Virus record (IMG/VR): IMGVR_UViG_3300038548_000188 | Span: 1 to 45,542 of that record | Strand: one strand, 5' to 3' | DNA from: a virus | DNA length: 45,542 nt | Shown here: piece after piece, positions 1 to 45,542 of the stretch | How positions within the stretch are numbered: the first letter of the stretch is position 1 | Layout: every line of letters starts with the position of its first letter | Notes under the pieces: generated by a model | Told to the model about the DNA's origin: nothing | The model's database searches: none | What the model saw: only the letters and a program-made list of their open reading frames with translations | Position numbers and translations under genes: made by a program

Positions 1-102
1 TCGGTTATAAAACCCGCCTCACGCGGTACGGTAACTATCATAATCTATCTGGGCGCTGACGTTGACCTGGAAAAAATCGTTGATCCTTCCGGCTTCCGTC
101 AT
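1..102. repeat. 102-bp direct repeat shared with the right end of the window
   Basis: Bases 1-102 are identical to bases 45441-45542. The repeat contains the 3' end of the tail terminator gene and the GTGAG hairpin of the tail tube leader. The leftward gene series runs on across the junction (tail terminator at 19-453, tail tube starting at 45426), so the simplest reading is the overlap left when a circular or circularly permuted genome is assembled. A true short terminal repeat is less likely because it would split the tail module. Confidence 0.9.
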
Positions 103-453
103 GGAAATATCCCTGATCCTGATCCCTGTCAGTTTGGCCGATTCCAGGAAATCCAGGACGATTTCCGACAACGCGTCGGCCCTCGATTGCCCGGTATTAT
201 GCTTCACAAATAACTGCGCTGCAAAAATGGCCGTTCGGCGGACCTGGATTTCGTTCCCGGTCCCCAGGCTGGCCAGCGTTCCGGTCGTATGCGCCAGGTC
301 CAAAAAAACATAACTGTCCAGGTCCTTCGGGTTGAATGATAGATTATTCCAGGCGACGATCGCCAGGTCTTCCCCGGCGGCGGTCCAGGCCGCCCCGAAG
401 GCGGTTCGGATGGTTTCCCGGAACTGTGCCGGGGTGCGTGTACTAGCCCCCAT
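19..453 (-). CDS. Tail terminator-like protein
   Basis: A protein of 144 residues starting MGASTRTPAQFRETIRTAFG. The ATG at 453 overlaps the TAA of the upstream connector gene (TAATG), which argues against the longer in-frame start at 540. Size, position (last gene of the connector block, directly before the tail tube gene) and the fold-like pattern of an N-terminal helix followed by strands fit the DUF4128/tail terminator type that caps the tail tube. Its TGA stop lies inside the loop of the GTGAG hairpin that precedes the tail tube gene. Family assignment is by pattern and synteny, not by search. Confidence 0.7.
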   Translation of the reverse strand: MGASTRTPAQFRETIRTAFGAAWTAAGEDLAIVAWNNLSFNPKDLDSYVFLDLAHTTGTLASLGTGNEIQVRRTAIFAAQLFVKHNTGQSRADALSEIVLDFLESAKLTGIRIRDISMTEAGRINDFFQVNVSAQIDYDSYRTA

Positions 454-905
454 TACGGAACCACCTTCGACCCGCCAGGGAAGCCCAGGGCGGCGTCGAT
501 TTGCGCATCGACCCAACCGGACGGGGCCTGTCGGCTCCAACCCATTGCCAGCCTGTTCGCATAGGGGACGTTATTCTGGATAACGATATTCGTCCGGATT
601 CGTTTGGCGGCCTTCCAGCCTGCGATCGCGGCCTTCCCCTGGGCGGCGGTCACGGCCCCGACATTGTCGACGCCAGCGATTTCGGAATCATTGAAGCCCC
701 CTAGCGATACGATCCAGTTTCGGCGGAAGTGTCCGCCGACGTATCCTTCCGGGGCGCTGGCCGGGTTTTGCCATAGCGACGGATTACCAACCGGCGATCC
801 GAATATCAGGTTCCGAAGGATCGCGAATGCTGTGTCGCCCAGGTCGTCGATCAGCGCGACATTGACCGCCCTGATCGTTTCCCTGGCGCTGAATCGTTTG
901 GCCAT
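453..905 (-). CDS. Tail completion / neck protein (HK97 gp10-like)
   Basis: A 150-residue protein that begins with the ATG overlapping the stop of the preceding gene (TAATG at 903-907). It has the pattern of neck/tail completion proteins of siphoviruses: an N-terminal helix, a central GHFRRNWIVS stretch, and a C-terminal IQNNVPYANRLAMGWSRQAP segment near residues 107-128. Such proteins join the capsid connector to the tail. It sits between the head-closure candidate and the tail terminator, as expected. The name is inferred from pattern plus order. Confidence 0.75.
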   Translation of the reverse strand: MAKRFSARETIRAVNVALIDDLGDTAFAILRNLIFGSPVGNPSLWQNPASAPEGYVGGHFRRNWIVSLGGFNDSEIAGVDNVGAVTAAQGKAAIAGWKAAKRIRTNIVIQNNVPYANRLAMGWSRQAPSGWVDAQIDAALGFPGGSKVVP

Positions 906-1273
906 TACGACGCCCGGACCTGCAGCTTCCAGAGAAAATCCGTTTTCCCTGGTCGAATGCGATCGATCGCGACAATGTTTTTCTGTTGGCCTTCGTCCAG
1001 GATTCGGTCCGCCGTCGACGGGACCGTTTCCCCCAGGGACAGGCCAGCGATCAAAACGATTTCGTCGCCTTGCTGGACGGAATTCCCGTTGATCAGCGAA
1101 CGCTTGATCGGCGTCACGACCGCCGGGGCGCTGACGTTCGTCGTCGACGCCGTCGGGTTCACGTCCCAGGGCTTCGTCGGATCGGCGGGGGCCTGGTCGG
1201 GGGTTTCCAGGATCACGGTTCGACCTTCGCCGAATTTTTCGATCAGTCTTAGCGCGGTATCTTCTAGGGCCAT
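905..1273 (-). CDS. Head closure / head-tail joining protein
   Basis: A 122-residue protein that starts 4 bases after the stop of the DnaT-like adaptor gene. It has a helical N-terminus (LRLIEKFGEGRTVIL) and then a small beta-rich domain with IKRSLINGNSVQQGDEIVLIAG, resembling head-closure proteins of the HK97 gp7 / SPP1 gp16 type. These seal the portal-adaptor channel after DNA packaging. Gene order adaptor, closure, completion, terminator supports the call. Confidence 0.7.
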   Translation of the reverse strand: MALEDTALRLIEKFGEGRTVILETPDQAPADPTKPWDVNPTASTTNVSAPAVVTPIKRSLINGNSVQQGDEIVLIAGLSLGETVPSTADRILDEGQQKNIVAIDRIRPGKTDFLWKLQVRAS

Positions 1274-1277
1274 GCGA

Positions 1278-1859
1278 TTAAATCCTGGCCGTCAGGCCGC
1301 CAACGCCGCCCGCGCGCAACCAGCGGCGAACCAGGCGGTCAGCTTCGGGGATTGGTCGGATCGTGCGAAGGGCCGACGTTCCGCCGCCCTGGCCGCCGAC
1401 GGCGAATTCCGTCACTTCCTCCAACACGTCGACCTTTTCCTTTTTCAGTCTGACCTGGCCGTCAGGGTTGACCGTTGGAACGACCGACAATTCCGTCATG
1501 GTTTCCAGGTCGGACCCGTCGCCGATGATTTGTTCCGCGTATAGAGTGCAGGCGTTGACGACATCGCCGGGGACTTTGTCGTCGGGGAACGGGTTCCCGG
1601 TCGCGACATAGATCGAATTTTTCCGGGGCCAGGAAAGCGTTTGAACGTCGCCGATCCGCTGGCCGATAAACTTCAAGCCGAACCGGCCTTCGATGTAGTC
1701 GGTCGCCCTGATCAGCGCGGATTTTTTGACTTCGTCGATCGACTCTATCCACGCCACGCGACCGCGATTTTCCTGGAAAGGATCAGCGCCCGCAATGTCT
1801 TGATAGCTGTTTGAATTGGCGACGATCGTTCCATCCTCTTTAATCAAAGTTATCGACAT
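1278..1859 (-). CDS. Head-tail adaptor, DnaT-like domain
   Basis: A 193-residue protein with RATDYIEGRFGLKFIGQRIGD followed by LSWPRKNSIYVATGNPFPDD and a helical stretch rich in Ala near the AEQIIGD segment. This pattern is typical of phage proteins labelled DnaT-like ssDNA-binding, which structurally are gp6-type head-tail adaptors binding under the portal. I take the adaptor role from its place at the head of the connector block, not from any DNA-binding motif. An Ala/Gly-rich tail (VGGQGGG) precedes the C-terminal helix. Confidence 0.75.
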   Translation of the reverse strand: MSITLIKEDGTIVANSNSYQDIAGADPFQENRGRVAWIESIDEVKKSALIRATDYIEGRFGLKFIGQRIGDVQTLSWPRKNSIYVATGNPFPDDKVPGDVVNACTLYAEQIIGDGSDLETMTELSVVPTVNPDGQVRLKKEKVDVLEEVTEFAVGGQGGGTSALRTIRPIPEADRLVRRWLRAGGVGGLTARI

Positions 1860-1867
1860 AGCTTCAC

Positions 1868-2203
1868 CTATTTGGTTATGTCCTGATGGTAAATATAACT
1901 GTTTTTCGCGATCGTTTTGATCCTGCCAGTCGGGTCGGTCTGTTGGACATCATACCAGTATTTTCCTATAGCTTGATCCGCGTCGGTTGGCGTGAATGGA
2001 AACGAGACAAGGCCGTCGGCCCCGCCAATTGCGCCGACGCTGGTGACGAGTATCGCCCCGATCGGACCCCCGGCGTCGGGGTTTTTTTGCGTGTTGATCG
2101 TCAAAATATAGCTGAACCCGGTATTATCGAAAGGGACCGTTATTTCGTCCGGGGCCGTATCGCCGCGTTTTCTGTCGATTTCAATCCCGACTAATTCAGT
2201 CAT
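1868..2203 (-). CDS. Small Ig-like virion protein
   Basis: A 111-residue protein beginning MTELVGIEIDRKRGDTAPDE. Alternating hydrophobic strands, the FTPTDADQAIGKYWYDVQQTDP segment and a terminal strand give an immunoglobulin-like sandwich pattern, similar to the N-terminal domain of siphovirus upper baseplate proteins and to small neck or decoration proteins. It lies between the repeat protein and the adaptor, so a minor structural role is likely. The exact role is unknown. Confidence 0.65.
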   Translation of the reverse strand: MTELVGIEIDRKRGDTAPDEITVPFDNTGFSYILTINTQKNPDAGGPIGAILVTSVGAIGGADGLVSFPFTPTDADQAIGKYWYDVQQTDPTGRIKTIAKNSYIYHQDITK

Positions 2204-2216
2204 TTTTCAAATCCTC

Positions 2217-4406
2217 TTATGATTCCAGCGTTTGCGAACTGTTTGGCCCGGCGATCAAATCCTGGAAGCTGTTAATCAAATTCGCCAATAAATCCTGTTG
2301 TGAATTCGGGATAGTAACACCAGCGCCGTCGACCAGGACAGCCGTCACGGAAAATTGTAATAACAACGACGCCAGCAAAGCGCCCCGCGACGTCAGGGCC
2401 GGGACCAGGTTGAAGGCCATATTAACCGACGCTTGCATGGCATTAGTCGACGCGGCGGTCAGGTCCGGGCTTATTGTGAACGCCAGATCGGACGACGCGT
2501 TCAACGTTCCAGCGGCTAAAAGATCAGGGCTTAGCCCGAAGGCCATCGCCGGGGCCGCGTCGAGAGTGCCAACCGTTCGAAGGTCAGCGTTTAGATTCAT
2601 AAGGATCGCGGGCGCGGCGTCCAGTTGCCCGGTCGCCTTCAAGTCTCCGACGACGGAAAACGCCAGCGCGACAACAGCGTCCAGGGCCGGGGCGGCCCCG
2701 TCTTGAAGATCAGGCGATAAAGTAAAGACCAGCGCGGTCGCGGCGGCCAGGCTTCCGGCTGCCGTCAGATTCCCGGCGACGTTGAAAATCATGGCCGCCG
2801 AAGCGTCTAGCTTGCCCGCTGCGCTTAGACTGGCGACGACACTGAACAGCATGGCGACGGACGCGTTTGTCTGTCCACGGGCTTTAAGGTCTGCAGAGAT
2901 AGCGAACGCCAGGGCCGCCGCCGCGTCCAATTCCCCGCGCGCCCTCAAATCGGCGACGACGCCGAAGGCGATATTGATCGCGGCGTCGATCTGGCCCTTC
3001 GCCTTTAAATCGGGGACCAGGGAAAGAATCATCGCCGGGGACGCTTCCAGGGCGTCGGGAAGCGCGGCGGATTTCAGGTCAGCGACTAACGAGAATTGCA
3101 AAGCGACAGCGGCGTCGATCTGTCCTTTTGCTTTTAGATCAGCGACCAGCGCGAACGCCAGGTCGACGGCGGCCTCGATCTGGCCCCGCGCTTTCAGATC
3201 AGCGGACAACGTAAACACCAGGGCCGCCGCCGCGTCGAGTTGGCCGCGCGCTTTCAGGTCGGCGGACAAAGTGAACGCCAACGCTGCAGCGGCTTCCAGT
3301 TGACCGGCGGCTTTTAGATCAGCGACTAGCGCGATCGCCAGGGCTGCAGCGGCTTCCAGTTGACCGCGCGCGTTAAGGTCGGCGGATAGTGTAAACACCA
3401 GGGCGGCGGCGGCGTCGATTTGGCCCCGCGCTTTCAGGTCGGCGGCTAAGGTGAACGCCAGGTCGGCGGCGGCGTCCAGTTGTCCGCGCGCTTTAAGATC
3501 GGCGACAACGTCCAGCGCGATCGCGACCGTCGCGTCGAGAGTCCCGGCGGCTGTCAGATTGGCGATGACCGCGAACGCCAGGTCGACGGTCGCCGCAAGC
3601 TGGCCCTTCGCCCTTAGATCGGCGGCCAGGGTGAACAACATCGCGGGGGATGCCTCGATCGCGTCGGTAATCGGCGCGGCTTCCTTTTCGGCTTCGGTCC
3701 GCAACGACCCGTCATAGTCGCCGACGTTTGTTCCTTTTTCGGCTTCGGTCCGCATAGCGGGGTCGTAACCTGACGGAACAGAAAAATCGACAATAGCGCC
3801 ATACATCGAAGCGCCGACATCCGTGTCCGTATGGGTTGCTTCTTGCGATCCTGTTACGTCTACAAGAAGTGAAAATTTGGAGGAAACGGTGGTCGGCCCG
3901 GCACCCGGATTAAATCCAGTGATTACCGACCAGCTACCGTCGATAGCTTCGCCGCCATCACTGTCCCTGTTAACGGCTGTGCAATGCAATGCAACGAGGA
4001 TATTGTGTGATCTGGCGGGAATCAGCGCGCCGGATGGTTGCGAGTTGGTTGACGAACTTATGTTCGTTACGTTGTCGTTGGTATTTATAAGTGGTGCGGA
4101 ACCGTCCCACTCCAATTCCATCACAAGCGTATGCAGTTCCCCGACATCATTCCATCGGGGAGTTACTTCGTCTTCAGTTCCGTCCGAAAGTCTGTACCAG
4201 AGTTCAAAAGCAGTATCTCCACCATTGTTACCCACTAAAACATTGTAATCAAAATCGATCGTATCTATGTCGGTTCCATCGACATCGTTCGCAACGGCTA
4301 ATAATATTAAATTTCCAAGTGTGGCTGTTTGCGAAAAAAGTATATTTGAATTGTCTGCTGCGCCCTCGCTGCCAGCGACTACTTGAATGACATCACCGAA
4401 GGACAT
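2217..4406 (-). CDS. Large virion protein with 22 twenty-residue solenoid repeats
   Basis: A 729-residue protein in two parts. Residues 1 to about 215 look like a beta-sandwich (many short strands, WYRLSDG, SWSVITGF), comparable to carbohydrate-binding or decoration domains. Near residues 218-245 a short motif, LRTEAEK, is repeated. From about residue 250 to 695 there are 22 tandem repeats of 20 residues, typified by ADLKARGQLDAAAALAFTLS; three copies carry 2-3 extra residues. The alternating small/hydrophobic pattern predicts a beta-solenoid rod. A head or neck fibre is likely from its place between capsid and connector genes. The N-terminal part is visibly more AT-rich than the repeats. Confidence 0.75.
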   Translation of the reverse strand: MSFGDVIQVVAGSEGAADNSNILFSQTATLGNLILLAVANDVDGTDIDTIDFDYNVLVGNNGGDTAFELWYRLSDGTEDEVTPRWNDVGELHTLVMELEWDGSAPLINTNDNVTNISSSTNSQPSGALIPARSHNILVALHCTAVNRDSDGGEAIDGSWSVITGFNPGAGPTTVSSKFSLLVDVTGSQEATHTDTDVGASMYGAIVDFSVPSGYDPAMRTEAEKGTNVGDYDGSLRTEAEKEAAPITDAIEASPAMLFTLAADLRAKGQLAATVDLAFAVIANLTAAGTLDATVAIALDVVADLKARGQLDAAADLAFTLAADLKARGQIDAAAALVFTLSADLNARGQLEAAAALAIALVADLKAAGQLEAAAALAFTLSADLKARGQLDAAAALVFTLSADLKARGQIEAAVDLAFALVADLKAKGQIDAAVALQFSLVADLKSAALPDALEASPAMILSLVPDLKAKGQIDAAINIAFGVVADLRARGELDAAAALAFAISADLKARGQTNASVAMLFSVVASLSAAGKLDASAAMIFNVAGNLTAAGSLAAATALVFTLSPDLQDGAAPALDAVVALAFSVVGDLKATGQLDAAPAILMNLNADLRTVGTLDAAPAMAFGLSPDLLAAGTLNASSDLAFTISPDLTAASTNAMQASVNMAFNLVPALTSRGALLASLLLQFSVTAVLVDGAGVTIPNSQQDLLANLINSFQDLIAGPNSSQTLES
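2320..3665 (-). repeat. Tandem 60-bp coding repeat, about 22 copies
   Basis: This is the DNA counterpart of the 20-residue solenoid. The period is exactly 60 bases for most copies. Neighbouring copies in the middle are nearly identical (for example ADLKARGQ recurs many times), while copies near both ends have diverged. That pattern is expected from recent internal duplication or contraction by recombination in the centre of an array. Confidence 0.9.
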
Positions 4407-4418
4407 AGCTTGCCCCCG

Positions 4419-5240
4419 TTATACGTCGACCGCCGTCACTTCCGGCGATCCGTCCGATAAGTCCGCCGTATCGTCTTTGAAAAAGTGAAGGAAATATTTT
4501 TTACCGCTGGCCAAACCGAGCAATGTAAAGGTCCCATCGGAACCGGACGATACTAATTGCGCTACAGGCGGGCCGACGGGTTTCGGCGGGCTGGCTTCGT
4601 CGGACAGGTAGGCCGTGACCTGGACGCTGACGACGGCGGAAGTTCGATCGGCGTTTTTAGTTGTGCCTTCTATTTTGCCCGCTTTGACTACTGTCAATTT
4701 TCCGATCGCAAGTCCGATGACAGTGTTATCGCTTTGCACGACCCGGAATTCGTATTGGTCCGCGTTTAGGAAATCAGCATCCGACAGATCAATCGCCCAT
4801 TGCAATTCGAACAATTCATCGTCGTCGACGGTTTGGGTTTGTCCGTTTTCCCCCTCGATTTCATGGCTGCCAATATCGATATTAGTCCAACCTTTACCAG
4901 TGCAATCTATTTGCGAGGGAAGGTCCGAAAACTCGGCGACGATTAACGCCTGACCATTAACCAGATCGGTATCAGTCGCCCATTTGATTTCGCCAGTCGC
5001 GGCCAGGTCAGCAAAGGAACCGGCGTCGGTAATGTTGCGCCATTGGAGTTTGAACGTTGCGTCCGTGGCGATGTTCATATCGTCGCCGTCAAAACAAACC
5101 CCCAGGATCAGCCGTTCCGCTTCCGTGAATTCCTGATTCGTGTCAATTTCCCCGCGCCAGTCGCGGACATTAGCGCCCGCGCCGTCCAGGGCGAAGCGCA
5201 TGGAATTGTAACAACCGCCCGCAGCGATTAATTCAGTCAT
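4419..5240 (-). CDS. Virion structural protein with C-terminal carboxypeptidase-regulatory-like domain
   Basis: A 273-residue protein. The first 190 residues are beta-rich with repeated FKLQWRNI and FELQWAID segments, suggesting two related sandwich domains that each read L-Q-W. The final 80 residues (KIEGTTKNADRTSAVVSVQV, then GTFTLLGLASGKKYFLHFF) match the pattern of a small Ig-like domain of the carboxypeptidase regulatory type that is common in surface and phage decoration proteins. It overlaps the upstream gene by 8 bases. Its precise location on the virion is not known. Confidence 0.65.
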   Translation of the reverse strand: MTELIAAGGCYNSMRFALDGAGANVRDWRGEIDTNQEFTEAERLILGVCFDGDDMNIATDATFKLQWRNITDAGSFADLAATGEIKWATDTDLVNGQALIVAEFSDLPSQIDCTGKGWTNIDIGSHEIEGENGQTQTVDDDELFELQWAIDLSDADFLNADQYEFRVVQSDNTVIGLAIGKLTVVKAGKIEGTTKNADRTSAVVSVQVTAYLSDEASPPKPVGPPVAQLVSSGSDGTFTLLGLASGKKYFLHFFKDDTADLSDGSPEVTAVDV

Positions 5241-5547
5241 TGATCACCCCGCCCATATGGTCGTTAATGTGCGCGACCTCAACAACTTGACATAGAAACA
5301 AACTATGATTTTTACGGCCAGGGTTGTCCCCGCGCCCCTTGCGATTGTCGGAATATTCTTTTAGCTTTTGCTTTGCCTGACCCAGTGAAGTCCCTTTCGG
5401 TAGGTGATCAAACTGACGCGATTCCAACCGATAATCTTTACCGGCGCAATTGCCTGTCGGACAGGGAACCGTCCTCCAGTACATGATCATATATTCGACA
5501 TCGTCCGGATCGTCCGCGTCGGGGAATTTGCTGTCGGCCCAGGTCAT
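5233..5547 (-). CDS. Hypothetical protein in the accessory virion block
   Basis: A 104-residue acidic protein, MTWADSKFPDADDPDDVEYM at the start. It overlaps the upstream gene by four bases (ATGA) and the downstream gene by eight, so it is translationally embedded in the block. It has one C-x4-C pair (CPTGNC) and a basic middle section (KQKLKEYSDNRKGRG). I recognise no family. Confidence 0.6.
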   Translation of the reverse strand: MTWADSKFPDADDPDDVEYMIMYWRTVPCPTGNCAGKDYRLESRQFDHLPKGTSLGQAKQKLKEYSDNRKGRGDNPGRKNHSLFLCQVVEVAHINDHMGGVIND

Positions 5548-6047
5548 TTGAAACCCCGCTTATAATTATCTTCGCCGTCCGATATATGGGCCGCCGAATT
5601 CCAAATCCGGGACCCGTCGCCCGCCCAGGCTTTCGCGGTCCGGGCCTCGATCCGCATTTGTGAATAAAACGTCAACGCGTCGGAATAGTGAATTTTGATC
5701 TGCAGCGGGTTGCCGGTCGGGTATGGCGTGAAAACCAAAACGACCAGCGGACTATCGGGGTTGAAATTGATATCCCAGGCTTTGACGTTCGACTGTAATC
5801 GGGATCGGCGAAATTGCCGGGCCGGTTTGGCGGCGTCCTTTTCCTGGGCGATGGTTGCCAGGTCCCGCCATAGGCCGACCGTGTTCCCCTCGACCCGCAT
5901 AGCCATTTTCGCGGCCATGCGAATCCCGGAAAGGATTTCGAAGGCGGTCATATAGGGGACCGTGATCAGCTTATCGCCGAACCGTAAATCCAGCATATCC
6001 TGCCGGGCCTGACAGGATACGCTTTTAAGCGTTAAAACTTCGCTCAT
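5544..6047 (-). CDS. Hypothetical virion-associated protein
   Basis: The start is the ATG at 6047 that overlaps the TAA of the preceding gene (TAATG), giving 167 residues (MSEVLTLKSVSCQARQDMLD). A longer in-frame extension upstream would lie within the preceding gene and is discarded. The central segment (FEILSGIRMAAKMAMRVEG) is helical, and the C-terminal half is mixed alpha/beta. No recognised domain. Confidence 0.65.
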   Translation of the reverse strand: MSEVLTLKSVSCQARQDMLDLRFGDKLITVPYMTAFEILSGIRMAAKMAMRVEGNTVGLWRDLATIAQEKDAAKPARQFRRSRLQSNVKAWDINFNPDSPLVVLVFTPYPTGNPLQIKIHYSDALTFYSQMRIEARTAKAWAGDGSRIWNSAAHISDGEDNYKRGFK

Positions 6048-6499
6048 TAGTCGAGCGAAATATCTAGCGCGCCTGCAGCGAATTCTGGATTCACCCCGAT
6101 ATTGACAATCAGATCGGCCAAAACTTGCGCCCACATTTGCAGGACGCCCGCGCCGGATGCCGCGAAACCGATCCCGACGTCCGTGATTGTTTCAGGTGTT
6201 CCAGCGGTAGCCAGGCCAAACTGCAGCAAATTATCGTTATCAACGACGCCCGACGCGACGGTCCAGTCGCTTACGTTTCTCGCGACGGCCACTCGACCGT
6301 AGCCCGTGAAACCGGCTTCGTTATCAGTCTGCAGCGTTGACGCGTCGGTAAGCGCGTCTAGTAAATGCAACGATATATGAAAAGAATTCGCCTGTGCGGA
6401 CGGTAGAAGGCCGCCAGCGTCGCCAACGTTCGGCGCTGCGATGTTGGTGAAGATCAAATCCAATAGATCGTCTTCGAATAGGTCTGTCGCACCACTCAT
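6047..6499 (-). CDS. Phage structural protein, fibre/decoration type
   Basis: A 150-residue protein following a pattern common in small phage surface proteins: an N-terminal helix, FHISLHLLDALT, then TGYGRVAVARNVSDWTVASG, an IT-containing beta segment and a closing FAAGALDISLD. The Gly/Ala-rich strands and the G-Y-x-R-V-A-V core occur in proteins encoded next to capsid genes of many siphoviruses. It overlaps the upstream gene by four bases. Confidence 0.65.
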   Translation of the reverse strand: MSGATDLFEDDLLDLIFTNIAAPNVGDAGGLLPSAQANSFHISLHLLDALTDASTLQTDNEAGFTGYGRVAVARNVSDWTVASGVVDNDNLLQFGLATAGTPETITDVGIGFAASGAGVLQMWAQVLADLIVNIGVNPEFAAGALDISLD

Positions 6500-6771
6500 T
6501 TCCCGGACTCCGGTTTGGTTGAATCACCCGCGACGGTTTGCATTGATCCGCCGAATACGCTGATCGCTGATTCAGCGGCGTCAATGGCGGCCTTCGCGGC
6601 CTGGTTTTTAATCGCCCGAAGTCGGATGCGTTCGGCTCGTTGTTCAGCGCCCTTTTGAATCTCGGACGGTTGCGACGCGTAAATGACCGGATAATCTGGA
6701 TCGGACTTTCGTTCCAGCCTGGCCAATTGCGCCTTTTTGCGGGTTGTTCGTGCTTCGTCTGTTAGTAACAT
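6496..6771 (-). CDS. Small charged alpha-helical protein
   Basis: A 91-residue protein, very rich in Lys, Arg, Glu and Ala (TRKKAQLARLERKSD, EQRAERIRLRAIKN), predicted to be helical throughout the first 70 residues. A clear ribosome site (GAGGAG) lies 10-15 bases before the ATG. The upstream intergenic space of 44 bases carries a palindrome. Role unknown; position suggests a virion or assembly component. Confidence 0.6.
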   Translation of the reverse strand: MLLTDEARTTRKKAQLARLERKSDPDYPVIYASQPSEIQKGAEQRAERIRLRAIKNQAAKAAIDAAESAISVFGGSMQTVAGDSTKPESGK

Positions 6772-6806
6772 TTTGCTTTGCTCCTCTGATTACGATTTGA
6801 AATATA

Positions 6807-6817
6807 TCACAGTGATT
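6807..6817. promoter_or_regulatory. Perfect short palindrome ATCACAGTGAT between two virion genes
   Basis: An 11-base palindrome, five-base arms around a central A, at the stop of the 223-residue gene and ahead of the 91-residue gene. A related core (ACTGTGATA) occurs after the major capsid stop (about 8077-8085) and in the leader at 25266-25274. It could be an operator or a weak stem; nothing in the sequence decides between them. Confidence 0.35.
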
Positions 6818-7487
6818 AAGAAAAAGCCGACCCGCCAATTTCAATAAGCGACGTTTTAGGCCCGCGAAAATAAACTATACAGGTGGCGTTCGGGGTTCCG
6901 ATCGCGCGGGTAATTCGGATTTGATGATCGACCCGAAATAATTTTCGGATATTAGCCGGGCCGCCTAAAAAAAAGCCTTCGGCGTTAACGTAAGTTATCC
7001 CGTCGGTTACGTCTTCGACGCCAAACCCGCCCGCTGCAACGGTCGTATTCTCAAGTCGAAGGGCGATTTTTGCATCGGCGGGCAGCGTCAGGATATTAGC
7101 CGACGATCCGCCGGCGGCGGTCGCGCCAAAACTAAAAAGCTGTGACAACGTGACGTCGACTGTCATCGTATTATCCCCGCCGCCGGTTTGCGCGACGGTC
7201 GCAGCCCCGATCCCTGGACCGCTGCCGGTATAGGCCCCGGCGATCTGGATCGCGACCGCTGTGACGAATACGCCGTTGGTAGCGACGACATAACCCCGGC
7301 CCTGGATCGAAAAGGTTCCGCCAGTGATCAGGAATTCGTCGCCGACGGTATATCCCTGGCCGGTGACAGTAGCGGCCAGGGTAATAATTCGAAACGGGGG
7401 CGGTTCGATTCCCGCCAGGGCGAAAGCCTTTTGATCCTGTTTTTTACGACGACGTTTCCGGGCGTAATATTGCGACGCGTGGGTCAT
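6816..7487 (-). CDS. Beta-rich structural protein with GxGYxVGD module
   Basis: A 223-residue protein with a very basic N-terminus (YYARKRRRKKQDQK). Residues about 43-95 contain GQGYTVGDEFLITGG, a following strand pair and IAGAYTGSGPG, a module that also appears in the 430-residue tail-region protein at 39534-40826. The C-terminal half is a separate beta domain ending in IVYFRGPKTSLIEIGG. The arrangement fits a capsid decoration or surface protein; the basic N-terminus could contact DNA or the capsid. Confidence 0.6.
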   Translation of the reverse strand: MTHASQYYARKRRRKKQDQKAFALAGIEPPPFRIITLAATVTGQGYTVGDEFLITGGTFSIQGRGYVVATNGVFVTAVAIQIAGAYTGSGPGIGAATVAQTGGGDNTMTVDVTLSQLFSFGATAAGGSSANILTLPADAKIALRLENTTVAAGGFGVEDVTDGITYVNAEGFFLGGPANIRKLFRVDHQIRITRAIGTPNATCIVYFRGPKTSLIEIGGSAFS

Positions 7488-7490
7488 TGA

Positions 7491-8018
7491 TTAGCCCGCC
7501 CCCGCCCCGGCTTTTTTTATCGGACGTTCGGGCCGCCGGGTCCCGCGCTTTGTGTGGCGCGTCATGGCCGCGTCGATCGGGGACTTTTGCATGTTCTCTA
7601 TTAAGGCTTTCAGCTTCGCCGGGTTGGACGCGCGGTTCGCACGTTCGGCCCTGGACGCTTTCAGGAAACCCTTGACGGCTACATGGTGCGGATCGTTCGC
7701 GCCTTGTTGGGGGTAAAGCGATAAAAGCAATTTCGCGGACTGTTCGCGAAGTTCGTCGGCCTGGGCTTCCAGTTCGTCGATCTGCAGCTGGTTTGTTTCC
7801 ATGCTGGCCCGAAGATCATCACGACGCGCGTTTTCCGCGACTTCGGCTTCGGATATTGGGGGGGTGTTGGCCTGGCCTTCGGCGACCGCTGCAGTTCGGC
7901 GGGTCGTGTCGGCGGCCTGTTTATCCTTTTGCGCCCCGGCTTTTTTTACCGGCGTTTTCTTCGTGGCGGGCTTGGGTGTCGCTGTTGTCTTTTTCTTGCC
8001 ATTGTTATTTGTGCTCAT
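7491..8018 (-). CDS. Lys/Ala-rich protein with coiled coil, encoded after the capsid
   Basis: A 175-residue protein in three parts: residues 1-40 rich in Lys, Thr, Pro and Ala with PATKKTPVKKAG and KKTTATPKPATKK, resembling histone H1 tails; residues about 58-100 a coiled coil (NQLQIDELEAQADELREQ); and a basic C-terminus (RHTKRGTRRPERPIKKAG). It begins 25 bases beyond the capsid terminator on the leftward transcript. DNA or capsid-interior binding is plausible from composition only. Confidence 0.55.
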   Translation of the reverse strand: MSTNNNGKKKTTATPKPATKKTPVKKAGAQKDKQAADTTRRTAAVAEGQANTPPISEAEVAENARRDDLRASMETNQLQIDELEAQADELREQSAKLLLSLYPQQGANDPHHVAVKGFLKASRAERANRASNPAKLKALIENMQKSPIDAAMTRHTKRGTRRPERPIKKAGAGAG

Positions 8019-8042
8019 TGCGTCGGGTCCCCTATTGGAAGG

Positions 8043-8068
8043 AAAAGCCCGCCCCGAATTGGGCGGGC
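8043..8068 (-). terminator. Rho-independent terminator after the major capsid gene
   Basis: On the minus strand a perfect 8-bp stem, GCCCGCCC paired with GGGCGGGC, with a six-base loop, is followed by TTTT. It lies 20-46 bases past the capsid stop. A terminator here would make the capsid message more abundant than the downstream messages, suiting the high copy number of the capsid subunit; the short T tract suggests partial read-through. Confidence 0.8.
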
Positions 8069-8088
8069 CTCGACTAGGCTATCACAGT

Positions 8089-9150
8089 TTAAAATTCGGT
8101 TGTAATCAACCGGGCCGCTTTGATTTGCTTCCGTTCGGGGAAGGTCCGCGCCCAGTTGTTCACGCCGTCAGCGATTTCCGCGTTATCGGGACCGCCGTCA
8201 GGGTTGGCAACGACGCCCGAAAGGAATCGATAGCCGACCGGATGCATCGACCATTCGATACGCGACCAGAGTGATTCCGAACCGCCGCCGTTACCTTCCG
8301 CCGCTTCGCGTTCGACTTCCGCCGGGACCTTCGGATTACCAACGCCCCATCGGGAAGCCTGCGAACCGAAAATCCAGGTATCGAAAACGCCCGCCGCGTT
8401 CGGCATGGTGTCGTCGACAATGACCCGTCGACCCAGGAAGGTCGGAATCGCCGCTGCGGCGGCGTTCACCGCGTCGGGAATGAAGTCGATCAGGTTGTTT
8501 TTCTGCGCCCTGGCAAAAACGATCGAATGCATGAAAACGGTCGTGAAATCTTCCTGACTATCGCCCGCCGTGGTGATCGCATCGATAAACGCTTCGGCTG
8601 AAAAGTCCGTTACGCCTGGGGTAAATGCGCCGGAAATGTCGACGGTCAGATCGTCCTGGACTTCGTTGTTCGTGATGCCCGCGCGCGGATCGTCGTTCGG
8701 CGCAACCTGGGCGTTATCGACGAAAATGCCGGTCCAGGTAGCAACAAAAACCGCTTGCAGGCGGCGACGCCAATAAGCCGCGACACGATTCGCGATCGCG
8801 GTCGACGGATCGCTTCCCGACAAGGCCGCGACCAGGTCCATCGTTTTCCAGCTTTGGTTCCGCGACAACCGGGTCGCGATTTCCTGGTTCGTTTGGATTT
8901 TGTTCGGGACGGCAATCGTCGCCGGGTTATCTGACGACACGCGATCCGCGAGGATATTCGAATCGTCATCGATGTCGCGCCAGGACGGCGCGTTGAAAGT
9001 AGTTCCCCCGCCCGCTAGAAAACCATCTAGCGCCGGATCACGAACAACGACGCCCGAATCGATCAGGTTCGTTTTTTGCTCGGTCATGGTTTGAACGTAG
9101 GGGGCGAATATTTCCGGGACTACGACGTCCGCGATTCTTACTTCTGCCAT
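8089..9150 (-). CDS. Major capsid protein
   Basis: A 353-residue protein starting MAEVRIADVVVPEIFAPYVQ. The N-terminal pattern (IADVVVPEIF), the central FRxA-type ANRVAAYWRRRLQAVFVATWTG, and C-terminal PVGYRFLSG with a final KAARLITTEF fit the family of HK97-fold coat proteins encoded right after a scaffold gene. It has its own leader with hairpin and strong ribosome site (GGAG) and its own terminator. Gene order MuF, scaffold, coat supports it strongly. Confidence 0.88.
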   Translation of the reverse strand: MAEVRIADVVVPEIFAPYVQTMTEQKTNLIDSGVVVRDPALDGFLAGGGTTFNAPSWRDIDDDSNILADRVSSDNPATIAVPNKIQTNQEIATRLSRNQSWKTMDLVAALSGSDPSTAIANRVAAYWRRRLQAVFVATWTGIFVDNAQVAPNDDPRAGITNNEVQDDLTVDISGAFTPGVTDFSAEAFIDAITTAGDSQEDFTTVFMHSIVFARAQKNNLIDFIPDAVNAAAAAIPTFLGRRVIVDDTMPNAAGVFDTWIFGSQASRWGVGNPKVPAEVEREAAEGNGGGSESLWSRIEWSMHPVGYRFLSGVVANPDGGPDNAEIADGVNNWARTFPERKQIKAARLITTEF

Positions 9151-9184
9151 TGTGAAGGCTCCAATTGTTGCCAGCCCTCACGGC
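9148..9184 (-). promoter_or_regulatory. GTGAG hairpin and conserved leader of the major capsid gene
   Basis: Minus strand GCC-GTGAG-GGC (9174-9184) lies 24-34 bases ahead of the coat ATG. The stretch from the start codon back to 9169 (including AACAATTGGAGCC with the GGAG ribosome site) is identical to that of the portal gene over 22 bases. The hairpin is one of seven with the same loop. Confidence 0.7.
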
Positions 9185-9210
9185 GTCGGCGGGTTTAAGT
9201 TCTGGCTAGT

Positions 9211-10065
9211 CTACCTATTTGCGGCGACCGCGCCAAGTTTTACGCCTGCAGCCGTCATAAGACGATCGGCTTCGGCGCGGTTTGCTACTAGCATTGATCC
9301 TTGTTTCGTCATGTTCCAACCGGCTTTCGACCAGGGATTTCCAGCGCCTAAATCGCCGCCGTCCCCGCCGCCGCCGCCGCCGCCGTCATTGTCAGCGCCC
9401 GCGCCCTTCGAAGGCGGCCAAAACATTCTGAATTCCTTTTGACGGGCAGCATTCGAGAAAAAGTCGTCCGCGTTTTGGTTCGGTGTTCCGGACTTCGCGT
9501 CCAGTTTTGTCACGACCGTCCCGTCCTGGGTGACTTCGAAATTTTGTTCCGTCAGTGTTACCAGGTTGCGAACGCCGTCGGGCGTCGCGCCCGCTTTGCC
9601 AGCCGCTTCGGTTAAGGTATTTCTAATTGTTGTGTCCTTAGAATGCCCGATAGCGTCGTCGCGTTCCTGGGTCAGCTTTGCGTTTGAATCGGTCAGGCTT
9701 GAAACGTTGCGTTCCAGGTCATGCAATCGCGCGGCAATGTCGCCGCCGCCCTGGTCCCCGTCATTTTTGCCGTTCCCCTTCCCGCCGCCGTTGTCCCCGT
9801 CGGGACTGGCTTTTCGGAATTTTTCCAACGCGGCGTCGACGTGGGCCAGAATTTCATCACGGGTTAATGGCCCGCCGTTCGCCTTTGAAAAGTCCGCCGC
9901 CCCGTCAGTGAATCGTTTTTTCAATGCTTCCGCGTAGGCGTCGAAATCGACCTGGGTTTTCATCCCTGTCACGTCCAGGACGAACTTCCCGTCCTTTTCG
10001 ACGTAGTAGGATTCTAGTCCCTGGGGAATTGCGGCCTTGTCGGCGATCACTGATTCTAGTGGCAT
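9211..10065 (-). CDS. Scaffold protein
   Basis: A 284-residue acidic protein placed directly before the coat gene. Residues about 110-150 form a coiled coil (ARLHDLERNVSSLTDSNAKL), flanked by Gly/Asp/Asn-rich linkers, and the C-terminal part includes the short motif NPWSKAGWNMTKQG seen in scaffold C-termini that contact the coat protein. It organises procapsid assembly and is then released or degraded. No protease gene is recognised nearby. Confidence 0.8.
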   Translation of the reverse strand: MPLESVIADKAAIPQGLESYYVEKDGKFVLDVTGMKTQVDFDAYAEALKKRFTDGAADFSKANGGPLTRDEILAHVDAALEKFRKASPDGDNGGGKGNGKNDGDQGGGDIAARLHDLERNVSSLTDSNAKLTQERDDAIGHSKDTTIRNTLTEAAGKAGATPDGVRNLVTLTEQNFEVTQDGTVVTKLDAKSGTPNQNADDFFSNAARQKEFRMFWPPSKGAGADNDGGGGGGGDGGDLGAGNPWSKAGWNMTKQGSMLVANRAEADRLMTAAGVKLGAVAANR

Positions 10066-10107
10066 TATTCGGATATCCCTCGCGGATATTTATCGGACTT
10101 GGGCGGG

Positions 10108-10136
10108 ATCATATACCCGGCTTTTTCGTTTTGCAA
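10108..10136 (-). promoter_or_regulatory. Sigma-70-type promoter upstream of scaffold and capsid
   Basis: On the minus strand TTGCAA (10131-10136) and TATGAT (10108-10113) are separated by 17 bases, in a 71-base gap between the MuF-like and scaffold genes. Matches are 4/6 and 5/6 to consensus. This could give extra scaffold and capsid transcripts beyond those from the late operon. Confidence 0.5.
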
Positions 10137-11276
10137 TTAATCAACCGGCGGGGCCGGAATGCCGGACCGCTGAAACGCCCCTGGTTTCGTGTCGTAAAGC
10201 TGGCGAAGCGTAAGCTGTTGACCCTTGTCATTGACGAAGCCGCCCAGGTCGATTTCGCCTTTCCTGAATAGTCGCCCGCGCGTCGGTCCCAGGACTTCAT
10301 TTTGAAAGGCGACGTTTTGCTGGCCTAACCATTGCTGGTAATTCGTTTCAGCCGGGACCCGTCCGACCATCTTATCCAGGGCCGTCCGGCGTTGCGCCCC
10401 GCGCAATCCTGACAGGTTGGCCGACGTCGCTGTCGTCGCGGGCCTCGAACCCAGGCGTCGCCCGTCGATGATCGGGGACCGGACCGACCGGCAATTGAAA
10501 TGGACCGGGGGAATCCAGCCTTCGCCGACGTCGAAAACCTGGCCGTCCAGGGATTGGCAAATCGGGGTCGTCCGGGAATCGAGCGTCGCGACGTAAAGTT
10601 CCTTTTTGATGATCCGTTTATTTTCCTTATACAGTTCGACATAGACGCCATTCTGGATTGCGCTGATCGTCGTTTGCGCCAGGGTTTGCGCGCCCCGCCT
10701 GGTGATTTCCCTGGCCCCGTCGCTTCCGTTTAATGCCCTGGTTCCGAATATGCGGCGGCTGATCTGCGTCGGCGTTTCGCTGAAAACTAAGCCCTGGCGA
10801 ATTTCGTCCATGATCCGCCGCTGGTCGCCGACCTGGTAACGCTTCAACCATTGGGCCAGGACTTCGTTTTCGATCGGTCGGGCGAACACGATCCCGCGAA
10901 GCTGGCGGGGGGATGGTAAAACGACGGGATAAATCACGGGAAGCGATTGGCTGATCACGTTGGAAACGAAGATCGTTTCGCCTTTCGCCAGGGCGATCAG
11001 GTCTTCGCGCACTGCCTTGTTTATTTCGGCGAACGTCGGGTCGTTGATTTCCTTTATCAGCTTAGCGGTTTTGATCATTCGCGCCGTGGTCGCTGGTCCA
11101 GGGTCATAGCCCAGGCCCGCAATTCGATCCAGGCGCGCCTTCAATTTCCTTTGAAGTTCGGGTTCGGCCCGGTTCAGGATCGCCGTGATCCGTTTGGCGA
11201 AGCCGTTCCCGACGCGAATAATCCCGACTTTATGCCGGGTCAGTTCGTCCCGAATTTCCTCGTTACTGGTCGCCAC
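10137..11276 (-). CDS. MuF-like capsid morphogenesis protein
   Basis: A 379-residue protein with the typical MuF signature in the C-terminal half: ATLDSRTTPICQSLDGQVF followed by PPVHFNCRS, placing C240, H259 and C262 as the conserved metal-site-like residues. The N-terminal 200 residues are helical. Such proteins are minor head components, often attached to the portal and injected with DNA. It lies between portal and scaffold genes, 3 bases after the portal stop. Confidence 0.88.
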   Translation of the reverse strand: MATSNEEIRDELTRHKVGIIRVGNGFAKRITAILNRAEPELQRKLKARLDRIAGLGYDPGPATTARMIKTAKLIKEINDPTFAEINKAVREDLIALAKGETIFVSNVISQSLPVIYPVVLPSPRQLRGIVFARPIENEVLAQWLKRYQVGDQRRIMDEIRQGLVFSETPTQISRRIFGTRALNGSDGAREITRRGAQTLAQTTISAIQNGVYVELYKENKRIIKKELYVATLDSRTTPICQSLDGQVFDVGEGWIPPVHFNCRSVRSPIIDGRRLGSRPATTATSANLSGLRGAQRRTALDKMVGRVPAETNYQQWLGQQNVAFQNEVLGPTRGRLFRKGEIDLGGFVNDKGQQLTLRQLYDTKPGAFQRSGIPAPPVD

Positions 11277-11279
11277 GGT

Positions 11280-12935
11280 TTACGCCTGGTCGTCGTCGTT
11301 GCCGTCGTCGTTGCCGTTGCCGTTGCCGTTGCCGCCGTCGCCGTCGCCCTGGCCGCCCTGGTTGCCCTGGTTGCCGTCGTCGTCACCTTCGCCCAGGCCG
11401 TCATCGGTCCCGGCCAGGACTTCGATGTCGTCTTCGATCGCGATTTGTGCCAGTTCGTCGTCGAAGGTCATTTCGGTCAAATCCTTTTGACGCATCCAAC
11501 CGTGAATCGATTTCCAGGACAGCGGGGTCCCGGCCTTTTTCGCGACCGCGAATTTCACCAGTTCGCCGGGATCGTTCGATTCGTCAATGAAGTCCAGGTT
11601 CGGTTCGACCTTCACTTCGTCAGGATTGGCCCCGACCCATTCCGCACAAATGCGAAGGATCGATTCCAGGGCCGTCGCGCTGGTCATAGCGATCGTTTGA
11701 AGCGTCGCCGTCCTGGCCGCGACTCTGATTCGCAGCGTTTCGGCGGCTTCGGCCCCGGCCCCGCTGGACATTAATTTGATGCCTTCTTCGCCCGCCCTGG
11801 TGTAATCGTTTTCCAGGCTGATCCGCTGTTCCTGTAATGCTTTGGAATCCGGGCCGATGAATTTCGCGTCCGCTTCCGGGTCGGGAAGGGCCAGGTATGC
11901 GCCGGACCCGATGATCGGCTTCGCGTCCTTCGACGGGTTTTCGCCGTCATTGGAATCCAGGTCGACGCCGATTAATACCAGCGTATCCTGACCCGACATA
12001 AACAAGGCCGAACGGTGATCGGCTTCGCCCCGGTAAATCGCCAGGGCCAGGTTTGCCAGGTTGATCAACGGAACTTCCCCCGGCTTCGTCGCCAGGTCGG
12101 TCGTATTCACGAACACGAAGGGGATTTGTTCCAGCGTTTTCCCCCGGATATTCGGTTGGATCGCGCCTTGAAGTGCGCCGTCGCGTTCGACCTGGCTGGA
12201 ATAAATGTTCTGACTAGGGTCGCCCAGGCTTAACGCCCGATAGCGTGATACAAGGTTCCATGTGAAACGGTCGCCCGTGTCGCGTTCGTACCGGCTTTCG
12301 TCGATGACAACCATCAACAGCCGCCGGATCGCTTCCGATCGCTTGCCGTCATCGATTTGTTTATTGTTCATGGTTTCGGTCAGGTCGTCCCAGTTCAAGA
12401 CCTGGGGGGCCGGGTATTGGATCAACAGCGGAAGGTCGCTGTTTGGATCGACGTCGGCCAGGATGCCCAGGCGACCATATAACAGCTGATTCATATGGAT
12501 TTGAACCAGCAGATCGTCCAGCGATTCGCCCTTCGGCGTCGATATTTCGCGCATATCTTCCAGGGCCGCCGGTAATTCGATGTTCGCCGGTTCACGGTCC
12601 AGGATGCCGGTCAACGCGCGGACCGTTTCCTTCACCAGGTCGGGGAAAAATGCCCGCTGCAGATAGGCCGCATAAAGGTTCAGCCCTTCGTCGGACAGGA
12701 CGTTCGGATTCGCCGACAGCGCCGTCATTCCGGAAGTCGCCTGCAGGTACTTTGTCGACTTGCTTTTGATATGCCGCTGGCCTTCGTTCGTGTCGAACAT
12801 GGTGATCCAGTCGGGTTGCCTCGCTGAAAAATCCGGATGCGGCGTCGCGATCGCTGACCCGCCCGCCGTGGATTGTGGTTCGGTTGTGATGCCTGGCTGC
12901 AGGGGGGCGGTTTTATTTTGTAACAATGTCGACAT
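11280..12935 (-). CDS. Portal protein (DUF4055 type)
   Basis: A 551-residue protein; the segment DWITMFDTNEGQRHIKSKST through LNLYAAYLQRAFFPDLVKET and the RALTGILDREPANIELPAAL stretch match the DUF4055 class of phage portals. The portal dodecamer is the DNA entry channel and docks the terminase. The last 40 residues are an unusual low-complexity acidic tail made of Asp, Gly and Asn (GDGDGGNGNGNGNDDGNDDD). Its leader is shared with the capsid gene. Confidence 0.88.
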   Translation of the reverse strand: MSTLLQNKTAPLQPGITTEPQSTAGGSAIATPHPDFSARQPDWITMFDTNEGQRHIKSKSTKYLQATSGMTALSANPNVLSDEGLNLYAAYLQRAFFPDLVKETVRALTGILDREPANIELPAALEDMREISTPKGESLDDLLVQIHMNQLLYGRLGILADVDPNSDLPLLIQYPAPQVLNWDDLTETMNNKQIDDGKRSEAIRRLLMVVIDESRYERDTGDRFTWNLVSRYRALSLGDPSQNIYSSQVERDGALQGAIQPNIRGKTLEQIPFVFVNTTDLATKPGEVPLINLANLALAIYRGEADHRSALFMSGQDTLVLIGVDLDSNDGENPSKDAKPIIGSGAYLALPDPEADAKFIGPDSKALQEQRISLENDYTRAGEEGIKLMSSGAGAEAAETLRIRVAARTATLQTIAMTSATALESILRICAEWVGANPDEVKVEPNLDFIDESNDPGELVKFAVAKKAGTPLSWKSIHGWMRQKDLTEMTFDDELAQIAIEDDIEVLAGTDDGLGEGDDDGNQGNQGGQGDGDGGNGNGNGNDDGNDDDQA

Positions 12936-12971
12936 TGTGAAGGCTCCAATTGTTCGACCCTCACGGTCGAA
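12933..12971 (-). promoter_or_regulatory. GTGAG hairpin and conserved leader of the portal gene
   Basis: This is the best-paired copy of the element: TTCGACC-GTGAG-GGTCGAA, seven base pairs (12953-12971), between the terminase stop and the portal ATG. It is followed by AACAATTGGAGCC and the start codon. The gap to the terminase stop is too short for a promoter, so the element most likely acts in RNA. Confidence 0.75.
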
Positions 12972-12974
12972 GTT

Positions 12975-14513
12975 TTAAACGGCCCCGGAAATCGATCCGG
13001 AACTGGGCGGTTTTGGTTTACGGGCGGCCCGATGGTATGCGCGGGAAAAGGCGTCGACCTGATCGGCAAATGACCCCCCTGGAAACTGACAAATTTCGTC
13101 CAGAAAGGCCGTGTTCCAATCGCCGCGAACGATGTAGACGTTCCCGGCTTCGGCCTGCGCTGCAGGTGCGGCGGCCCGAAGTGTCTTTTCCCCGGATTCG
13201 GGTGAAAAGTAAATTCGGAACCTGGGGAAGTCCGCCGCGATGTCCTGCGCTTGCGCCTTCCCGGCTTGCCCTGGGTCCTGCGGGAAATCGATTATTACGC
13301 CTTTCCCGTCCGCTTCGCCCGTATCGGTCATTAACGTCCGAACTTTTAAAGGCGATCCACGAAGACGAACCACGTCAACGACAATGATCATAGGCTTCGC
13401 GTAGAAAATTAACAAGCCGACTGTCCAGGCCGCTTTTTTCCCGCCGGTCGCCTGGTCGTCCGTCGCGGCCAAATCCCAACCCCGGACCCAGGACCCTTTT
13501 TTCGGCACGTCGGCCCGGTCCATAAACTTCCCCTTGAACCATTGCCGTTTGAACAACCCGCCTTCCCTGGGGGCTGGCCGTTGTTGCATTTGGCCCGCCG
13601 TGGCATAGCTTCCGATTTCCGTTTCGAGCGTCGACAGCCGGGGTTCGTCGAACAGTTCCGGCCATAACAATTCCCCTTCGTCGGACCTGAAATCGCCCGG
13701 TAACTTTCGCCCCGACTTTTTCAGCGTGATCGGGACGCTGGCGAATGGATGCTTTTTTTCGTATCGGGCCGGTAAACACAAGTGAACCAGGTCAGCGCCG
13801 TCGGCGATGATATGGCCAGCATAGTCGCGCGAATGTAAGCGTTGCATCATCACGCAAGCCCCGCCGTTCTTCGATCGAATCCTGGTCGGAAGGGCCATTC
13901 GAATCCGTTCGACGATCGCGTCCCGGTTGTCGTCGCTTTCGGCCTGTTCGACATTGTGAGGATCGTCCAGGATAACAAAGTCGCCGCCTTCCCCCATGAT
14001 CCCGGCGGTCGACGTGCTAAATCGATAGCCGCCGAATTCATTGGCGAAGCGGGTTTTCTGATCCTGGTCCTTGCGGATCGCGAGTTTCGTTTCTCGCAGC
14101 GCCCCGACAACAGCCCCCCAGCGTTCTTGATACCATTCTGACCGGATCAGTTGCCGGGTTTTGTCCGCGTCACGAAGGGCCAGGTCGGCCCGGTAACTGG
14201 TCGCCATGAATCGAAGGCCGGTTCGCGACGACTTCGTCCAGGCCCAGGCATTCAACAGGACCGAAACCGTCAGGCTTTTCATATGGCCGGGCGGGATATT
14301 TAACAGCAGGCGCGGTATTTCCCCGGCGATAAAGGCTTCCAGGTATTCGCACATAATGTCGACGTGACGACCGTCAATAAACGGGATCGGGTCCAGGTAC
14401 GGAAACGCGTTTCGGACGAATGCATGAAAATCCGTTTCCATCCGTTCCGCCATTTTGGCTTGAAGGAACGGAAGATTTTCATAATCACCCAGTGACGGGA
14501 TCAGGCGGCGCAT
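12975..14513 (-). CDS. terL: Terminase large subunit
   Basis: A 512-residue packaging motor. Walker A is IPPGHMKS at residues 73-80 and Walker B is FVILDDPH near 179-186, followed by the HSRDYAGHI segment and a C-terminal RNase H-like nuclease whose first acidic residue is in VRGWDLAATDDQ (Asp 347). It cuts the concatemer and pumps DNA into the procapsid. The gene overlaps the small subunit gene by 29 bases. Which packaging mode (headful or cohesive) cannot be told from sequence alone; the permuted ends favour headful. Confidence 0.93.
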   Translation of the reverse strand: MRRLIPSLGDYENLPFLQAKMAERMETDFHAFVRNAFPYLDPIPFIDGRHVDIMCEYLEAFIAGEIPRLLLNIPPGHMKSLTVSVLLNAWAWTKSSRTGLRFMATSYRADLALRDADKTRQLIRSEWYQERWGAVVGALRETKLAIRKDQDQKTRFANEFGGYRFSTSTAGIMGEGGDFVILDDPHNVEQAESDDNRDAIVERIRMALPTRIRSKNGGACVMMQRLHSRDYAGHIIADGADLVHLCLPARYEKKHPFASVPITLKKSGRKLPGDFRSDEGELLWPELFDEPRLSTLETEIGSYATAGQMQQRPAPREGGLFKRQWFKGKFMDRADVPKKGSWVRGWDLAATDDQATGGKKAAWTVGLLIFYAKPMIIVVDVVRLRGSPLKVRTLMTDTGEADGKGVIIDFPQDPGQAGKAQAQDIAADFPRFRIYFSPESGEKTLRAAAPAAQAEAGNVYIVRGDWNTAFLDEICQFPGGSFADQVDAFSRAYHRAARKPKPPSSGSISGAV

Positions 14514-14988
14514 GTAAAAGTTTTTGTAACCTGATCAGTTCTTCCAGTTCTTCGGTCGATAGATTGTCGACGTTCGGCTGGACCGCTGTCGGGACCAGCG
14601 TCCCGTCCGATTTATGTTCCAGGACTTGCGTCGGCTTAAAATGCGGGTGTCTGTTCTTCAAGCAAAATTCCAGCAGGCGATCCGACTTTTCCATTTGCGT
14701 ATGAAACCGCGTTTCCTTGTCGTCGACGCTTATGACGTGAACGTATGGGGTTTTTTTCTCGACCCCGTCGATTCCCCGCCGCCAGGCTTCGGCCTCGCCA
14801 GCGTCCAGATATTCGGCCAGCCCGTCGTCCCATTCCATTTTGAAATCCGGATCACGTTCGGCCAGGTCGTACCAGGATGACCGATTCATTTCGCCTTTTT
14901 TGGCCGCCGCCGTGACGCGCCCGGTCCGCTTCAATTCGGCCAGGAATAGAAGTCGGCGGCGGGGGGTTATGTTTTTTTTTCGTGCCAA
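14485..14988 (-). CDS. terS: Terminase small subunit
   Basis: A 167-residue protein with an N-terminal helix-turn-helix (GRVTAAAKKGEMNRSSWYDL) and an acidic oligomerisation region (EWDDGLAEYLDAGEAEAWRR), as in phage small terminases that recognise the pac site. The start is TTG at 14988; GAGGG, part of the GTGAG hairpin, sits seven bases before it and is the only good ribosome site. The C-terminus overlaps the large subunit gene. Confidence 0.8.
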   Translation of the reverse strand: MARKKNITPRRRLLFLAELKRTGRVTAAAKKGEMNRSSWYDLAERDPDFKMEWDDGLAEYLDAGEAEAWRRGIDGVEKKTPYVHVISVDDKETRFHTQMEKSDRLLEFCLKNRHPHFKPTQVLEHKSDGTLVPTAVQPNVDNLSTEELEELIRLQKLLHAPPDPVTG

Positions 14989-14994
14989 CGTTCA

Positions 14995-15005
14995 GCCCTC
15001 ACGGC
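14995..15005 (-). promoter_or_regulatory. GTGAG hairpin before the terminase genes
   Basis: Minus strand GCC-GTGAG-GGC. Here the 3' half of the element (GAGGG) also serves as the ribosome site for the TTG start at 14988, so folding would compete with translation initiation. Two tandem CAACCCGA units lie just upstream (about 15016-15032). Confidence 0.65.
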
Positions 15006-15035
15006 GTGACATAGTTGTCGGGTTGTCGGGTTGTT

Positions 15036-15419
15036 CTAAATCAATACTACTCTTATTTTATACTGCCATTCAACAAACGCGCGTCGAAGGCGGGCCGTGT
15101 CCGTGTCGTGACCCTTCGCATCCTCGACGATGACGGCCCCGGTCGCGTTGATTTTGTAGCGAAAATCCGCCTTGTAACTGCAGCGCCGACCGTTCGGATA
15201 TCCTTGCGATCGAATCTTAACCGGATCGGCGGCGGTCCCCAGGCGGAAGCGGGGTTGAAGTTCTAAGTCACTGATTTCGCCCGCGCGTTCCAACAGCTTT
15301 AAATCGGAATAGCGGCGGGCTTCGTGACCGGAATCGAATTTGATCCCGTCGACGATCGTTTTTACCGCCCCGAAATTACGTCGTCGGCTTTCGCCAAGTC
15401 TAGTCCGGCGGCGGGTCAT
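15036..15419 (-). CDS. DUF1064 PD-(D/E)XK-like endonuclease
   Basis: A 127-residue protein with FDSGHEARRYSDLKLLERAGEI, then LELQPRFRL, YKADFRYKI and a strand IVEDAKGHDT. That is the DUF1064 pattern, in which E of the first helix, D of the ADF strand and the E-D-x-K strand build a PD-(D/E)XK active site. Roles proposed for the family are structure-specific DNA cleavage in replication, recombination or packaging. It is directly upstream of the terminase genes and overlaps the collagen-like gene by 20 bases. Confidence 0.75.
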   Translation of the reverse strand: MTRRRTRLGESRRRNFGAVKTIVDGIKFDSGHEARRYSDLKLLERAGEISDLELQPRFRLGTAADPVKIRSQGYPNGRRCSYKADFRYKINATGAVIVEDAKGHDTDTARLRRAFVEWQYKIRVVLI

Positions 15420-16038
15420 CGCGCTCGATCAGTTTGTCGACCAGGCGTTTCAAAATGTCGTTGACGTCGGTCCGGACCCTGCGCTTTTTCTGTTTTTCCT
15501 GTTCGGTTTTTTCGGGCGGGTCGGGTTGGGCGGCGACGATGTTAATTTTTGCCGGTTCAATTGAGGGCGGTTCCGGTGCCGGGACGACGAACGTCACCTC
15601 CGGGGCCGGGACGACGATCGGTTCGGGCTTCGCTGGCCAGTCGATCAACGTGACCGCGACGACGTCGCCATATTGTTCGATTATGATTTGCGGATAACCC
15701 TTCGGAACCAGCATTCGCGCCGGTTGCGTGGCCGCTGTTTGGTTTTGCGTTTCCAAACATTCCCACGGTTTACAGTCCGCGCCTTCGCCTTCGCCGCCGC
15801 CCTGACCGCCAACGCCGCCAGGATCGCCAGGACCGTCCCCGTCCCGACCGTCACTTCCATCGGGTCCGGCTGGCCCGGCTGGCCCGGCTGGACCGGCTGG
15901 CCCTGCAGGACCGGCGGGTCCTTCGTTGCCTTCGTGTCCGTGGCCATGCCCGTGTCCGTGTCCTTTCTTTGCCAGGGCTGGCGTCATCGCCAACAACAAG
16001 ACCAAGAACAGGATCAGCGCCCGCACGTTTAAAACCAA
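15400..16038 (-). CDS. Exported His-rich collagen-like protein
   Basis: A 212-residue protein of uncertain start (TTG at 16038, or GTG at 16026, neither with a good ribosome site). Residues 6-23 form a Sec signal peptide ending AMTPALA, probably cut before KK. Residues 26-35 are alternating Gly-His (HGHGHGHGHE), then about 10 Gly-X-Y triplets including six GPA units, a Gly/Glu linker, a small domain with two Cys (89, 94), and a Pro/Glu-rich and basic C-terminus. It follows the spanins in the lysis cassette. A periplasmic or envelope role is inferred; function unknown. Confidence 0.7.
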   Translation of the reverse strand: MVLNVRALILFLVLLLAMTPALAKKGHGHGHGHGHEGNEGPAGPAGPAGPAGPAGPAGPDGSDGRDGDGPGDPGGVGGQGGGEGEGADCKPWECLETQNQTAATQPARMLVPKGYPQIIIEQYGDVVAVTLIDWPAKPEPIVVPAPEVTFVVPAPEPPSIEPAKINIVAAQPDPPEKTEQEKQKKRRVRTDVNDILKRLVDKLIERDDPPPD

Positions 16039-16148
16039 ACCGACAGCTTCGCCCGGACCCAGGCGTCGACCGCTTTGACCTTTGGAATCTTATCCCAGGC
16101 GGGCGAAGCCCAACCCAGGACCAGCCCAATAATTAAAATGATAAACAT
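16029..16148 (-). CDS. 39-residue single-span membrane peptide
   Basis: A short reading frame from ATG at 16148 to TAA at 16029. It starts MFIILIIGLVLGWASPAW, a hydrophobic helix, and ends with a short amphipathic stretch (VKAVDAWVRAKLSVWF). Codon use matches the neighbours. It overlaps the start of the collagen-like gene by 10 bases, which would allow translational coupling. Tiny membrane proteins of this form are common in lysis regions; no function is assigned. Confidence 0.55.
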   Translation of the reverse strand: MFIILIIGLVLGWASPAWDKIPKVKAVDAWVRAKLSVWF

Positions 16149-16157
16149 ATCCACAAG

Positions 16158-16364
16158 TTATCCCCCTAATCGTTGCCAGCCGGACGCCGGGGTCGACGCT
16201 TCACTGTGCAGTTTATGATCCAGGGCCGTCGCCTTCGGTAAAACAACGGACGCCAGGTATTCGATCGCCTGGCCGACCGCGTCGGCGTGACCGTGTTGAA
16301 TCGCTGAAAAAGTGCGGGCGTCATCCGGAAAACTGCCCGTCGTTTTAATCGTAATCTGTCCCAT
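16158..16364 (-). CDS. Small hypothetical protein
   Basis: A 68-residue protein, MGQITIKTTGSFPDDARTFS, starting at the ATG overlapping the TGA of the preceding gene (TGATG); a longer in-frame start inside that gene is discarded. It has a helical centre (HADAVGQAIEYLASVVLP) and no recognised motif. Confidence 0.6.
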   Translation of the reverse strand: MGQITIKTTGSFPDDARTFSAIQHGHADAVGQAIEYLASVVLPKATALDHKLHSEASTPASGWQRLGG

Positions 16365-16657
16365 CAGTTCCCGATCCCTTCGGCTTCCGGGTCCGTATCC
16401 ATCCAATCGCGACCCGTTTCCGGGGGCGGTAGATTTTCCAGGACCGACGACATTCGCTTCGACGCCTCGACCCGTCCGTCGACCGTCAGGGTTGCGCCGT
16501 CACGGACGTCCAGGAACCCGCCAGCGGCTTCGCTGCCCTCGCAAAGGTCCAGCGGTTGCCCGCTATTGAAGCGGGCCAGCCCGCGCGTGTCGGCGTATAC
16601 GATCCGCCATTTTTTACCCATTCGCTGGACTTGCAGTTTCGGTATTTCGTTGGACAT
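16364..16657 (-). CDS. Small hypothetical protein
   Basis: A 97-residue acidic protein starting MSNEIPKLQVQRMGKKWRIV. The N-terminal half is a small beta sheet, and the C-terminus is acidic (WMDTDPEAEG). The start is the ATG overlapping the stop of the membrane protein gene upstream. Unrecognised family. Confidence 0.6.
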   Translation of the reverse strand: MSNEIPKLQVQRMGKKWRIVYADTRGLARFNSGQPLDLCEGSEAAGGFLDVRDGATLTVDGRVEASKRMSSVLENLPPPETGRDWMDTDPEAEGIGN

Positions 16658-16842
16658 CACGTCCCCCCGTTTATTTGTTTTTGAATTGCCTCGATTCGGC
16701 GTCGTTCTTCGTCGTGCCAGCCTTCGCGCTTTGCTTCCAGGCGACGCCCGGCCCATTTGCCAACCAGGAAGGACGTCAGCCCCCCGGCACAGGCGGCCAC
16801 GGCGACCAGGATCGAGATGTCAATTTTTGCGAATTCAAGCAT
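16657..16842 (-). CDS. Small membrane protein, possible holin/antiholin component
   Basis: A 61-residue protein with one hydrophobic segment (ISILVAVAACAGGLTSFLVG) and a highly charged C-terminal helix (RRLEAKREGWHDEERRRIEA). A TTG start ten codons earlier is also possible and lies immediately after the o-spanin stop. Size and topology resemble single-span lysis regulators; function unproven. Confidence 0.55.
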   Translation of the reverse strand: MLEFAKIDISILVAVAACAGGLTSFLVGKWAGRRLEAKREGWHDEERRRIEAIQKQINGGT

Positions 16843-16872
16843 CGGCGGCGATGGTAGCAAAAACCGCGACAA

Positions 16873-17208
16873 TTATTCCGTTTTTATTTTGTCATTGTGG
16901 TCCGTGATGCATTTGACCAGGGTCCCGCGAATGGCGCGCTGTTGGGTCATATAGGCCCGCATCGCTTGCAGGTTTTCCGCCAGGGCGGCGTAAAGGTCAG
17001 GCGTGAACCAATACCCCCAAACCCGGTTCGGACCCAGGGCGACGGTCGGGGGCGTGTCCTTTAGGTCCAGGGCGTCGGGCTTGTTATGGACGGCCCCGCA
17101 AATGACCAGGACGGGTTCCGGCTTGATCACTATGTCGGCAGGCTTCGGGGATAGCAGTGAACAACCAGGAAGGGCCAGCAGGAACAACAGAGTCACGCCC
17201 GCTTTCAC
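16873..17208 (-). CDS. Outer-membrane lipoprotein spanin (o-spanin, Rz1-like)
   Basis: From the GTG at 17208, overlapping the i-spanin stop (GTGA), the protein is 111 residues: MKAGVTLLFLLALPGCSLLS, a textbook lipoprotein signal with lipobox LPGC and Cys 16 as the lipidated residue. A TTG start ten codons upstream is the alternative. The mature part contains a further C-x-n-C pair and a helical C-terminus that would contact the i-spanin across the periplasm. It acts in the last lysis step, fusion of inner and outer membranes. It is larger than lambda Rz1. Confidence 0.75.
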   Translation of the reverse strand: MKAGVTLLFLLALPGCSLLSPKPADIVIKPEPVLVICGAVHNKPDALDLKDTPPTVALGPNRVWGYWFTPDLYAALAENLQAMRAYMTQQRAIRGTLVKCITDHNDKIKTE

Positions 17209-17582
17209 TGACGCGATTCCGACTCGATTTCGTCCCAAACCTTCGTCGTCGCTTTCCGGGCCATGCGTTCCAATAGCTTCGGCTTGGCGGCGGTCAGCGT
17301 TTCAAGACGTCGACGATCTTCCAGGACTTCGGTCGTCGTTGCTTCTAGGTCGCGGGCGGCCTGCAGTTCCGTTTGAAGTTTTTCCTGGCGTTCACTTTCC
17401 TTTACCAGGTCGCTTTCCAATTGCTCGACCCTGGCGTTCGCCGTTTCGGCGGATATCTTTGACGCGACGGCGTTCTGTTCGGCGACGACCCTGGCGTCGA
17501 TCTGGCCGTTGACGATCCAGGCCCCGGCCCCGATCAGGCCGCCCCCCAGGACAACGACCAGGATAATAATTTGAATGTTAAT
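17205..17582 (-). CDS. Inner-membrane spanin (i-spanin, Rz-like) with apparent ATT start
   Basis: The clear part is a periplasmic coiled coil (VEQLESDLVKESERQEKLQT...), ending at 17205. In the same frame upstream there is a hydrophobic helix (IIILVVVLGGGLIGAG), exactly what an i-spanin needs, but no ATG, GTG or TTG precedes it before a stop. The best candidate is ATT at 17580-17582, seven bases after GAGGG and overlapping the TAA of the 37-residue gene (ATTAA), giving 125 residues. The first standard start in frame (TTG at 17420) would remove the membrane anchor. Confidence 0.65.
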   Translation of the reverse strand: MNIQIIILVVVLGGGLIGAGAWIVNGQIDARVVAEQNAVASKISAETANARVEQLESDLVKESERQEKLQTELQAARDLEATTTEVLEDRRRLETLTAAKPKLLERMARKATTKVWDEIESESRQ

Positions 17583-17691
17583 TGTTCCGCCCTCGAGGCC
17601 GGTCAGTCTTGCGCCGTGAAACTGTCCGATTGTAATCGGTCAACCATTGTTCGCGGGTTTGGTCCTGGGGTTTGTTTCGTCGTTCGATCAT
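17578..17691 (-). CDS. 37-residue basic peptide between holin and spanin
   Basis: A short frame from ATG 17691, overlapping the holin-candidate stop (ATGA), to TAA at 17578. It reads MIERRNKPQDQTREQWLTDY and then a basic tail (RRKTDRPRGRNN). It fills the gap precisely and its stop overlaps the proposed ATT start of the i-spanin, so it may serve as a coupling leader as well as, or instead of, encoding a working peptide. Confidence 0.55.
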   Translation of the reverse strand: MIERRNKPQDQTREQWLTDYNRTVSRRKTDRPRGRNN

Positions 17692-17930
17692 GGCGTCGTC
17701 CCGTTCATATATTTATCGATCAGCTTTCCCAGGACGATCGTGATCACGGTCAGGATTGCGGCGGGGAACCCGGCCAGGGCCAACGCGACCGCCTGGTTGT
17801 CGACCGTTTGCCAGTTGAAAGTGATAAACCAATCGACGACATAAAACCAGGCATAAAAGAAAAACAGCGAAAATGCCCCGGTCAGCAGCCGGGGCCAAAC
17901 GCGCCACTTATTGAAATCTTCGGGGGTCAT
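17688..17930 (-). CDS. Holin candidate
   Basis: An 80-residue protein with two hydrophobic helices (about 13-37, PRLLTGAFSLFFFYAWFYVV, and 46-70, VALALAGFPAAILTVITIVL) and a short polar N-terminus MTPEDFNKWRVW, ending in a short charged tail. Size, topology and position directly upstream of the spanins make it the best holin in the cassette. It overlaps the upstream gene by four bases. Confidence 0.65.
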   Translation of the reverse strand: MTPEDFNKWRVWPRLLTGAFSLFFFYAWFYVVDWFITFNWQTVDNQAVALALAGFPAAILTVITIVLGKLIDKYMNGTTP

Positions 17931-18373
17931 TGGTTGTTCAGAATCCGGTCGAATAGCCGGTCGCGTTGCGTGTTCAGATCGGACAGGGATTTGCGAAGGG
18001 CGACCAGTTCGCGTTCGTCGCCGTTGTTCCAGTTCGCCCCGGCGCTTATCTTTTCGGTTTCCAGGTCGAACTTGATTCCTTCCAGGTCCCGAATTCGAAG
18101 GTCCAGGACGACCAGGGTCAGGCCGTCAACGGACGCGGCGGTCGATTTAAGTGTCGCCGTGTTTAGTTCGACCGTTTCCTGGAAGGCGCTGAACTGTCGG
18201 GCGAACTGTTCCTGGACCGCTTTCAGGTCGAAGTCCGTCGCATATTTTTGATCGATAATATTATCGCCCGCCGCCCAAATGGTCGCGCCCAGGCCGCCGA
18301 ACAGCAGGCCGATGATCACCGCAATAGTTCGCCATTGCGTCCCGGTCGATTGTTCGCTGAATTTCTTTTCCAT
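17927..18373 (-). CDS. Membrane-anchored coiled-coil protein of the lysis cassette
   Basis: A 148-residue protein with a polar N-terminus, one membrane helix (about 16-36, TIAVIIGLLFGGLGATIWAA) and a long helical region ending in a heptad stretch (ELVALRKSLSDLNTQRDRLF). An N-in, C-out topology would put the coiled coil in the periplasm. Possibly an additional holin-like or lysis-regulating protein; the family is not recognised. Confidence 0.55.
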   Translation of the reverse strand: MEKKFSEQSTGTQWRTIAVIIGLLFGGLGATIWAAGDNIIDQKYATDFDLKAVQEQFARQFSAFQETVELNTATLKSTAASVDGLTLVVLDLRIRDLEGIKFDLETEKISAGANWNNGDERELVALRKSLSDLNTQRDRLFDRILNNQ

Positions 18374-18817
18374 CTATTCGAACTCGAATTCAACTGTCAG
18401 CTTGAACGATCCTTCGTCCGCTACCAGCTTGTTAAACTCTACACAGGACGCCGTCGTCGATGAACACAGGCGATCGGCGACTTCGTCGTAACTATGCGAA
18501 CAGCCGCCGCAACCGACGAAGTTTACAATCTCATTTCCCCTATGCGCCAGGATGCAAAGATAGCGACCGCCGTCGGGTCGGCCTGGCGAATATTCGAACT
18601 CGTAAACATTCAAATCGGGGTTGACCATCAGAAAAACTTCGCCGTATTTGTCGGACGAAAACGGGATCAGGTCATAATCGCCCAGGGGGACGCATGATTC
18701 GAAGGGTTTGTTCCCCAGGTCGGGCGGTTCGATGGTATGCCAGGTCTTCCCGCCTAGCCTGATGACGCCGTGCGTTCCTTTTTTGCTTCGGTCGTCGCGT
18801 GTTCGTGTAATGGTCAT
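18374..18817 (-). CDS. DUF5675 protein, candidate cell-wall enzyme
   Basis: From the ATG at 18817 (GGGG ribosome site 5-8 bases before) the protein is 147 residues; a TTG eight codons earlier is less likely. It has the DUF5675 order of elements: GTHGVIRLGG, TIEPPDLGNKP, CVPLGDYDL, then HRGNEIVNFVGCGGC with His 92, Cys 103 and Cys 106. The His ... Gly-Cys layout recalls L,D-transpeptidase-type active sites, so a peptidoglycan-directed role is possible. It is the first gene of the lysis cassette and no lysozyme, amidase or SAR endolysin is visible elsewhere. Confidence 0.65.
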   Translation of the reverse strand: MTITRTRDDRSKKGTHGVIRLGGKTWHTIEPPDLGNKPFESCVPLGDYDLIPFSSDKYGEVFLMVNPDLNVYEFEYSPGRPDGGRYLCILAHRGNEIVNFVGCGGCSHSYDEVADRLCSSTTASCVEFNKLVADEGSFKLTVEFEFE

Positions 18818-18840
18818 TTTTCCCCGCTGTAGTTTCGGCA

Positions 18841-18851
18841 ATCCTCACGAT
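18841..18851 (-). promoter_or_regulatory. GTGAG hairpin in the lysis-cassette leader
   Basis: Minus strand ATC-GTGAG-GAT, the A/T-containing version of the element, about 24 bases before the DUF5675 start. Both non-closing base pairs differ from the other copies, yet pairing is kept. Confidence 0.6.
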
Positions 18852-18864
18852 CGACGGGGCGACC

Positions 18865-18898
18865 TTATAACAAATTCAGAAAGTTTTCAAAATGTCAA
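18865..18898 (-). promoter_or_regulatory. Probable late promoter region
   Basis: In an AT-rich island of an otherwise GC-rich genome, the minus strand has TTGACA (18893-18898, a perfect -35 sequence) and TTATAAG (-10-like, 18864-18870). Their spacing, 22 bases, is longer than the usual 16-18, so either one is not used or an activator is needed; three repeated elements lie directly upstream. It precedes the lysis, packaging, head and tail genes and follows a terminator, as expected for a late promoter. Confidence 0.5.
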
Positions 18899-18905
18899 TG
18901 TTGGC

Positions 18906-18984
18906 ATGTTGCCACTATGGGCGGTTTTGATGTTGCCACTATGGCGGAAACGTAAGCGGGGCGCGGTTTTGATGTTGCCACTAT
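18906..18984 (-). repeat. Three copies of a putative activator site upstream of the late promoter
   Basis: The minus-strand core ATAGTGGCAACAT occurs at 18906-18918, 18930-18942 and 18972-18984. Copies two and three share 22 identical bases including AAAACCGC. Spacings are 24 and 42 bases. They sit between the early terminator and the -35 sequence, with no gene, so they look like binding sites for a phage or host activator. Confidence 0.65.
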
Positions 18985-18991
18985 ATGCCAT

Positions 18992-19036
18992 AAAAAAAGC
19001 CCCGCCGACCAGGAAACGAAAACGGATCGACGGGGC
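18992..19036 (-). terminator. Rho-independent terminator of the early leftward operon
   Basis: On the minus strand TCGGCGGGGC pairs with GCCCCGTCGA across an 18-base loop (one mismatch), followed by seven T. It lies about 135 bases after the last early gene stop and just before the activator repeats, separating early from late transcription. Confidence 0.75.
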
Positions 19037-19169
19037 CTTCCCCGGCCCGCTGTAACCGATGGGGGGGTCGGCGGGCCTGGTCCCGCTTTTTAAGATCACG
19101 CCGCCGGGGACCCTGGCAACGTGAAATACATGACTCGACATTGTTTCCGTATCGAACCCGAAGGGGTGA

Positions 19170-19484
19170 TCAATGCCTTGTCGTGTCCTTTGTCGCGGTG
19201 ATTTCATCCCACATTTTTTTTCGAAGCTGGTCGCGCATCGGTTGCGACCAGTTTTCGTTCGGCGCGCCCAGGACCTTATCGACGGCCCGGCGAACGATTT
19301 CCGCGAAGTTTTCCGAAACGATCCGCCGTTCGTGAAGGCGTCCAGCTTCGAACGCTTTCAGCGCCAGCGCGATCGCGGCAACGCCGATGACGAACAGGAT
19401 CGCGGCGATCCACAACGTTCCCGCGAACGTGATCACGAATTCAACCTGACGGGGCGATCGGAACTCGCGAACCGTTGGTCCCAT
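19170..19484 (-). CDS. Single-span membrane protein
   Basis: From ATG 19484 the protein is 104 residues, with an N-terminal hydrophobic helix at about 16-38 (FVITFAGTLWIAAILFVIGV) and a charged helical C-terminal domain (RRIVSENFAEIVRRAVDKVL). The long upstream extension to 19766 lies inside the preceding gene and reads like an off-frame shadow. Last gene of the early operon. No strong ribosome site; translation may be coupled to the 52-base overlap with the gene before it. Confidence 0.5.
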   Translation of the reverse strand: MGPTVREFRSPRQVEFVITFAGTLWIAAILFVIGVAAIALALKAFEAGRLHERRIVSENFAEIVRRAVDKVLGAPNENWSQPMRDQLRKKMWDEITATKDTTRH

Positions 19485-19786
19485 AATTCGTTTAAAGTGT
19501 CCTGTCGGGCTTCCGGCTGGCCCAGGGTGAACCGTCGCGCCCCTGGGTCGTTGAACTTCACTTCGCCCCAAATCCCGATCGGGTCCCGCATGTAAAGCCG
19601 GAACGAATGAAACGAAAGCGACTTGTCGATCCGCGCTTCGATCCATAACAGGACCGCCTTGATATCTTCCAGGACAAACGGGACGCTGATCGCTTCCGGG
19701 CCTGGATGCATATCCGCGACCATGATCAAACCGGGCGACCCGTTCAAAGGCGGTTGCCAAAACCAATCAAAAAGCGAAGCTGTCAT
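19433..19786 (-). CDS. Hypothetical early protein
   Basis: A 117-residue protein, MTASLFDWFWQPPLNGSPGL, whose ATG overlaps the TGA of the gene before it (ATGA). Mixed alpha/beta with EDIKAVLLWIEARIDKSLSF as a central helix. No recognised family; a longer start at 19864 would run through the neighbouring gene. Confidence 0.6.
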   Translation of the reverse strand: MTASLFDWFWQPPLNGSPGLIMVADMHPGPEAISVPFVLEDIKAVLLWIEARIDKSLSFHSFRLYMRDPIGIWGEVKFNDPGARRFTLGQPEARQDTLNELWDQRFASSDRPVRLNS

Positions 19787-20037
19787 TCCGGCCCCCTGAT
19801 TTTTACCAGCAGTCGATCGAAGTCGTGACAACATTCCGGGAAGTCGTCGTCGACAATGGCACATAGACGAAAGCGCAATCCGGCCCGCGTCAGGTCCAGC
19901 AGATCGCCCAGGTCGGCCAGGACTTGATTCATATCCGCCAGGTCCAGCCGAATGATCGGATCGACCTGGTCGGCGATTGCGTCCGCCCGTTTCGAGGCGA
20001 TCACTGATATCAGATTTTCAAGCGTTGCTATTGTCAT
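19783..20037 (-). CDS. Small helical hypothetical protein
   Basis: The start chosen is ATG 20037, which has GAGGGA eight bases upstream; an ATG-less extension to 20061 is possible but lacks a ribosome site. The product is 84 residues, mostly helical with LADMNQVLADLGDLLDLTRA, and contains an ECCHDF motif near the end. Unrecognised. Confidence 0.55.
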   Translation of the reverse strand: MTIATLENLISVIASKRADAIADQVDPIIRLDLADMNQVLADLGDLLDLTRAGLRFRLCAIVDDDFPECCHDFDRLLVKIRGPE

Positions 20038-20326
20038 TGGTTGTTCCCTCGCATGATTCAAAAAATCCCTGGATTTCGATCGCGCAAATTTGGCAAAGCG
20101 TTATCGTTTCCGACGCGCATTCCTTCGCCAGGTGTTCGTCCGGTCCCATGACCGACGCCATAGGCGCGCCGATTTGCATCGCTAAACCTTGTTGACGCTG
20201 CAGCGCGCGAAGGTCCAGCCCGAAAATCGTCAGCTTGACCTGGTAGAAAAGCGGAACGCCAGTCGCGCCGATAGCCTGCCCGCATTTGGAACAGTCGGCG
20301 TTTTCGCGAAGTTCGGATTCTCTCAC
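20018..20326 (-). CDS. Putative zinc-binding protein (split CxxC pairs)
   Basis: A 102-residue protein with GTG start at 20326. CSKCGQ near residue 12 and CQIC near residue 78 form two CxxC pairs, a likely zinc site bracketing a beta-rich segment (VPLFYQVKLTIFGLDL). Similar small proteins occur in many phage early regions without known function. Overlaps the upstream stop by four bases. Confidence 0.6.
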   Translation of the reverse strand: MRESELRENADCSKCGQAIGATGVPLFYQVKLTIFGLDLRALQRQQGLAMQIGAPMASVMGPDEHLAKECASETITLCQICAIEIQGFFESCEGTTNDNSNA

Positions 20327-20937
20327 AAGTCGAACCCTTGCTGTTTGCGATCGCGAAGGACCGAATCCAGCGCGGACTTGCGGCGGCCCAGGTGGGCCAT
20401 TCTCGACCCCAGGTCGGCGGCGGCGATTTCGATTTCCGCGTCCGTCGACCGTTTAACGATTTTATAGCCTTGTTGCGTCGATAGGAATTGATTCGGATAG
20501 ACGGCGCAAACGGCCCGGATTTTCCGGTTTTCCATTGCCAGGTCTTTCGCCTTGTGGAAGTTGCCGTCGCGTAACAGGTCCCACAAATCCGCGCCGTCGT
20601 GTCCCGTCACCTTCGGCCCTTTCCTGGGCTGCGCCTGGTGATCGACGACCAGGGGCGGGTTATCGGGCTGATCGACCCCGAAGGCGGACGCGTTCGGGTC
20701 CTGGCCAGCCTGACCAGGCCGGAAATCGGATTCCGGGGGCGCGTCGCGAATATTGGGCGCGTCGATGTTCGTGAAGTTCAGGTCGGCTTCCCCGGCGTCC
20801 GCGTCGACGTGACCCCTATAGTCCGGGGCCGCGTCGTCGGCCTTCATGGTCCCCTGGCTGCAGCCGTCGCAGGCGTCCCCAGGTCGCAGCGAATAAGTCA
20901 TCACGCCGCAATGGTTGCATTTCACAAGTGTCGCCAT
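20323..20937 (-). CDS. Zinc ribbon and winged-helix-like protein
   Basis: A 204-residue protein in three parts: an N-terminal zinc ribbon with CNHC (7-10) and CDGC (23-26), an acidic linker rich in Asp and Pro (about 30-105), and a C-terminal domain with LWDLLRDGNFHKAKDLAMEN followed by FLSTQQGYKIVKRS, which resembles a winged helix-turn-helix. A DNA-binding role, possibly replication or transcription, is suggested by the domains only. Confidence 0.6.
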   Translation of the reverse strand: MATLVKCNHCGVMTYSLRPGDACDGCSQGTMKADDAAPDYRGHVDADAGEADLNFTNIDAPNIRDAPPESDFRPGQAGQDPNASAFGVDQPDNPPLVVDHQAQPRKGPKVTGHDGADLWDLLRDGNFHKAKDLAMENRKIRAVCAVYPNQFLSTQQGYKIVKRSTDAEIEIAAADLGSRMAHLGRRKSALDSVLRDRKQQGFDL

Positions 20938-20946
20938 AGTGACCCC

Positions 20947-21153
20947 CTAGACAACGAACAGGCCGTCGGCGTTCGTCAGGGCTTGAAGCACGAACGAACA
21001 TTCCGGCGACTGTTGAAGCCCTTCCGTTGAATAGATCGAAACCCAAAATCGACACTTCGATTCCTGACACGGGACGAAGCGCGTTTCGATCGTTTTCCGA
21101 AAATCGTTATAAACGGGACGCGACATAATCGGACAGATTTTTTCCGTTGCCAT
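20947..21153 (-). CDS. Small four-cysteine protein
   Basis: A 68-residue protein with Cys at 7, 29, 34 and 52 in the pattern CPIMSR ... VPCQESKCRFW ... ECSF. This spacing occurs in small phage proteins that probably bind zinc or an iron-sulfur cluster. It is next to the recombination genes; it starts 1 base after the neighbouring stop. Confidence 0.6.
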   Translation of the reverse strand: MATEKICPIMSRPVYNDFRKTIETRFVPCQESKCRFWVSIYSTEGLQQSPECSFVLQALTNADGLFVV

Positions 21154-21154
21154 A

Positions 21155-21874
21155 TCAGCGGACCGTTGTCGATATCTTTTGATAGAAACGGCAGCCGAAT
21201 TTTTCGCGTTCGACCGCTTCGGCCCGACAAAAATCGCGAAGCGCGGCCATGTTGGGGTCGATCATTTCGGGACCGATAGCGCCGTCAGCGACGGCACGAC
21301 AAAGTGCAACCACGTCCAGGACTTCGACCGTCCATGTTTTATTGACGGCGGTCGTCGACAAATCGGATTTGACGGCTTCGACCTGGACGGGCGCGGCGGC
21401 CTTGACGACCTTCGCTTCCGCCTGTTCGATGACCTGTTCGGCCATTGGCGCGGCGTGTTCGCTGATCAATGCCAGTTCGGCGGCCAGCTTGCGGGCTTCG
21501 CGTTCCTCGCGTTCGGCTTCCTCGCGTTTGGCCTTCGCCCTGGCCGCTGCGATCGCGTGTTGTGCCTGGGCGAATATATTCATTTTCCCTTTCGCCTTCA
21601 CCAGGACCAGGTCGATCTGATCGCGCGGGACCTTGAACATCGCGTCGATATCCTTCGCGACGGTCTTCAAAGGCTCGACCAGGGACAGGCGTTTCTTTTC
21701 CAGTTTCTTCCGCGATCCGTTCATAAATTTCACCAGGTCGCCGACGGTCGCCTGGTCGTCTTCGGTTTCGATTTCGATCGAGTCCAGCGTATCGTTAAAC
21801 GTCGCGATATCGATCGCGATCGGGCGTAATTCGGCTATCGCCAATTCTTTATTGATGTTTATTTCAGTCGACAT
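21155..21874 (-). CDS. Coiled-coil protein of the recombination cluster
   Basis: A 239-residue protein. Residues 40-110 (VGDLVKFMNGSRKKLEKKRL, VEPLKTVAKDIDAMF) followed by a long Ala/Glu/Arg-rich helix (AKAKREEAEREEREARKLAA) form an extended coiled coil; the C-terminal 70 residues (WTVEVLDVVALCRAVADG) are a separate small domain. The same layout is common in phage genes encoded beside annealing proteins or exonucleases, probably as a partner. It overlaps the annealing gene by 11 bases. Confidence 0.6.
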   Translation of the reverse strand: MSTEININKELAIAELRPIAIDIATFNDTLDSIEIETEDDQATVGDLVKFMNGSRKKLEKKRLSLVEPLKTVAKDIDAMFKVPRDQIDLVLVKAKGKMNIFAQAQHAIAAARAKAKREEAEREEREARKLAAELALISEHAAPMAEQVIEQAEAKVVKAAAPVQVEAVKSDLSTTAVNKTWTVEVLDVVALCRAVADGAIGPEMIDPNMAALRDFCRAEAVEREKFGCRFYQKISTTVR

Positions 21875-22982
21875 TTTCTTCCCCTGCAGGTTTCCAGTCT
21901 AAAAAGTTTTTCAGTCGTTCGGCCAGGAATGCCTTCAACGGCTTTTCGTGGATCGATCCGGCTAAATCTTGTTTTACGTTTTCAAGTTCAAGCTGTCCGG
22001 CGGCCTGGGCGATCAAGTCCGCGTAATACTGCAGCGGGCGCGATTCGGCGCGGGCGATCCGTTCGGCTTTCAATTGATCTTCGGTTACTTCCTCGAAACG
22101 TTCTTCGATCTTAGCGTCAAACGATCGTTGTGTCACTTCCGGCGCGACGAATTTATCAGCGACGGACGTTTCGATCAGCTTCCGCGTTTGTTCGTCCAGG
22201 TTGGTCATTTTGTCCAGGCACCATTCCAGATAGTCCAGCGGAACGTCGGCCCAGGGCTGGCCCTTATGCTTCCCGAACGGGAACGCTTTCGTCGGGTCGA
22301 TCCTTTCGGTCCCGTCGAAGCGGACCTGTTCCTGGTTGTATGGATCGAACGGCGGGTCGTCGCCAAACGAATCCGGGGGAAGGTCTTCCACGTCCTGGGT
22401 GAACACTTCGGACAGGCCGCCAGCGTTCAACACGGCGTCGATCAGGCCGGACTTTTTGGCCATTTTGACGGCCTTGTTTAAATCGCCGTTGTCCTGTTGA
22501 AGTGTCCGCGCCCCCCAACCTTCGGAAATGATGTTCCCCGACTTATCGACCAACTGACAGCGAAGGGCGACCTGTTGGATTTGCTTCCCCTCGATCGCGG
22601 CCTGTTCGTACTTGACCAGGGTCGGCCAGATCGCGCGGAATCCCATCATCCCGACGATTTTTTCGGCCCCTGGTTTGAACAGGGAATCCTTGCTGAAATG
22701 GTGGGGGTTATCGCAGAATTTACCCTTCGGACATTTGTCGCGCTTAACGACGTGAATTTTTCCATAGTCGACGCCTTCATGCATTTCGCCCTTGATCCAG
22801 ATCATTAAGGCCGTTCGATTTTCCCCCTGGCGTTTCAGGCCCGCCTTGAATAGTGACGGGGCCAGGTCGAAGGCGTTTCGAACCTGGACCGGGGCCGGGG
22901 ATTGGTTGCGGATTTCGATCGCTTTATTTGCCGGGGGGTCGTTAGATTCGACGACCGTCAGGGCTTCGGGTTTTTCTTTCAT
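21864..22982 (-). CDS. Rad52-like single-strand annealing protein with ExoX-C/DUF3820-type domain
   Basis: A 372-residue protein. Residues about 75-215 hold KPGAEKIVGMMGF, then QVALRCQLVDKSGNIISEG and KAVKMAKKSGLIDAVLNAGG followed by FTQDVED, a signature of phage proteins grouped with Rad52-like annealing proteins. A CPKGKFC pair lies at the start of this domain. Residues about 240-270 read FGKHKGQPWADVPLDYLEWC, matching the small domain at the C-terminus of exonuclease X. A helical tail follows. It likely anneals single strands in recombination-dependent replication, joined to a DNA-binding module. Confidence 0.6.
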   Translation of the reverse strand: MKEKPEALTVVESNDPPANKAIEIRNQSPAPVQVRNAFDLAPSLFKAGLKRQGENRTALMIWIKGEMHEGVDYGKIHVVKRDKCPKGKFCDNPHHFSKDSLFKPGAEKIVGMMGFRAIWPTLVKYEQAAIEGKQIQQVALRCQLVDKSGNIISEGWGARTLQQDNGDLNKAVKMAKKSGLIDAVLNAGGLSEVFTQDVEDLPPDSFGDDPPFDPYNQEQVRFDGTERIDPTKAFPFGKHKGQPWADVPLDYLEWCLDKMTNLDEQTRKLIETSVADKFVAPEVTQRSFDAKIEERFEEVTEDQLKAERIARAESRPLQYYADLIAQAAGQLELENVKQDLAGSIHEKPLKAFLAERLKNFLDWKPAGEENVD

Positions 22983-23020
22983 TTGGTAATACCTTTTTTC
23001 GTTTGCAAAATAGCCCCTCG

Positions 23021-23049
23021 ATTGTAGCCCCTAACGCGACAATTTTCCA
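23021..23049 (-). promoter_or_regulatory. Putative promoter ahead of the recombination genes
   Basis: Minus strand TGGAAA (23044-23049) and TACAAT (23021-23026), 17 bases apart, in the 71-base gap upstream of the annealing gene. Matches are 4/6 and 5/6. This would allow expression of the recombination genes separately from the upstream small genes. Confidence 0.45.
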
Positions 23050-23053
23050 GGCT

Positions 23054-23287
23054 CTATTTCGGATCGGGTCGGACTTGGATCGGCGTGAACGGGTCAGGGT
23101 TGGCCATGCCGCGAACGTTGCCCGATTCACAGTCGGGGCAAGTGTAAAGGATCGGGATTCCAGGGGGGCGAAGTACGCGCGGGATGATTGGATCGTCGGC
23201 GTCGGGTACATGGCGGAAAGCGGGCTGGTTAAAGATCGCGTTACAATCCCCGCAGCGCCAGCGTTTTGTCGGCGGCTTTTTTATCAT
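23054..23287 (-). CDS. Zinc ribbon protein
   Basis: A 77-residue protein with CGDC at 12-15 and CPDC at 50-53, a two-knuckle zinc ribbon, with a Pro-rich linker (VLRPPGIPILYT) between. Ends 71 bases before the annealing gene. The four-base overlap with the upstream gene indicates coupled translation. Partner unknown. Confidence 0.65.
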   Translation of the reverse strand: MIKKPPTKRWRCGDCNAIFNQPAFRHVPDADDPIIPRVLRPPGIPILYTCPDCESGNVRGMANPDPFTPIQVRPDPK

Positions 23288-23598
23288 TTCGGGGACCCCT
23301 TCCGGGCTTCGTCGATTTCGTCCGCCGGGGCGTTCACTGATTCAAGCTGGCGAATGTAGTCGTCCTGTTCTCGGTTGGTCGCCTTGATCGCTTCGCGTAG
23401 TTCGTCGAGCGATCCGAATATCCCTTCGACGCCGTCCATTGTGACCGAATGGAAAAACGGTTCGCGACGCGATTCCCGTTCCGACGTGACGTAAATCCCC
23501 CGTTCGTCGTTGACCCGGCCTTGCATTACATAGCCGTTCGCGCCGTCCACGAACAACACGGACCGGAACAGAATTTCGTCGGGAAGTTCGTCAATCAT
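23284..23598 (-). CDS. Hypothetical early protein
   Basis: A 104-residue acidic protein, beta-rich at first (LFRSVLFVDGANGYVMQGRV) and helical at the end (REAIKATNREQDDYIRQLES). No motif recognised. Overlaps both neighbours by four bases. Confidence 0.6.
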   Translation of the reverse strand: MIDELPDEILFRSVLFVDGANGYVMQGRVNDERGIYVTSERESRREPFFHSVTMDGVEGIFGSLDELREAIKATNREQDDYIRQLESVNAPADEIDEARKGSPK

Positions 23599-23879
23599 TT
23601 GATCAGCTTCCGGGCGGCCTTGATCAGATATTCGGACCGGCTGTTCAGTTCGACGGGTCCGGCGTCGAAATAGTTGATCCCCTTTTTCAGTTCGTCGATT
23701 TTGGCTTGTAGCTTTTCCTTATCCATTTTAAATCCTTCAATAGTCGTCTGCTGTTCCTTCAAGTCGATCTGCTGTTCCTTCAAGTCGATCATAACCTCAA
23801 CTAAACCTTTGGCTATTTGTTTTTGATAAGGCGGCCATGCTTTGCCAGTAGTTAATATGTCTATCCATTCTTCAATCAT
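23595..23879 (-). CDS. Coiled-coil protein with a seven-residue duplication, AT-rich gene
   Basis: A 94-residue protein whose centre is a coiled coil with IDLKEQQ repeated twice in tandem, a 21-bp DNA duplication at 23748-23789. The first 60 codons are clearly richer in A and T than neighbouring genes (for example MIEEWIDILTTGKAWPPYQK uses many A/T-ending codons), which suggests more recent acquisition. The C-terminal SEYLIKAARKLIK is basic. Function unknown. Confidence 0.6.
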   Translation of the reverse strand: MIEEWIDILTTGKAWPPYQKQIAKGLVEVMIDLKEQQIDLKEQQTTIEGFKMDKEKLQAKIDELKKGINYFDAGPVELNSRSEYLIKAARKLIK

Positions 23880-24216
23880 CGTTCGTCACCAGGTCGGCCT
23901 GAATCGGCGGGCGATCGTTGGGAATGACCTGGCCGTCGCCCTTGAAGGCTTCGACCTGGGGGATCGAATCATGGATCGGGCCGCCGCGCATACATCGATA
24001 AAGCGTTCGCGGACGTCCCCATAGTTTCGACGTGACACAATGGACGCCTTCAAGTTTCCCCAGGGCTTCCAGGAATTCGATTATCCCCTTGACCTTGATC
24101 CGCCCGATCCGGACCTGGCTGGCGACGTGGCGCGCGTTGAAAAATTTGTTCGGGTGTTCCTGGAAATACAGGAAAACGCGGGTTTGTGGATCGTGTTCAG
24201 ATTTCCATTTCCGCAT
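23872..24216 (-). CDS. Winged-helix-like small protein
   Basis: A 114-residue protein: TRVFLYFQEHPNKFFNARHV, then VKGIIEFLEALGKLEGVHCV and a strand pair with RPRTLYRCM, in the order helix, helix, recognition helix, wing. This suggests a DNA-binding transcriptional role. An acidic, Pro-rich C-terminus follows. It overlaps the downstream coiled-coil gene by 8 bases. Confidence 0.55.
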   Translation of the reverse strand: MRKWKSEHDPQTRVFLYFQEHPNKFFNARHVASQVRIGRIKVKGIIEFLEALGKLEGVHCVTSKLWGRPRTLYRCMRGGPIHDSIPQVEAFKGDGQVIPNDRPPIQADLVTNDD

Positions 24217-24219
24217 GAT

Positions 24220-24564
24220 TCAGCCCCCCGTCGATTCGACGTTGGCCGGGGTCCCCAGGTCAGGGCCGTCGAACGGCTTCCACGAATGAAAAGGCTGGCC
24301 GCCAGTGTCGTGTGATGTCCGAACAAACATTCGACCGTAGTTCGTCAGCGCGAAGATCGCGGACGTTTTCGCCGGGGTCGTGATCTGGATAATAAATTCC
24401 GGGCCGCCGCTGGACAGGTCGACCAGTTCCTTCACGCGGTCGGCGCTGAAATAGCGAACCTGTTCGACGCCGTTAAATTTCTTTTCTTCGTCGGGTTCGG
24501 TCGGGATTCCTACGGCGACCCGAAGGTCCAACCAGATTTCGGCGGGTGCGATTCTATCGTTCAT
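24220..24564 (-). CDS. Hypothetical early protein
   Basis: A 114-residue protein beginning MNDRIAPAEIWLDLRVAVGI. It includes EFIIQITTPAKTSAIFALTN and FVRTSHDTGGQPFHSWKPFD, an alpha/beta pattern with no motif I recognise. It lies 15 bases after the neighbouring gene, one of the few spaced junctions in this operon. Confidence 0.55.
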   Translation of the reverse strand: MNDRIAPAEIWLDLRVAVGIPTEPDEEKKFNGVEQVRYFSADRVKELVDLSSGGPEFIIQITTPAKTSAIFALTNYGRMFVRTSHDTGGQPFHSWKPFDGPDLGTPANVESTGG

Positions 24565-24579
24565 GTTGTCGTTTCCTGT

Positions 24580-24882
24580 TCAGTTGATTTTCAGCTTATT
24601 CCCGTCTTCGTCGATTGGCCAACCTTTCGCGTTGTATGCGTTGGGATTCATTCGGCGATCGCCGGGGATGATAAAGCCGTCCAGGCTGGACAGTTGTCCG
24701 CAGCGTCGACAGCGATAATTAAATTTATATTCACGGGTGATCCCGCCGGTCCAATCCATTACCGCGCCAATCACTTCGGTCCCGACCAGCTTCCGCTTAT
24801 GCCGACAAAACGAACGCCGGATTTCCGTGGCCAGCTTTTCGCAGGCGTCGCTGAAATTCTGGAAGGCTTCGACGGTTGTCAT
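24580..24882 (-). CDS. Probable zinc-binding protein (CxH ... CxxC)
   Basis: A 100-residue protein with CRHK (Cys 26, His 28) and CRRC (58-61), a spacing seen in small phage zinc ribbons in which the first knuckle uses Cys and His. The C-terminus is Asn/Asp/Lys-rich (GWPIDEDGNKLKIN). Overlaps the upstream gene by four bases. Confidence 0.6.
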   Translation of the reverse strand: MTTVEAFQNFSDACEKLATEIRRSFCRHKRKLVGTEVIGAVMDWTGGITREYKFNYRCRRCGQLSSLDGFIIPGDRRMNPNAYNAKGWPIDEDGNKLKIN

Positions 24883-25190
24883 TGGTGAAGGGCGGCGTCG
24901 CTGAAATGCGAAGACTTTTCGAAAGCGGAAAGGCTGTCCCAGGTTTTGATCAGCGGCGGGGTTCGGGGTTCATACTTCGCGGCGGGACCAACATCGAACC
25001 GGGCCATTCGGTCCAGGACGCGATCGAACGCGGGTCCATTGTGATCGGGAAGCCGACGACTTCCCCAGGTTGTCGAATTATCGCGCCCGCAGTTCGCGCA
25101 ATGATAGCGAACGTTCGGCGGGTCAATAACGAAGTGAATCGTCCGCGACCCGCAGGCCCCGCACGATTCGAAATAGCGTTCCAGTTCCAT
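24879..25190 (-). CDS. Zinc ribbon protein, Lar-like
   Basis: A 103-residue protein with CGAC at 10-13 and CANC at 31-34 (ESCGACGSRTIHF ... YHCANCGRD). The pattern resembles Lar-type restriction-alleviation zinc ribbons and other phage ribbons, but the C-terminal 65 residues are unlike them. First gene after the early leader with its attenuator-like structure. Ribosome site AGGGG before the ATG. Confidence 0.6.
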   Translation of the reverse strand: MELERYFESCGACGSRTIHFVIDPPNVRYHCANCGRDNSTTWGSRRLPDHNGPAFDRVLDRMARFDVGPAAKYEPRTPPLIKTWDSLSAFEKSSHFSDAALHQ

Positions 25191-25203
25191 CCTTTACCCC
25201 TGC

Positions 25204-25246
25204 AAAATAAAAGCCCTGACCAGGGTCGTCGCTGACCCTCACGGTC
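25204..25246 (-). terminator. Leader with GTGAG hairpin and alternative terminator stem
   Basis: On the minus strand the GTGAG hairpin (GACC-GTGAG-GGTC, 25234-25246) is followed by a stem CCCT-GGTC-AGGG and TTTTATTTT (25204-25212). The 3' arm of the first hairpin (AGGGTC) can instead pair with GACCCT downstream over six bases, so the hairpin and this second stem exclude each other. The arrangement has the form of an attenuator between the regulator gene and the early operon. Confidence 0.5.
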
Positions 25247-25308
25247 GCGATTTGGTTAAACGATTACTGTGATAATCAAAGGTTAATCGACCCGGTCAGG
25301 GAAATCGG

Positions 25309-25533
25309 TCAGGCCGCCCGGACCTGGTTGGAAAATTCTGGATCGTAGATTGTCGCCAGGGTAACGGCCCCTTTATACAGGCAAAACAAAGCGCGGGCAG
25401 TTGGCCGCCGGGGCTGACTGTCCCCGTCTTCGATCCGGTAAAGTGTCGCGCGATCACAACCCGCGATCGCGGCGACCTGGTTCCCCGTTAAACCAGATTC
25501 TTTTCGGGCTTCGCGTAGGGTTAAAGTTCCCAT
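25309..25533 (-). CDS. Cro/XRE-family regulator
   Basis: A 74-residue protein with a complete helix-turn-helix: LREARKESGLTGNQVAAIAG followed by CDRATLYRIEDGDSQPRRPT. This is a single-domain Cro-like protein, too short for a CI repressor with cleavage domain. It probably binds the divergent control region just upstream (25534-25716) and sets the balance between the two arms. First gene of the leftward transcript. Ribosome site AGAGGA. Confidence 0.8.
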   Translation of the reverse strand: MGTLTLREARKESGLTGNQVAAIAGCDRATLYRIEDGDSQPRRPTARALFCLYKGAVTLATIYDPEFSNQVRAA

Positions 25534-25716
25534 TCGCTATTGTTCCTCTCGTTGTTGCGTGGTCGTTTCAGGCGTCGACGGTAGCAAAAAATGCGACATA
25601 AGTCTAATATATCCCTATATATAGTGATATATGCCTGAAACCCTGGAAAAATCCCGGTGAAATGTCGCGTTATCTGCTACAGTTGAACGTAGTTCAACCA
25701 CAAAGGAAACGAAAAA
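25534..25716. promoter_or_regulatory. Divergent control region between the two arms
   Basis: A 183-base non-coding region with an AT-rich core (25605-25632, containing CTATATATAG and TATAT repeats) able to hold -10 sequences on both strands. Two inverted-repeat pairs interleave across it: TTTCAGGC (25566-25573) with GCCTGAAA (25633-25640), and GCGACAT (25593-25599) with ATGTCGC (25662-25668). A separate palindrome GTTGAAC-GTA-GTTCAAC lies at 25682-25698, just before the rightward gene. These are likely operators for the Cro-like protein or other factors. Confidence 0.6.
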
Positions 25717-25959
25717 ATGAAAGATTTAAGCAATTTAAACAACTGGACAAAAAACGCTTTAGCGCGGGTCATCCTCCAGGCGCTACTTAATGCGGATAAA
25801 TCACTTCCTGCTGACCATTTTCGCGTTAAACGAATGGTCAACGCAAACAAAAAAACCGTACTCGTCAACAGTTGCCAACACGCAATTAATCAGATTGATC
25901 GCAACATGACACACCGCGCTTATTGCCTCGCAACCGTACCACAACCGCATCTAAACTAG
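25717..25959 (+). CDS. First rightward gene, hypothetical basic protein
   Basis: An 80-residue protein, MKDLSNLNNWTKNALARVIL, with a ribosome site AGGAAA in a leader (AGGAAACGAAAAA) that is repeated before the next three genes. The protein is basic (FRVKRMVNANKKT) and its gene is more AT-rich than average. Being first behind the rightward promoter, it is likely an early host-interaction protein; function unknown. Confidence 0.65.
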   Translation: MKDLSNLNNWTKNALARVILQALLNADKSLPADHFRVKRMVNANKKTVLVNSCQHAINQIDRNMTHRAYCLATVPQPHLN

Positions 25960-26027
25960 TTGATTACCGCCAAGCCAAGCCAGGGACGGCGCGGCTTGCC
26001 AGTATCAACAACTGAGGAAACGAAAAA

Positions 26028-26423
26028 ATGAAAGAAAAAACGACCCAACAGATCATCGACAACGCCGACAAATTGCTGGCCAGGCTCGATATCAACAACG
26101 ACTTCCAGGTCGTTCACGTCCAGGACTTGAACCAGCGCGAACGTCGCGGCCTTCGCGCCGTCGTCCGATTTGTCCGCAACCGCGAAGCATATAACGGCGT
26201 CACTTCGGTCCGCTTTGAAATGACCCGCTGCGATTATTTTGTCGCGGTCACTTTGAAAACCCGCCGTTCGGATTGTGGTTCGTATTCGCCCCGCGCGCTT
26301 ATGTGCGACAACCGGATCGTGTTCTATATCGGGCCGCGCGGCGGCCTGACAATCAAGTCCGCCGAATGTGGATTCGGCGACAACTCGAAAGCGCATTTCA
26401 AAACAATGCTGCGCTGCAAGTAA
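26028..26423 (+). CDS. Hypothetical rightward protein
   Basis: A 131-residue protein beginning MKEKTTQQIIDNADKLLARL, helical at first then beta-rich (SVRFEMTRCDYFVAVTLKTR). Preceded by CAACTGAGGAAACGAAAAA, closely matching the leaders of neighbouring genes. Unrecognised family. Confidence 0.65.
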   Translation: MKEKTTQQIIDNADKLLARLDINNDFQVVHVQDLNQRERRGLRAVVRFVRNREAYNGVTSVRFEMTRCDYFVAVTLKTRRSDCGSYSPRALMCDNRIVFYIGPRGGLTIKSAECGFGDNSKAHFKTMLRCK

Positions 26424-26452
26424 CCCCACCAATCACAACAGGAAACGAAATT

Positions 26453-26821
26453 ATGAAATCATCAAAAGCAAAAGCAATATTAGCGAAGGCCGATTCGCGC
26501 CTGATCCAGATCGGCGACGATTTGTTTCTGGCCGTCGGCGCGGATTCCGTCCGCAAGCTGGACGCGAAAGCGAAAGCCGCCATGAAACGCGGGGCGACCG
26601 TTGTCTGGCCGACCGGGTTGAAGCAATGGCAAACGATCGAACCGATCATCAAGGGCGACGACACCCGCGAAGCGAATCCGCTGACCGGATCGGCGCGGTT
26701 CGTTTGGACCGCCGACGGCGATAGCGTCGTTTGTCAAACCTTCGATAATTTCCTGACGAAGGCCGGGAAGCATTCGAAAGTTTTGACCGGGTCAACGACT
26801 CGCAAATTCGAAAACGTTTAA
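26453..26821 (+). CDS. Hypothetical rightward protein
   Basis: The start is the ATG at 26453, behind AGGAAACGAAATT, giving 122 residues (MKSSKAKAILAKADSRLIQI). It has a helical N-terminus, a Lys/Ala-rich segment (KLDAKAKAAMKRGATVVWPT) and a beta-rich C-terminus. No family recognised. The in-frame extension to 26273 would overlap the preceding gene and is discarded. Confidence 0.65.
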   Translation: MKSSKAKAILAKADSRLIQIGDDLFLAVGADSVRKLDAKAKAAMKRGATVVWPTGLKQWQTIEPIIKGDDTREANPLTGSARFVWTADGDSVVCQTFDNFLTKAGKHSKVLTGSTTRKFENV

Positions 26822-26840
26822 CAACTGAGGAAACGAAACT

Positions 26841-27560
26841 ATGAAAACTCATAACTTCAAAACATCGGCGCAAGCCTATAACGAGACAATGACCAGCGAC
26901 GAAATCGCTGTCGGCGACATTCTGATAATCAAAAGCGAACAGATCGTCGGGCTGGCGGATGCGTGGCCGATTGCGGTCACTGTCGAACATGGCGAATTAC
27001 ACCAGGTCGCCGACGGGAAAAACCTGGTCGATTGTGATTTCGATTTCACGGTCGAACAGATCGAAACCGCCAAACAGATCGCCCGCGATCTAGGCTTCGG
27101 GATTCACGGCGTCAACGACATCGTGATCCCCCCGAAGCCCGAATCGTTCGAAACACGAAACGAAAATACAGATATCGAAATCGAAGATATCACTTTAATC
27201 GGGGACGCCGACATTTCGGTCCCCCGCGTCCTGGAATCGATCACTATGGAAGACGCCCAGCCCCGGCTGACCGACGACCGGATCGAAGCGATTAAGGAAA
27301 AATATTCCGGACAATTCAAGCGCGCCGTGTTCGTCGCCGTGGTCTTAAAGACCGCGACGCCGAAAGGCGGGATCGGCCTGGGGATTGCGATCGAACACGA
27401 TCGCGGATACTGGCCGGTTCCTGGCTACTGGTATGAAGCCAACGATTTCAGCGTGGCGTCCAGTTACGCGGACGAATTGAGCCTGGAAGTATTCGGGATC
27501 AATGCCGACGACGCGATGACGGTCATCGCTTCGACCATGAAACACGGGGGCCAATTATGA
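26841..27560 (+). CDS. Hypothetical rightward protein
   Basis: A 239-residue acidic protein, the largest in the right arm, with leader CAACTGAGGAAACGAAACT. It shows a beta-rich first half (SDEIAVGDILIIKSEQIVGL), a helical centre (VEQIETAKQIARDLG) and an aromatic segment (DRGYWPVPGYWYEANDF). No catalytic motif recognised. Confidence 0.65.
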   Translation: MKTHNFKTSAQAYNETMTSDEIAVGDILIIKSEQIVGLADAWPIAVTVEHGELHQVADGKNLVDCDFDFTVEQIETAKQIARDLGFGIHGVNDIVIPPKPESFETRNENTDIEIEDITLIGDADISVPRVLESITMEDAQPRLTDDRIEAIKEKYSGQFKRAVFVAVVLKTATPKGGIGLGIAIEHDRGYWPVPGYWYEANDFSVASSYADELSLEVFGINADDAMTVIASTMKHGGQL

Positions 27561-27901
27561 ACGCCAACGATTTCCGAAATCTGCAGGTCGGCGACCGGAT
27601 TGAATTCCGCGCCGTGACCCGCAACAACGCCCGGAAGGCGATCCGTAAAATCACGGGGTTCCCGACAAATTACGACTATGACAAAGTCATCGACGGGAAA
27701 TTCCCGCGATCGTCGACGTTCGTCCTGGTCCGCTTCGAAGGTTCGGGGAACTTCTATGTCCGCCGGACGGAAATCATTCGGGTCGCTTGCCCGGACGAAA
27801 TCGATCGCCGTCAGCGCGAACAGATCGTCGCGAACCAGCAACGGGACCAGGGGGTCGCCCTGGCCCGCTGGCGTTCGGGTATGCGTCGGGGGGGTGCATG
27901 A
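27557..27901 (+). CDS. Small basic protein with a beta-barrel-like centre
   Basis: A 114-residue basic protein: LQVGDRIEFRAVTRNNARKA, then FVLVRFEGSGNFYVRRTEII and a helical tail (DRRQREQIVANQQRDQ). The short strands suggest an SH3-like barrel, possibly nucleic-acid binding, but this is inference. Overlaps the gene before it by four bases. Confidence 0.6.
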   Translation: MNANDFRNLQVGDRIEFRAVTRNNARKAIRKITGFPTNYDYDKVIDGKFPRSSTFVLVRFEGSGNFYVRRTEIIRVACPDEIDRRQREQIVANQQRDQGVALARWRSGMRRGGA

Positions 27902-28131
27902 TGACCATATCAGCCGAAGACCGTATCAGGGCCGCCAGGTCCGCAGCGGAAGCGAAAGCCTGGAAGGCGCTGGCCGGATACAAGTTCGAAATGTTCGGAT
28001 ATTGGGCGTCGTCCTGGGTGAAATATAACCAGCTTATGATCGGCGGCGAAAAGTTGCCGAACCCTTTCCGCTGCGCGGTCGCAATGGCCCGCGTCATTCT
28101 GGAATCGCGCGAAAGCGAAGGGGGTGAATAA
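27898..28131 (+). CDS. Small hypothetical protein
   Basis: A 77-residue protein starting MMTISAEDRIRAARSAAEAK at the ATGATGA junction (either ATG could be used). Helical, with EMFGYWASSWVKYNQLMIGG in the centre. Longer in-frame starts lie in the preceding gene. Unrecognised. Confidence 0.6.
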   Translation: MMTISAEDRIRAARSAAEAKAWKALAGYKFEMFGYWASSWVKYNQLMIGGEKLPNPFRCAVAMARVILESRESEGGE

Positions 28132-28349
28132 TGTCGCATCCATGCCCTTTTAAAGTGTTCAAGCGAATCCGGGGCGATAGCCGGAAGCATATGATCGCCC
28201 GCTTCGCCGAACTTGCCGACGCCGTGAACTGGGCGATCGAATGTTCGTCCGGTCGTTTCGGTTGGTCTGGCGGAAACCAGGTCCAGGTTATTGTCTACGG
28301 TTCGGACGGTCGGGTTTCTGCGCGGTTCAAGCGGGGGATTCGACAATGA
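28131..28349 (+). CDS. Small hypothetical protein
   Basis: A 72-residue basic protein, MSHPCPFKVFKRIRGDSRKH, with a beta-alpha-beta-like layout (AELADAVNWAIECSSG, then QVQVIVYGSDGRVSARF). Starts on the last base of the previous stop. Unrecognised. Confidence 0.6.
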   Translation: MSHPCPFKVFKRIRGDSRKHMIARFAELADAVNWAIECSSGRFGWSGGNQVQVIVYGSDGRVSARFKRGIRQ

Positions 28350-28522
28350 AATCGATCATTACCTGGTTGACCTGTTTTTTCTACTCTCACGACTGGACGT
28401 CGAACGCCGCCCAGGACATTCCCCCAACGCCGTCGGAAATCAACCAGGGCGTCGCGGGCTTCAAACATTACGCGCGCATGTACTGTTTAAGGTGCGGGCA
28501 TTACTACAGGGGAAACCTATGA
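28346..28522 (+). CDS. DUF1660-like zinc-binding peptide
   Basis: A 58-residue protein starting at the ATGA overlap: MKSIITWLTCFFYSHDWTSN and ending RMYCLRCGHYYRG. The C-x4-H-D-W ... C-x2-C-G arrangement is that of small phage proteins like DUF1660, with one zinc site formed by Cys 10, His 15 and the CxxC pair. Confidence 0.6.
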   Translation: MKSIITWLTCFFYSHDWTSNAAQDIPPTPSEINQGVAGFKHYARMYCLRCGHYYRGNL

Positions 28523-28758
28523 AAACGAACGTTCCGATCGAACTACGCCCGGATCAGTTGTCGCATATCGCGAACCTGATCGACCGGAAGCAAAACAAGC
28601 GGACAGCGACACGGGCAGAAATCATCGCCCTGACGCGGTCCTTTTTTCATGCCCTGCTAGAACGCAACGTCGGCGAAACTACACGCCCAGGCCCCCAGGG
28701 GGCCGACGATGTCATTCACGATATCAACGCCGGGGCCTGGTCCTTTATTGGAGAATAG
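28519..28758 (+). CDS. Small helical protein
   Basis: A 79-residue protein, MKTNVPIELRPDQLSHIANL, overlapping the previous gene by four bases (ATGA). The first strand-like segment followed by two helices (RATRAEIIALTRSFFHALL-type pattern) is compatible with a ribbon-helix-helix fold, though too weak to assert. Acidic C-terminus. Confidence 0.55.
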   Translation: MKTNVPIELRPDQLSHIANLIDRKQNKRTATRAEIIALTRSFFHALLERNVGETTRPGPQGADDVIHDINAGAWSFIGE

Positions 28759-28761
28759 AAA

Positions 28762-29124
28762 ATGGGAAAATCAAAAATACCGTTATCGAAAAAACTGTCG
28801 TTAGAAATGATCACCAACGACGAAGTCAGTCGGGTCGCTTCGGCGACGTGTTCGAATATGGATCGGGTCCTGGGCGGAATGAAAACCCTGGACGGCGGAC
28901 GCTTCCCGATCCTGACCGACGTCGAACGTCAACGCGCCTACGTCGATAGTTCCCTGGACCGCTGTCGGCGTTGCGGCGATCCTGTCGTTTACCTGGTGTC
29001 GGTCGGCATGGCGTCGCTTTGCAATGATTGCGAAAAATACCTTCGCCTGATCGACGGGGGACTGATGTGGTTCATCGATATAATCAACAGGCTGGATAAC
29101 CCGCCGGACGGGGGGGCCGGTTGA
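28762..29124 (+). CDS. Zinc ribbon protein
   Basis: A 120-residue protein with CRRCG (68-71) and CNDC (87-90) in a compact ribbon, followed by a hydrophobic helix (LRLIDGGLMWFIDIINRL). The N-terminus is basic (MGKSKIPLSKKLSLEM). Function unknown; possibly an adaptor for a host factor. Confidence 0.6.
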   Translation: MGKSKIPLSKKLSLEMITNDEVSRVASATCSNMDRVLGGMKTLDGGRFPILTDVERQRAYVDSSLDRCRRCGDPVVYLVSVGMASLCNDCEKYLRLIDGGLMWFIDIINRLDNPPDGGAG

Positions 29125-29324
29125 AGGACTTCCCGCGCCCCTGGATTCGCGTGTTCGAATCTTCGGGCCGGGGTCCGATCGCCCTGGTCATTTGTGAAAT
29201 GTGCAACTGGCAATATAAACCCAGGACCCGGAACGGGATCGCCCGCGCTATTCGCTTACATTGGAATTGTGGTTTCGATCCTGGTCCGTCCCATACGAAA
29301 ACCCCAAAATACTTGACGCGATAA
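29121..29324 (+). CDS. Small C2HC finger-like protein
   Basis: A 67-residue basic protein with TTG start at 29121 following a G-rich ribosome site. It contains CEMC, a basic helix (RTRNGIARAIRLHWNC) and His and Cys 18-21 residues later, the order of a C2HC zinc finger. It is the last gene before the rightward terminator. Confidence 0.55.
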   Translation: MKDFPRPWIRVFESSGRGPIALVICEMCNWQYKPRTRNGIARAIRLHWNCGFDPGPSHTKTPKYLTR

Positions 29325-29345
29325 TCGCGACCCTGTAAAAAGAAA

Positions 29346-29380
29346 AGCCCCGGCGAACTCCGGTTCGTCAGGGCTTTTTT
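29346..29380. terminator. Bidirectional rho-independent terminator
   Basis: AGCCC ... GGGCT with an inner stem CGAAC/GTTCG and loop TCCG, followed by TTTTTT on the plus strand. On the minus strand the same stem is followed by TTTTCTTTTT. It begins 21 bases past the stop at 29324 and closes the first rightward gene group. Confidence 0.85.
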
Positions 29381-29381
29381 A

Positions 29382-29675
29382 GTGGTGGACTACTTTGCAG
29401 GGTATCACCAGGACGAAATCATCGCACGAAAAAACCTTCCCTGCAAACAAATCCAACCGATCCGGTTATCCGTTCCGGTAATAAAACGGCGTCCAGGGGC
29501 TTCGATTTTGAAGCCGGGGGGGACGAAATACTTCCGGGCCGGTAATGTGACCAAAGGCGATGGACGCGGTCTAGTCATAACAAACTGGTTTAGCTTTACC
29601 ACGTCAGGGGGTAGGGGGCCAGTTTGTTCCCAGGCTCTAAACACGATCTAGAAAGTAAATATTATTAATAACCAA
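29382..29675. other. Non-coding stretch with a 10-bp inverted repeat
   Basis: About 290 bases without a convincing gene. It contains a perfect inverted repeat AACAAACTGG (29579-29588) and CCAGTTTGTT (29619-29628) around a 30-base loop with G-rich runs, and a short AT-rich segment (29654-29676, GTAAATATTATTAATAACC). Open frames of about 80-90 codons exist on both strands but lack ribosome sites. It may hold a structured RNA, a promoter for the next gene group, or an origin. Confidence 0.4.
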
Positions 29676-29912
29676 ATGGTGAATCAAATGGTAATCGAAC
29701 AAATGCGGGAACGGATTCTGGAAGCGAAGGCGAACGGATTCGACGAAGCTATTTTTGTAGGTCGGAACCAGGGGGCGACAATCGAGTTTGAATCGAACCG
29801 AATCGAGTCAGGCATTTACCACGCGAAGGACGTCGACGGGTTCAACCGGGCCGAATTCGAAGGGCTGCCTGTTTACCTGGTCAACGCCGACAACTATTTC
29901 AGGGTGGCATAA
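29676..29912 (+). CDS. Small acidic protein
   Basis: A 78-residue protein, MVNQMVIEQMRERILEAKAN, helical at first and then beta-rich (FDEAIFVGRNQGATIEFESN). The second ATG (29688) is an alternative; neither has a strong ribosome site, in keeping with a possible leaderless or weakly translated message. Unrecognised. Confidence 0.55.
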   Translation: MVNQMVIEQMRERILEAKANGFDEAIFVGRNQGATIEFESNRIESGIYHAKDVDGFNRAEFEGLPVYLVNADNYFRVA

Positions 29913-30142
29913 TGGCGACTAAATTAATCTACCTGGTCGAATGGTCCGACTTTGACGATCACGCGGTCGAGGCCGCTTTCACAAACGAAGGCGCTGCCAA
30001 CCTGGTCGCGTTTACGTTGAACCAACGGAAGCGCAACCATTCAAGGGACAAACGGGTTCCCGTTCACGACTATTCCGTCGAACCTTATCAGCTGTTCGAA
30101 TCAACCGATGAATTTTTGGAGTGGGAAAAAAATGACAACTAA
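29912..30142 (+). CDS. Small hypothetical protein
   Basis: A 76-residue protein starting at a TAATG overlap: MATKLIYLVEWSDFDDHAVE. Strand-helix-helix with acidic C-terminus. Similar proteins, unnamed, are typical of phage early regions. Confidence 0.6.
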   Translation: MATKLIYLVEWSDFDDHAVEAAFTNEGAANLVAFTLNQRKRNHSRDKRVPVHDYSVEPYQLFESTDEFLEWEKNDN

Positions 30143-30455
30143 ATCCTGTAATTACTGCATGGCCCCGATCGGCTTCACGCAAAACGCGCGGGGAAAATGG
30201 GTTCCGACCGATCCGTCGACGGGGAAATTTCATCGTTGCAAGCTGGAACAGACTTGTATCGATTGCCGGGGGAAGTTTGAAGGCGCGCCCTGGATGAAAC
30301 AATGTCCGGAATGCTGGAAGGCCGCCAGCGACCGATCGCATCCGAATAAACGCGGGTTCCACAAACCCGCCAATCGGAAACCCGAAGGACCGGCCCCCGG
30401 TCCGAAGGAACCCCTGGAAAAACAGGACACTTTTTTCAACGATATCCCGTTTTGA
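30132..30455 (+). CDS. Multi-cysteine zinc ribbon protein
   Basis: Start at ATG 30132, behind GGAGTGGG, gives 107 residues. Cys/His residues come as CNYC, HRC, CIDC and CPEC, enough for two zinc sites. The beginning (CNYCMAPIGFTQNARGKWVP) binds the first pair in the way of small phage ribbons, and the C-terminus is Pro/Lys-rich and ends with an acidic aromatic tail (DTFFNDIPF), the kind of tip seen on single-strand DNA-binding proteins. That tail is suggestive, not proof. Confidence 0.6.
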   Translation: MTTKSCNYCMAPIGFTQNARGKWVPTDPSTGKFHRCKLEQTCIDCRGKFEGAPWMKQCPECWKAASDRSHPNKRGFHKPANRKPEGPAPGPKEPLEKQDTFFNDIPF

Positions 30456-30682
30456 TGTTTGTTAAATCTGGACTGTTTGCCAAACAAACAAAAATAGACA
30501 AACTGAAATCGAAGGCCCGACGCCATTATTTGAAAGCGACAACGCGACCGGCTGGAACGCATGGCGGCTGGTCTATGGTTGAAATGCTGCGCCCCGATAT
30601 CGCTATCGCGCGCCAGGAATTTAATCGAATAATGGACGACCTGGCGAAGATCGATCCAACAACCCCGGCGGCCAGGTTATGA
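30455..30682 (+). CDS. Small basic helical protein
   Basis: A 75-residue protein starting at ATG 30455 (TGATG junction): MFVKSGLFAKQTKIDKLKSK. Basic first half (KARRHYLKATTRP), helical second half. No family recognised. Confidence 0.55.
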   Translation: MFVKSGLFAKQTKIDKLKSKARRHYLKATTRPAGTHGGWSMVEMLRPDIAIARQEFNRIMDDLAKIDPTTPAARL

Positions 30683-30954
30683 CGGACACGACGGAAACCC
30701 CCCAATCTGAGCCGATTACAGGGGGCGACGCGATCAAGTTCGCGTCCTGGTGTAATGGGTTGGATTTTGCGAACGACGCTAATATCGAAGATCAGGACGT
30801 CCTGGACGCCTTCCGGGGTTTCTCGGTTGCGGACTTAATTTGGTTATGCCGAGCGATAAACCAGGCCCAGGGAATCCCGGACCTGGCGATCATGGCGAAG
30901 GCGATCCTTGCCCGCGATGTTGCGATCCTACGATCAGGCGATCGGAATCCCTAG
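30679..30954 (+). CDS. Last rightward gene, hypothetical acidic protein
   Basis: A 91-residue acidic protein, MTDTTETPQSEPITGGDAIK, helical, with LDAFRGFSVADLIWLCRAIN in the middle. Its 3' end overlaps the converging leftward gene by 21 bases. No terminator is visible at the convergence. Confidence 0.6.
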   Translation: MTDTTETPQSEPITGGDAIKFASWCNGLDFANDANIEDQDVLDAFRGFSVADLIWLCRAINQAQGIPDLAIMAKAILARDVAILRSGDRNP

Positions 30955-31212
30955 CGCCTCGACCTGGGCGACCGTAGTCGTCCCCCGCTGATCGGCTGCG
31001 CGAATGTCCCGGACGCCGACAGGATTCAACGTCGCGTTGTCCCGGATACTGGCGACGACTTCGGGGTTCGTGACGCCAGCGACGCCGACGATCGCGTTCA
31101 TTTGAAGCGCGGCCTGGACCTGGTGGGCCAGGAACTTCCGAAGCCTGGACGTGACCGATTCGATCCGGCCTCGATACCTGATCCGGTGCATATGTGAATT
31201 AACTGTTTTCAT
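30934..31212 (-). CDS. Last leftward gene, hypothetical protein
   Basis: A 92-residue protein with a good ribosome site (AGGGG six bases before ATG 31212). Basic N-terminus (MHRIRYRGRIESVTSRLRKF) followed by an Ala/Val-rich portion (MNAIVGVAGVTNPEVVASIR). It is downstream of the tail tip and DUF2793 genes, so a tail fibre accessory role is possible. Its 3' end overlaps the rightward gene. Confidence 0.6.
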   Translation of the reverse strand: MKTVNSHMHRIRYRGRIESVTSRLRKFLAHQVQAALQMNAIVGVAGVTNPEVVASIRDNATLNPVGVRDIRAADQRGTTTVAQVEALGIPIA

Positions 31213-31230
31213 TGTTTTCCCCTTCGTGGT

Positions 31231-31860
31231 TTATGAATTGATCCAGGTATTCGCCGCGACCTTCACGATCCGCAAGCTGGCCCGGTCGGTTGTGATCGCC
31301 GCGATCCCCCTGGTCGTCAGGCCGGTCAATGTGAACGTGACGTTATTCGTCCCGGAATTATTGACGATATGAAAATGGAAGCCGATCGGAAGGTCGTCGT
31401 TTACGTCCTGGGGGATCGTGACGTCGCGGGCCGCCGCCGCCGTGTCCAATTCAATCGACGCGTTGTAATGATCGCGGCTTATATCGACGTCGGCGGCGAC
31501 CGTCAGGACGTCGTCCCGGACTTGCCATTCAACCCCGTCATAAACCCGGAACTTCCGAATATTGCGATCGTAAACCCGGAAGCCCTCGACCGGCGAAACG
31601 ATAATCCAGGTCGACGTCGACGCGTTGAACACGGCCAGGGCGCGCGCGTTGCCCGTCCAGGCCGCCCCGGACGGCGCGGTCCCGATGATATAAGCGTCGG
31701 AAATGGACCCGGCTGGCTGCGCGTTGCGTTCGTCTATGACCGTTCCTAAAGCGAAAGCGTCGGTAATCACGGCGAATCCGTCATAACCCGCTTTCCAGCC
31801 ATCGTCCCCGGCGTTGAAATCGTAATTGATCCCCAGGGTTAAAAGTGCAGTTTGTGGCAT
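31231..31860 (-). CDS. DUF2793-type tail protein
   Basis: A 209-residue protein. The middle part (GSISDAYIIGTAPSGAAWTG, then WIIVSPVEGFRVYDRNIRKF and YDGVEWQ) follows the DUF2793 pattern of phage tail fibre modules, in which a repeated G-D-x-Y-I-V-G and a W-x-F/I-x-x-P-x-x-G motif form a beta-fold. The C-terminal part is another beta domain (GFHFHIVNNSGTNNVTFTLT). Likely attached to the tail tip and involved in host surface recognition. Confidence 0.7.
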   Translation of the reverse strand: MPQTALLTLGINYDFNAGDDGWKAGYDGFAVITDAFALGTVIDERNAQPAGSISDAYIIGTAPSGAAWTGNARALAVFNASTSTWIIVSPVEGFRVYDRNIRKFRVYDGVEWQVRDDVLTVAADVDISRDHYNASIELDTAAAARDVTIPQDVNDDLPIGFHFHIVNNSGTNNVTFTLTGLTTRGIAAITTDRASLRIVKVAANTWINS

Positions 31861-31869
31861 GGTCGCCCC

Positions 31870-34800
31870 CTATTGTTCAAAGTTTTCAATATCCAATAAT
31901 AAACCATAACTGGCCGACGCGCTAAACGGGAATGACAAATTCGCGACGTCCCGTTCGATGTCCATTGATGTCACATAGGTCGCCCCGCCGGGTTCCCGTA
32001 ATGCCGTGTTCAGCGTCGCGGTATAAAGTGCGGACGCGTCGATCTGAATTTTCAGCCTGGAATAGATGTCGTCACGATACGGGGTATCGGCGGCGTCGGG
32101 GGCGGTCGCGATTTCGGTATAGATAACGCCGTCCAGATCGATCCGGTATTCCTGGGCGACTATGACGGGTTGAAAACCCGACGAACTGGGTTCCGCTTCC
32201 GATACAAAGGCGACGTTTATAGTTTGTTTCAAGCCGCCGCCGAGCGTTGCAGGCGTGGCCGTCGCGACTTCGGTCCCTAGCAATTTGACCGGGCCGAACA
32301 GGCCGTCGAAAAATGTATTTTTGGGGGCCGCGTCGTAACTGTTCGCGACGATGATTTCGAAGTTTTGACGCATTCGGATTTCGACGCCAGGCCGGTCGGT
32401 ATCTATACCGCCAACGGGAACGGGTTCGTATCGCGCCCAATTAACCGCCGCGATGTAATTGTTCAGGGTCGTCGCCTGCAGCCTTTGAAGGACCGACAAC
32501 AGACTGGAATCGAAGCCCGCGATCGGGAAGTCCGGTTCGCCGTCACGAAGCGGAAGGTCGCGGCTGACGGCCTGGGTCCCCGGTGCGACCAGGCGACCCC
32601 CCCATTCGATCCCTTTCAAAAACAACCCGCCGTCGGGAAGCTGTCGTTTTGCTTCCAGGGTAATCCCCCGGACTTGAATATCGACCTGGTTGGCCGTTGG
32701 CGCGGCGGCGTTGTAACTAATAAGGGTTTGCGGGGCCAGGACATCGGTCGACGGCGTCGTCGCTGGATCGCCTTCCCATAAGTCCAGGTGAAGTATTTGT
32801 TGATCACCTTGAACCGCCCCGAAATGTTCCTGTATTAATCCGATACTACTGGTCGCCGTATTATTCTGAACCGATCCGCCCAGGGACCCGAATGACGTCG
32901 ATATCGTCAGGACGTTCCCGTCGACGACGGTTTGGATTTTGATCGGATCGAAGTCGGCGGCAATTTTGGCCGCGATGTCGACCAGGTAATCGGCGACGCT
33001 GGACTGGACTGATCCGTCGATGAAATAGTTTTCGTTTTGGCTGATAGTCTGACCCAGTTCCAGGAACGCGATTCGGACGAACAGATCGTCGCGGCTATCC
33101 AGGACCCCGGTCGCCGTGATCCGGAATATCGATTGACTGGTCACGCCAGGGATAGGATCGACGGTCGCGGGCGGGTCGCCTTTAGCCAACAGAATCCCGT
33201 CGTTGTCGCCGCCGAACTTTTCGTCCATTTTGTAGCCGAAGCCGTAAATATTGAACGGCCCGATCGTCCAGATTTGCGATTCCCCGTTGGCCGATACGCT
33301 GGACAATTCCGCCTGATATAGGTCCGTGATCGTGTCGTCGGCGAAGCCCGCCGCGTTATAAGCCCCGATTGTCGCGCCTGCAGGTATGCCAGAAACGTCC
33401 AGGACGACCGTGTCGGCCCCGCCTGGGTCTTCGATGATCCGGACACGAAACGCGGTTCCGGCCTCCTGCGTGACGTGTGGGTCGTCCCAGGCGGTCGCCC
33501 TGGGTTGGGTGAACTTATCGGACCCGGCCCAGGTCAGGCCCAACAGGCCGACCAGTTGCGCGCCGGACGGGCTGCCAGCGTCGACCGGGAAAAACCCCCC
33601 GCCAGGGGCCGCCGGATTGACTTCGATGTCGCGCGGGGGATAAGCGCGGCCCGCGCGCCCGACCGTCGTCAATGACTGGACGATCGTCGACGCGAACAGG
33701 AAAGTATCGAAGGTTGTAAAAAGCTGATTCCGGACCTTCCAGTTCAGCGATAGGTCGCCTTCGGGTTCGGCGTTGGCCAGCCCGGTCCCATAGGTGAAAA
33801 ACCAAACCTGCGAATTGTCGACGTGTTCGGCGGGCAGCGTATCCAGCGCGCCCCGGACCAGGTTGAAGATCGTCCAGGACCCGCCGCCGCTGTCCGTGAT
33901 ATCGCTGAACAGGATTATTTCGTCGTCGATCAAGCAACCGTTTGTCAGGGCTTCAAGGGCCGCCGAATCGATATCGGCCAGCCGGACCAGGTCGACGGCG
34001 TTGTCGACAATGAAACCGACCGCGTCCTGGAAGCCGTTGGTCTGCCCGCGATCCAGCGCCCCGACCAGCAAACCGAACGGGGTCGTCCCGTTGGTTGATG
34101 CCGGACTAATAACGCTACCTTCGACCGGATCACTGGGGACGGTTGGGAAGTCGGCGACTTCGACGAAACGGTTATATCCGATTTCCTGGGTCCCGGATCG
34201 GACGACCAGGGTTCCGACCTGAATCCCGACCGTGTTCGCGCCGGTCAGCGCCAGGTCCGTCAACACGAACGGCAATTCGAACAGCAGTTCGAACAGGGCC
34301 GGAAGGGCCAACGTCGACGGCGGCGTCCAGTTTGTATCCGGCGGATCGGCGAACGTGCCAGCGGACGCGGCGAAAATGTCTTCGGCGAAGTCGATCGTAA
34401 TTTTTCCTTTCAACAGGTTCCCGCGATTGATCTTCGTGATCCGGATCGGCAACCGGACCAGGCCCAGGCGCGGCCAGGTCCATTCCCGCACGTCACCAGG
34501 TTTTAAATCGAATTGCGTCCGGTTTACAGTAAGCCGCCCGGTCGCGATCGGATACGATAACAAGCGCAGTTCGCGCCATGCCAGGGAATTCGCCAGGGTC
34601 GCATTGTTCACGCCGGGGAATTTCATTTCGGACAGGTTGACGTTTTGAACGATGTCGATGTTCGCCGAATCCTGGGCCATAGCGTAGGACGGTTTAAACG
34701 ATTTGCGGGCGTCGCTAAATTGGACGCTGACGACGTTCGACGTCGAATTCCAGGAAGGCCGTCGGAATGACAATACTTCGCCGACGTTGGATTCGTCCAA

Positions 34801-35802
34801 CAGCGGAAGCGTTCCGGGCGTGTAGTCGTCGCGGATCAAGGTGAAGCTGAAAACCCCCGTGATCGGTTCCTGGACCAGGACGCCGTCGACCTGTTCTTCG
34901 ATTAGCCGGATCATGGCCGCGACTTCTTGGACCCGGTCCCATATGAAAGCGAAGCCATTACCTTCGGTTTTCAATGTCGCCGCGATCGCGCGCAGCGTCA
35001 CGACGTCGACCTGGATCGCGCCCAGGTTTAAACCCCATTCTGGATTCGTCAGAATTTCGAAAATAAGGTTCATCGGATTCGCGCCGTCGTCGATCAGTTC
35101 GTCGCCTGGTTGCAACGTGGCCAGGTCCAGGCCGTCGGGGACGCGGGCTATTTCGAATTCAAAGTTCCGAAGGTTCGGGCTGTTCCCGATCCAGCCCTGT
35201 TTGATAATGATGTAACTGGTCCCCCTATAGGCGGGCGTCGGGGTTTGGAATCCGGCCAGGTAAGGGTCGACGCTTTGCAATTGCGACCCGCTGTAAAACG
35301 CGCAATTCATTAGCAGGCCGCCCTGGCCTGGCGATTTCCTTTCGCCGAAATGATTTTTCACGTCGATCGTGAAAGCGGTCCCGGTTCCGGACGGTAAAAT
35401 CGCGGCTTCGGCGTTCGGTCCTTCCGGCCCCCAAACGTAGGAATCATCGTTTCGGATATTGATCAACTGATCCAGGGGACCGTCCAGGGGGCCGCGACAA
35501 AGGGCCAGCTGGACGCCCAAATAATATTCGAAGCCTATGGTCACGTCTTCCGAACTGAACAACCCGGTCGACACGTCTTGCTCGATCTTTTCGGTTTTCA
35601 AGTCGCCATACCAAACGACGTTCGGGCCTTTCATGTTGACCCGCCCGAATATGATCGGGATCGGTCGGCCTTCGGTCGCGGTCGGGACCTGGAAGTCGCC
35701 CAGGGTTGCAGGCTTCGCGTTTTCCAGGTTTGGTTTCGGCCTTAATAATTCAGTGATCAGGAAGGTCGCGACATAGACCAGCAACATAGTTAAAAACGGC
35801 AT
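31870..35802 (-). CDS. Central tail tip protein (gpJ-like), candidate receptor-binding protein
   Basis: A 1310-residue protein, the largest gene. The N-terminus has a hydrophobic segment (MPFLTMLLVYVATFLITELL) followed by PIPIIFGRVNMKGPNVVWYG, typical of tail-tip proteins. Residues about 300-480 (ITGVFSFTLIRDDYTPGTLP ... FDLKPGDVREWTWPRLGL) match Phage-tail_3-type hub domains. The remaining 800 residues are beta-rich with fibronectin-like stretches, the part most likely to contact the host. It overlaps the hub gene upstream by one base. Confidence 0.78.
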   Translation of the reverse strand: MPFLTMLLVYVATFLITELLRPKPNLENAKPATLGDFQVPTATEGRPIPIIFGRVNMKGPNVVWYGDLKTEKIEQDVSTGLFSSEDVTIGFEYYLGVQLALCRGPLDGPLDQLINIRNDDSYVWGPEGPNAEAAILPSGTGTAFTIDVKNHFGERKSPGQGGLLMNCAFYSGSQLQSVDPYLAGFQTPTPAYRGTSYIIIKQGWIGNSPNLRNFEFEIARVPDGLDLATLQPGDELIDDGANPMNLIFEILTNPEWGLNLGAIQVDVVTLRAIAATLKTEGNGFAFIWDRVQEVAAMIRLIEEQVDGVLVQEPITGVFSFTLIRDDYTPGTLPLLDESNVGEVLSFRRPSWNSTSNVVSVQFSDARKSFKPSYAMAQDSANIDIVQNVNLSEMKFPGVNNATLANSLAWRELRLLSYPIATGRLTVNRTQFDLKPGDVREWTWPRLGLVRLPIRITKINRGNLLKGKITIDFAEDIFAASAGTFADPPDTNWTPPSTLALPALFELLFELPFVLTDLALTGANTVGIQVGTLVVRSGTQEIGYNRFVEVADFPTVPSDPVEGSVISPASTNGTTPFGLLVGALDRGQTNGFQDAVGFIVDNAVDLVRLADIDSAALEALTNGCLIDDEIILFSDITDSGGGSWTIFNLVRGALDTLPAEHVDNSQVWFFTYGTGLANAEPEGDLSLNWKVRNQLFTTFDTFLFASTIVQSLTTVGRAGRAYPPRDIEVNPAAPGGGFFPVDAGSPSGAQLVGLLGLTWAGSDKFTQPRATAWDDPHVTQEAGTAFRVRIIEDPGGADTVVLDVSGIPAGATIGAYNAAGFADDTITDLYQAELSSVSANGESQIWTIGPFNIYGFGYKMDEKFGGDNDGILLAKGDPPATVDPIPGVTSQSIFRITATGVLDSRDDLFVRIAFLELGQTISQNENYFIDGSVQSSVADYLVDIAAKIAADFDPIKIQTVVDGNVLTISTSFGSLGGSVQNNTATSSIGLIQEHFGAVQGDQQILHLDLWEGDPATTPSTDVLAPQTLISYNAAAPTANQVDIQVRGITLEAKRQLPDGGLFLKGIEWGGRLVAPGTQAVSRDLPLRDGEPDFPIAGFDSSLLSVLQRLQATTLNNYIAAVNWARYEPVPVGGIDTDRPGVEIRMRQNFEIIVANSYDAAPKNTFFDGLFGPVKLLGTEVATATPATLGGGLKQTINVAFVSEAEPSSSGFQPVIVAQEYRIDLDGVIYTEIATAPDAADTPYRDDIYSRLKIQIDASALYTATLNTALREPGGATYVTSMDIERDVANLSFPFSASASYGLLLDIENFEQ

Positions 35803-36632
35803 TACGAACCCCCGCGCAGTGTCGACCCGAACGGGTTTTTAATCGGGACATAGGGGAAGCCGCCGAAGTTGATCACGTTCGAAAACTTGACGTCGCAAGT
35901 CGTTATATCGTGCGCGCAGCCCGCGAAGACGTCGACATTTGACCCCAGGACGGTTTCGGCAAAGTTTGACAACAGGGTCAACGTGTCGCCGGATTGCGCC
36001 AGGACCAGGCGTTGATCATCGTTGCCGCCTGCAGGGAACGCGATAAAGCCGCCGACAGCCCAGTCAGCGCCATTGCCGACGACGCCGTTCACAGTGATCG
36101 TTCGCAACGTGGTATCGATACCGGAAACGAGTCCGGTATGCGTGAAGGAACCCCTGGCGATTTTGCATTCGAAATCGTAAAGGACGTTATTACACAAACT
36201 TTGATAAGTGTATCGCGGGGCGTTGCGTTTGAACTGGCTGGTAAACGGTTGAAGGGTCAGCGTCGCCTCAATCCCGCCGTCGAATGCAGCCTGGGCGATA
36301 AAGCCTTCGAAGACAACCAAAACCTGTTCCGCCGGGTCCGTGAAATGTGCGCGGAAAATAATGACATTGATCACCTTCCCCGGAATGTTCGGGATAAATT
36401 GCGACGCGATCGGATTGTCCAGCGGCATATGAATTTTTAAATCGTTAACCCCGGTTTCGATGCCGCGCTCGATATCGTCGCGGCTGATTTGCGTGGTCAA
36501 CCATTGCGATCCGTTGAAAACTACGTCCTGGTTGAAATTCGTAAACCGGGAAACGATCGCGCCCTGGGTGAACTGGTAAAGCTCGATTACGTTTCCATCT
36601 TCGACGCTATCTTCGAAGGCTTCGAATGTCAT
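35802..36632 (-). CDS. Tail hub protein, BR0599/DUF2163 type, probable iron-sulfur binder
   Basis: A 276-residue protein. Cys 147 and 156 (SLCNNVLYDFEC) and Cys 239 and 246 (GCAHDITTC) followed by INFGGFPYVP are the signature of the BR0599/DUF2163 family. In relatives (lambda gpL, the gene transfer agent hub) four such cysteines hold a [4Fe-4S] cluster. It would join the distal tail ring to the tip protein. Confidence 0.82.
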   Translation of the reverse strand: MTFEAFEDSVEDGNVIELYQFTQGAIVSRFTNFNQDVVFNGSQWLTTQISRDDIERGIETGVNDLKIHMPLDNPIASQFIPNIPGKVINVIIFRAHFTDPAEQVLVVFEGFIAQAAFDGGIEATLTLQPFTSQFKRNAPRYTYQSLCNNVLYDFECKIARGSFTHTGLVSGIDTTLRTITVNGVVGNGADWAVGGFIAFPAGGNDDQRLVLAQSGDTLTLLSNFAETVLGSNVDVFAGCAHDITTCDVKFSNVINFGGFPYVPIKNPFGSTLRGGS

Positions 36633-38524
36633 ATCGGGACCCCGATCAAGTTAAAACTGATACGCGCTTCGCCTGGTCGTTCGTGGGTCAGGTCGACCGT
36701 GTCGCGATCGATCCGGCATAGTGTCACGAATTCGATTCGTTCGATATCCACAACCGCAAGGGCCGGGGAAATTGCAGGCGCGAAGGATATCCGTTCGACG
36801 GTTGCGGTAAGTTCCTGGCTGGCCGTGATCTGGTGAAGCGACGACGTCCCGTCGGCCCGCAGAAATCGAAGATCAGATCGCGGCGTCACCTGGTTTATAA
36901 AGTTCGTGAAGCCGAAATTTTCGACGTCCATGAAAGTCGCCAGGTCGCCCAAATCCGCGACCGGCTTGAAGTCGGTCCGCCCGGTCGGGACGTAAAACGA
37001 CAACTGTGACCCGCGCAAAAAATGGGCCAGTTGACGCCATTCGAAAACTTCGGCCAGCGACTTCGCTTCGAATCCGAATTGATAGATCGGCTTGCCTTTC
37101 GCCCAGGGGGAAAACTGCGTCGGCGGGCCGGTGATGACGTCCAGGCGTTCGATCTTGCGGCGGTTGCCTTCCCCGATCGTCGCCGACGGCATGAAATTAA
37201 ACCCGTCCAGGATCGGCTTCGCGATTGATTGCCCGACGCCCTGATAGGTATTAAACGAACCCAGGGCGGATAAGTCGACATTGTCCAGGACTTCGAATTC
37301 CATTCCGAAGTCGGAAGGCCCGATCGCGAACCGCCTGTTCGATAGCGCGGCTTTCGTCAACGCTGTCCGGACCGGCGTGACAATGGCAAGGCCCGCCGTG
37401 AAGTTTTTGGCGAAAGGCGTTTTTGTGACGATGTCGTTCGCCGTGAAGCTGTCGATTTCCAGGACTTCGAAATTTTGGTTCGACGTCCAAACCATGACTA
37501 GGGAATCGACCCGGTAATCTGCAGCTGACGTGTCGACGTTGATGTTCGTCGCGCCGATGGTGATATCCCCGTCCAGGGGCCGCTGTTCGAACCATACCGG
37601 GACCCCGAAAACACGCGCCTGCCAGTCGAACAGGACCGCGTTGATTGAATCGCGGGTGATGTCGCTATCGGTTCGAACCGTGAAACTCATAATCTGGCGC
37701 GGGGCTTCGCGTAGTTTGACCCGCTGTTCGGTTCCGTCGTTGTTGCGCAATATGTCCGTTTTAAATTTCAGCGATTCCCCGATCGGGGCCTGGGGAATGT
37801 ATTGGAAAATGGTGATCCGGTTTCCCGTCACCAAGACCTGGACGGTTTCGCTTTGTGGCGGTCCGAACGTAAAGTCCAGCGTCCCACTAATCGACGGCGG
37901 GCCAGCGGTTGAAATTTGAACGTTGGCGATGAAACCTTCGGTCGCCAACAGGACGAACGGCAATCCGGGAAGGTTGGTCACGTCGACCCCGACCCCGACG
38001 TTATTGACGAAGGTCGTCCAGTCGACATTTATCCGGGGACGTCGAAACGAGTTGTAAATTTCAATTTCCCGGACCTGGCTCGACAACACGTTGCCGAGCG
38101 CAAGCCGGACCGGATTGACGACGATCTGTTCGAACCATTCGACGCCGGGTCCCAGGCCCAGGCCGCCCCGAATAGCCGTCGGGATTTGTTCCAGGATGCT
38201 CGATCGATCGATCTTCGTCGCTGGAACTGCGTTTCGATTGACCTGGCGAACCAGGTCCAGCCCGTCGCCGCCGACCCCCCATTGTGAAGCCGCCGCCGAA
38301 ACTGCGGACCGGGTAAACATTTTTATCCGAATTCCGTTCCTGGAACCGTCGTCGATCGATATCTGACCAGCCGGGGCGCGGGCCAGCGGCGTCGGATTGG
38401 TCGGCGGGTCGAAGTAAGCCGTCGCCCCGATTCCTGGCATGTAAAGACGATCCGTCCGAACCTGCCCGACCTGGTCGCGTATCGACAGGATTCCGGGGAT
38501 ATTTAAGGTCGGAAAGTCAGCCAT
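36629..38524 (-). CDS. Distal tail / hub-associated structural protein
   Basis: A 631-residue protein starting at ATG 38524, two bases after the preceding stop; the in-frame extension to 38566 overlaps the previous gene and is not used. The C-terminal half (FQYIPQ ... AKGKPIYQFGFEAKSLAEVF and LSFYVPTGRTDFKPV) resembles the distal tail and DUF2460-like proteins found upstream of DUF2163 genes. The N-terminal half is unlike them. A structural role at the tail tip is inferred. Confidence 0.65.
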   Translation of the reverse strand: MADFPTLNIPGILSIRDQVGQVRTDRLYMPGIGATAYFDPPTNPTPLARAPAGQISIDDGSRNGIRIKMFTRSAVSAAASQWGVGGDGLDLVRQVNRNAVPATKIDRSSILEQIPTAIRGGLGLGPGVEWFEQIVVNPVRLALGNVLSSQVREIEIYNSFRRPRINVDWTTFVNNVGVGVDVTNLPGLPFVLLATEGFIANVQISTAGPPSISGTLDFTFGPPQSETVQVLVTGNRITIFQYIPQAPIGESLKFKTDILRNNDGTEQRVKLREAPRQIMSFTVRTDSDITRDSINAVLFDWQARVFGVPVWFEQRPLDGDITIGATNINVDTSAADYRVDSLVMVWTSNQNFEVLEIDSFTANDIVTKTPFAKNFTAGLAIVTPVRTALTKAALSNRRFAIGPSDFGMEFEVLDNVDLSALGSFNTYQGVGQSIAKPILDGFNFMPSATIGEGNRRKIERLDVITGPPTQFSPWAKGKPIYQFGFEAKSLAEVFEWRQLAHFLRGSQLSFYVPTGRTDFKPVADLGDLATFMDVENFGFTNFINQVTPRSDLRFLRADGTSSLHQITASQELTATVERISFAPAISPALAVVDIERIEFVTLCRIDRDTVDLTHERPGEARISFNLIGVPI

Positions 38525-38526
38525 TG

Positions 38527-39531
38527 TTAAGCGGTTTCTCGACGATACGCGGTCCCGCCATTCCACGATTGTTCCAGGTTATCGAGGGGAACGAATTTTT
38601 TAATCGACCAGGGGAAACAAAACCAGTCTTCGCCCGCGACCGTGATGATTTCGCCCGGTTCGATGTTGGCCATATTGACCAGCCTGGCGTCGGGATGCGT
38701 TCCTAATAAAATAATAGTATCGGGGACCGGGCTGGAATCGGCATAAAAAACCGGCATAGGCCAAAGCGGTTTGAATGCTGACAATTGCGACAACTCGATC
38801 CAGTTTCCCGCCCTGGTCATTCCCCCGCGACTGGAACCCATGCCGCGCCCGCGATCTTCCCCGGCGCGATCGAGGCCCGCCGGGAACGTCGCCAGGGTGT
38901 TCACGATGACCCATTGTTCCGCACCGACGGCAAACGGCAGCCCCGGCGCGCGAACAGTAGCCGCGAAGGCTTGCGACGCGCTTCCCCTGTCGTCCAGTAA
39001 ATAGGCGTGTTGTGTCGAGTCCGGTAAGTCCGCTTGAGCGCCTTGCGCCCAAAAAGTCCCGTAATAATATTCGCCGCCCGCCCAGTCGCCGACCTTTTCA
39101 AGGTTCCCGAATCCGAAATGACGGAAACGATTCGTCGATATTTCGACGACAACGTGAATATATGCCGGGTTGGAATCCTGTTCAAAAAACCAGAATGCGA
39201 CGTGTGGTCCAGCGGATTCGTTAATACAGCGCGCCGTGTCAATCGCTTGCGGGAATGTATCGCCTTGACTATACATTTGGCCATCGTCGCCAGTTGAAAG
39301 CCAGGGGTCCGCCGTGTCATCGTTCGACGTGTTGCCGCCGATCCCGATCACGCCTTCGGCTTCCGACCAAATAAACGTCACGAATACGCCGCCTTTCGAC
39401 AACAACATTCGACCAGGGTTCGCCCCTTCCGCCGTGAATCCGTCCTCAGTCCAGCCGTTCGCCTGGGCGAATGTCGACAACTGGGTCAACAGGTTTTCGA
39501 GCGACGACGATGTTCCGGTTTGAAAAGCCAT
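38527..39531 (-). CDS. Tail structural protein, hypothetical
   Basis: A 334-residue protein starting MAFQTGTSSSLENLLTQLST. It reads as an N-terminal helical part (FAQANGWTEDGF) and a beta-rich, aromatic C-terminal part (NWIELSQLSAFKPLWPMPVF). Homologous-looking proteins sit between tape measure and hub genes in siphoviruses whose tails resemble those of YuA-type Pseudomonas phages, to judge by layout. Exact role unknown. Confidence 0.65.
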   Translation of the reverse strand: MAFQTGTSSSLENLLTQLSTFAQANGWTEDGFTAEGANPGRMLLSKGGVFVTFIWSEAEGVIGIGGNTSNDDTADPWLSTGDDGQMYSQGDTFPQAIDTARCINESAGPHVAFWFFEQDSNPAYIHVVVEISTNRFRHFGFGNLEKVGDWAGGEYYYGTFWAQGAQADLPDSTQHAYLLDDRGSASQAFAATVRAPGLPFAVGAEQWVIVNTLATFPAGLDRAGEDRGRGMGSSRGGMTRAGNWIELSQLSAFKPLWPMPVFYADSSPVPDTIILLGTHPDARLVNMANIEPGEIITVAGEDWFCFPWSIKKFVPLDNLEQSWNGGTAYRRETA

Positions 39532-39533
39532 AA

Positions 39534-40826
39534 TTAGAAATTCCGCTTGATTGCAAAATGCGCCCAGGTGTCCGTCCGGTTGCAGTTTTGAAAAATAATA
39601 TAAGTGTTCCCGGCGGCGTCCGTGAAAGTGTCTTCACTGACCGCCCCTATCCCTTTCGTGATGATCGGATAAACGTCGATCAATTCCCCCAGGATTTGAA
39701 TCGATGGTAATTGCTGGATCAGTAGGTTCGGCCATAAAAACTGGATATCGCCGCCCGAATCCGGGGTCGGGTCCAGTTGCGCGTCGGGCGCGAAATCACT
39801 TCGACCGCCGAACCATTCGTCCGCCTGTGCGTTTATAGATTCGGGACCTGAAAATCGATTAACTTCGGTGATTACGAGTGAAGTATTTAACAATTGACGA
39901 CAAGGCCAAATCCCCCTTTGTTGCGGGTTGTCTGTATTCTTATTCGGCCCGAACGCGTTTCTGAATCTGTACCATTGACCATCGACTTCGCGCAGCGCAG
40001 CCGGTCCGCCGTCGGCAGCGAGGAAAGCGTCCGGGTCATGCATTCCCGATTGAAAATTGGAACTGTCGTTGTAAGGGACCGATCGCGCTGGCGAAGAACT
40101 GCAGCCCGAAATATAAAGCGGGTAAGGGTATTCGGCGGCGGTCGTATAGGTGTTAATAAATCCCGTGTAAAGGTTCGTATACGATGACCCCGATTTAAAA
40201 ATCCCCTTGATATGAAACGGATCGATGACGAAAAAATAATCGATTATTCCGTTGTTCAGCGGCGTCGAAATGTCGTCGACGCCGATCGTTTGATTCGACG
40301 ATCCTGGTTGATCGTCAAATAATTCGCCGTTGTCGAATCCGCTGGCCCCGTGAATTTCCCAATAGAAGACGCCCGCCGGGGTATTCCGCCGGGTTTGGAA
40401 ATTACAAAAAATCGCTTCCGCGCCTGACCCTAATCCATGCATTAATAACTCGCGTTCGGGCGTGTCGTATATCGCCGAACGGTCGACGATCCAGCCAGTC
40501 GTCAGGATAGTTGTGTCAACGGTCAGATTGATCCCGACCGACGGAAATATCGCGGTCACGGTCGCCGCGACGCCAGGGTTCACAGTGTAGGCCCCGCCGT
40601 TGAACAGGCGGATCGATGACGGGACGCCGCCCGCTTCGGCCAGGATTTCGCCGGACGCGTTCAAGCCGTTGACAACGGTCCCGCCGTTGATGTCGAACAG
40701 GTCGCCGACCGCCCAACCCGTCCCCGCGACATTGATCGCCAGCGTATCGACGTGACTGTTCGCGGCCAGGTCTTCCAGTTGAACCATTAAATCGATGTAA
40801 TCGGTCGCCTGCGCTTGATGGTACAT
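39534..40826 (-). CDS. Tail structural protein with GxGWxVGD module
   Basis: A 430-residue protein. Near residue 36 it contains GTGWAVGDLFDINGG followed by LFNGGAYTVNPG, the same module found in the capsid-region protein at 6816-7487. The remainder is beta-rich and aromatic (HIKGIFKSGSSYTNLYTGFI). Located directly after the tape measure. Probably a distal tail component. Confidence 0.65.
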   Translation of the reverse strand: MYHQAQATDYIDLMVQLEDLAANSHVDTLAINVAGTGWAVGDLFDINGGTVVNGLNASGEILAEAGGVPSSIRLFNGGAYTVNPGVAATVTAIFPSVGINLTVDTTILTTGWIVDRSAIYDTPERELLMHGLGSGAEAIFCNFQTRRNTPAGVFYWEIHGASGFDNGELFDDQPGSSNQTIGVDDISTPLNNGIIDYFFVIDPFHIKGIFKSGSSYTNLYTGFINTYTTAAEYPYPLYISGCSSSPARSVPYNDSSNFQSGMHDPDAFLAADGGPAALREVDGQWYRFRNAFGPNKNTDNPQQRGIWPCRQLLNTSLVITEVNRFSGPESINAQADEWFGGRSDFAPDAQLDPTPDSGGDIQFLWPNLLIQQLPSIQILGELIDVYPIITKGIGAVSEDTFTDAAGNTYIIFQNCNRTDTWAHFAIKRNF

Positions 40827-40839
40827 AGTTGTTTTTCCC

Positions 40840-43074
40840 CTATCCGCCTACAACGCGTTTTACGGCGTCGGGATTGCGTTGAATAATATTCATTACCGCT
40901 TCATTTCCTTCGGCGGTATTCAGGCCCGCCGGGATATCCGCCGGGTCGGTGATGTTGTTGATCGTCACATTCGGCGCAGCCTGGGCCGCCTGGTTGATGC
41001 TGATGTTCGGCTGGATGCTGCCCGACCCTGGGGGCGTGAACAGTTCCGGACCGCGTTCGCCGACCAGGATCGGCTGACCGCCCCGGACCTGGCCCCCGGC
41101 CTGAAAGCCGCCGCCAAACAGCGACGCGAAGATACCACCAGCCCCGCCGCCGCCCGCAGCCCCGCCGCTGGCAATGCCGCCAATGATGTCAAAGATTTCG
41201 GACGCCAGGGCGTCGGCTGCGAGTTGTTGCAGGGTTTGGGCGAACTTAAGCGGCAATTCGTCCAGCCCTTCGGACATAGGATCGGCCAGAATTCCGGCCA
41301 GGGTATTCTGTGCGGAGTCGCGCGCGTCTTCGAAAAATTCGCCCAACTTGTCCGCGCTTTCCGCCAGGGCGTCCTGACCGTTCAACAGTTCTTCGGTCAG
41401 TTCGCGAATTCGTTCGGCCTGTTCAGCGGTCGCCCCGCCTGCCAGGGCGCGAAGTTCGGCATTGATCGCCAGGGCTTCGTTGTCCGCGCCTAACAATTCG
41501 ACTTCTTCTTCCAGGGCTTCGATCTGATCCTGGAAGGACTGGCGGATCGATTCGTTTTCGATTTCCTCTCGTAACGCCCTTTGCGCGGTCAATGCTTCTT
41601 CGGCAAAGGCCAGGAACGAAACCCGAAGGGCCTCGACTTCGTCGGTCGGGGCCAGGTCCTTAAATATCTCGTTTTCGGCGTTGGCCAGCGCCAGGTTTTC
41701 CTTATATTGCCGAATGCCTTCGGCGGCGTCTTCGCCCAGGGCCTTTTGAAGTTCCAGGACAGTCCGTTGACTGGACAGGGCGTCCTGAAATTTTTGGACC
41801 GCTTCGATCGCGTCGTCGACGTCTTCCTGGACGTTCGTCGGGATGATGGTGACGTCCCCGCCGTCGGGGCCGCCGCCCAGGTCAATCGCTTCCGCGATTT
41901 CCCTGGAACCAGCATCCCAAATCTGTTCCAGGTCTTTGATGATTTGTTCCGAATTCTTGATCAGATTCGGACCCAACTGGCCGAACCCTTCCTGGAAATC
42001 CTTCGCGGCGGCTGCGCCCAGTTCGTCGAATATTTCCCCGACCCTGGCGAAGTCGCCCGTTATCAGCGCGGCGAACGATTCGGCCAACGCGCCCAACAAG
42101 TCCAGGACCCCGCGAACTGCAGCGCCGAACGTGGCGTCGAAGATCAGCGACAAGCCTTCGAAGGCCCCGCCGACGATGATCGCGGTCGTCGCGATAACTT
42201 TCATTGATTTCGATAGTTCGTCGGTCGGCTGCAAAGTCCCCGTGATCGCTTTGGTGAAATCGTCGATTCCGTCCGATATAGCCAGCAGGACCTTTGCCAA
42301 ACCCTGCCCGGCCCCGGTTGTGTCGTTCATTTTTCCGACCAGGTTTAGAAATGAATTACTGATCGTTTGCGTTGCCTGCGATAGTGTCGCTTCGGTCTTT
42401 GCGAACTGTTCGTCAATGCCTTCGCCGCCTTTCAATATGGCTTCGAAAAATTCCTGCGAACTGACCTTCCCTTCAATGACCAGGGTCCGCAGTTTGCCGA
42501 CACTGATCCCGGCTTCCCCAAACCCGCGCGCGGCGGCCTGGGCGAGTGGGAACGCGCCTTCCAGGATGCTGTTGAATTCTTCGCCCCGGACGATCCCCGA
42601 ACTAAATGACTGTGACAACTGGCGCAGCGCGCCCGATGATTCCTGCGCGCTCGCTCCCATGATCGCCAGCGCCTTCCCGCTGATTTCGGTCAGCCTTAAA
42701 AGCTGTTCCTGACTGGCCCCTAATTCGTCCGCCGCAATCGCTGACCGGCCAAATAGTTGTGCGGTCGCTTCGAAGCTGGTCCGGGTGTTTTGCGAGATAG
42801 CGAACAGGCGTTCCTGGACGTTCGCCAATTCCGCGCTTGAATCGGTAACGATCCGCAATCGGTTTTGAAGGCCCTGGTAAGCGTCGACGGCCTGGAAAAT
42901 TTCACGAACGACCAGGGACGCGGCGAACGCGGTCGCTGCAGCGGCGGCGGCCTTGAAACCTGACGACAATCCTTTGGAACGCCCTTCCAGGCGTCTTAAT
43001 GATCCTTCGGCCTGGCGCGCGCCCCTGGTGACGCCGCTGGAATCGACCACGACCCGAATAATTCGATCAGTCAC
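40840..43074 (-). CDS. Tape measure protein
   Basis: A 744-residue protein with the N-terminal tape measure signature (QGLQNRLRIVTDSSAELANV, FEATAQLFGRSAIAADELGA, FSSGIVRGEEFNSILEGAFP). The middle is helical, with hydrophobic segments (KVLLAISDGIDDFTKAITG). The C-terminus ends with the common GGQVRGGQPILVGERGPELF motif. It sets tail length; at about 0.15 nm per residue, a tail near 110 nm is expected. It overlaps the frameshifted chaperone by four bases. Confidence 0.93.
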   Translation of the reverse strand: MTDRIIRVVVDSSGVTRGARQAEGSLRRLEGRSKGLSSGFKAAAAAATAFAASLVVREIFQAVDAYQGLQNRLRIVTDSSAELANVQERLFAISQNTRTSFEATAQLFGRSAIAADELGASQEQLLRLTEISGKALAIMGASAQESSGALRQLSQSFSSGIVRGEEFNSILEGAFPLAQAAARGFGEAGISVGKLRTLVIEGKVSSQEFFEAILKGGEGIDEQFAKTEATLSQATQTISNSFLNLVGKMNDTTGAGQGLAKVLLAISDGIDDFTKAITGTLQPTDELSKSMKVIATTAIIVGGAFEGLSLIFDATFGAAVRGVLDLLGALAESFAALITGDFARVGEIFDELGAAAAKDFQEGFGQLGPNLIKNSEQIIKDLEQIWDAGSREIAEAIDLGGGPDGGDVTIIPTNVQEDVDDAIEAVQKFQDALSSQRTVLELQKALGEDAAEGIRQYKENLALANAENEIFKDLAPTDEVEALRVSFLAFAEEALTAQRALREEIENESIRQSFQDQIEALEEEVELLGADNEALAINAELRALAGGATAEQAERIRELTEELLNGQDALAESADKLGEFFEDARDSAQNTLAGILADPMSEGLDELPLKFAQTLQQLAADALASEIFDIIGGIASGGAAGGGGAGGIFASLFGGGFQAGGQVRGGQPILVGERGPELFTPPGSGSIQPNISINQAAQAAPNVTINNITDPADIPAGLNTAEGNEAVMNIIQRNPDAVKRVVGG

Positions 43075-43876
43075 AACTGGCCCCCGGTTACTGTTGGTTT
43101 AACTTCGATAGGTTTGGCGGCCTTGTCTTTTGCGGCGTCGTCCAGGCCCTTCCAGTGATCCGTCAGGATGCGATCGGTCGCCCAGATAATCCGCTTCAAC
43201 GTGTCCGGGTTCAGGCCGTAGGCTTGCGCATAGGTTACGATACTACCGATCGGAATCATTCCTCGCGGGGTTTGGCGTTCCGTGATTAAGTCCCGATAGG
43301 CTTCCCAATACAGGATATTTTCGGCCTGGATTTCCGGCGGGTTTATGATGTTGTCCGGGGGTTGAAGTCCACGTTCACGGTACGCGGCGATTATGTTTTC
43401 GTTGACGCCCTGGTCGCCGACCCGAAGTTGATGGTCCAGGACGTCGGTCAGTTTCCCGTTATTTCCTTTTCCGTTTGCGCCCGGTAGTGTCCCCAGGTCC
43501 GCGCGACTTTCTGGATCGCTTCGAAGAACTTCGGGGCCTTTGTGAACAGGGCCGTCCCGTTCTTTTCGCCGAACTTCAATTTCGGGTCCTTCCGATCCGC
43601 CGGGTCGGTCCATTTCCATCCGGTTATGACCGAGCGAAGATATAAGCGAAATAAATATTCGTTGTCTTTGCCCGGTTCCAGATCGTTGATGTCCTTCACG
43701 GTCGCTTTCAATTCCTGGGCCAGATCGGCGGCGGCCTTGCGATAATCGGCATTCAAAACGGCGTCCGCCGGTCGGACAGTCACGATACAAATGACCTTCC
43801 CTTCGAATTCGATTTCGCATTCCCGCCCCTTGTCAACTAATGATTGACTGGTTTCGAATGCCTCTAAAACCCTCAC
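43071..43876 (-). CDS. Tail assembly chaperone fusion (gpG-T-like) made by -1 frameshift
   Basis: The 142-residue chaperone reading frame ends at TGA 43448. Just before it, at 43451-43457 on the minus strand, is the heptamer GGGAAAC in the correct phase (G-GGA-AAC), a classical -1 slippery site. Slippage joins the first protein (…EKEITGN) to LTDVLDHQLRVGDQ in the second frame, giving about 268 residues ending at 43071, four bases into the tape measure gene. The second part (ENIIAAYRERGLQPPD) is the T domain that loads the tape measure. Confidence 0.82.
43448..43876 (-). CDS. Tail assembly chaperone (gpG-like)
   Basis: A 142-residue protein with GTG start at 43876 preceded by a GGGAG ribosome site nine bases away. 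Acidic-basic mixed helices (VLEAFETSQSLVDKGRECEI, LAQELKATVKDINDLEPGKD). The GTG lies within the loop of a GTGAG hairpin. It is the short product of the frameshift pair and would coat the tape measure during tail assembly. Confidence 0.8.
   Translation of the reverse strand: MRVLEAFETSQSLVDKGRECEIEFEGKVICIVTVRPADAVLNADYRKAAADLAQELKATVKDINDLEPGKDNEYLFRLYLRSVITGWKWTDPADRKDPKLKFGEKNGTALFTKAPKFFEAIQKVARTWGHYRAQTEKEITGN
43451..43457 (-). promoter_or_regulatory. Slippery heptamer for -1 ribosomal frameshift
   Basis: GGGAAAC read as G-GGA-AAC, with the stop TGA immediately after. It is of the same type as the lambda GGGAAAG site. I did not identify a clear downstream pseudoknot. Confidence 0.75.
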
Positions 43877-43881
43877 GGTCT
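43867..43881 (-). promoter_or_regulatory. GTGAG hairpin at the start of the chaperone gene
   Basis: Minus strand AGACC-GTGAG-GGTTT pairs over five positions in RNA (one G-U). The loop's GTG is the start codon of the chaperone gene, so folding would hide the initiation site. Confidence 0.6.
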
Positions 43882-43911
43882 AAACTCCCGAGGCAATTCG
43901 CCCCCGTTGAT

Positions 43912-45426
43912 TTACCTGGCGAACGATACGTTTTGCGTCGAAATCGTATAGCCAAAAATAGGCGACAAAATCGCCTGATAGGTTCCCGGAATTGTAACGT
44001 CCTGATTTTTGCCAGGGACGTCCGGCGCGCCCCCTGAAAATTTGATTCGCGGCATATCAAAGACCATCGAACGACCGTCGCCGCCCTGGGTGATTAAGTC
44101 CAGGGACGTTTCCGAATTGTTCAAAATGACCTGCAATATTTCGTCGTTGTCGAAGTAAGTCGACAGCGTACCAGTGACCGACAATTCACCAACGCCAAGC
44201 CCCGAAGCGCCGAACACGCCGACGGCGGGCTGGCGGCGAAGATTATTATTGATTTCGATCGTCGCTTCCAGGACGAAATTCACGCCGCCCGCGTCGATCG
44301 CGTCAACGCCTCGACCAAGCCGACCGATGTCGCTGGACGTGTTGTAAACGTCGAACTGTTCGGCGGGGATATCGTTCGGAAGGTTTTCGTATAGCTCCGG
44401 GTAAGCCGCTGCGTTGTCCGATACGGCTGAATTGAAACCGAACCAGGTCATCGACCCGACCGCGATCGCTTGCGGCGATAGCGTCAAATTGAAGTTGTTC
44501 AGCGCCATCCCCAGGAACAGTTCGCGGGTGACTGGCGAATGGTCTTCGAAGCGACGTTCGACAGCGAATTGGTTCGACGCGATCGCGTCCGCGCCATTCT
44601 CGACGCGGGACCCGTAGAACGCTTGAACGTTTTCCGTCGCAGCGGCGTCCGTAACCATGCCCGTTTGCGCGTCGACCGTGACCGTATCGGCGGCCAGGTC
44701 GATTTCCCTGACCCGGTTCCAGATATTGTTCGCGGCGGTTGCGAATTCGGCGAACTTGATCCACTGGCCGATTAACATCGGCGCAGCCGGACCGAAGGCG
44801 TCGTCGAGCGCGCCAGCCGGGAACGTGAACACGGCGTCCGAACCTGTAACGACCAGGGAAATATCGCCGGGGGTTTGCGCTTCGAAGCCGGTCACTTCGA
44901 AATTCGTGTCGGCGTCAGCGGTTTCCGTTCCCAGGACGGCGGTCGTCGCGGTTCCTGGTAATGGGACCAGGGTCAAAACGTTGACCGCGATATTCGCGAT
45001 CGCGAAGATTCCGTCGCCGACGTCGCCGGTCAACAGCTTATCCAGGCGGGCGATCTGTCCGACCGTGAAGTCCGATCCCGCGTCGACGTCGATCGTACCA
45101 ACGCCGAACGCCGTGATTTCGCCGGTCCCGACTTTTTTGATCGTGTTCGCGTAGGTTGAAAAAAGCGCGCCCTGGATCAAAGCGTCGAACGCGGCGTAAG
45201 ATAATTCGATCCCAGTGTCGCCCCCGGCTTCCGCGCCGACCAGGATCAGGTCGGAAATCTGACGGTCGGGCCTGATCTCATTACTGACGATCGTATTCGG
45301 CACGAACGCAAGGTTCGGCGTTCCCGTGAATCGAAGCTGATCAAGGTTAAAAGGTCCGCCAGGAATGGGGGCGGTCCGTTGTGAACTTAGGAAAAAGCGT
45401 AGTCCGACGCGATTAGTATCTGACAT
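43912..45426 (-). CDS. Major tail tube protein
   Basis: A 504-residue protein with NTIVSNEIRPDRQISDLILV followed by GGDTGIELSYAAFDALIQGA, the pattern of large siphovirus tail tube proteins. Residues about 150-270 form an inserted beta-domain (TGFEAQTPGDISLVVTGSDA), probably displayed on the tube surface. The C-terminal SPIFGYTISTQNV fits subunit contacts. Its length is above the usual 150-300 residues, explained by the inserted domain. The leader carries a GTGAG hairpin and ribosome site GAGAGGA. Confidence 0.85.
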   Translation of the reverse strand: MSDTNRVGLRFFLSSQRTAPIPGGPFNLDQLRFTGTPNLAFVPNTIVSNEIRPDRQISDLILVGAEAGGDTGIELSYAAFDALIQGALFSTYANTIKKVGTGEITAFGVGTIDVDAGSDFTVGQIARLDKLLTGDVGDGIFAIANIAVNVLTLVPLPGTATTAVLGTETADADTNFEVTGFEAQTPGDISLVVTGSDAVFTFPAGALDDAFGPAAPMLIGQWIKFAEFATAANNIWNRVREIDLAADTVTVDAQTGMVTDAAATENVQAFYGSRVENGADAIASNQFAVERRFEDHSPVTRELFLGMALNNFNLTLSPQAIAVGSMTWFGFNSAVSDNAAAYPELYENLPNDIPAEQFDVYNTSSDIGRLGRGVDAIDAGGVNFVLEATIEINNNLRRQPAVGVFGASGLGVGELSVTGTLSTYFDNDEILQVILNNSETSLDLITQGGDGRSMVFDMPRIKFSGGAPDVPGKNQDVTIPGTYQAILSPIFGYTISTQNVSFAR

Positions 45427-45440
45427 TTTTGGCGGTCCTC

Positions 45441-45542
45441 TCGGTTATAAAACCCGCCTCACGCGGTACGGTAACTATCATAATCTATCTGGGCGCTGAC
45501 GTTGACCTGGAAAAAATCGTTGATCCTTCCGGCTTCCGTCAT
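45441..45542. repeat. Right copy of the 102-bp end repeat
   Basis: Identical to 1-102. It contains the hairpin CCGC-GTGAG-GCGG (45454-45466 on the minus strand) that precedes the tail tube gene by about 27 bases, and the 3' end of the tail terminator gene whose TGA stop lies in the hairpin loop. Confidence 0.9.

Follow-up and report, generated by a model that had tools for sequence, protein, structure and literature searches.

A conserved GUGAG RNA hairpin at gene starts of a siphovirus genome and its possible role as a translational operator

The coat-protein operators of MS2 and PP7, together with those of T4 gp32 and RegA, are autogenous phage operators, and the scaffolding protein of P22, gp8, is subject to post-transcriptional autoregulation, for which we know of no defined RNA operator. 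Com of phage Mu is a small zinc-binding translational activator that acts on mRNA structure, and the start-associated sites of cluster K mycobacteriophages are conserved DNA sequences. The post-transcriptional balance of scaffold, capsid and tail proteins in tailed phages is poorly understood. We report here on a repeated hairpin in a phage genome of 45,542 nt, which we call the window; literature searches yielded no description of these hairpins, and Rfam searches of the window and of four relatives gave no match above the gathering score.

The motif CGTGAGG occurs eight times in the window, always on the minus strand. The occurrences at 17-23 and 45457-45463 are a single site, copied by an exact 102-bp end repeat, which leaves seven unique sites; the motif scan thus bears out the original prediction of seven minus-strand GTGAG hairpins, and their positions. 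The raw count is not unusual (8 versus 5.7 expected by chance); what is unusual is that all sites share one strand, that all have complementary arms, and that the start-proximal zone of a gene on the same strand holds every one of them. This zone makes up 4.2% of strand-positions, and the placement of the hairpins near starts has P = 2.5e-10 relative to uniform placement, with a start codon of a same-strand gene no more than 60 nt from every unique site. A shuffle test on motif count alone was uninformative, as was a ranking of all 1024 pentaloops within single genomes, in which GTGAG came first in the 4-pair list only for the window and the relatives L013 and L024. A 21-position covariance model recovered all the window sites in a search of genomes, with weak E-values because the motif is so short.

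The genes served, all on the minus strand, encode the small terminase subunit (TerS), portal, capsid, tail tube, a tail chaperone, a DUF5675 protein and the first product of the leftward operon. The tail tube hairpin (45454-45466, duplicated at 14-26 by the end repeat) precedes the major tail protein gene (43912-45426, phrog_290), read as tail tube by its position, as in NP1-like phages; the upstream gene (19-540) ends within the hairpin loop, which holds its TGA stop. The hairpin at 43867-43881 has the GTGAG loop but is not purely a leader element: translation of the short tail assembly chaperone (43448-43876) starts at the GTG of this loop. The operon-head hairpin (25234-25246) is enclosed in the upper stem of an intrinsic terminator, ahead of a gene of 103 aa (24879-25190) with two CxxC motifs. 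The DUF5675 gene (ATG at 18817) has its hairpin 31 nt upstream, at 18839-18853, and the one at 14995-15005 is 14 nt upstream of the TTG start (14988) of the TerS gene (14485-14988), whose best Shine-Dalgarno (SD) sequence, GAGG, comes from the loop and 3' arm. The portal gene (11280-12935) has a 7-pair hairpin (12953-12971) 29 nt upstream, and the major capsid gene (8089-9150, phrog_247) is preceded by a hairpin at 9174-9184. The idea that each site heads a functional block is broadly right, except that the supposed lysis gene encodes the DUF5675 protein, whose role is unproven, and that the "early genes" site leads into a zinc-ribbon-like ORF. A U tract directly 3' of the hairpin is absent at most window sites, which therefore do not have the form of intrinsic terminators.

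The evidence that the element acts as RNA comes from 76 aligned hairpins of the window phage and its relatives. In this set 94.7% of the pair cells are paired, versus 57.7% after shuffling (none of 500 shuffles did as well), the covariation score is 0.993 versus 0.304, and all four inner stem pairs vary on both sides; the compensatory stem changes first noticed among the window copies are thereby upheld. The closing C-G pair, taken at first to be invariant, is C-G, U-A or U-G in relatives. Read on the sense strand, G-U wobbles far outnumber A-C mismatches (29 versus 7, p = 1.6e-4), as expected if the hairpin acts as sense-strand RNA; an N4-type single-stranded DNA promoter or cruciform DNA was set aside on account of the same asymmetry. 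Sense and antisense hairpin counts in four genomes are 8/0, 9/1, 10/4 and 10/2. Covariation, wobble pairing and strand bias all support the earlier claim of conservation at the RNA level: the hairpin is a real sense-strand RNA element at gene starts, and, as in the definition of an autogenous translational operator, a conserved RNA hairpin occupies the translation-initiation region.

Conservation was followed through the orthologous leaders of close relatives. All 29 distinct tail tube leaders have the hairpin, with a covarying stem, and the GTGAG loop is found in 34 of 36 capsid leaders, paired in 31. At the chaperone start the loop is present in 31/31 distinct orthologues, those displayed having a GTG start followed by AGR as second codon; 12 of these 31 sites fall below the pairing threshold owing to a mismatched closing pair. 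The loop occurs in 23 of 35 scaffold leaders; the window's own scaffold gene (9211-10065, minus strand) has no leader hairpin, while those of relatives G004 and G005 do. Only some relatives have the hairpin in the TerS and portal leaders, and none was found in their tape measure, minor head and TerL leaders. In relatives, some of the GTGAG copies within the TerL and scaffold reading frames seem to be constrained by the protein. A check for related phages with absent or unpaired sites found that close relatives keep nearly all of them, and that in distant relatives the loop is replaced while the scaffold and capsid leader hairpins are kept. A scan of genome contigs with the capsid protein gave only distant matches (47-50%). 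Viral contigs were also scanned with a looser pattern (CGTGAGG, GGAG and ATG), and the outcome was treated as chance-level; among the matches listed (80 loci), 2 had at least two such hairpins.

The replacement of the loop follows lineages, in three classes: GUGAG, CAUGRG and ACGG. Among the Queuovirinae and their relatives, scaffold and capsid leaders have CAUGRG loops in phages of Pseudomonas, Vibrio, Acinetobacter and Roseobacter, and ACGG loops in phages of E. coli, Klebsiella and Pantoea. Of the noncoding tetraloops on the sense strand of eight annotated relatives, ATGA and ATGG show the strongest enrichment (sense versus antisense, 10 versus 1 and 7 versus 0), and in four enterobacterial relatives ACGG is found 10 times in sense and never in antisense; most of these tetraloops sit ahead of scaffold and capsid genes. 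The GUGAG phages form one clade of the capsid tree (94/94), as do the ACGG phages (85/99). As different hairpins of one genome share the same loop, the clade-wise distribution suggests one trans-acting factor that co-evolves with the loop. The scaffold profiles are homologous across all three loop classes. In the Guernseyvirinae the capsid protein is homologous and the scaffold weakly similar (66-72% probability, C-terminal part); their scaffold-capsid gap is 2-3 nt, so that there is no leader. If a leader hairpin system of Queuovirinae-type phages is defined by a loop that is fixed per lineage ahead of the scaffold and capsid genes, the window has it at the capsid gene.

The reading that we consider probable is that the GUGAG hairpins are one sense-strand RNA operator, read by a single factor, which tunes translation. 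Copies of this operator would occupy the translation-initiation regions of virion genes and a few others, and the fixed loop would be recognised by a single trans-acting RNA-binding factor, in all likelihood a phage product that has evolved together with the loop; translation initiation would then be adjusted gene by gene, giving head and tail components in proportion. Several hairpins contain or abut an SD sequence or start codon: the chaperone GTG, the TerS GAGG, GAGAGGA at the scaffold gene and hairpin 2 of the operon-head leader. The boxB of lambda nut has a GNRA-like, purine-rich pentaloop closed by a variable stem; GUGAG could fold in a GNRA-like way with its last base flipped out, and its stem varies. 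Among the three roles originally proposed, a binding site for a phage regulator is the best fit, with binding as a prediction.

Which protein would do the binding is a matter of more tentative choice. The head scaffolding protein, under autogenous control, is the best single candidate, if a doubtful one: portal, scaffold and capsid are the only window proteins found in essentially all distant carriers, and there it is the scaffold and capsid leaders that carry hairpins. Against it, the scaffold protein is acidic overall, and its model has no known RNA-binding fold, a structure search giving no informative fold. Moreover, about 31-55 nt separate the capsid AUG from the hairpin upstream of it, a distance at which simple overlap would not block the ribosome, so that some other output (activation, stability) would be needed at that gene. 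The binder could instead be a fast-evolving gene product or a host protein. The zinc-ribbon gene was dropped as obligatory binder, since it was not found in relative G001, and the gene that follows the capsid gene (7491-8018; 175 aa, basic) has no detected homologue in distant carriers, which removes it as a universal one. Tentatively, and with somewhat more doubt than belief, the hairpins may form a subfamily-wide multi-gene regulon of one phage protein, possibly the scaffold, whose loop code has been rewritten in concert to give insulated translational circuits.

At the capsid leader the operator might work as an RNA switch, a sub-model of the single-operator explanation that we consider unlikely: the hairpin would compete with a long-range helix in which its segment pairs with the region of the capsid SD and AUG, so that a hairpin-stabilising factor would activate capsid translation and repress the scaffold gene, whose SD or start lies in a hairpin of its own. 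Close to the capsid ATG, on its upstream side, CCTTCAC (9152-9158, minus strand) is complementary to GTGAGGG of the hairpin and could hide the SD; equivalent pairs are GGCCGTGAGGGCTC with GAGACCCTCATGGCC in G005 and CCATGGGACAGG with CCTGTCCCATGG in MMDA13, and in the GUGAG clade 21 of 30 capsid starts have CYTCAY, as against 1 of 21 tail tube starts. However, matched leader-start pairs of that clade pair no better than mismatched ones (1427 of 2000 permutations as good), those of AUGR phages only marginally better (42/2000), and the same loop in tail tube and other leaders is left unexplained; since permutation lends it no specificity in the GUGAG clade, the switch stands as no more than a rival. 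Control of transcription, by boxB/nut- or put-like sites in nascent RNA or by attenuators that set terminator readthrough, is quite unlikely, although the operon head speaks for it: the hairpin there is inside the upper stem of a predicted terminator/attenuator (25204-25301, minus strand; stem CCCTGACCGGGTCG...CGACCCTGGTCAGGG, then CTTTTATTTT; folding z -3.35), with the same layout in five relatives. Terminator-like stems also lie 3' of the capsid gene in several relatives, and a promoter-like TTGNNN-N17 precedes some capsid hairpins, as judged by eye. Yet no boxA-like motif (CTCTT/CTTTA, within 60 nt upstream) is found at the seven sites, and copies recur gene by gene within operons, over start and stop codons and SD sequences, while one antitermination site is normally enough for an entire operon. 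The boxB-like role once suggested has the terminator copy alone on its side.

A ribonuclease-cleaved or -protected element for mRNA processing or 5'-end stability, the role once thought to set block stoichiometry, would suit the fixed loop and the position of sites close to where presumptive late transcripts have their 5' ends; it is very unlikely, given that RNase III would usually need stems longer than these 3-7 pairs, that loop cleavage would destroy the hairpins over start codons, and that lineage-wise loop exchange between phages whose hosts are related (E. coli as against Vibrio or Pseudomonas) misfits a conserved host nuclease. There is a similarly small chance that the loops are read by the ribosome or by an RNA-binding protein of the host: GAGG, AUGR and GUG are reminiscent of SD sequences or start codons, but ACGG resembles neither, and loop type tracks phage phylogeny. 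The unenriched raw count and the protein-constrained coding copies are what chance hairpins or coding constraint would give, a reading that covariation, orthologous conservation and start placement refute for the leader set and that is vanishingly improbable.

These hairpins are a defined, conserved RNA element ahead of scaffold, capsid and tail genes, and their presence in E. coli phages that grow in laboratory strains (Seuratvirus, Nonagvirus) opens the question to direct tests. Should the hairpins be read by a phage protein, their three loop classes would supply RNA-protein pairs already insulated from one another.

Among known systems, the MS2/PP7-type operators are alike in being small ribosome-binding-site hairpins with a specific loop and a variable stem, possibly with the start codon inside; here, in contrast, a double-stranded DNA siphovirus has many copies on many genes, the loop is exchanged in concert between lineages, and the binder is a candidate. 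In P22, as is proposed here, a scaffold gene is under post-transcriptional control linked to assembly, but P22 is unrelated to the window phage, in which scaffold binding is a candidate only. Mu Com offers a candidate parallel to the first operon gene through the two CxxC motifs of the latter; this gene has homologues in some relatives, but it has no Pfam match, and G001 keeps the hairpins with no such gene found. The lambda boxB/nut and HK022 put sites are likewise small fixed-loop hairpins in phage transcripts, and one copy here lies in a terminator, but the window copies have no boxA, are many per operon and lie at start codons. Finally, the cluster K sites are also a repeated element near gene starts; what is conserved here, unlike there, is the pairing and not the sequence of the stem.

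The siphovirus contig is circular, with ends repeated exactly over 102 bp (1-102 and 45441-45542), as in a circular or terminally redundant assembly. Its structural genes match PHROG families (TerL, the large terminase subunit, phrog_38; portal, phrog_145; scaffold, phrog_206; capsid, phrog_247), and the capsid protein shares 50-57% identity with those of Queuovirinae-type phages such as NP1; relative to NP1, an ORF of 729 aa (2217-4406), with weak homologues in relatives (27-28%) and no PHROG or Pfam match, is inserted between head genes. The heptamer CGTGAGG occurs eight times in the window, on the minus strand only, and two of these copies are one hairpin duplicated by the end repeat, so that seven are unique, all with complementary arms. 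The count by itself is unremarkable; the unique copies lie 0-52 nt upstream of a same-strand gene start, the chaperone site overlapping the start codon, and under a uniform-placement model the probability that all seven fall in start-proximal zones of their own strand is 2.5e-10. A direct repeat of CGCCCATAGTGGCAACAT-like units (18890-18950) lies directly upstream of the DUF5675-gene hairpin.

Orthologous leaders were taken from 38 viral contigs with a capsid relative and from extra loci found through tail-tube and TerL searches, and the counts refer to distinct leaders. All 29 tail-tube leaders have the GUGAG hairpin, whose loop there takes in the stop codon of the preceding gene; the GTGAG loop is found at all 31 chaperone starts (19 of them paired by the threshold applied), in 34 of 36 capsid leaders (31 paired) and in 23 of 35 scaffold leaders (10 paired). 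Some relatives also carry the hairpin in the portal, g6047 and small terminase subunit leaders; no tape-measure, minor-head or TerL leader has it. At the chaperone (43448-43876 in the window) the loop contains the GTG start codon, followed by AGR as codon 2 in the displayed sequences; this placement would explain the unusual fixation of GTG throughout the displayed relatives. Several relatives, the window not among them, have a long hairpin GAGGCCGGCC-GTGAG-GGCCGGCTC directly after the capsid gene (L013:11078-11105 and equivalents), with loop GTGAT in contig L199.

In a pooled alignment of 76 hairpin copies 94.7% of cells are paired vs 57.7% after shuffling, all four pairs have changed on both sides, and pairing breaks down once the partner column is shifted by one; these figures are descriptive, as some copies were selected for pairing and related sequences are counted repeatedly. 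The tail-tube set alone, unselected for pairing at pair 4, gives 96% vs 55% at that pair (0/1000 shuffles). The excess of G-U pairs (29) over A-C mispairs (7) suggests that it is the sense transcript that pairs.

The loop differs between groups of phages. Among eight annotated relatives the most frequent noncoding tetraloops on the sense strand are ATGA (10 copies against 1 antisense, 6 genomes) and ATGG (7 against 0 antisense, 5 genomes); most take the form of C-AUGR-G hairpins in the leaders of scaffold and capsid genes, and one of these loops doubles as the start codon of the scaffold gene in MiCath, HD01 and JG054. C-AUGR-G hairpins showed no clustering in the replication regions of NP1, MiCath and HD01, where seven matches lay scattered over ~96 kb on both strands. 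Seurat, 9g, Vid5 and Klebsiella Kpn2-P2 have ACGG as their loop (10/31 noncoding hairpins, 0 antisense). In a maximum-likelihood capsid tree, whose bootstrap is not fully settled, all GUGAG phages, including relatives of ~55% identity, form one clade (94/94) and the ACGG phages a separate one (85/99). Queuovirinae-type capsid leaders (L295:7281-7431 and equivalents in L298, L301, L302 and L313) contain a large inverted repeat, CTCATGCTACA...TGTGGCATGAG, which seems to span a promoter -10 element; TTGACA stands at the gap start in the capsid leaders of Seurat, 9g, Vid5, Iggy and Siara.

Since different hairpins within one genome share the same loop, the simplest reading is a shared trans-acting binder for all of them. 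Scaffold autoregulation is a candidate compatible with the gene distributions: the window's capsid, scaffold and portal were detected in 12/12 distant carriers sampled, other window genes in fewer or none; hhalign identifies the scaffolds of GUGAG, AUGR and ACGG phages as homologues (100%); and Jersey and K1G, with a distant capsid homologue and a weakly similar scaffold, have a scaffold-capsid gap of 2-3 nt and no leader. AlphaFold2 with Foldseek revealed no RNA-binding fold in the scaffold. The hairpin segment of capsid leaders also has complementarity to the capsid start region, with which it may pair alternatively; examples are a helix of 14 pairs in the relative G005 and, in MMDA13, one that is long and nearly perfect. 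Comparison of matched with mismatched leader-start pairs lends weak support to such a switch in AUGR phages and none in the GUGAG clade, and we therefore rank it as a rival sub-model. Attenuation is hinted at in one place, the head of a leftward operon, where a predicted intrinsic terminator (25204-25301; folding z -3.35) has the hairpin at 25234-25246 within its upper part. Five relatives share this architecture and, in contrast to the window, carry a second GUGAG hairpin right after the U tract, beside or over the Shine-Dalgarno sequence of the first gene. That gene encodes a two-CxxC protein in the window and in the relatives where it was read, except G001, in which only a five-codon ORF, MLCSK*, follows the second hairpin (L278:5400-5440).

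The original prediction of seven covarying GTGAG-loop hairpins at module boundaries was correct and too modest: these leader RNAs act in cis and make up a family with a wide phylogenetic spread, spanning GUGAG, AUGR and ACGG phages. They were not found in Rfam, and no description of them was found in the literature searched. Translational control of virion genes through a putative binding protein best explains them.

Follow-up and report, generated by a model that had tools for sequence, protein, structure and literature searches.

In phages, collagen-like stretches are familiar as the stalks of virion fibres. The EPclA and EPclB proteins of E. coli O157:H7 prophages are of the tail type, long and trimeric, and contain PfN, PCoil and PfC domains; a signal peptide is not mentioned in the text of the paper that describes them (PMC3368898). 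In the literature that was searched, no collagen-like protein was found in a lysis cassette or as an exported phage protein. Here we describe a phage gene whose collagen-like product is predicted to be exported and which lies near lysis genes, a combination that a first-pass annotation had called unusual and that is indeed unusual within what was searched. The window, i.e., the whole stretch of DNA that was analysed, is the entire IMG/VR virus record IMGVR_UViG_3300038548_000188 (45,542 bases). We propose, with a rough probability of 0.4, that the product is a Sec-exported periplasmic protein, made together with the lysis genes and probably oligomeric, that would act as an accessory envelope-disruption factor at lysis.

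The phage and the genomic context of the gene

The phage is an uncultured, tailed siphovirus. The nearest relatives of its TerL are Rhizobium phages (40%), its major head protein is closest to Nipunavirus-type phages of Pseudomonas and Xanthomonas (57%), and its tail hub to Variovorax and Pseudomonas phages. The host is probably a Gram-negative bacterium, since the phage carries an i-spanin and an o-spanin with a lipobox, and probably a pseudomonadote. Between the major head protein and connector genes, positions 2217-5240 (minus strand) encode proteins of 729 and 273 aa without a match in PHROGs or Pfam; comparably large genes are absent from this place in Nipunavirus JG054.

The collagen-like gene was found in three related phages only, all uncultured and including the present one. 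Record IMGVR_UViG_3300049097_000028 (L001) carries a full-length relative that is 70% identical, while IMGVR_UViG_3300008517_000120 (L006) carries a partial relative that is 63% identical. L001 and contig 000015 (L053) of metagenome 3300049097 look like adjoining pieces of one phage, as one stops inside TerS and the other starts just before TerL.

The minus-strand gene order is: DUF5675/phrog_1501 protein, 148-aa membrane and coiled-coil protein, 80-aa membrane protein, i-spanin, o-spanin, 71-aa membrane protein, ~97-aa protein, 82-aa protein, tiny membrane ORF, collagen-like gene, nuclease, TerS (phrog_4044) and TerL. The main features are:

17688-17930, minus strand: 80-aa membrane protein, holin candidate (hydropathy only)
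17205-17582, minus strand: i-spanin with N-terminal TM segment and coiled coil (phrog_739, E 4.7e-4)
16873-17208, minus strand: candidate o-spanin with lipobox ALPGC, its GTG start overlapping the i-spanin stop (motif and arrangement)
16029-16154, minus strand: tiny ORF of 41 aa with one hydrophobic segment and a good ribosome site
15400-16026, minus strand: gene of the predicted exported collagen-like protein (208 aa with the GTG start, 212 aa with the TTG at 16038)
15036-15419, minus strand: DUF1064/phrog_190 nuclease, Holliday junction resolvase-type, with a 20-base overlap with the collagen-like gene

This order places the collagen-like gene between lysis and packaging genes. The first-pass annotation had put it between spanin and nuclease genes, and it does lie between both, but not directly beside the spanins, as several small ORFs intervene. 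No family match was found for the candidate o-spanin, and the i-spanin and o-spanin as queries retrieved the same contig only. None of the codons ATG, GTG and TTG occurs upstream of the TM segment in the i-spanin frame; its start is likely an ATT (17580-17582, minus strand) after a GAGGGCGG site, where L001 has GTG, or else the sequence contains an error. The 82-aa ORF (16158-16406, minus strand) is absent from the syntenic L001, and an 80-aa membrane protein of L001 (3122-3364) has no counterpart in this phage.

The ORF at 15400-16038 (minus strand) exists as first described, but its TTG start gave way to the GTG at 16026, which is preferred because it aligns with the only start available in L001. 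In the present phage the tiny ORF stops 2 bases before this GTG, and in L001 the two overlap. The tiny ORF is conserved in L001. Because it has a ribosome site, while neither copy of the collagen-like gene has one of its own, the collagen-like gene is probably translated by coupling to it.

Domain organization of the predicted protein

The protein divides into the following parts:

15970-16026, minus strand: signal peptide MRALILFLVLLLAMTPALA, with a predicted SPase I cut after ALA (hydropathy and motif)
15931-15969, minus strand: mature N-terminus KKGHGHGHGHGHE, with five His
15832-15930, minus strand: collagen-like stretch of 11 triplets (GNE, six GPA, GPD, GSD, GRD, GDG)
15757-15774, minus strand: CX4C pair (CKPWEC), the sole cysteines of the protein, conserved in three relatives
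15637-15714, minus strand: conserved block MLVPKGYPQIIIEQYGDVVAVTLIDW, probably beta strands (dN/dS 0.12)
15400-15558, minus strand: C-terminal segment beginning at EPAKIN; it contains a KKRRVR patch and an amphipathic helix, DVNDILKRLVDKLI, and its end is acidic

The signal peptide, which had been claimed before, has a 13-residue hydrophobic core (mean hydropathy 3.0) leading into TPALA, and at the cleavage junction MRALILFLVLLLAMTPALA is followed by KKG. By inspection and hydropathy, n, h and c regions with an AXA-type site are present in both full-length relatives. Export by Sec and cleavage after ALA are likely on these features, and the predicted cut would leave 189 residues. The mature protein is acidic (pI 4.88; 19 K+R vs 30 D+E), and beyond the signal the highest 19-residue hydropathy is 1.0, with no second TM segment. 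Alternatively, the signal may stay uncleaved, leaving the protein anchored in the inner membrane; the Pro-rich and collagen-like portion would then reach across the periplasm in the manner of an additional i-spanin or a TonB-like arm. The strongly hydrophobic N-terminus and the Pro-rich, periplasmic-type stretch are consistent with such an anchor; however, the hydrophobic core is short and is followed in both full-length relatives by a textbook cleavage site (TPALA here, TPGLA in L001), which makes anchoring unlikely.

The reported Gly-His run, KKGHGHGHGHGHEG, follows the signal peptide and comprises five Gly-His units. The G-X-Y stretch, first put at about ten triplets, is an unbroken run of 11-12, six of them GPA. 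When the residues of the mature protein were shuffled 20,000 times, neither a G-X-Y run of at least 11 nor H(GH)3 arose. The codons for GPA and Gly-His vary, and the run is therefore not simply a fresh DNA repeat. A Gly-rich linker separates the G-X-Y stretch from the CX4C pair; there are exactly two cysteines, as had been stated, and they are kept in all three relatives. The conserved block includes IIIEQYGDVVAVTLIDW and is followed by a Pro-rich stretch before the KKRRVR patch. This patch is all that is left of the basic C-terminus described at first, since the segment has a pI of 6.6 here and 5.1 in L001 and ends in RDDPPPD.

History of the spanin block

Compared with L001, the spanin and holin genes (16873-17930) have a dS of 0.21-0.28, while their neighbours have 0.56-0.74, with the collagen-like gene, nuclease and DUF5675 gene at 0.65-0.74. 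That the spanin/holin block is so much more alike than its neighbours is a sign of its recent exchange, and the block was probably exchanged separately from the collagen-like gene; the case for a tight partnership between the collagen-like protein and the spanins is therefore weakened.

The lack of a historical tie between the gene and the spanin block favours an action on the envelope that serves some other end, such as superinfection block, metal handling or stress protection of the infected cell, and a soluble, predicted exported protein with a Gly-His run would suit it too. Yet the gene shares an operon with lysis and packaging genes, and exclusion genes tend to be expressed either early or by a prophage. 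We consider such a purpose doubtful.

Family searches and rejected identities

Outside the collagen-like stretch, there were no matches in Pfam, PHROGs or the PDB: the C-terminal half of the three members shares no significant PHROG or Pfam family, and a PDB profile search with this half returned nothing significant. The Pfam Collagen family (PF01391) gave no match at E up to 1, and the 45,542-base record encodes no other G-X-Y protein.

PHROG tail-fibre families match via the GPA repeat only (best E 2.8e-7), as would be expected if the protein were, like other collagen-like proteins of phages, a fibre or decoration of the virion. However, the C-terminal half alone matches no PHROG tail-fibre family, a signal peptide is present and is kept in L001, a tail-attachment domain is lacking, and the tail hub and fibre genes are located elsewhere, at 31231-35802. 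A virion protein is thus improbable, in agreement with the initial view that this is not a tail fibre. An EPclA-type tail fibre is disfavoured because the N-terminus is a signal peptide, not a virion attachment domain, and no fibre homology was found outside the repeat.

The collagen-like protein is not a spanin because it lacks a lipobox, a second TM segment and a coiled-coil ectodomain. As an o-spanin or u-spanin it fails at the ALA/KK junction, which has no lipobox cysteine, the first cysteines being the CX4C pair; a u-spanin would also have a C-terminal transmembrane domain, which is missing here (hydropathy at most 1.0 after the signal). An i-spanin was rejected since the ectodomain is Gly/Pro-rich, not coiled coil, and the phage has its own i-spanin. 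Disruptins are small and strongly cationic, and this identity was discarded because the mature protein is acidic (pI 4.88).

Conservation and selection

All three members share the GPA stretch, both cysteines, the C-terminal half and the short overlap with the nuclease gene. L001, the sole relative covering the Gly-His run, additionally keeps this run and the signal peptide (TPGLA site). Between the present gene and that of L001, dS is 0.67 and dN 0.20, and the ratio of 0.29 indicates purifying selection; by region, dN/dS is 0.09 in the signal peptide and 0.12 in the beta block. At the sensitivity used, no relatives were found by tblastn in INPHARED phages and plasmids (PLSDB), nor in GTDB genome contigs searched with the C-terminal alignment and with TerL. 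A search of other phages for HGH followed by GPAGPAGP returned 11 stretches, with both motifs in frame in L001 only. The nuclease as query retrieved many phages; the collagen-like gene was present in close relatives only, and the other phages matched had no Gly-His or long G-X-Y run.

The reality of the gene is well supported, as judged from the 70% protein identity to L001, the dN/dS of 0.29 and indels that are all in frame. The low-complexity core of the protein might suggest a spurious ORF or a compositional artefact of a GC-rich repeat, but this is refuted by the in-frame indels, the dN/dS and a non-repetitive C-terminal half conserved in three phages. An alternative-frame ORF at 15681-15947 (minus strand), which has a hydrophobic segment and is open in L001 too, was rejected as a hidden gene because codon resampling opens the frame equally far in 58% (this phage) and 44% (L001) of cases.

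Proposed function

An accessory role in lysis is our leading guess because the gene sits with the spanins. Its operon holds the i-spanin, the lipobox o-spanin and membrane proteins, and the tail hub and fibre genes are separate. Further points in favour are the same-operon conservation in L001 of signal, Gly-His run, GPA repeat, CX4C pair and C-terminal block; the retention in L006 of the GPA repeat, CX4C pair, C-terminal half and nuclease overlap; purifying selection; the lack of a second TM segment after the signal; and the lack of another G-X-Y protein in the record. Against this role, the protein has no characterised relative, the spanin and holin genes differ in dS from the collagen-like gene (0.21-0.28 vs 0.67), and the gene sits at the margin of the lysis genes, adjoining packaging genes. 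Moreover, a triple helix of eleven unhydroxylated triplets may be unstable unless a strong trimer domain supports it.

The collagen-like protein would probably be made late in infection, its translation coupled to the tiny membrane-protein ORF. Export via Sec and a cut by signal peptidase I would yield a 189-residue acidic periplasmic protein, whose chains would probably be brought together, perhaps as a trimer, by the conserved C-terminal block and the helix, and may be locked by the CX4C pair. The G-X-Y stretch would then form a short stiff rod or an extended spacer carrying the Gly-His N-terminus; in collagen geometry a triplet spans ~0.86 nm, and eleven triplets would make a rod of ~9-10 nm. 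The Gly-His N-terminus might touch the envelope or bind metal. At lysis, the protein would assist envelope disruption alongside the two-component spanins, not replacing them. A bolder version is a long shot: the protein would be a soluble trimeric rod, tethered by its Gly-His end, that acts together with the two spanins in breaching the outer membrane, and would represent a third class of envelope-spanning lysis factors, one of collagen-like type. If a conserved collagen-like protein encoded next to lysis genes is indeed exported, phages would also employ the collagen fold within the host envelope, and the holin-endolysin-spanin scheme would gain a component that is directly testable in E. coli.

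Comparison with known systems

Like EPclA and EPclB, the present protein has a phage-encoded G-X-Y stretch with flanking domains; unlike them, it has a signal peptide, 11 triplets and an unrelated C-terminal part. With two-component and unimolecular spanins (PMC6139136) it shares neighbouring genes, a predicted envelope location and a proline-rich periplasmic part, whereas it lacks their lipobox, C-terminal TM segment and coiled-coil ectodomain, and an i-/o-spanin pair is already there. The streptococcal collagen-like adhesin Scl2/SclB (NF038329) likewise combines export, predicted here, with a G-X-Y repeat, but the match is confined to the repeat and reaches 15 bits against a cut-off of 325. 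An ORF in IMG/VR contig 3300047160_005481 (L040) also has a signal-like N-terminal segment followed by GPA/GPP triplets; in contrast to the present protein, it lacks a Gly-His run, is found next to baseplate and tail-collar genes and is otherwise unrelated. On that contig, itself unrelated, a collagen-like ORF (PF01391) occupies 5945-6946 (minus strand) near the tail-collar and baseplate genes, and another, whose N-terminus is signal-like, stands at the end of this locus. What is new here is the exported, Gly-His, lysis-side form of a phage collagen-like protein.
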